This document shows, piece after piece, positions 1 through 23,081 of a DNA stretch of 23,081 nucleotides. The notes under the pieces are model-generated. The model was not told where the DNA came from. It made no database searches and was given only the letters and a program-made list of their open reading frames with translations. This stretch comes from Terramyces sp. JEL0728 (taxonomy: Eukaryota > Chytridiomycota > Chytridiomycetes > Rhizophydiales > Terramycetaceae): NCBI GenBank assembly GCA_027603945.1, contig JADIIU010000174.1, forward strand, positions 1 through 23,081, written 5' to 3'. Position 1 is the stretch's first letter. Each line of letters starts with the position of its first letter. A program made the translations under genes and the position numbers.

Positions 1-133
1 GCATATCAAACGATACTTTTACAACAAAAAATTATTGAACACCCTTTTGCAACAATCAGGGAAAAAGGTTGGTGATGTTGATTGTACAATTTTTGATTGT
101 TTCAGCTTTGAAACCCCCAAATATTTTCCGAAA

Positions 134-1946
134 ATGAAAATTCTAATCTTGATATGTACAGTAATTAGCTTGAACTTGAATTCCTTCAACCTCAACCAAC
201 TCAATCAACAAAAAATGAAACTAGTAAATATCCTCAAACAAAAAAAATTACAGAACGTAAACCAGTCGATGGTATTTGAACATCGGATCGAACGAATAGA
301 GGACCTGACAAAAGTACTGACAAACACACTGGAGATCTACAGCAGCATCTTGCAATCCAAAACCATTGATGATCTCGATAATTACGTTGAACAAGAAACT
401 TCATTAATCATTGAGCAATTTCAGAAATTAGTAATTAAAGCAAAGACAGAGAAATTGGAAAACGAACAAGACAGACTGGATAAAGAAAATAGCAGACAAA
501 ATAAGACTGATAATGTCCTGGGTGGATTGATTGATGATTTATCAGAAAAATCACATAATCTGGAAAAGGAATTGAAACAGAACGAGTTTATGAAGCAAGA
601 CCAGACCGATATCGAAACATTAAAGAAAAAGAATGATTCGCTGATTAATTCAGTTGGTGATTGGTAATCTTGGCTAATGAAAGGTATGTAAAGAACAAGT
701 TGGGGGACCAAACAGGATTCTATGAAGATGAAAAATTACTGGATGATTTCAGCTCACTCCTTTTCGGTTGCTTTGCAGTCGGCTTACTATGCTACATTCT
801 CAATTTACCCACGTTCTTTGGATTTGTACTGGCTGGAATAGTCTTATCCACAAACGACTTGATTTTCAATATCATTCAAATTGAAACGCTATCAAGAGGA
901 TTAGGAATTATCTTTATCATGTTCTTTTTAGGATTAGAGTTCAATATACAAAAACTGAAAAAAGTATGGTCGATATCACTTGTTGGATCTTTGATTTTAC
1001 TGCTATCTACAATTGCGCTGACGGTGTTGATTGGAATGTACTTTAAGAATGGGTACTTGCCAAGCATTATTATTGGAGAATGTCTATTTCTCAGCAGTAC
1101 CGTTATTGTACTTTCGTTCCTTAAACAAAATGAAATGGACCGTGTTTATGCAAGGAATATTGTTGGAATTCTAGTTGCCCAGGACATTATGTTGGGATTG
1201 CTGATTGCAATATTACCAGTTCTGCAAAAGAATCAGGATATCATGATTAGTATACTCAAACTGCTAGGATTACTGTTTGTTTTTCTGGGAGTGTGCTACC
1301 TGATAAAAACACCAATCATACAATTGCTAACGTTCAACAAGAAGAATTACACTCTGTTTATGCTGTCATCCATATCCACTTGTTTACTACTGATCAAGCT
1401 TGGAGAATTTTTCAATCAGTCTGTTGAATTAAGTTGTTTTGTATGTGGAGTTATTATTGCGAGTAGCCCAAAACTATCACATGAAGTACAGCAATCACTG
1501 CAGCCCATTCATTCATTCTTTAGCAGTTTGTTTTTTGCAAGTATCGGATTGCATATTTACCCATCATTCTTGTACAGCGAAGGACTGTTGCTGCTACTCC
1601 TTACGCTACTCATCCTTGCACTCAAAATATTCATAGTGTTCTTTGTAATGTACTTTGTGTTCCGTCTCAGTACGAAAAACAGCTTTCTAATTGGAATTGG
1701 ATTGGGACAGATTAGTGAATTCACTTTTGTGCTTGCGTCGAAAGCAAAGAGGTATTTTTAATTAACGGCAGTTCTAATGTGCTGTCGAGCGAAGTTTACT
1801 TTTTGCTGCTGGGCATAACGACAATCAGTATGATTTTCAGTCCGTTTTTGTGGAGCGTGTGTAAACGGATGGGGATGATGGATGAAGTGCAGTTTGGAGA
1901 GATTAGCGATCATTTGGTAGTTGATTTTCAAGACAAATCCGATTAA
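134..1946 (+). CDS. Kef/TMCO3-type monovalent cation:proton antiporter
   Basis: Exons 134-663, 684-1751, 1772-1946; two 20-nt introns, both phase 2; about 590 aa. The protein opens with a hydrophobic signal-like segment (MKILILICTVISL), followed by a charged, coiled-coil-prone region to about residue 175, then roughly a dozen membrane helices of the sodium/proton exchanger (CPA2/Kef) fold. Visible family marks are FFLGLEFNIQKLKK and GLGQISEFTFVLASKAK, and the last exon adds another helix (VYFLLLGITTISMIFSPFL). The layout signal peptide, coiled coil, exchanger matches animal TMCO3 and its fungal relatives; the probable role is K+ or Na+ exchange for protons in an endomembrane or the plasma membrane. 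A longer reading starting at a TTG (35) is not credible; ATG 134 gives the signal peptide. Without splicing, the frame breaks at both introns. Family call is firm; ion and compartment are inferred. Confidence 0.88.
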
Positions 1947-1956
1947 TGGTGCTGAT

Positions 1957-1962
1957 AATAAA
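1957..1962 (+). terminator. poly(A) signal AATAAA of the Kef-type antiporter
   Basis: AATAAA begins 11 nt after the antiporter stop. The convergent Tim8-like gene ends only a few bases further on, so the antiporter transcript must run into that gene's 3' end. Confidence 0.6.
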
Positions 1963-1966
1963 CTAT

Positions 1967-1972
1967 TTTATT
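1967..1972 (-). terminator. poly(A) signal overlapping the Tim8-like stop codon
   Basis: On the minus strand AATAAA contains the TAA stop codon (plus-strand 1968-1970) as its bases 3-5. Confidence 0.55.
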
Positions 1973-2210
1973 TCTGAAACTGCTTCATAATCTGCACAGT
2001 CGAATCAAGAAACCGTTCCGTACAATTAACAACACAAATCTGGTCGCTTTTGTCCATCTGATTCTTGATTTTCAACACACACTTGGCGAAACACAATTCG
2101 CTAATGTCCATTATTTGGTGATGAAATATCTGTGATTGCTGTAAATCTCCAAGCGATTTTGAGAGTTTTTCTTGGTCTTTTTGTGGGAGGTGGTCTAATG
2201 TTACATTCAT
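1968..2210 (-). CDS. TIM8: Tim8-like small TIM chaperone of the mitochondrial intermembrane space
   Basis: Intronless, 80 aa, typical of the Tim8/9/10/13 family. It carries the diagnostic twin CX3C pair: C40-x3-C44 (CFAKC) and C59-x3-C63 (CVVNC), 14 residues apart, within two amphipathic helices. The stretch CTERFLDSTVQIM after the second pair resembles Tim8. Small TIMs assemble as hexamers (Tim8-Tim13 or Tim9-Tim10), are oxidised by Mia40, and escort hydrophobic precursors from TOM to the inner membrane. The ATG at 2210 is the only plausible start. The gene is convergent with the antiporter: the two stop codons are separated by 21 nt. Membership of the small TIM family is firm; Tim8 rather than Tim9/10/13 is a judgement from the flanking residues. 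Confidence 0.85.
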   Translation of the reverse strand: MNVTLDHLPQKDQEKLSKSLGDLQQSQIFHHQIMDISELCFAKCVLKIKNQMDKSDQICVVNCTERFLDSTVQIMKQFQK

Positions 2211-2378
2211 TTTAGATTTGCAAGAAAATATTTGGTATTTTGGCAGCTAGAGACTGCCCAATCCTTGCTTTGTGAATAATTCGCCGGAACATAAATGAAA
2301 TACAGAGCGGTTTGTTACTAGCCGAGTCTTTTGTTTACATTTATCCACGGTCTATCGAGAAATACTTTTGTCTAAATT

Positions 2379-2935
2379 ATGGGATGCGGAGTGTCAAAAA
2401 CAGTTCCTAGAAGAGAGCGCACAGCAGCGGATATCATCTTTGACAAGTTTGACAGAGACGGATCTGGCAAAATAAACAACAAGGAATTCAAACACCTATG
2501 TTTCTCAATGGGCTACAACCTAACTGACCAAGAAGTAGATATCAATATGAAGCTGCTAGATTTATCAGGTGACGGGCAAATCGAGAGAAAAGAATTCATG
2601 AAATGGTGGAGGCAGAATAACAAGTTCAGTCAGTTACACTGGAACTCTGAACGACTAAAATTGTTGGAAGCCTTCACTGAAAAATTCAAAACATACGACA
2701 AAGACAATTCTAATACTATTGATCACAAGGAATTCAAAGAATTGCACCGCGGTTTGTTGGAAGAAAATCTTACCACTCTGCCGCTTGATTTGTGTATCAA
2801 AGTAATATTGAGTTTATGTAGGAATTGGATTCTAATAACGATGGAAAGATTGTTTTTTACGAGTATGTCCGGTTTATGGTCAACAAGGATCAGAAAGATT
2901 TGCAACTCAAATCTACAAAGAAGGGTGTATTATAA
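2379..2935 (+). CDS. N-acylated four-EF-hand calcium-binding protein (calmodulin/CBL-like)
   Basis: Exons 2379-2801 and 2822-2935; one 20-nt phase-0 intron; 178 aa. Four canonical 12-residue EF loops are present: residues 25-36 (DRDGSGKINNKE), 61-72 (DLSGDGQIERKE), 107-118 (DKDNSNTIDHKE, Asn instead of Gly at loop position 6) and 144-155 (DSNNDGKIVFYE). The fourth hand appears only after removal of the intron; reading through gives an unrelated hydrophobic tail. The N-terminus MGCGVSK fits a myristoylation signal (Gly2, Ser6) with a neighbouring cysteine for palmitoylation, so membrane attachment is likely. This suggests a calcium sensor coupling Ca2+ to a membrane target. The exact orthologue is not recognised; calcineurin-B-like or calcium-dependent-kinase-like regulators are possible. 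Confidence 0.85.
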
Positions 2936-3362
2936 TATATTCTTTTTTGCTAGTATGTGCTGTTGGCTGTCGGCCGTTTAATTGACGTGTCAAAGTGCGA
3001 TTAATGCTATCATGCTATCAACGCTTTCAAAGTCTGATCTTGCAATCAGTGCCATTCGGCCGCAAGTTGCTTGTTTTCTACAATAGCTCGATATTGAGGA
3101 CTATCCAGTTGAAACCACAGTTCATTCATATGCGATTTTCAGCACATTCGAGAAACAGACATGAATAAACAATCAATAGAAGCATAAGATTAAAGGAATA
3201 CTCGAGTCGGGATGAGATGGCAGATTGTTCTGCAGCGCTTTGATCTATAGGCGGCCATTATATCCCAGGGCTATTTATCCATCGCTGTGTTTCAGTTTGA
3301 GCCGCCATTCCGACTTCGGCCATTCGAATTTATAAATTTAGCAGCCAAAAACGCTTTCTTTA
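2936..3362 (+). other. Intergenic stretch with the GST-like gene promoter
   Basis: I see no gene here. It holds two CGGCCG palindromes (2971-2976, 3057-3062), then three GCCAT-type boxes shortly before the GST-like gene: CGGCCAT at 3252-3258, GCCGCCATT at 3301-3309 and CGGCCAT at 3317-3323, followed by TATAAA at 3331-3336. No AATAAA sits close to the EF-hand gene stop; an AATAAA-containing stretch occurs only near 3165. Confidence 0.4.
3331..3336 (+). promoter_or_regulatory. TATA-like box of the GST-like gene
   Basis: TATAAA lies 26 nt before the ATG at 3363. The surroundings are AT-rich, so it could be chance, but the three GCCAT-type boxes just upstream support promoter function. Confidence 0.35.
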
Positions 3363-4244
3363 ATGACAATTCCTGAAATAATACTGTATGGATACGACAA
3401 GTCACCATATTTTATCAAAGTTTTATCAGTACTAAACTTGTTTGGCTTACCACACAAAGTCTGCAACCAACCAATGATGTTACCAAGACCAGACTTTTTA
3501 TCCCTGGATATTACCTACCGCCGTATTCCATTGCTGTCAATCGGAAATAGCTTGTACTGCGACTCATCTCTGATCATCCAAAAGTTGTGCGAGCTTACAG
3601 AGAACGAATATCACAAAGAGTGGGAATTCATAGGCAAGGAGCTGTTCCAGTATGGCTCGGCATTGCTAGATCCTCAAGCTTTGCCAGATGCTTTCCTCAA
3701 AGATAGATCCGATTTGTTGGGCAGACCATTGAATAGAGAAGCAATGCTTAAAAACAGACCGTTCGCATTGACCTACTTTACTGCACACTTGGATACAATC
3801 GAGCACCAATTCCTCAAAAACAAGAAATTCGTATTGGATACGCTATCCATTGCTGATATCCATGTTGGGTTTGCTCTGGTCAATTATTTGAAGGCTGGAA
3901 GTCCAATTTCACCACAGACTCATCCAAAAGTATTCGAGTGGGTGTCACAACTACAAAACTTGGCAACGATTACCAATAGAGCCAGCTTCAACGAAGCCAA
4001 ACAAATTCTTACCAACCACGCATGCGAATTCAGCAACGAACCTCCTACCCCGAATAATCAGTATCTGGGATTAAAAAAGGGCGATATGGTCAGTGTTTTG
4101 CCAAATGATACTGGCAAGAACCATCCGCAAAAGGGGCAGTTGGTTTTCATCAAGCATAATGAAGCTTGTGTCTTGACTGCTGGCGGTGTTTTTGTTCATT
4201 TCCCACTACTTGGGTACTATATCTGCAAATTGAATAAACTTTAA
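3363..4244 (+). CDS. Glutathione S-transferase-like protein with C-terminal beta domain
   Basis: Intronless, 293 aa. Residues 1-80 look like a thioredoxin-fold GST N-terminal domain (ILYGYDKSPYFIKVLSVLNL, then RRIPLLSIGNSLYCDSSLII, the cis-Pro/substrate loop region), followed by a helical GST C-terminal domain to about 220. The last 60 residues (KGDMVSVLPNDTGKNHPQKG, ending in VHFPLLGYYICKL) match the extra C-terminal segment seen in a fungal GST-like subfamily (the DUF7962 type, from memory). No clear catalytic Ser/Cys/Tyr can be assigned; substrate unknown. AATAAA (4233-4238) lies inside the coding sequence just before the stop. Family call is good, activity is uncertain. Confidence 0.8.
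   Translation: MTIPEIILYGYDKSPYFIKVLSVLNLFGLPHKVCNQPMMLPRPDFLSLDITYRRIPLLSIGNSLYCDSSLIIQKLCELTENEYHKEWEFIGKELFQYGSALLDPQALPDAFLKDRSDLLGRPLNREAMLKNRPFALTYFTAHLDTIEHQFLKNKKFVLDTLSIADIHVGFALVNYLKAGSPISPQTHPKVFEWVSQLQNLATITNRASFNEAKQILTNHACEFSNEPPTPNNQYLGLKKGDMVSVLPNDTGKNHPQKGQLVFIKHNEACVLTAGGVFVHFPLLGYYICKLNKL
4233..4238 (+). terminator. poly(A) signal inside the GST-like coding end
   Basis: AATAAA ends 3 nt before the TAA stop (4242-4244). Cleavage 10-30 nt downstream would leave a very short 3' UTR. Confidence 0.5.
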
Positions 4245-4330
4245 TGGTTTGCTTTGAACGGTATTGCTAATCCCGCTGTGACTTGATATTGCAGTGGTGG
4301 TCTCTATCCCAATGCAACACAACTACACGC

Positions 4331-4358
4331 TGACTCACATGACGTGTATAACGAGTCA
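4331..4358 (+). promoter_or_regulatory. Possible bZIP/Bas1-type sites upstream of AMP deaminase
   Basis: TGACTCA at 4331-4337, TGACGTG at 4340-4346 and the reverse half-site GAGTCA at 4353-4358 cluster about 150 bp before the AMP deaminase ATG. TGACTC is the core bound by yeast Gcn4 and Bas1, the latter controlling purine genes. The motifs are short and expected a few times by chance in this window, so this is tentative. Confidence 0.3.
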
Positions 4359-4464
4359 GACCTGCTTACATAATATACCATCCTGTATTGGATGATTCAT
4401 TTAATAATTGCGGCAACAAGCCACTCCGCCGTTTAATTTCTCTTTTTGGAAGTGCCGCAAACAG

Positions 4465-4471
4465 TATAAAA
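4465..4471 (+). promoter_or_regulatory. TATA box upstream of AMP deaminase
   Basis: TATAAAA followed by a GGCGG stretch looks like a good TATA element, but it ends only 23 nt before the proposed ATG (4495). If real, the 5' UTR is extremely short or translation starts at a later ATG. Confidence 0.4.
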
Positions 4472-4494
4472 GGCGGAATGAAAAAAAAGTTGAA

Positions 4495-7182
4495 ATGGAA
4501 TCTCAGAACCAAAAAGAGGAAAACCCTCCTATTCAGCCAAACCCAAGCAGATTTAGTGAAAAGAGAGAGCCTAATAGTGCTGGCGGACTTAAAGATTCAA
4601 ATGTTTCGCTAGATACGACCAGTCCGTATTACAGTTATCAAATGGATCGACAATCTTTTACCCAAGATGGAGCTTATTGGGCACATAGAGGCAGCAGAGG
4701 TATCCGTTTAGGTATATCTGTCGTTAATATAGGCGCTTCCGAACGAGATTTTGCACTATCGCGACACAGCTCAATGTCCCAAGATATCCAAGAACTGTCA
4801 CTCGCTGAAAAGATGGCAAATGTTGTTGGGTACAGTTATGTTAATTTAGTGCCCCTGTGACATCTGAATCAATGGCGGACCCAAAAACCAATATTGACTC
4901 CAATGAATTGGCAAAGGAACTTCAAGATATATTCCACGCAATGGAACAATGTATTCAACTCCGCTCTGATTATATGCACTTGTCGCTTCAATGTCCTGGA
5001 GATAATCCCAAAGATTCTGACAACTGGGATGTCTACCCAAAACCGCCTGCACCTAGCTATCCCCCAAAAGTAGATCGAAGCGGAAACTTCATACCACCAG
5101 CACCTGAAGAAGTGTTTGATTTTGCTGCTGTTCGTATTCCTGAAAAATACGATTTGCTGTACCACATCACAAATGGCGTTTACAATATCTATGGATCCGA
5201 GGAAGATATAGTGCAAGGAAAGGAAATTGCAAACATCCCCACCATCAAAAAGTATTACCAAGATTTGGACTTTATGCAAAATTTTATTTCTGATGGCCCT
5301 TCAAAGTCATTTGCCTACCGTAGATTAAGATACTTGGAGTCTAAGTTCCAAATGTACTTGATGTTGAACGAATATCAAGAAATGGCAGACTCTAAAGGAG
5401 TACCGCATCGGGATTTCTACAATGTGCGTAAAGTTGACACTCATATCCATCATTCTGCTTGTATGAATCAAAAACACTTGCTTCGGTTTATCAAATCAAA
5501 ATTAAAGAAAACTCCAGAGGTGCTAATGGCTAATGCTAGGATATCTGTATTCTTAGAGACAACAAATATTTGACTTTGAAACAGGTTTTCGAAAGTTTGA
5601 ATCTGACTGCATATGACTTGTCTATCGGTACGCTCTAATTCATTCTAGATACCTTGGATATGCATGCTCACAAAGATTCTTTCCACAGATTCGACAAGTT
5701 CAATTTAAAGTACAACCCAATTGGCGAATCCCGTCTGCGTGAAATCTTTTTGAAAACGGACAATATGATCAAAGGAAAGTATTTGGCAGAGCTCACCAAA
5801 GAAGTAATCAACGATCTGGAGCAAAGCAAATATCAGATGGTTGAATGGAGATTATCCATCTACGGCAGATCCAAAGATGAGTGGGACAAGCTTGCCAAAT
5901 GGGTTGTGGAAAACAAATTGTTCAGTAACAATGTCCGGTGGTTGATTCAAATTCCTCGTTTGTACAATTTATACAAGAAAACCGGGATAGTAAAGAATTT
6001 CCAAGATGTCATTACCAGTATTTAGTTTTTTACATAGATATCTTTGAACCATTGTTTGAAGTTACCAAAGATCCAAAATCACATCCTGAGCTGCACGTTT
6101 TCTTGCAGAGAGTGATTGGGTTTGATTCTGTTGACGATGAGTCGAAAGCCGAGAGAAGGACATACAAAAAGTTCCCACCTCCGCTAGAATGGAACATTGA
6201 CATGAATCCTCCTTACTCCTACTATTTGTACTATATGTATGCAAACATGGCTGCTTTGAACTGCTATCGCCAAAAGAGGGGATTCAACACATTTGTCCTC
6301 CGACCTCATTCAGGGGAAGCCGGTGATACAGACCACTTGTCATGCGCTTTCTTGACTTCGCAGAGCATCAGCCATGGTATCCTGTTGCGTAAGGTGCCAG
6401 TCCTGCAGTACTTGTTTTATTTGGACCAGATTGGTATTGCCATGTCTCCATTGTCCAACAATGCGCTTTTCTTGACATATGAACGAAACCCATTCCACAT
6501 GTTTTTCCAAAGGGGATTAAACGTGTCTTTGTCGACCGATGATCCCTTACAATTCCATTTCACAAAGGAACCATTGATTGAAGAATATAGGTAAGTGAAT
6601 ACTAACCCTAGCGTTGCTGCTCAAATCTTTAAGCTTTCTGGAACCGATATGTGCGAAATTGCAGCAAACAGTGTCAAGCAGTGTGGATTCGAACACCAAA
6701 TCAAAAAGCGATGGTTGGGAGACAACCTTGATATAGCAGGTGTATTTGGCAACGATATTCACAAGTCCAATGTTCCAAATATTAGAGTGTCATATCGCTA
6801 CCAAACTTTAATGGAAGAGCGTGTAATGGTTCTCTCAACTTTGCGTTCAATGAAAGAAGAAGTTGACAAAGAAACCCCGAAACCCCACCAAACTTACTTG
6901 CCTGTTGAACCGATGCTTGAGCACTTGGTGTTGCAATCCCCCTCATTCTATGGCGGGTCTCCAAAGAACATTATCGGAAAAGAAGAGTCATTCGGATCAA
7001 GCCAGCTTCAGAGTCTATCATTAAACGGGCCTGCGTTACCAGTTGGGTCTGGCGGGTTTTCAAAAGGAAGTTTTGCTGCTGTAAGCATGATTGCAGAAAG
7101 GGAACAACGCAAGCTTGGAGTAGATTCAGTTTTAGATACAAACTTTGAATATGAAGACGATGCGGATGAAATTTGGGATTGA
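4495..7182 (+). CDS. AMD1: AMP deaminase
   Basis: Six exons: 4495-4829, 4850-5519, 5540-5627, 5649-6017, 6038-6590, 6612-7182; introns of 20, 20, 21, 20 and 21 nt; about 861 aa. AMP deaminase hydrolyses AMP to IMP and ammonia in the purine nucleotide cycle and sets adenylate energy charge. The catalytic domain is intact and close to the family: zinc-binding HxH in [20 protein letters not shown] (His310, His312), [12 protein letters not shown] near 578, and [17 protein letters not shown] with the catalytic/zinc Asp pair near 655-656. All five junctions restore conserved residues, for example [13 protein letters not shown] and [16 protein letters not shown]. The N-terminal 200 residues are Ser-rich and poorly conserved, as usual. 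The start is the first in-frame ATG; an earlier in-frame reading begins with TTG. Confidence 0.96.
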
Positions 7183-7195
7183 TTTTATGTTTTGA

Positions 7196-7201
7196 AATAA
7201 A
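7196..7201 (+). terminator. poly(A) signal of AMP deaminase
   Basis: AATAAA begins 14 nt after the TGA stop. The opposing 7TM gene ends at 7249, so the 3' ends nearly or actually overlap. Confidence 0.55.
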
Positions 7202-7244
7202 GCGATTGATTAAATGTTAATTTGAACAAGTCATTCAACAGGAA

Positions 7245-7250
7245 TTTATT
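7245..7250 (-). terminator. poly(A) signal overlapping the stop of the first 7TM gene
   Basis: On the minus strand the stop is TAA followed directly by TAAA, so AATAAA begins at the second base of the stop codon. Confidence 0.55.
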
Positions 7251-8214
7251 AAGAGTTTTGCTGCTCCGAGTTTGCTCTTGACAGCTTATCAGTTTGCATC
7301 CTTCTTACTTCGACCGTCCGCTTTGCTTCTATGGCTTTGTCATCTTTCTTTATAAAGCTATTGTGTTTGCTTGACTGATTTGCCGAGGTAATTTTCATAT
7401 CCCCATTATGCTTACTGGCCAAAATGAACATTGCACCGTGGCTGTTGATTGCTGAATCAATGCAGATGATAGGAAACAAGACTGAGGACATGTTCCACAA
7501 ACCATTCGAGTAAATATTGCCCATGTCTCTTTCATAGAGACATGCACCTTGAAGCAAAAACAAAACTCCGGTAAATGTCCACCTGGAATTAGAAAATATT
7601 ACACTACAGGAATAAATAACCGAATCAGGCGCTTTTTCCCACTGGCGATTTTGGCGTTCCACGCTAACTGAGCGAGTAAAATGAAATAATACAAGTCAAA
7701 ATACAGACAAGAAATCACGGACGCGGCATCACTGTAGTTTCCTTCAATGGTCCAACATATCCCCGCATCCATTACCATGCAAGCTGTTTTGCCAACGCAC
7801 GTAAGGATCATGGTGATTGTCAAGACGACTATATCCAAATTGAAATAGATTTTCTTTCCAAGTAAATTGAATTCGATGGCTTCAATCGGCCTACATTAGC
7901 AATACGCACCTGATCATTCTTTTCCGATAGTACAGCGCTACATCGCCTAAAAAGAACGCCAACCAGTCAAATATCTTGTATATCTTGTAAATCCGTCCTT
8001 CATCTGGGTCCCCAACCGAATCCATCACGGTGTACATGAGAACTGTAACAACTTTAGATATATTGCAGCAGATGGCTACCACGATAACGTACCACATTAT
8101 ACTTTTTTTGAATGAGGTGAACGTCTCAACAATCAAAGGGAGTAGCCAATAGGCGCCAAACAGAGCCGATGCAAACCAAGTAAAGTCATCTCCAGCTACC
8201 CAAGCACCACCCAT
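7249..8214 (-). CDS. Seven-transmembrane protein, receptor-like (7TM-A)
   Basis: Exons on the minus strand: 8214-7910, 7890-7603, 7582-7249; introns of 19 and 20 nt (7891-7909, 7583-7602), both phase 2; about 308 aa. Seven hydrophobic helices can be counted: near FTWFASALFGAYWLLPLIV, IMWYVIVVAICCNISKVVTV, IFDWLAFFLGDVALYY, IVVLTITMILTCVGKTACMV, LYFDLYYFILLAQLAW, WTFTGVLFLLQGACLY and MSSVLFPIICIDSAI, followed by a basic Lys/Ser-rich cytosolic tail of about 60 residues. The short N-terminus would be outside the cell. No signature of fungal pheromone, carbon-sensing or microbial-rhodopsin receptors is recognised (no retinal lysine in helix 7). The overall plan resembles the second 7TM gene at 20087. 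An upstream ATG at 8398 opens another frame and is not used. A GPCR-like receptor is the likeliest reading; ligand unknown. Confidence 0.75.
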
Positions 8215-8709
8215 GGGAAAATAAAAGAAGATTTTCAACTGACGTAAAGGGCAAATCGGAAGATTTTGCGTCGGAGATTAACGTAATACTAATATGGAAT
8301 AACTCTGGGTAACGAGCGTTCAAATCTGGCCGGCAATATATAGCCGCTGTGTATCTTATTTTACTCCAGAAAAACGTGCAGAAGCAGAAAAAGGACATGC
8401 CTTTGAAAAGAGCGGAATAAAAAATGGTAAATCTAGGATAACGCCCGGAAATGTTCCTTTCGATCGAAGCAAGAATGCGGCGCTATATGTGATTCAAAAT
8501 CAATCAACTAGAATGCTTATCACCGTTAACACGAGGAATTCAGCTATGCGCGAAATACCTACGATAGCGCTTGGATTCTGCGTAGATTAGATAGTATCAA
8601 TTAAAACTACAAGATAACTGCCTCGTGATGTCTGGATAAGAATCTCATCCATATTTTCAAAGTCATGCATTTGAAAAGTGGACCATGAATTGAAAGCAAT
8701 ACCATTATA
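8215..8709 (-). other. Intergenic region: 7TM-A promoter and 3' flank of the methyltransferase gene
   Basis: About 495 bp without a convincing gene. A 70-codon ORF with a real ATG (8398 down to 8186, minus) overlaps the 7TM-A start in another frame and looks like an untranslated leader or chance ORF. A CRE-like TGACGTAA lies at about 8240-8247. No tRNA or repeat seen. Confidence 0.4.
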
Positions 8710-9741
8710 TTATTTGTTTCTTTTGGGAACAGTAGCAGGCTCAAATGAAGACGGTGGTTTCCCAACTAAATCCATCATCTTTTTGTACTTGTGACTAAAC
8801 TGCCCGTTACCATCCCTAATATTGACCTTTTCCCCTTGAAACTCCTTTTCTTCCCATTCAAATACAAAAACGCTAAACAATGGCGGCTTACCTTCAATAC
8901 CACAGAAATCATATCGTTCATTCAAATAAAACCCAACATCAGTTCCACTTTTTTCCGTTCGTTCGATATCTGAACTAGTGTTTGCCACTACAAAACATCC
9001 GCCTTTGTTCAGGTACTGGCTAGCTACTTTGCAGTATGTTTCAATTCCACCACGCAGTTCAAATGCACACATTCCCCGTCCTCCATCTTCCGGTAAACAG
9101 CCGGTGTTGGCAGGAAAGTAAGGCGGAGTGCCAGTAATGCAATCCATCAATGGTAAATCAATCTTTTCATTCTCCAAGTCTCTTAAATCCTTGTGAATTA
9201 CAGTTGCTTCAAATCCATTAAATTCTATAGTCTTTTTACACAGCTTAACATGTATTGATTGTGCTTCAACACCAAAAGAGGAAATAGAGGGAAGTGCCCA
9301 GTGGACAATGTTCAGTACGCTGCCTAGTCCTGTACCGATATCCAGATGATTGGTTTTTGGTGAATGCTCTATTGCTATTGCTGCTACACATACATCATCA
9401 GTAGTCATTCGATGTCCATTCATTAGCTGGTAAATGCAATAGTGTCCGCAAAGTGAAGTTAGCATTTCATCTTCTTTTGGGGCAACAGATGGGTCATCAA
9501 TGGTGTATTTTGCTTTAGGTCCTGGTATTATCCAATCTGCGGGTTTGAAAGGCCGCAATTGAGATTTCTGCTTCTTTTGTGTGGTTGCTCTTGTACAAAC
9601 AGTGCATTTCTGTGGAGGGTTTTTTGCCTTTGTTGGTTTGAATCCGCTGCCTTTGCATTTCCAGCATACCGGCTTGTTCTTGTTGTATGTATTTGCTATT
9701 ATTTCAGAGTCCAGCATTTTTGGGAAAGAAAAAAGTTTCAT
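8710..9741 (-). CDS. TrmN6-like SAM-dependent N6-adenine-type methyltransferase with N-terminal zinc ribbon
   Basis: Intronless, 343 aa. Residues 26-49 hold two CXXC knuckles (CWKC and CTVC, the first followed by KGSG as in DnaJ zinc repeats), a likely nucleic-acid or RNA-binding zinc site. The Rossmann methyltransferase core follows: motif I LDIGTGLGS at 133-141, acidic ribose-binding position in FGVEAQS near 159, and the motif IV region ITGTPPYF at 202-209. In N6-adenine and glutamine methyltransferases motif IV is usually (N/D/S)PPY; here the first position is Thr205. The closest bacterial relative I recognise is TrmN6/YfiC, which methylates A37 of tRNA-Val. Target in this organism is unknown (tRNA, rRNA or other). 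The gene shares a short bidirectional promoter with the gene starting at 9880. The 3' end lacks a perfect AATAAA. Confidence 0.78.
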   Translation of the reverse strand: MKLFSFPKMLDSEIIANTYNKNKPVCWKCKGSGFKPTKAKNPPQKCTVCTRATTQKKQKSQLRPFKPADWIIPGPKAKYTIDDPSVAPKEDEMLTSLCGHYCIYQLMNGHRMTTDDVCVAAIAIEHSPKTNHLDIGTGLGSVLNIVHWALPSISSFGVEAQSIHVKLCKKTIEFNGFEATVIHKDLRDLENEKIDLPLMDCITGTPPYFPANTGCLPEDGGRGMCAFELRGGIETYCKVASQYLNKGGCFVVANTSSDIERTEKSGTDVGFYLNERYDFCGIEGKPPLFSVFVFEWEEKEFQGEKVNIRDGNGQFSHKYKKMMDLVGKPPSSFEPATVPKRNK

Positions 9742-9879
9742 ACCCGAGAAGTTTATTGTTCTTTAAAAGAGTGTAGCTGCTCTCTTTCTGGGTTGTATCT
9801 TTATATTCCCATAATCCAAGTTCCCATGCTCTCCAATATTATAGCTTGCTAATTTTTTTCCAAAATCCCGGACAATCTA

Positions 9880-10603
9880 ATGCAAAGAGATTCCATTCTC
9901 TCTTCTCTGTACGGATCAGTGAAAACCAAAGTACTATTAATTAACCCAGTTTAATACAATCTACAACGAAATAAACACCGCTCTGTCGTCCAGATCAAAG
10001 AGAAACAAAATAGTTTCAACACCAGGCAAAGTGGTGAAAAAACGTGTTAAACAATTTGATACTCCTAAACGAAAAAGAGTTGAAGAGGAGGAGGAGGAAG
10101 AAGCAGATCGATTGAAAACAATAGAAAAAAAGATCCAGTGGTTGGTAGATCAGCAGCTAACTAATTTTGACGGATTCCTATCACCAAAACTCACACCTTC
10201 TAGTATAGATAGAGAAAGGGACAGCCAATTTGAAATAGGTACGCCGTCCAAAAGTACACCAAGTACCCCAAATATCGAAAATGTTTCTCCAATAGATATA
10301 ACATCGCCTTTACTAGATATACCAATTCCACCGCCTTTGCCCCCATCAATGCCAAGCACACCGTATATTTCGTCGCCACATACTACATCTACGTTGGCAG
10401 CAGTTAGACATGCGACCCCAATGCCAATGAAGACTTTATTAATGGAAATGAAACAAGTAGTACTTAAGCCTGTACACCAGCGAGTACTGACACCTATGAA
10501 AGAACGGACAGACCATGAGACTTTGCTGAAGAAAGAGCTGGAGAAGCGGCTATTGTTTATTCAACAGGATGAAGAAATTGAATGTGAGCAATGGGAATCT
10601 TAA
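9880..10603 (+). CDS. Ser/Thr-Pro-rich protein of unknown function, possible CDK substrate
   Basis: Exons 9880-9930 and 9950-10603 with a 19-nt phase-0 intron; 234 aa. The first exon encodes only 17 residues (MQRDSILSSLYGSVKTK); without it the frame has no ATG and would have to start from GTG. The N-terminal 45 residues form an amphipathic helix (FNTIYNEINTALSSRSKRN), then a KR-rich, nuclear-localisation-like patch (KKRVKQFDTPKRKR), an acidic run of seven Glu, a short coiled coil, and a disordered centre with more than ten SP/TP sites (GTPSKSTPSTP, SPLLDIPIPPPLPPS). A charged C-terminal helix ends the protein. SP/TP clustering and basic patches suggest a nuclear or spindle protein regulated by proline-directed kinases; that is inference. 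I do not recognise the family. Confidence 0.7.
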
Positions 10604-10607
10604 TAAA
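10602..10607 (+). terminator. poly(A) signal overlapping the stop codon
   Basis: The stop TAA (10601-10603) is followed by TAAA, so AATAAA begins at the second stop base. Confidence 0.55.
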
Positions 10608-10651
10608 TTATGTTAGTCTGCATCCGGCATGGTTAATCTACCAGCGATGAG

Positions 10652-10798
10652 TTACTTGCACTCCTGAAATCCAACGCCACAAAGTTTGAAGATTTCTGGC
10701 GAAACAATCTTTCTTGTTTCCCTCCTAGCATTACTACTAATCCTATCGCGCAACTCGCTAATACTAGTTTTTATCTTTGGCTTTTTATTCTGGATCAT
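10652..10798 (-). CDS. Possible small protein, 48 aa
   Basis: A short ATG-initiated minus-strand frame with a normal-looking, charged composition (ELRDRISSNARRETRKIVSP in the middle, two cysteines near the end). It would leave only 36 bp to the divergent ARPC3 ATG. The opposite strand of the same stretch has a competing hydrophobic frame that lacks a start. No family recognised. Listed because the region 10604-10834 is otherwise unexplained; it may be only spacer. Confidence 0.22.
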   Translation of the reverse strand: MIQNKKPKIKTSISELRDRISSNARRETRKIVSPEIFKLCGVGFQECK

Positions 10799-10834
10799 AT
10801 ACTTTCACTTTTGTAAAACTAAACTGACGTAGAA

Positions 10835-11423
10835 ATGCCGGCTTATCACTCATCGTTTAACCAAACCGATGCCAAAATCATTTCCATCCCGATTCTTCCA
10901 ATCAAGACGAAAGCAAGGCAATTTGCCCCAAGTAACTTTATATTAATTAGACCAACTGGAAGAAGGAGATGACATTATTGATGAAGGTACTACTCGTTAA
11001 TGTTAGCTCTCGGATTATTCAGAGCAAACACGTTTTTCAGAAATTTCGATATCAAAGGAGGTGCAGACAGGTTGTTGATTTACTTGACCCTGTACATCCA
11101 AGAATGCTTAAACAAACTACAAAAATTACCAAATTCCATTGAAGGTTCCTTTTGCTAATCCAGGATCAAAGATCTTGCAAACCCATGCGGTTCAAAACTT
11201 TCCACTTCCAGGAGATGCTACTTTTCCATTGAATTCAATGTTTGAGAAACCAATGACCAGACAAGATGCAGAGTTCTTGAAAGGATACTTGACTCAACTG
11301 AGACAAGAGTTAGGACAGCGATTGATTGAGCGCATTTACGAAGAAGACAAACCTAGCAAGTGGTGGATGTGTTTTTCTAAAAGAAAGTTTATGGGAATGT
11401 CTGGGGTAGGCACCTTTCAATAA
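10835..11423 (+). CDS. ARPC3: Arp2/3 complex subunit 3 (p21-Arc)
   Basis: Exons 10835-10931, 10951-10986, 11007-11144, 11164-11423; introns of 19, 20 and 19 nt, all phase 1; 176 aa against about 178 in animals. The start MPAYHSSFN is the classic ARPC3 N-terminus. Other conserved blocks are DDIIDEALGLFRANTFFRNF, ADRLLIYLTLYIQECL, NFPLPGDATFPLNSMFEKP, RQELGQRLIERIYEEDKPSK and WWMCFSKRKFMGMS. Exon 2 is only 36 nt. ARPC3 links the Arp2/Arp3 heterodimer to the complex that nucleates branched actin, used in endocytic patches and, in zoosporic fungi, in amoeboid movement. The stop TAA is inside AATAAA. Each intron is needed: unspliced reading hits stops. Confidence 0.96.
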
Positions 11424-11424
11424 A
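11419..11424 (+). terminator. poly(A) signal containing the ARPC3 stop codon
   Basis: AATAAA includes the TAA stop (11421-11423) as its bases 3-5; the next gene starts 77 nt downstream. Confidence 0.55.
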
Positions 11425-11500
11425 CTCTTTTCTTTCTGCAATAGCTCTGACTGCAGAAATCTTTGCAGTGAGTGTGCCTCGCTTTTTAACTTTGCAAATC

Positions 11501-12945
11501 ATGTTTATATTTCTTGTAACTTTTGCAGCAGCAATCGGAGGACTATTATTCGGATATGAAATAGGAGTGATATCGCAAGTACTCGGTATGCCATCATTCC
11601 GATCAGCATTCCAGCTCGATTCTTACATCGAAGGTCTTATCACTTCGACCTTTCTCCTTGGCTGCACCGTAGGAGCGATAATCGTGTCTAGGATAGCAGA
11701 CACACTCGGAAGAAAAAAGTCAATCATAATCGCTTCAGTACTCTTTATTCTTGGTGGACTATTACAGAGTTTATCCATCAAAATGTTTTATATTGGAAGA
11801 ATAGTATCCGGATTGGGGATTGGGATTTTGTCTAGTGTCGTGCCATTGTTTATAGGGGAAACAGCCCCGACGTCTATCAGGGGGCAGTTGATTTCTGTCC
11901 AACAGCTAATGATTACGCTTGGAGTATTTCTAGCCTCGGTCGTCAATGCTTGGATAATTTTGAATTTCAAGGGTGATTTTGAATGGCAGTTGGCACTTGG
12001 TATCCAAGTAATCCCCTCCACATTCCTGTTAGTAATCATGTTTTCAATGCCTGAATCTCCTCGATGGCTCGCAAACAATAATCTAGAGTCAGAGTGCTTG
12101 AAAACATTGATAAGGTTGCGGGAAGGGTACACTGATGAAGAAATCGAGCAAGAGTACCAAGAGTTGTTGAATTGCATAAAGATGGAGCGACGGATTGGCG
12201 AAGGAACTTTTAATGAACTGCTTGAAAAAGGTATTGTAAATAGAGTGTGGTTGGCGGTATTAATACAAATGTGTCAGCAATGGACAGGTATTTGACACTA
12301 ACGAGGAATCAATGTAATTTTATACTATCAAAATACCTTGTTGCAAGGGATGGGGTTAGACGCAGAGCAAGCTGCTATACCGTTTACTATTGCAAACAAC
12401 TTTGTCAATTTTATCGCAACGTTTCCTGGAATATACCTTGTTGACCGGCTGGGGAGGAAGCAGCTGCTGGTGTTTGGAGGAATTGGAATATTCATTTCCC
12501 ATTTCCTGGTATTTGTTTTTATATCTTTGGGCAATGCAGGAATGAAGGGGATGTATTATCTTGCCATATGCTCGGTGTACCTGTTTATCTTTTCGTTTGC
12601 GAGTAATTTCAACTAATGTAGGTACCTGGGGGTAATTGAAGCTAATGTAGACCTATTGCATGGATATACCAGAGCGAGATCTTTCCACTACGTGTCAGGG
12701 CAAAAGGAACTAGCATTGGAACCATTTCAAATTGGGTAAACAATGCTGTTATTGCATTAATAACCCCACTTTTGATTAGAATGATTAACGAGCAGATTTA
12801 TCTTATATTTAGTGTTTGTGGGGTTGTGATGGCGTGGTTTGCTTATAAACACGTACCAGAGACCAGTGGCAAGTCTCTAGAAGAAATGGATCTCATTTTT
12901 GGCGATGGGTATTTAGGACTCGATGGCCATTCATTCATTGAATAG
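11501..12945 (+). CDS. Sugar/H+ symporter of the major facilitator superfamily (sugar porter family)
   Basis: Exons 11501-12287, 12306-12602, 12622-12631, 12651-12945; introns of 18, 19 and 19 nt; 462 aa, at the short end for the family because it begins directly with TM1 (MFIFLVTFAAAIGGLLFGYE). Signatures in order: DTLGRKKS after TM2, GRIVSGLGIGILSSVVPLFI with GETAP, PESPRWL in the central loop, QQWTGINVILYYQN in TM7, VDRLGRKQ, STWGPIAWIYQSEIFPLRVR in TM10, and PETSGKSLEEMD at the end. It imports hexose or a related sugar across the plasma membrane; substrate not predictable. The third exon is only 10 nt and supplies STWG of the conserved TM10 motif. A GTG at 11468 in the same frame is not used as a start here. 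AATAAA follows the stop closely. Confidence 0.94.
12603..12650 (+). other. Twin 19-nt introns flanking a 10-nt coding microexon
   Basis: Intron gtaatttcaactaatgtag (12603-12621), exon gtacctgggg (12622-12631), intron gtaattgaagctaatgtag (12632-12650). The introns are identical except for four central bases. Splicing both gives FA-S-T-W-G-P-I-A-W, the conserved sugar-porter TM10 motif; skipping the 10-nt exon shifts the frame. Confidence 0.85.
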
Positions 12946-12951
12946 TTCCAT

Positions 12952-12957
12952 AATAAA
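12952..12957 (+). terminator. poly(A) signal of the sugar transporter
   Basis: AATAAA begins 7 nt after the TAG stop and 46 nt before the next gene's ATG. Confidence 0.55.
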
Positions 12958-12985
12958 TTTACGTGAATTGGTTTGTTTGTGTTGA

Positions 12986-12991
12986 ACGCGT
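12986..12991 (+). promoter_or_regulatory. MluI cell-cycle box-like element before the Bud4-like gene
   Basis: ACGCGT lies 12 nt before the ATG at 13004 in a 58-bp intergenic gap. In fungi this core is bound by MBF for G1/S expression, which would suit a septation gene. One hexamer close to a start codon is weak evidence. Confidence 0.25.
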
Positions 12992-13003
12992 TTTTTCACC
13001 GAA

Positions 13004-15516
13004 ATGCCATTAGACGATATACCAAACCTAAGGGAGCGCTCAGCAGTGTCAAGCAGCCCATTCTTTATCAATGACGAAAACAAAATCAAGAAAAGCTCTA
13101 GTATGCTGAATTTGCCAGAGAGTGAAGTTTCGGTAAAGTCCAGCCCGTTCTTCAAACTCGACCAGGAACGCAAAAAGGAATCTCTCAAACGCACAATATC
13201 CTTGGTAAGTATTATTGATTTAGAAAACTCCAAAAAAGCAGCAAATGCCAAAAAAAGAGTCGATGTTGGACCTGTTGCGAAACTTTGATCATACTGAAAA
13301 GAAGGAGCGCATTGTGTACCAATCTAGACCGCCATTGCTGAAAAAAGAAAAGGCATTAGAGAAAGCATTTGGAAACGAAGTTGTCTACGAAGAGGGCGGC
13401 AGTTTGCTGGACCGACTAAAGAAATTTACAAACACGTCAAAACCAGTTGAACCTAAAACGCTTTTTACCAAAAAATCTCCAGAAACGGTTGGATCAAAGA
13501 ACAGTGTCGATACCAGCGAGAAAGAATCCAATTGTGAAATCGTACATGAACAAAACGGGTCAATCAAAGACAGGCTAAACAAGTACCACACTAGCCTTTT
13601 ACAGAATGAAACGCCAGCCAAAGAAGTAACAAAGCCAAATCAAGAAAAAGCTGGATTGCAAAACGAGGAGACCCTATTGGTGAAGGATATCCAGAAACTG
13701 GCAATGGGGGAAAAGAATTCAGAGATTGTGTATGAAGAAGGAGGCTCGCTATCTGAACGACGAAAAAAATTCTTGAATGATACCAATCCAAGAATTCCAG
13801 TTGCCTCTTTTTCAACTCCAATTACCAAAAGTACCCTTCAAGGAAAGAAACCATTTGAAGAAACAATTAATCAAATTGAATCTGCTGGTGCTTTACTCTG
13901 TAAAGTTGAAGGAAATGCAAAAGAAGCTGTTGATAAGATTGAAACGGGCGTATCAGAAATGGACATTCCAAAAACAACATCCCCTGAACTTGAATCTAGT
14001 AATGTCCCAACTCAAATGGAATCTGGAGCAATCAATCTCGATGTAAAAATCGCTAAAAATAGTTTCCTGAAATCAGTTTGGGATCAATATTCGAGGAAAA
14101 AGACCAGTGGATTACCAATTTATGGGGTTTAAGCAATGTTGAGCGGCAGTCAGTCGAGCCTGACTATGATGAAGTATCTGTTGTTGAAGAACAAGAACTG
14201 GAGCAAGAACCAGATTTTAACACTTCACTAGAACAAATTGATCATATCATTGATTCTTATGACGGCCAAGGAAAGAAAGAGTGTATCCTTGATGTTTCCA
14301 AAAGTTCAGATACACTCAAGCAAAGCAGTGACGAATTAAGCATCCCTAAATCTGAAATCGCTGAATATCGAATGAAGAAATCAGTTTCATTTGCCTCTGC
14401 TTGGAAAGGTGATTTGGAAAACACTAAAATGGTCTGCAGCGATCCAGCGTACTTTGATGAAATCCACGAAAACGTTGGGAGATTGCTAATTAAAAGTAAT
14501 TACCCTTAACATAGTTACAAATATCCACGATGTATTTATTGCCAGCGAATATGATCGAGTCATTGACTTGGAAATCTGTCAAGGAGTAATGTGCCAAACA
14601 TCACCACCATATACACTAAAGCAAAGCCAAACAAGTTTGTCAGTAGATTGGGAAACTCAGATATCTGTAGTTCCGAATACTCCAATTCATTTCAGACTCA
14701 AAGTACGCCAGGTTTTACAAAACGAACAGGGAATGAAGCAAAGTTCATCAAGCAAATCAACCCTCGGGTCTGGAATCATGCAAATGTCCAGTAAATTCTT
14801 GACAAAGTTCAGTCAAAACAATCTTACACACTCTGGCTCGCTTTCTTCGATTACATCCGCTTCTTCAGCGAATTTCAAAAAAGAACCGATATTCGGATCA
14901 GTCCAAAATATGCGAACAGGCCACTTTATGGTGTGCAATGTTCAGGAATGGGTAACAGAAATGTCAAACCAAGTCAGCACTGCCGTTTTTGAACTATTCG
15001 AGATTGATTTCTCCAAACCGAAAATGTTTTCATTCAAAAAAACAGATAATGTAATTTCAATTGGTAAAATCACCAGCCAAGTATTTTTCATGAAAAGTAT
15101 TTCACACGGAAACGAATTGCTGCCAATCAGCCTTTCTGAATACAAGGATGATCTGCAAACTGTCGCACTGCACTCTAAAGTTTGGAAAGAAGGCCGTTTG
15201 AAGCAACTGGGCGGAGACTGCAGTGAATGGAAATCTAGATTTTTCAGACTAATTGGAACATTTTTGATTGGATACCACGAAACAGTAAATTAAACTAACA
15301 TAGACATTGGATGTAAAAACAAAGATTTGTCTGGGGCAATTGGAAGCAATCAAGTTCAATGATAGAGACGACTTTTTCTCTTTGGAATTTAGAGATGGAG
15401 AAATTATAAAGTTCCAATGTAGCGAGGATAGACTGGTCAAGCATGAATGGATAGAAGCTATTGAAGATTCTCAAAATATTTTAGCTGACAATCCGCTACC
15501 TGCTTGGGCACAATAA
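13004..15516 (+). CDS. Bud4/Mid2 anillin-like septation protein with C-terminal PH domain
   Basis: Exons 13004-13204, 13224-14042, 14063-14495, 14515-15284, 15304-15516; introns of 19, 20, 19 and 19 nt; 811 aa. The first half is disordered and charged, with two SSPFF motifs and three related blocks of the form E-I/V-V-Y-E-E-x-GS-L-x-x-R-x-K-F. The second half is an anillin homology region: GRLLIKITNIHDVFIASEYD, SVDWETQISVVPNTPIHFRLKV, HFMVCNVQEW, IGKITSQVFFMKS, then a PH domain starting GRLKQLGGDCSEWKSRFFRL and GTFLIGYHE, with EWIEAIED in its final helix. The GGDC-x-x-(F/W)K-x-RFF stretch is very like yeast Bud4. Such proteins scaffold septins and the contractile ring at the division site. 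Intron 14043-14062 was chosen over other frame-compatible options because it alone fits the intron pattern of the window. TAA lies inside AATAAA. Confidence 0.85.
13371..13772 (+). repeat. Three diverged copies of a 19-residue block in the Bud4-like protein
   Basis: Copies at about 13371-13427 (NEVVYEEGGSLLDRLKKF), 13527-13585 (CEIVHEQNGSIKDRLNKY) and 13716-13772 (SEIVYEEGGSLSERRKKF), spaced 156 and 189 nt. A weaker fourth relative (ERIVYQSRPPLLKKEK) precedes them near 13306. Conserved acidic-hydrophobic start and GS-L-x-(D/E)R-x-x-K-aromatic end suggest a repeated short binding motif. Confidence 0.65.
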
Positions 15517-15517
15517 A
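15512..15517 (+). terminator. poly(A) signal containing the Bud4-like stop codon
   Basis: AATAAA includes the TAA stop (15514-15516). The convergent transcription-factor gene ends 82 nt further on. Confidence 0.55.
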
Positions 15518-15598
15518 TTTATATTTTATGTTTTGACAGTTAGACTTTCTCAATCACCACTGGAAATCGTTGCCAAACTTTTGATAGGAAATGAAATG

Positions 15599-17383
15599 TT
15601 ATATTTTTGAAACTAACCTGGCAACGTCTTGTCCCACAATCTTTGCTCTGAGAGTATAGTCGCCAATTTGATTAATTAGCAACACTAGCTTCTCCATGTC
15701 TGGCTTGACGGATTTCAGGATATCATGTTCATTCCTATAGGCAATCACAAGTGTTGAGCATATGCAGAATTGGAAAAAGGCAATCATCGGAGTGCCAATC
15801 AGCGGACTGCATACTAAATTGTCTTCAGAGGCTAATCCAGTAGCTTCGTTGGCCATATTCACTACATGACAGGCTGCTTTAAACGTGGCAAAAAGAATTT
15901 CCTTTGCTGGAACTTCCTTTCCGCCAAGTTCAAGGGGATAGAGGCTTTCATCGCCCTGCAATATACCAGATAGATGGATATACGAGAACATTGTGAGAAC
16001 AGTCAGATTGATGGTGTAAAATTCCCTTAGGCTTTTGATTAGCGGTGTAGTAAAATCAGAGAGCGACCGGATCATTTGCGTCGGTGCTGGAAATGTCTTT
16101 AGCATGGTTAGTAGTTGAGTGTGAAAAGATCTTTTTGTTTCAACATCAGTGTCTAATTTCGGCTCGTATTTCTTTAACCTGCTGAATTTGACAATTTCTC
16201 TGAAAAATTTCAGTCGCTTGATTTGAGACTGAACTCTTTTCTTTGCGTTTGGCAAGAAATAAGTGAATTTTGTCGAATTTTCCTTACATTCGTCATATAC
16301 AGCTGCATGAATAGTATTTTCCCAAACAGTGTTTTTCGCTTTTGATGGTTCAAATTGACGGCCAAAGTAATTTGAAAGGTAGCCTTGGATGCGAGATGAG
16401 TAGTCTAAAAAGGTTTCCTTTAGAGATTCTGTAATGTTCAAATCTGGATACAATGTTTCATCGATAATAAAATTATCTCCTTTTGCAATTGCCATATGAG
16501 TATCTATGGTAAATGCCATCAGATATAAAGTGTATCTTTCAGTCAGGTCTCTTTCAGAAAGTTGGCCAAATTGGATTTCCATTGAATCCATCTGCAAAAT
16601 CAAATCATCAATAGATATCTGCCGAGTTTCAGGTTCATGGTACTCGTTTGGATTAAATATTTTATATTTCTTGCCAAGCAAATACACAGCATGAAAGAGC
16701 TCGAAGGCTTTATCTCTGTTGCCAATCATTTCTAAAGTTCCAGAATGCAACAGCAATGCACGAATATCGTCACAAAGTTCTAGATTGCTTTTGTATTGAT
16801 TTAGTGGCTTCATCATTGCAATACCCACGTCATACTGCTGGGCAGCTTCATACCGCTCTTTAAATGTTGGTGGTGAATTAAAAAGCAACGGATGACTAGA
16901 ATAGAAAGTTGAGGCGTAGCAAATTGCTCTTTTTAATAGCTTTGACATTGCTTCCGGTCTGTTCATTGGTATTACAGAAAAGTTGTCCAAAGTAACTGAA
17001 AATCCACAATAATAAAGAAATGATAATGATATCAAATGGGTCTCCAATTCACTTTGTTGCAATTCGGTAATGTTTAATCTTGGAGCAGCCATTTGGAAAT
17101 CAAACACAAATTGGTCTGGGTCAAACAAGCTTTGAGATTCTGTAAACGGGGGCATATCATACTTTGTCATTTCCGGCGATAATTCCTGTGTGCTATGTAT
17201 TGAAGAGTATTCACTGTCATTGCTAGCTGGTGGTGATGTTTCTCGGTCATATCGACATGCACTGTTCTTGCCATATATGCTTTTTTGGTACAAGACACAT
17301 TTACTGCAAGGCAAGCGTCCATCGCACTTTACTTTTCGCTGTCTACACACTGCGCACGGATTGTTGTTTCTTTTTTGCTTCAT
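15599..17383 (-). CDS. Zn2Cys6 fungal transcription factor
   Basis: Intronless, 594 aa. The N-terminus carries the binuclear zinc cluster: Cys10, 13, 20, 26, 29 and 43 (PCAVCRQRKVKCDGRLPCSK), with spacing C-x2-C-x6-C-x5-C-x2-C-x13-C. The last spacing is longer than the usual 6-8, but the basic residues between cysteines are typical. The remaining 500 residues are mostly helical and resemble the fungal-specific middle homology region (for instance HLSGILQGDESLYPLELGG). Such proteins bind CGG-type half sites as monomers or dimers and are fungus-specific, which supports the taxonomic call. Regulon unknown. A minus-strand TATAAAG lies about 114 nt upstream of the ATG. No perfect AATAAA was found downstream of its stop. 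Confidence 0.88.
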   Translation of the reverse strand: MKQKRNNNPCAVCRQRKVKCDGRLPCSKCVLYQKSIYGKNSACRYDRETSPPASNDSEYSSIHSTQELSPEMTKYDMPPFTESQSLFDPDQFVFDFQMAAPRLNITELQQSELETHLISLSFLYYCGFSVTLDNFSVIPMNRPEAMSKLLKRAICYASTFYSSHPLLFNSPPTFKERYEAAQQYDVGIAMMKPLNQYKSNLELCDDIRALLLHSGTLEMIGNRDKAFELFHAVYLLGKKYKIFNPNEYHEPETRQISIDDLILQMDSMEIQFGQLSERDLTERYTLYLMAFTIDTHMAIAKGDNFIIDETLYPDLNITESLKETFLDYSSRIQGYLSNYFGRQFEPSKAKNTVWENTIHAAVYDECKENSTKFTYFLPNAKKRVQSQIKRLKFFREIVKFSRLKKYEPKLDTDVETKRSFHTQLLTMLKTFPAPTQMIRSLSDFTTPLIKSLREFYTINLTVLTMFSYIHLSGILQGDESLYPLELGGKEVPAKEILFATFKAACHVVNMANEATGLASEDNLVCSPLIGTPMIAFFQFCICSTLVIAYRNEHDILKSVKPDMEKLVLLINQIGDYTLRAKIVGQDVARLVSKI

Positions 17384-17651
17384 AAAGATTCAAAGGCACA
17401 AACGAAATCTAAATGGGGAAGCCACAACTTGATATGGTTACACAACTGATTCGAAAATGATCAGATTCAAGAGAGTCGTCGACTAAGTCCGGGACTCTTT
17501 ATAGCTGCATTGTCCACACAGCTTGATAAGAGTTTTTCTAATTTGCGCTCTAATGCGGGGTTTGCTTGAAAAGCTGTGAAGGATCAAGTATATTGCAAAC
17601 AAATGACGGGCATATCCAAATTCCACTAATGTGGTTATTTCTTTAAAAGAA

Positions 17652-17657
17652 TTTATT
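17652..17657 (-). terminator. poly(A) signal containing the stop codon
   Basis: Minus-strand AATAAATAAAT covers the last two codons and the stop; the second AATAAA contains the TAA stop at plus-strand 17653-17655. Confidence 0.55.
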
Positions 17658-18657
17658 TATTTGCAGTTGATTGAATCTTAAAGTACTTTTCCTTGTTCTT
17701 GACTACTCTGTAAACGACAAATCCAATCAGACAAACGGCTGGTATGATGGCAAAAAGGAACTCCTTGGAATAAAACATGAAATCATATGGCTGAGTGTGT
17801 ACTCTGAAATTGGATTTACTGGTAACGTTAAATAATCCTCCCATTCCATGAAAATCAACTTTTCCAGTGGTATTCCCGTTGAAACTCAAATACGCAGAGT
17901 TGATCCGACTAATTAGTGATACACTTTCAGCGACAAAACTAGCTTCATAGCTTGCAAAAACCATATCACCATACACTTGGGTATTGTTTTTCCATTCAAA
18001 TTTACTAATCCCACTGAAATTGCAGTTCCTGAACACAGAGGTGTAATCAAGTCCTAAACTACCATTAAATGCTCCATCTTGGAATAAAAGGCTTCCGTTG
18101 TAAAATCGTAACAGTTCCGATCGATAATCTGGAAAAGTACCATTAAATGACCAATCACTGAGTAGAAACGAACTAACAGTCCCCATAAATTCTCCAGAAA
18201 TGTTTGTTGCATTTTGAAATTGAATCACTGGATAGATTGATTGATTCATAAGGGCTTCCCCAATCGCAATAGGGTCATTCATCTGAAAAATTGAATCCAA
18301 ATTTGGAGCTTTACCAAATCCGACAAAATGGTTCAAACCAATACTGACTGACACTTGCTGAGCATGGATTTGCGCATTTCCTTCAAGTTGGAGAAAGTCT
18401 GAAACATTTGATTTTCCCTCTCCGCTCCAGCTAATATTGTTCATACAAGTCATGTCGGCTTGAATCGCGTCGTACAAACGGCTACTAAAATAGTTTGGAT
18501 CTACTTCTTCTGGCATAGCTACATTGAGATAGGTAGGATGATAAGGATCATAATTATAACCTGGTCGCATTTCAACAGTTTTCGAATTGTTCATTGGAAT
18601 TCCGAATTCTAGCGGTACATTAAAGTTGAAATCAAACAATTGAACTTGTCCCTGCAT
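17653..18657 (-). CDS. N-glycosylated single-pass membrane protein of unknown function
   Basis: Intronless as read, 334 aa. The N-terminal 290 residues carry 13 N-x-S/T sequons (for example NGT, two NGS, NFS, NNT, NVT), a density typical of an extracellular or lumenal domain. One hydrophobic helix follows (FLFAIIPAVCLIGFVVYRVV), then a short basic tail (KNKEKYFKIQSTANK). This is a type I layout, yet the N-terminus MQGQVQLFDFNFNVPLEFGI shows no signal peptide. I searched the 200 bp up to the neighbouring gene for an upstream exon and found none with an ATG, although an acceptor-like CTAATCAG sits 2 nt before the ATG. The ectodomain has many short beta-prone segments; no family recognised. Two TGAGTCA elements lie upstream. 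Confidence 0.7.
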   Translation of the reverse strand: MQGQVQLFDFNFNVPLEFGIPMNNSKTVEMRPGYNYDPYHPTYLNVAMPEEVDPNYFSSRLYDAIQADMTCMNNISWSGEGKSNVSDFLQLEGNAQIHAQQVSVSIGLNHFVGFGKAPNLDSIFQMNDPIAIGEALMNQSIYPVIQFQNATNISGEFMGTVSSFLLSDWSFNGTFPDYRSELLRFYNGSLLFQDGAFNGSLGLDYTSVFRNCNFSGISKFEWKNNTQVYGDMVFASYEASFVAESVSLISRINSAYLSFNGNTTGKVDFHGMGGLFNVTSKSNFRVHTQPYDFMFYSKEFLFAIIPAVCLIGFVVYRVVKNKEKYFKIQSTANK

Positions 18658-18729
18658 GGCTGATTAGTTTTTTGTCAAGTTTCTGCCACGAAAGTCTTTG
18701 TACGAATGGCTTGGTGGCTTGGTTCAGAT

Positions 18730-18771
18730 TGAGTCACAAACTTGTAAAATCACAGACAGCAATCTGAGTCA
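18730..18771 (-). promoter_or_regulatory. Two TGAGTCA (AP-1/Gcn4-type) sites
   Basis: TGAGTCA at 18730-18736 and 18765-18771, 35 bp apart and 73-108 bp upstream of the membrane-protein ATG at 18657. The motif is palindromic. About three are expected by chance in the window, but the pairing in a promoter is suggestive. Confidence 0.3.
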
Positions 18772-18859
18772 TCTGGGTTAATTACGAGTCTTTCTACCAA
18801 CACTGTAAACTTTTACCGTGGATATTCCAATACAATAACGACTTGAGTTGTATAAAATC

Positions 18860-18865
18860 TTTATT
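18860..18865 (-). terminator. poly(A) signal overlapping the AMPK beta stop codon
   Basis: On the minus strand the TAA stop (18866-18864) is followed directly by TAAA, so AATAAA overlaps its last two bases. Confidence 0.55.
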
Positions 18866-19816
18866 AAACTGGCTTGTATAAAACGGTGGTGATAAACTTG
18901 TTAGGAAGCAGTTACCTTTTTTCTGTATCTGCTGGTACTAGAAATAGCCATAACTCCATCGCGAATAGAACAGGCATACAGATGATTTAAAGATACATGG
19001 CTAGGTACAGGTAGAATATACGGGTCATCTTGCGTAATTGATTTGGAGTTTAACAACACTTTTTGTAACTGCGCAGGTAAAGATGGCGGCTGTTTATCAC
19101 TTCGCATCAGCGGGAAATTGCACAGATACGATTCCACAGGACTATCAGGAATTTCTATTGTAAGAAAAAAGTACCTTTTTCCATTCCAAAATCATCAGCA
19201 ATATCCTGCAATCCATCTTTTACCGATCGTCCTTCTTCGTCCTCTACACTGATATAATTAACCAAATTCCCATCTTGGTCTTCTTCAACTGGTAAATCCT
19301 CGCTACATTTCCATTCGTCGTCGACAATAAACTTTAAAGAATGCTTGCCTGGTGGCATATCGACAATAGTAGTGAAATCTTCGGTTGATTTTGATAATCT
19401 GATTTTTCGTTTCCAATTATTGAATGATCCAGTTAAATGAACTACCTGGCCTGATGTTAATAGCAAATACCAGTGTGCGACCATACAACCATTACAGGTA
19501 TATTCTTTTTCACAGTTCCCATAGGTTGCAATGGAGCCAGACCTAGCGAACCAAACTGATGAATAATCTTTGAGCTGTTTCTGTACGGTTTCTCCTTGGC
19601 TGGTTGAACAAAATTATCATTTCTTGTTATTCTTGGGGGAGATGGTGGAATATCGAGTTTCTTTTCAGTATAAGAACCTATGGAGCCAGCTATTTGCAGG
19701 GGCGAGCCTGCAACTGGCGATTCTGAAATTATAGTTTTGTTTTCCCTTGATGGTATTTGGACTGGGATTGATTTTGTTGACGAGGGAGGAGTGAGTTGTG
19801 ATTCTGCATTTCCCAT
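18864..19816 (-). CDS. AMPK/SNF1 kinase beta subunit (Gal83/Sip2-like)
   Basis: Minus-strand exons 19816-19471, 19450-19175, 19154-18916, 18896-18864; introns of 20, 20 and 19 nt; 297 aa. N-terminus MGNAESQL fits N-myristoylation. Residues 105-190 form the CBM48 glycogen-binding module: VMVVWSHTGQVVHLTGSFNN plus W, then MPPGKHSLKFIVDDEWKCSE. The C-terminal interaction domain that binds the kinase and gamma subunits is complete: EIPDSPVESYLCNFPLM, PSHVSLNHLYACSIRDGVMA, and the terminal beta strand RYRKKFITTVLYKPV. That final strand is recovered only by a last intron (18897-18915) leading to a 33-nt exon; the unspliced frame ends as KKVTAS and loses the conserved tail. The subunit anchors and targets the energy-sensing kinase. 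The stop overlaps AATAAA. Confidence 0.95.
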
Positions 19817-20065
19817 TTTACGCCAAAAATTTGAGCCTACTTTTATGCAGTTGTTTGGTAAGATGCGAATGATCTATCCCCGGCTTTAGTAGTGCTGTTC
19901 TATATAGAATAATAATCAACTTGGCCGAGTAGTTGTCGAGCTATTCTGGCCAGAGACATCCTTTGCTCATCGGATAACAAGGATAGCAAGGCGAGATTGT
20001 ATTTGAAACTATAAATGTGGAATTCCAGATTTTTGATTTGGCGGCCTGTATTTCAATTTGTCTTG

Positions 20066-20071
20066 TATAAA
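20066..20071 (+). promoter_or_regulatory. TATA-like box before the second 7TM gene
   Basis: TATAAA ends 15 nt before the ATG at 20087. Good sequence but unusually close to the start codon; may be chance. Confidence 0.25.
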
Positions 20072-20086
20072 CGTCATACTCAGTAG

Positions 20087-20887
20087 ATGTTCAATCGCGG
20101 CCATTTTGCCTTGTTCTCTAGTGGGTTTGCACTATGCATAATAATCAAGCAATTTGCGATAATATTATCAATACCATCTCGTAGGAAATTTGGATTTCTG
20201 TTACTTTTATGGGCCGTGTATATCATAATCCAGCTGATTAATCAATGGAGTCTATTGGAACAGCGACAAGTGCCAGGAATAGCATGGGCCATGTACTGTT
20301 CTACTATTTTGTACAGTGCATGTTGCACTTGGCTGTTGCATATTTCAATGCAGAGGTAACGATAATTAACAAGATATTTAGCAATCAACCATACAACTCA
20401 ATTCAAAGATATAATTAGAAAAGCAACATTCGGCGTAATGGTTATTGTATTTATCCTCAGATTCGCGCGGACAGTTTTAGTGATTCAACAAAATGCTGGG
20501 ACTGCGTTCTTTCCCGGTGCTTCGACCTTGCAAGTAATTACTCTAATACCAATATTTCTAATACGGATGCTGTATGATATCGCAGCAGCAATTAAGCTCT
20601 TTGAGCAATTCGGCGATTCAGCACCAAAAAAACAAACTTATTTTTATCAAATTGGATATTCACTTTGTTTGGAGATCCTATTGACTTTGTTCTCTATTGT
20701 TGTTGCACTACTGGAAGCGATAAGTTATACTGGGGATGATGTTGCCTTTATTGATTGGATTATGATCTCTTGGGCAATAGGAGAGCTGCTGGAGCAATCC
20801 CAAGCATTGAATACATTATTCAACGACACTCAGTATTTCGTACCGCTGGATACAAGCAAATCTATGGTTATAATCACTTTGGATTAA
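20087..20887 (+). CDS. Seven-transmembrane protein, receptor-like (7TM-B)
   Basis: Exons 20087-20355 and 20374-20887 with an 18-nt phase-2 intron; 260 aa. Helices: FALFSSGFALCIIIKQFAII, FGFLLLLWAVYIIIQLI, IAWAMYCSTILYSACCTWLL, VMVIVFILRFARTVLVI, VITLIPIFLIRMLYDIAAAI, LCLEILLTLFSIVVALLEAI and FIDWIMISWAIGELLE, followed by a short tail. After helix 3 comes HISMQRYLAI, placed like the DRY region of GPCRs, though this may be coincidence. The plan (short N-terminus, seven helices, short loops) parallels the gene at 7249-8214, suggesting a family of receptor-like proteins. No known fungal GPCR class is recognised. A further 17-nt intron near the end would extend the protein, but it lacks the intron pattern seen elsewhere and was not adopted. 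Confidence 0.75.
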
Positions 20888-21107
20888 CGACTGGAGAGAT
20901 GTTGGAAATACCAATCTACAATGCCAAGTGGGCAGCGACAAATTAATTCACTAATGGAATGGCAGCAGCTGTTTGAAATATATTTCAAATATTTTCGATT
21001 ATATTGCTTTTTCTTTGATGATTCCAAAAAGCATTTGCTCTTTCAGATTTGCTCGGCACCGAAATCCTTTCAGTAAACACGGATTTTCACTCGAGAAATA
21101 GAAAGAA

Positions 21108-21971
21108 ATGAAAATTTTCTTGTTTGCACCAGTGGTATTTGCTCAATGGAGCCGTATCGTGAACAACAATGTTGTCTCTGGACCGTCATCATCCACCCAA
21201 ACAGCAACTATAGAGGATTGTGCAAATGCATGTTCAAACCGACAATGTTTTGTATTTGCATTCAACGGCGGTACTTGCAACATTTACAACTCACAATCGG
21301 TTCAATTCACTGCTCAAAATGGGTGGACTACTGGATTTGGCACTACATGTCAATTGACTAATCCAACTTCTGACGACCCAAATGGAGCAATTAACTGCAA
21401 TACACCACTCAAACCAATAGCACCTCCTCAGTAATTTGATTAATAATAGATCACCGGCTAGAACTACTGTTCAAGCAGTCCCAAAGCCAACTGCTACGAT
21501 TGACATTACTACCACCACTATCCTCACTACCACTACAATCCTCACTACCACTACAATCCTCACTACCACCACTACCACTACTGAATCAACAACAACGTAA
21601 GTATGTTTAATCGCTAGGACTGTTGGAGTGACTATTGATGTAGCCTCAACCACTATCCAACCAACAACCAAAGCAACTCTAGCAAACACCTCAAACTCTT
21701 TATCAAGGCACCACTAATCACTGTAATAGTTATTGTTGCAATAGTCCTGGTACTCATTGGACTATATATCTGCTTTAAAAAACCCTCGAAACCAAAAGCA
21801 GATGTGAGCAAATTAAAAATCCTCAAAGAATCAAAAGAAGACATTAATAGAAAAAACTCTTTAGAATCAGTAATTAGCGAAATACCAAATACTCCAATTC
21901 AAGTTGCTAGTGATATGGAACCAGAAGCAAAGTATGAGAATGATGATCAACCTAGATTTAAAGTTGAATAA
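21108..21971 (+). CDS. Surface protein: signal peptide, PAN/apple-like domain, Thr-rich stalk, TM helix, cytosolic tail
   Basis: Exons 21108-21430, 21450-21596 and 21618-21971 (introns of 19 and 21 nt), with one unresolved frame problem in the last exon. The start MKIFLFAPVVFAQWS is a signal peptide. A compact cysteine domain follows (CANACSNRQCFVFAFNGGTC), resembling PAN/apple or WSC-type carbohydrate-binding modules. Next is a Thr stalk with TTTTIL repeats and more Ser/Thr sequence, then a TM helix (LITVIVIVAIVLVLIGLYIC), KK, and about 60 charged tail residues ending at 21971, where TAA lies in AATAAA. Stalk and TM frames differ by one base between about 21640 and 21712, where no canonical 18-21-nt intron exists; a 47-nt intron (21597-21643), a GC-AG intron (21682-21707) or a sequence error could explain it. 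The architecture recalls fungal cell-wall stress sensors. Confidence 0.65.
21508..21561 (+). repeat. 18-nt tandem repeat, three copies
   Basis: Units 21508-21525, 21526-21543 and 21544-21561; the last two are identical (ACTACCACTACAATCCTC), the first differs at two bases. They encode TTTTIL hexapeptides in the Thr-rich stalk, then decay into further ACC/ACT codons to about 21582. Confidence 0.85.
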
Positions 21972-21972
21972 A
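21967..21972 (+). terminator. poly(A) signal containing the surface-protein stop codon
   Basis: AATAAA includes the TAA stop (21969-21971) as its bases 3-5. It supports this frame as the true C-terminus. Confidence 0.55.
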
Positions 21973-22144
21973 AAGATTATGTTTATTTACTTTTCCACAT
22001 ATTAGTCAATAAACACAAACCATCATTACTGTGCTCAGTTAAATTTGGTAACCCCTATTTCTTTCCCTTTCACATGTGCAAATATATCAGCATTGTCGTC
22101 GCTTTTGGTAAAGAATTCAACCCGTCCCTTGTTTGTATAAAGTC

Positions 22145-23081
22145 ATGGTGAATTTTTGCAATAGTTATTGTTATAGCCAATTGGAAAGTCACGATAACTA
22201 TTCGGAACCCTGCTTCTGCACTATATTAACAGTGCCACCCTTTTTTCAAATTGCTTCCAATTCATTGGATAAATTTGTTTCAGCATTTGTGACTGTTGAT
22301 AATTTTCACCCAAAAATGCAACAAGCTAATGAAATACTACAGCCTTTAGCAAAGGATATCTCAACATACAAAATATTGAATGCCATGCTGAATGCCACAA
22401 CAGACATAAATTACGAAGGATTCACCCAAACAAGACAAGTGGTTATACAAGATATACTTGCATCCGACAGCTTAGAAGAATTGGCCAACAAATACGACAA
22501 TTTATTTCTTATGCCTATGAGAGCAAGAGGTGGAAGACCAAGCTCAAGACCCTCCAGCGCTACTCAGCGAATCCAGGAACAGGATTATACTTCGCACTCT
22601 TCGTCTTCAAAAAATGACAAGTTTAAAAGTGATGTGCGACAAAGGTATTTGATATTAATGCTAGGGATAATAACACTTGTGTATTAACTGGGGAAGAAGA
22701 CAAATTTACAGAAAGCGATACAAGATTTGAAGTAGCTCACATTATTCCTCAATCTCTGTTAAATGCAAAATCTGATAACGAAGAAAGGAAACAAGGTAAA
22801 TATGCAATTCGTTCGTTCATCCTTCGTTTGTGTCCATGGATACCCGCAGATTTCTTTGAAAATCTAGATGTTTGTGAAAATGCAATATTGTTGAACAAGG
22901 AAGCTCATCGATTCTTTGGTGCATTTGAATGGTTTATTGTTATGGAAAAAGACTCTAATAACAACACAATCTACAAAGCAATGCAGGTAGTAGAAAATGG
23001 TTTGTTGAAAAAAGCAAACATTACTGGAAGAATTGTAATTGAACATTATGCTGGAAGAGATTTAACAGTATCATCATACAA
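22145..23081 (+). CDS. HNH-nuclease-domain protein, 3' end beyond the window
   Basis: Exons 22145-22644 and 22665 to the window edge; one 20-nt phase-2 intron; 305 residues visible. The first exon encodes an N-terminal domain I do not recognise and a Ser/Arg-rich linker (RGGRPSSRPSSATQRIQEQD). The second exon opens with RDNNTCVLTGEEDKF and contains an HNH_2-type fold: first His in VAHIIP (codon 22738-22740), Asn in ENAILL (22879-22881) and second His in EAHRFFG (22906-22908), giving the H-N-H triad. HNH domains bind a divalent metal and cut nucleic acid; HNH_2 proteins are widespread but uncharacterised in fungi. Domain call is good; biological role unknown. TATAAA at 22136-22141 sits almost on the proposed ATG, so a later start is possible. 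Confidence 0.78.

Follow-up and report, generated by a model that had tools for sequence, protein, structure and literature searches.

According to the excerpts of the literature considered here, the chlorarachniophyte Bigelowiella natans carries more than 800 introns of 18–21 nt in the approximately 300 genes of its nucleomorph, and the mikrocytid Mikrocytos mackini has 224 introns of 16–17 nt together with a strongly reduced spliceosome (PMC10245619). In the heterotrich Stentor coeruleus, introns measure 15–16 nt, the snRNAs are conventional and, as excerpted, a long intron class is absent (PMC9505925). Paramecium and Nyctotherus contain introns of about 25 nt genome-wide (excerpt of PMC5014332). 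The mean intron of the fungus Cryptococcus neoformans, 63 bp in the excerpt of PMC8476143, is about three times longer than those described below. No fungus with such intron lengths was found among the literature matches listed.

The window, the whole 23,081-nt stretch of DNA that was analysed, had been likened in a preliminary description to the B. natans nucleomorph and to Stentor, and the excerpts bear out both parallels (PMC10245619, PMC9505925). As in the nucleomorph, the introns are many, narrowly spread and of nearly the same length range (PMC10245619, excerpt), but the nucleomorph is a relict algal nucleus, whereas here an estimated 8,000–19,000 introns lie in a 15-Mb genome. M. mackini shares short and extremely uniform introns (PMC10245619, excerpt); however, it is a parasite with a reduced spliceosome, while Prp8, U2AF65 and Slu7 are whole here. 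Paramecium and Nyctotherus are also alike in having very short introns genome-wide, although these are ciliates and their introns, as excerpted, are somewhat longer. Two traits of ultrashort-intron systems were found in our material, namely one narrow length class (in 222 kb) and a fixed branch-point position. Stentor, which belongs to a different lineage, shares the fixed position of the branch A, a 5-nt tail and, in its commonest intron, a GUAAUU donor, as well as conventional snRNAs (here U2 and U5) and the lack of a long-intron class, seen here in the 222-kb sample (PMC9505925, excerpt). Intron lengths of this order, close to the lower end of the recorded range, are known from nucleomorphs, heterotrichs and mikrocytids, and what is new is probably their presence in a probable fungus.

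Introns of the window

The 28 stretches read as introns in the preliminary description were all confirmed in position and length, each starting with GT and ending with AG (Table 1). As read, two are of 18 nt, 11 of 19 nt, 12 of 20 nt and three of 21 nt, and the donor triplet is GTA in 25, GTG in two and GTT in one. A YTRAY motif with its A 4–7 nt ahead of the final G was present in 23 of them, as against a mean of 2.2 and a maximum of 8 in 2000 shuffles of the intron interiors; the motif is missing at this distance in the other five. A gene finder restricted to introns of 17–23 nt, and trained on introns of the length-blind scan described below that partly include the window ones, recovered all 28 plus three more that were judged spurious. 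YTRAY was wholly absent from 92 of 282 gene-finder introns, part of which are false introns.

Table 1. Genes and introns of the window. Introns follow the gene that contains them
Feature	Position	Strand	Remarks
Na+/H+ exchanger-like gene	134..1946	+	590 aa, 2 introns; Pfam PF00999, E 1.7e-45
Intron, 20 nt	664..683	+	GTAATCTTGGCTAATGAAAG
Intron, 20 nt	1752..1771	+	
EF-hand protein gene	2379..2935	+	178 aa, 1 intron; EF-hand_7, E 2.4e-28
Intron, 20 nt	2802..2821	+	without YTRAY
AMP deaminase gene	4495..7182	+	861 aa, 5 introns; PDB 26xc_A, E 1.3e-222
Intron, 20 nt	4830..4849	+	beyond PDB-matched part
Intron, 20 nt	5520..5539	+	gapless junction vs AMP deaminase 2
Intron, 21 nt	5628..5648	+	gapless junction; CTAAT 10 nt ahead of final G
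Intron, 20 nt	6018..6037	+	gapless junction; without YTRAY
Intron, 21 nt	6591..6611	+	gapless junction; GTAAGTGAATACTAACCCTAG
Predicted membrane protein gene	7249..8214	-	308 aa, 2 introns; no Pfam match
Intron, 20 nt	7583..7602	-	
Intron, 19 nt	7891..7909	-	
Predicted protein gene	9880..10603	+	234 aa, 1 intron; open frame and gene finder
Intron, 19 nt	9931..9949	+	
ARPC3 (Arp2/3 complex subunit 3) gene	10835..11423	+	176 aa, 3 introns; Pfam, E 8.3e-73
Intron, 19 nt	10932..10950	+	
Intron, 20 nt	10987..11006	+	
Intron, 19 nt	11145..11163	+	GTT donor
Sugar transporter gene	11501..12945	+	462 aa, 3 introns; Sugar_tr, E 7.3e-112
Intron, 18 nt	12288..12305	+	
Intron, 19 nt	12603..12621	+	5' of microexon
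Microexon, 10 nt	12622..12631	+	flanked by 19-nt introns; encodes TWG of conserved WGP motif
Intron, 19 nt	12632..12650	+	3' of microexon
Predicted protein gene	13004..15516	+	811 aa, 4 introns; no Pfam match; possibly anillin/Bud4-like
Intron, 19 nt	13205..13223	+	
Intron, 20 nt	14043..14062	+	without YTRAY
Intron, 19 nt	14496..14514	+	
Intron, 19 nt	15285..15303	+	
AMPK beta subunit gene	18864..19816	-	297 aa, 3 introns; family match
Intron, 19 nt	18897..18915	-	gapless junction vs AMPK beta-2
Intron, 20 nt	19155..19174	-	junction region aligns poorly; without YTRAY
Intron, 20 nt	19451..19470	-	gapless junction vs AMPK beta-2
Predicted membrane protein gene	20087..20887	+	260 aa, 1 intron; no Pfam match
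Intron, 18 nt	20356..20373	+	
PAN-domain surface protein gene	21108..21971	+	family match to PAN
Intron, 19 nt	21431..21449	+	
Intron, 21 nt as read	21597..21617	+	doubtful
HNH_2 endonuclease-like gene	22145..23081	+	1 intron; E 1.6e-08; continues past window edge
Intron, 20 nt	22645..22664	+	

Removal of the introns restored the reading frame in family-matched genes. In the AMP deaminase, four of the five junctions fall within the PDB-matched part and all four are gapless, and the sugar transporter aligns across its microexon (fsfastwgpiawiyqse against ffgiswgpvlwvmlpe). Family support is missing for four intron-bearing genes: the products of 7249–8214, 13004–15516 and 20087–20887 gave no match in a Pfam scan, and 9880–10603 lay outside that scan. 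Frame restoration fails at 21597–21617, where the 21-nt intron leaves the PAN-domain gene broken, ending at 21717. A 47-nt intron at 21597–21643 was the sole join, of those tried, that opened the whole frame, and it adds a membrane anchor. The preliminary statement that no intron exceeds 21 nt therefore holds for the lengths as read but may fail at this intron.

Length distribution across the genome

Open frames were joined across any gap of 10–200 nt in a sample of 222 kb, 1.5% of the 15.0-Mb genome. This length-blind scan yielded a single peak at 18–22 nt, with 92 matches; the two controls gave 9 and 7. In a stricter scan, 72 real matches of 18–22 nt compared with 1, 10, 3, 4 and 2 in five controls. 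At 23–60 nt the real count was 33 (controls 51, 58, 64, 40 and 5), and at 61–200 nt it was 185 (controls 245, 234, 327, 153 and 87). Across the genome, a pattern that presets an intron length of 19–22 nt had 3183 occurrences and its reversed control 211, a 15-fold excess. The uniformly tiny introns first noted in the window are therefore borne out beyond it, with a peak that does not lie well above 21 nt, although the sample widens the original range of 18–21 nt to 18–22 nt.

It is unlikely, though worth weighing, that some ordinary introns of greater length were missed among mostly tiny ones, whether because they lie in UTRs or in genes that evolve fast or because they carry different signals. 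The 47-nt candidate of the PAN-domain gene, a 24-nt candidate in L022 and the retention of U2AF65 favour such a mixture. The real count also exceeded one of the five controls at 23–60 nt and two of the five at 61–200 nt, so a few longer introns are possible. Nevertheless, it lay under four and three of the five controls, respectively, a 30-nt candidate in Prp8 was rejected as it turned out to be coding sequence, and no second, longer class was seen in the 222-kb sample.

Splicing machinery and the nature of the host

Of seven splicing parts sought, Prp8, U2AF65, Slu7 and the U2 and U5 snRNAs were found. The snRNAs scored 140 and 86 bits, respectively, with the U2 branch-recognition sequence and the U5 loop intact. 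The Prp8 gene contains five introns of 19, 22, 21, 21 and 21 nt, each of which must be removed to avoid a stop codon, and the spliced product matches PDB Prp8 along its full length. Splicing raised U2AF65 from 251.7 bits, below its curated cut-off of 310.3, to 334 bits, and turned two Slu7 pieces of 139 and 104 bits into a match of 289 bits across the entire profile. GT-AG introns alongside U2AF65 are also what ordinary fungi possess. No U1 model match was obtained in the genome, and several genome searches for U6 returned false matches only; the assembly may be incomplete, and the U1 model may miss fungal U1. The earlier suggestion that the spliceosome may be unusual finds no support in U2, U5, Prp8, U2AF65 or Slu7, all conventional in sequence.

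A Zn2Cys6 domain protein, a fungalysin M36 (484 bits) and OPT transporters make it likely that the host is a fungus. A non-fungal eukaryote with a compact genome is improbable. Prp8 did match human Prp8 and two further chains with higher scores than it reached with S. pombe spp42 and the 3jcm chain, and frames were found for a CFAP65/HYDIN-type Ig domain, a class C receptor and a cytosolic carboxypeptidase-like protein. However, flagellar genes occur in zoosporic fungi too.

We consider it very improbable that the frame breaks are sequencing or assembly errors mended by chosen GT...AG stretches. Such stretches can often be found near any frame break, and for one intron alone the approach is circular. 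Against this stand the one sharp peak of the length-blind scan, the fixed spacing of the branch motif, the excess of the genome-wide pattern and the higher curated family scores of U2AF65 and Slu7 after splicing. The introns are, moreover, present in both haplotypes, and two of them differ by 1-nt indels, while no indel was detected in 7,989 modelled coding bases. Both indels within genes are intronic, which with 329 intronic and 7,989 coding bases has a chance probability of about 0.0016; the remainder are intergenic. A second aligner opened 17 gaps, of which none were coding, two intronic and 15 elsewhere. Elimination from DNA or bypassing by ribosomes, recalling the 20–30-nt segments that ciliates eliminate, is scarcely credible given the GT-AG ends, the U2-complementary branch site, the splicing parts found wherever sought save U1 and U6, and the fungal type of gene content.

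Intron architecture and proposed splicing

The typical intron has a GTA donor, 13–15 nt from the first G to the YTRAY branch A, and 5–6 nt from there to the last G. Among the 92 length-blind matches, which contain YTRAY by construction, the A lies at index 13–15 from G1 in 86 and 5 or 6 nt from the final G in 82. Position +5 is G in 19% and T in 46% of 264 gene-finder introns, whose commonest donor is GTAATT, and in 20-nt introns the T fraction at positions 5–9 is 0.46–0.56. What is unusual lies on the substrate side: the donor-to-branch spacing of 13–15 nt and the weak G at +5.

Considering the GT-AG ends, the U2-complementary branch site and the frames restored in family-matched genes, these are very probably spliceosomal introns of the U2 type. 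They would belong to a eukaryote, most likely a zoosporic fungus or an organism closely related to one, in which introns have been reduced to about 20 nt. Splicing from pre-mRNA would proceed through a lariat at the YTRAY branch A on a catalytic core taken to be ordinary because U2, U5 and Prp8 are conserved. The lariat would have a loop of 14–16 nt and a tail of 5–6 nt, unlike Stentor, where the excerpt gives a loop of 10–11 nt and which lacks a strong branch consensus such as the clear YTRAY here (PMC9505925).

Between the donor hexamer (positions 1–6) and the U2-paired branch site (about 11–16) only some 4–6 nt are left. The U1 and U2 snRNPs are therefore probably not together on one intron, and co-binding as in the known pre-spliceosome is probably excluded. 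In that case, U6 would probably take over the donor from U1 no later than the docking of U2. A polypyrimidine tract cannot fit into the short interval between branch site and AG, and the retained U2AF65 may use the U-rich positions 5–9, which precede the branch site. If the intron is too short for joint binding, the lineage might even dispense with a standard A complex, U6/U5 taking the 5' splice site (almost) directly, U2 marking the branch, and U1 being brief, altered or dispensable. We regard this last reading, drawn from sequence, as possible but doubtful; under it, the weak +5 G would be the footprint of this change, and the 13–15-nt spacing would mark the lower size limit of what the activated core can handle in this organism.

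In human test constructs, as excerpted, 46 nt is the minimal productive donor-to-branch distance (PMC11291888); here, where Prp8, U2AF65 and Slu7 are all whole, it is 13–15 nt. The cited ultrashort-intron cases are relict nuclei, parasites with reduced spliceosomes and ciliates. Genomes such as this one would be mis-annotated by any gene finder or aligner whose shortest permitted intron exceeds 20 nt. If culturable, the lineage would be closer than the known cases to organisms with solved spliceosomes, and could serve to test which contacts determine how short an intron can be, whether joint binding of U1 and U2 is required, and how U2AF acts when no tract follows the branch site.

Intron lengths in the sample and genome-wide extent

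Candidate introns were sought in 222,081 bases, comprising the window and 20 further stretches of the genome. Because hand-picking was to be avoided, the first scan took every GT..AG pair of 10-150 nt whose removal joined two otherwise unjoined frames, each open for 150 nt. It returned 41 candidates at 19 nt, 77 at 20 nt and 33 at 21 nt, with 8-30 at adjacent lengths. A second scan, which required the branch motif (YTRAY) near the 3' end and allowed lengths up to 200 nt, gave 4, 3, 30, 39, 13, 7 and 1 matches from 17 to 23 nt, respectively; beyond 40 nt, the mean was 1.7-3.1 per length and the maximum at any one length was 7. Two controls with different end letters yielded 9 and 7 matches at 18-22 nt, implying that chance accounts for a few of the 92 hits. 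Under coding-potential filters, 72 real candidates were retained at 18-22 nt (controls: 1, 10, 3, 4 and 2), compared with 33 at 23-60 nt (controls: 51, 58, 64, 40 and 5) and 185 at 61-200 nt (controls: 245, 234, 327, 153 and 87). The uniformly tiny introns proposed in the preliminary description thus appear as a single peak at 18-22 nt, while a few longer introns are possible, since the real count lay above one of the five controls at 23-60 nt and above two of the five at 61-200 nt.

A permissive gene finder (15-120 nt) proposed many longer introns in L007, one of the analysed stretches. Two longer candidates in the Prp8 gene were rejected: one of 30 nt is coding sequence, its ten residues existing in a PDB chain, and one of 72 nt falls within a 1409-codon open frame. 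Gene-finder introns longer than 23 nt were therefore left out as evidence. The other gene finder was restricted to 17-23 nt, and its length distribution is truncated by design. In the sample, it predicted from DNA alone 130 genes with 282 introns, false ones included (about 2.2 per gene), and a median intergenic gap of 177 bases.

The assembly comprises 15,016,339 bases in 231 contigs, the largest up to 520 kb, the window being contig C174. The pattern GTAA N6-8 YTAAY N1-2 TAG, which covers 19-22 nt, occurs 3183 times in the genome versus 211 times when reversed, an excess of 2972; in the sample, the figures are 48 versus 3. The pattern recovers 33/92 second-scan hits, 45/282 gene-finder introns and five of the 28 window introns. 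Dividing the excess by the first two recalls gives about 8,300 and 18,600 introns, respectively, and, recall being incomplete, the genome total is put at about 8,000-19,000.

All 92 hits carry the motif by selection; 86 of them have its branch A 13-15 nt downstream of the intron's first G, and 82 have it 5 or 6 nt upstream of the last G. Their donors carry A at +3 (96%), A at +4 (62%) and T at +6 (58%), with G at +5 in 24%. Of the 264 gene-finder introns 18-22 nt long, 46% have T at +5 and 19% have G; GTAATT is their commonest donor hexamer (45, against 13 for GTAAGT), and the acceptors are TAG (165), CAG (64), AAG (30) and GAG (5). At +5, the sampled introns thus mostly have T and rarely G, resembling the commonest Stentor intron in this respect. 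The GC content of gene-finder intron interiors is 0.30, compared with 0.39 for the whole sample.

Window introns, restored proteins and allelic variation

All 28 introns described for the window begin with GT and end with AG when each stretch is read out, and their lengths are as claimed. Spliced AMP deaminase aligns with PDB AMP deaminase 2 over residues 143-756, and none of the four junctions falling in this range has a gap. Residues 1-169 of spliced ARPC3 match positions 1-171 of the 173-position Pfam profile, and the protein aligns with PDB 1k8k_E over 1-173 with a few one- or two-residue gaps; the spliced sugar transporter spans the entire Sugar_tr profile. AMPK beta aligns with PDB AMPK beta-2 through the last residue; two of its three junctions are gapless and the third is poorly aligned. 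Seven of the ten spliced window proteins scanned had a Pfam match and three had none; AMP deaminase, compared with a PDB structure, was outside this set of ten, and a 234-aa product was in neither comparison. In a PAN-domain gene, two versions of one intron were read (see the table), and the longer join could be an alternative 3' splice site, so that both a secreted and an anchored form would be made; it could also be a rare long intron, or a mistake.

Coordinates of features in the window and in other stretches (L) and contigs (C) of the genome
Feature	Location	Coordinates	Observation
234-aa product	window	9880-10603	
Intron-exon-intron in sugar transporter	window	12603-12650	19-nt intron, 10-nt exon and 19-nt intron packed into 48 nt
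10-nt exon	window	12622-12631	between two 19-nt introns of sugar transporter; supplies TWG of conserved WGP stretch
811-aa protein	window	13004-15516	repeats a motif like IVYEEGGSLxxRxKKF; without Pfam match
PAN-domain gene, 21-nt intron	window	21597-21617	early protein end
PAN-domain gene, 47-nt intron	window	21597-21643	same donor, more distant AG, membrane anchor gained
Two tRNA genes	L006	1901-1982; 2330-2411	equal Rfam score, 55.8 bits; downstream of U5 snRNA gene
CFAP65/HYDIN/ASH-type Ig domain	L016	6-3608	1201-codon open frame
Class C receptor domains	L020	6891-8489	7tm_3 and ANF_receptor
Haplotype pair	L038-L041	C199:1-10756; C111 from 30116	assembled as separate contigs

Contigs C199 and C111 carry the same region in two haplotypes that share 98.5% identity across 10.7 kb, and their separate assembly means that the source was heterozygous or mixed. 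Nine gene models with 16 introns, built on one haplotype, assign 7,989 bases of the region to coding sequence and 329 to introns, with 2,438 bases in neither class. MAFFT placed 121 mismatches (76 coding, 5 intronic and 40 other) and 8 indels, of which none was coding, 2 were intronic and 6 other. Both intronic indels are of 1 nt, the alleles being 21 and 20 nt long; in an exon, a length difference of one base would disrupt one allele. BLASTN gave 114 mismatches and opened 17 gaps, of which 2 are intronic, 15 other and none coding.

Splicing machinery

U2 snRNA (Rfam, 140 bits) and U5 snRNA (86 bits) were both found, with the branch-recognition sequence of the former and the loop of the latter intact in the alignments. 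Prp8, encoded on contig C31, contains five introns (19, 22, 21, 21 and 21 nt), each of them needed. The version tested (2265 aa) matches PDB Prp8 over 2-2247; since it lacked a 30-nt stretch that is in fact coding, the real protein is expected to have another 10 aa. In the PDB comparison, its bit scores were 4444 (human), 4320 (8ro0 chain) and 4248 (8xi2 chain), and lower for S. pombe spp42 (3963), a 9l5r chain (3936) and a 3jcm chain (3313). Splicing raises U2AF65 from 251.7 bits, below the curated cut-off of 310.3, to 334 bits, and turns Slu7 from two pieces into a match to the entire profile at 289 bits. With the branch site so near the AG, loss of Slu7 or U2AF65 had been expected, wrongly, as both are present.

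U1 snRNA had no Rfam match in the genome, and U6 snRNA was not found there by Rfam or by two ACAGAGA-based patterns; neither result shows absence. Two Rfam U6 matches proved to be a single coding gene in two haplotypes, a lone further match lies in a coding-like stretch without a U6 match, and of three other pattern matches none resembles the U6 consensus in the letters shown. The U6 gene may have diverged, may be interrupted by introns or may be absent from the assembly. The unusual spliceosome suggested earlier is not borne out by the intact U2 and U5 sequences or by the whole Prp8, U2AF65 and Slu7, U1 and U6 being the components without a match.

A probable fungal lineage and a proposed mechanism

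Zn2Cys6 domain, fungalysin M36 and OPT transporter sequences encoded in the genome point to a fungus. In a domain survey of 37 of the 57 listed open frames, the CFAP65/HYDIN-type Ig domain, which matches other ASH-type families too, a class C receptor and a cytosolic carboxypeptidase-like frame suggest a zoosporic (flagellated) one. Comparable introns are known from chlorarachniophyte nucleomorphs (18-21 bp), mikrocytids (16-17 bp) and heterotrichs (15-16 bp) (PMC10245619). No fungus with such introns is among the matches listed in open-licence literature.

Signals, spacing and generality were observed directly, and removal of the introns would be the work of the major spliceosome. Some 4-6 nt separate the donor hexamer from the duplex at the branch site. 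Human constructs are described as needing at least 46 nt from donor to branch site (PMC11291888), and for Stentor, catalysis with a loop of 10-11 nt has been proposed (PMC9505925). By analogy, catalysis on such short introns should be possible. The hard step would be a pre-spliceosome with U1 and U2 bound together, and we therefore favour a putative handover from U1 to U6 that would be either rapid or obligatory.
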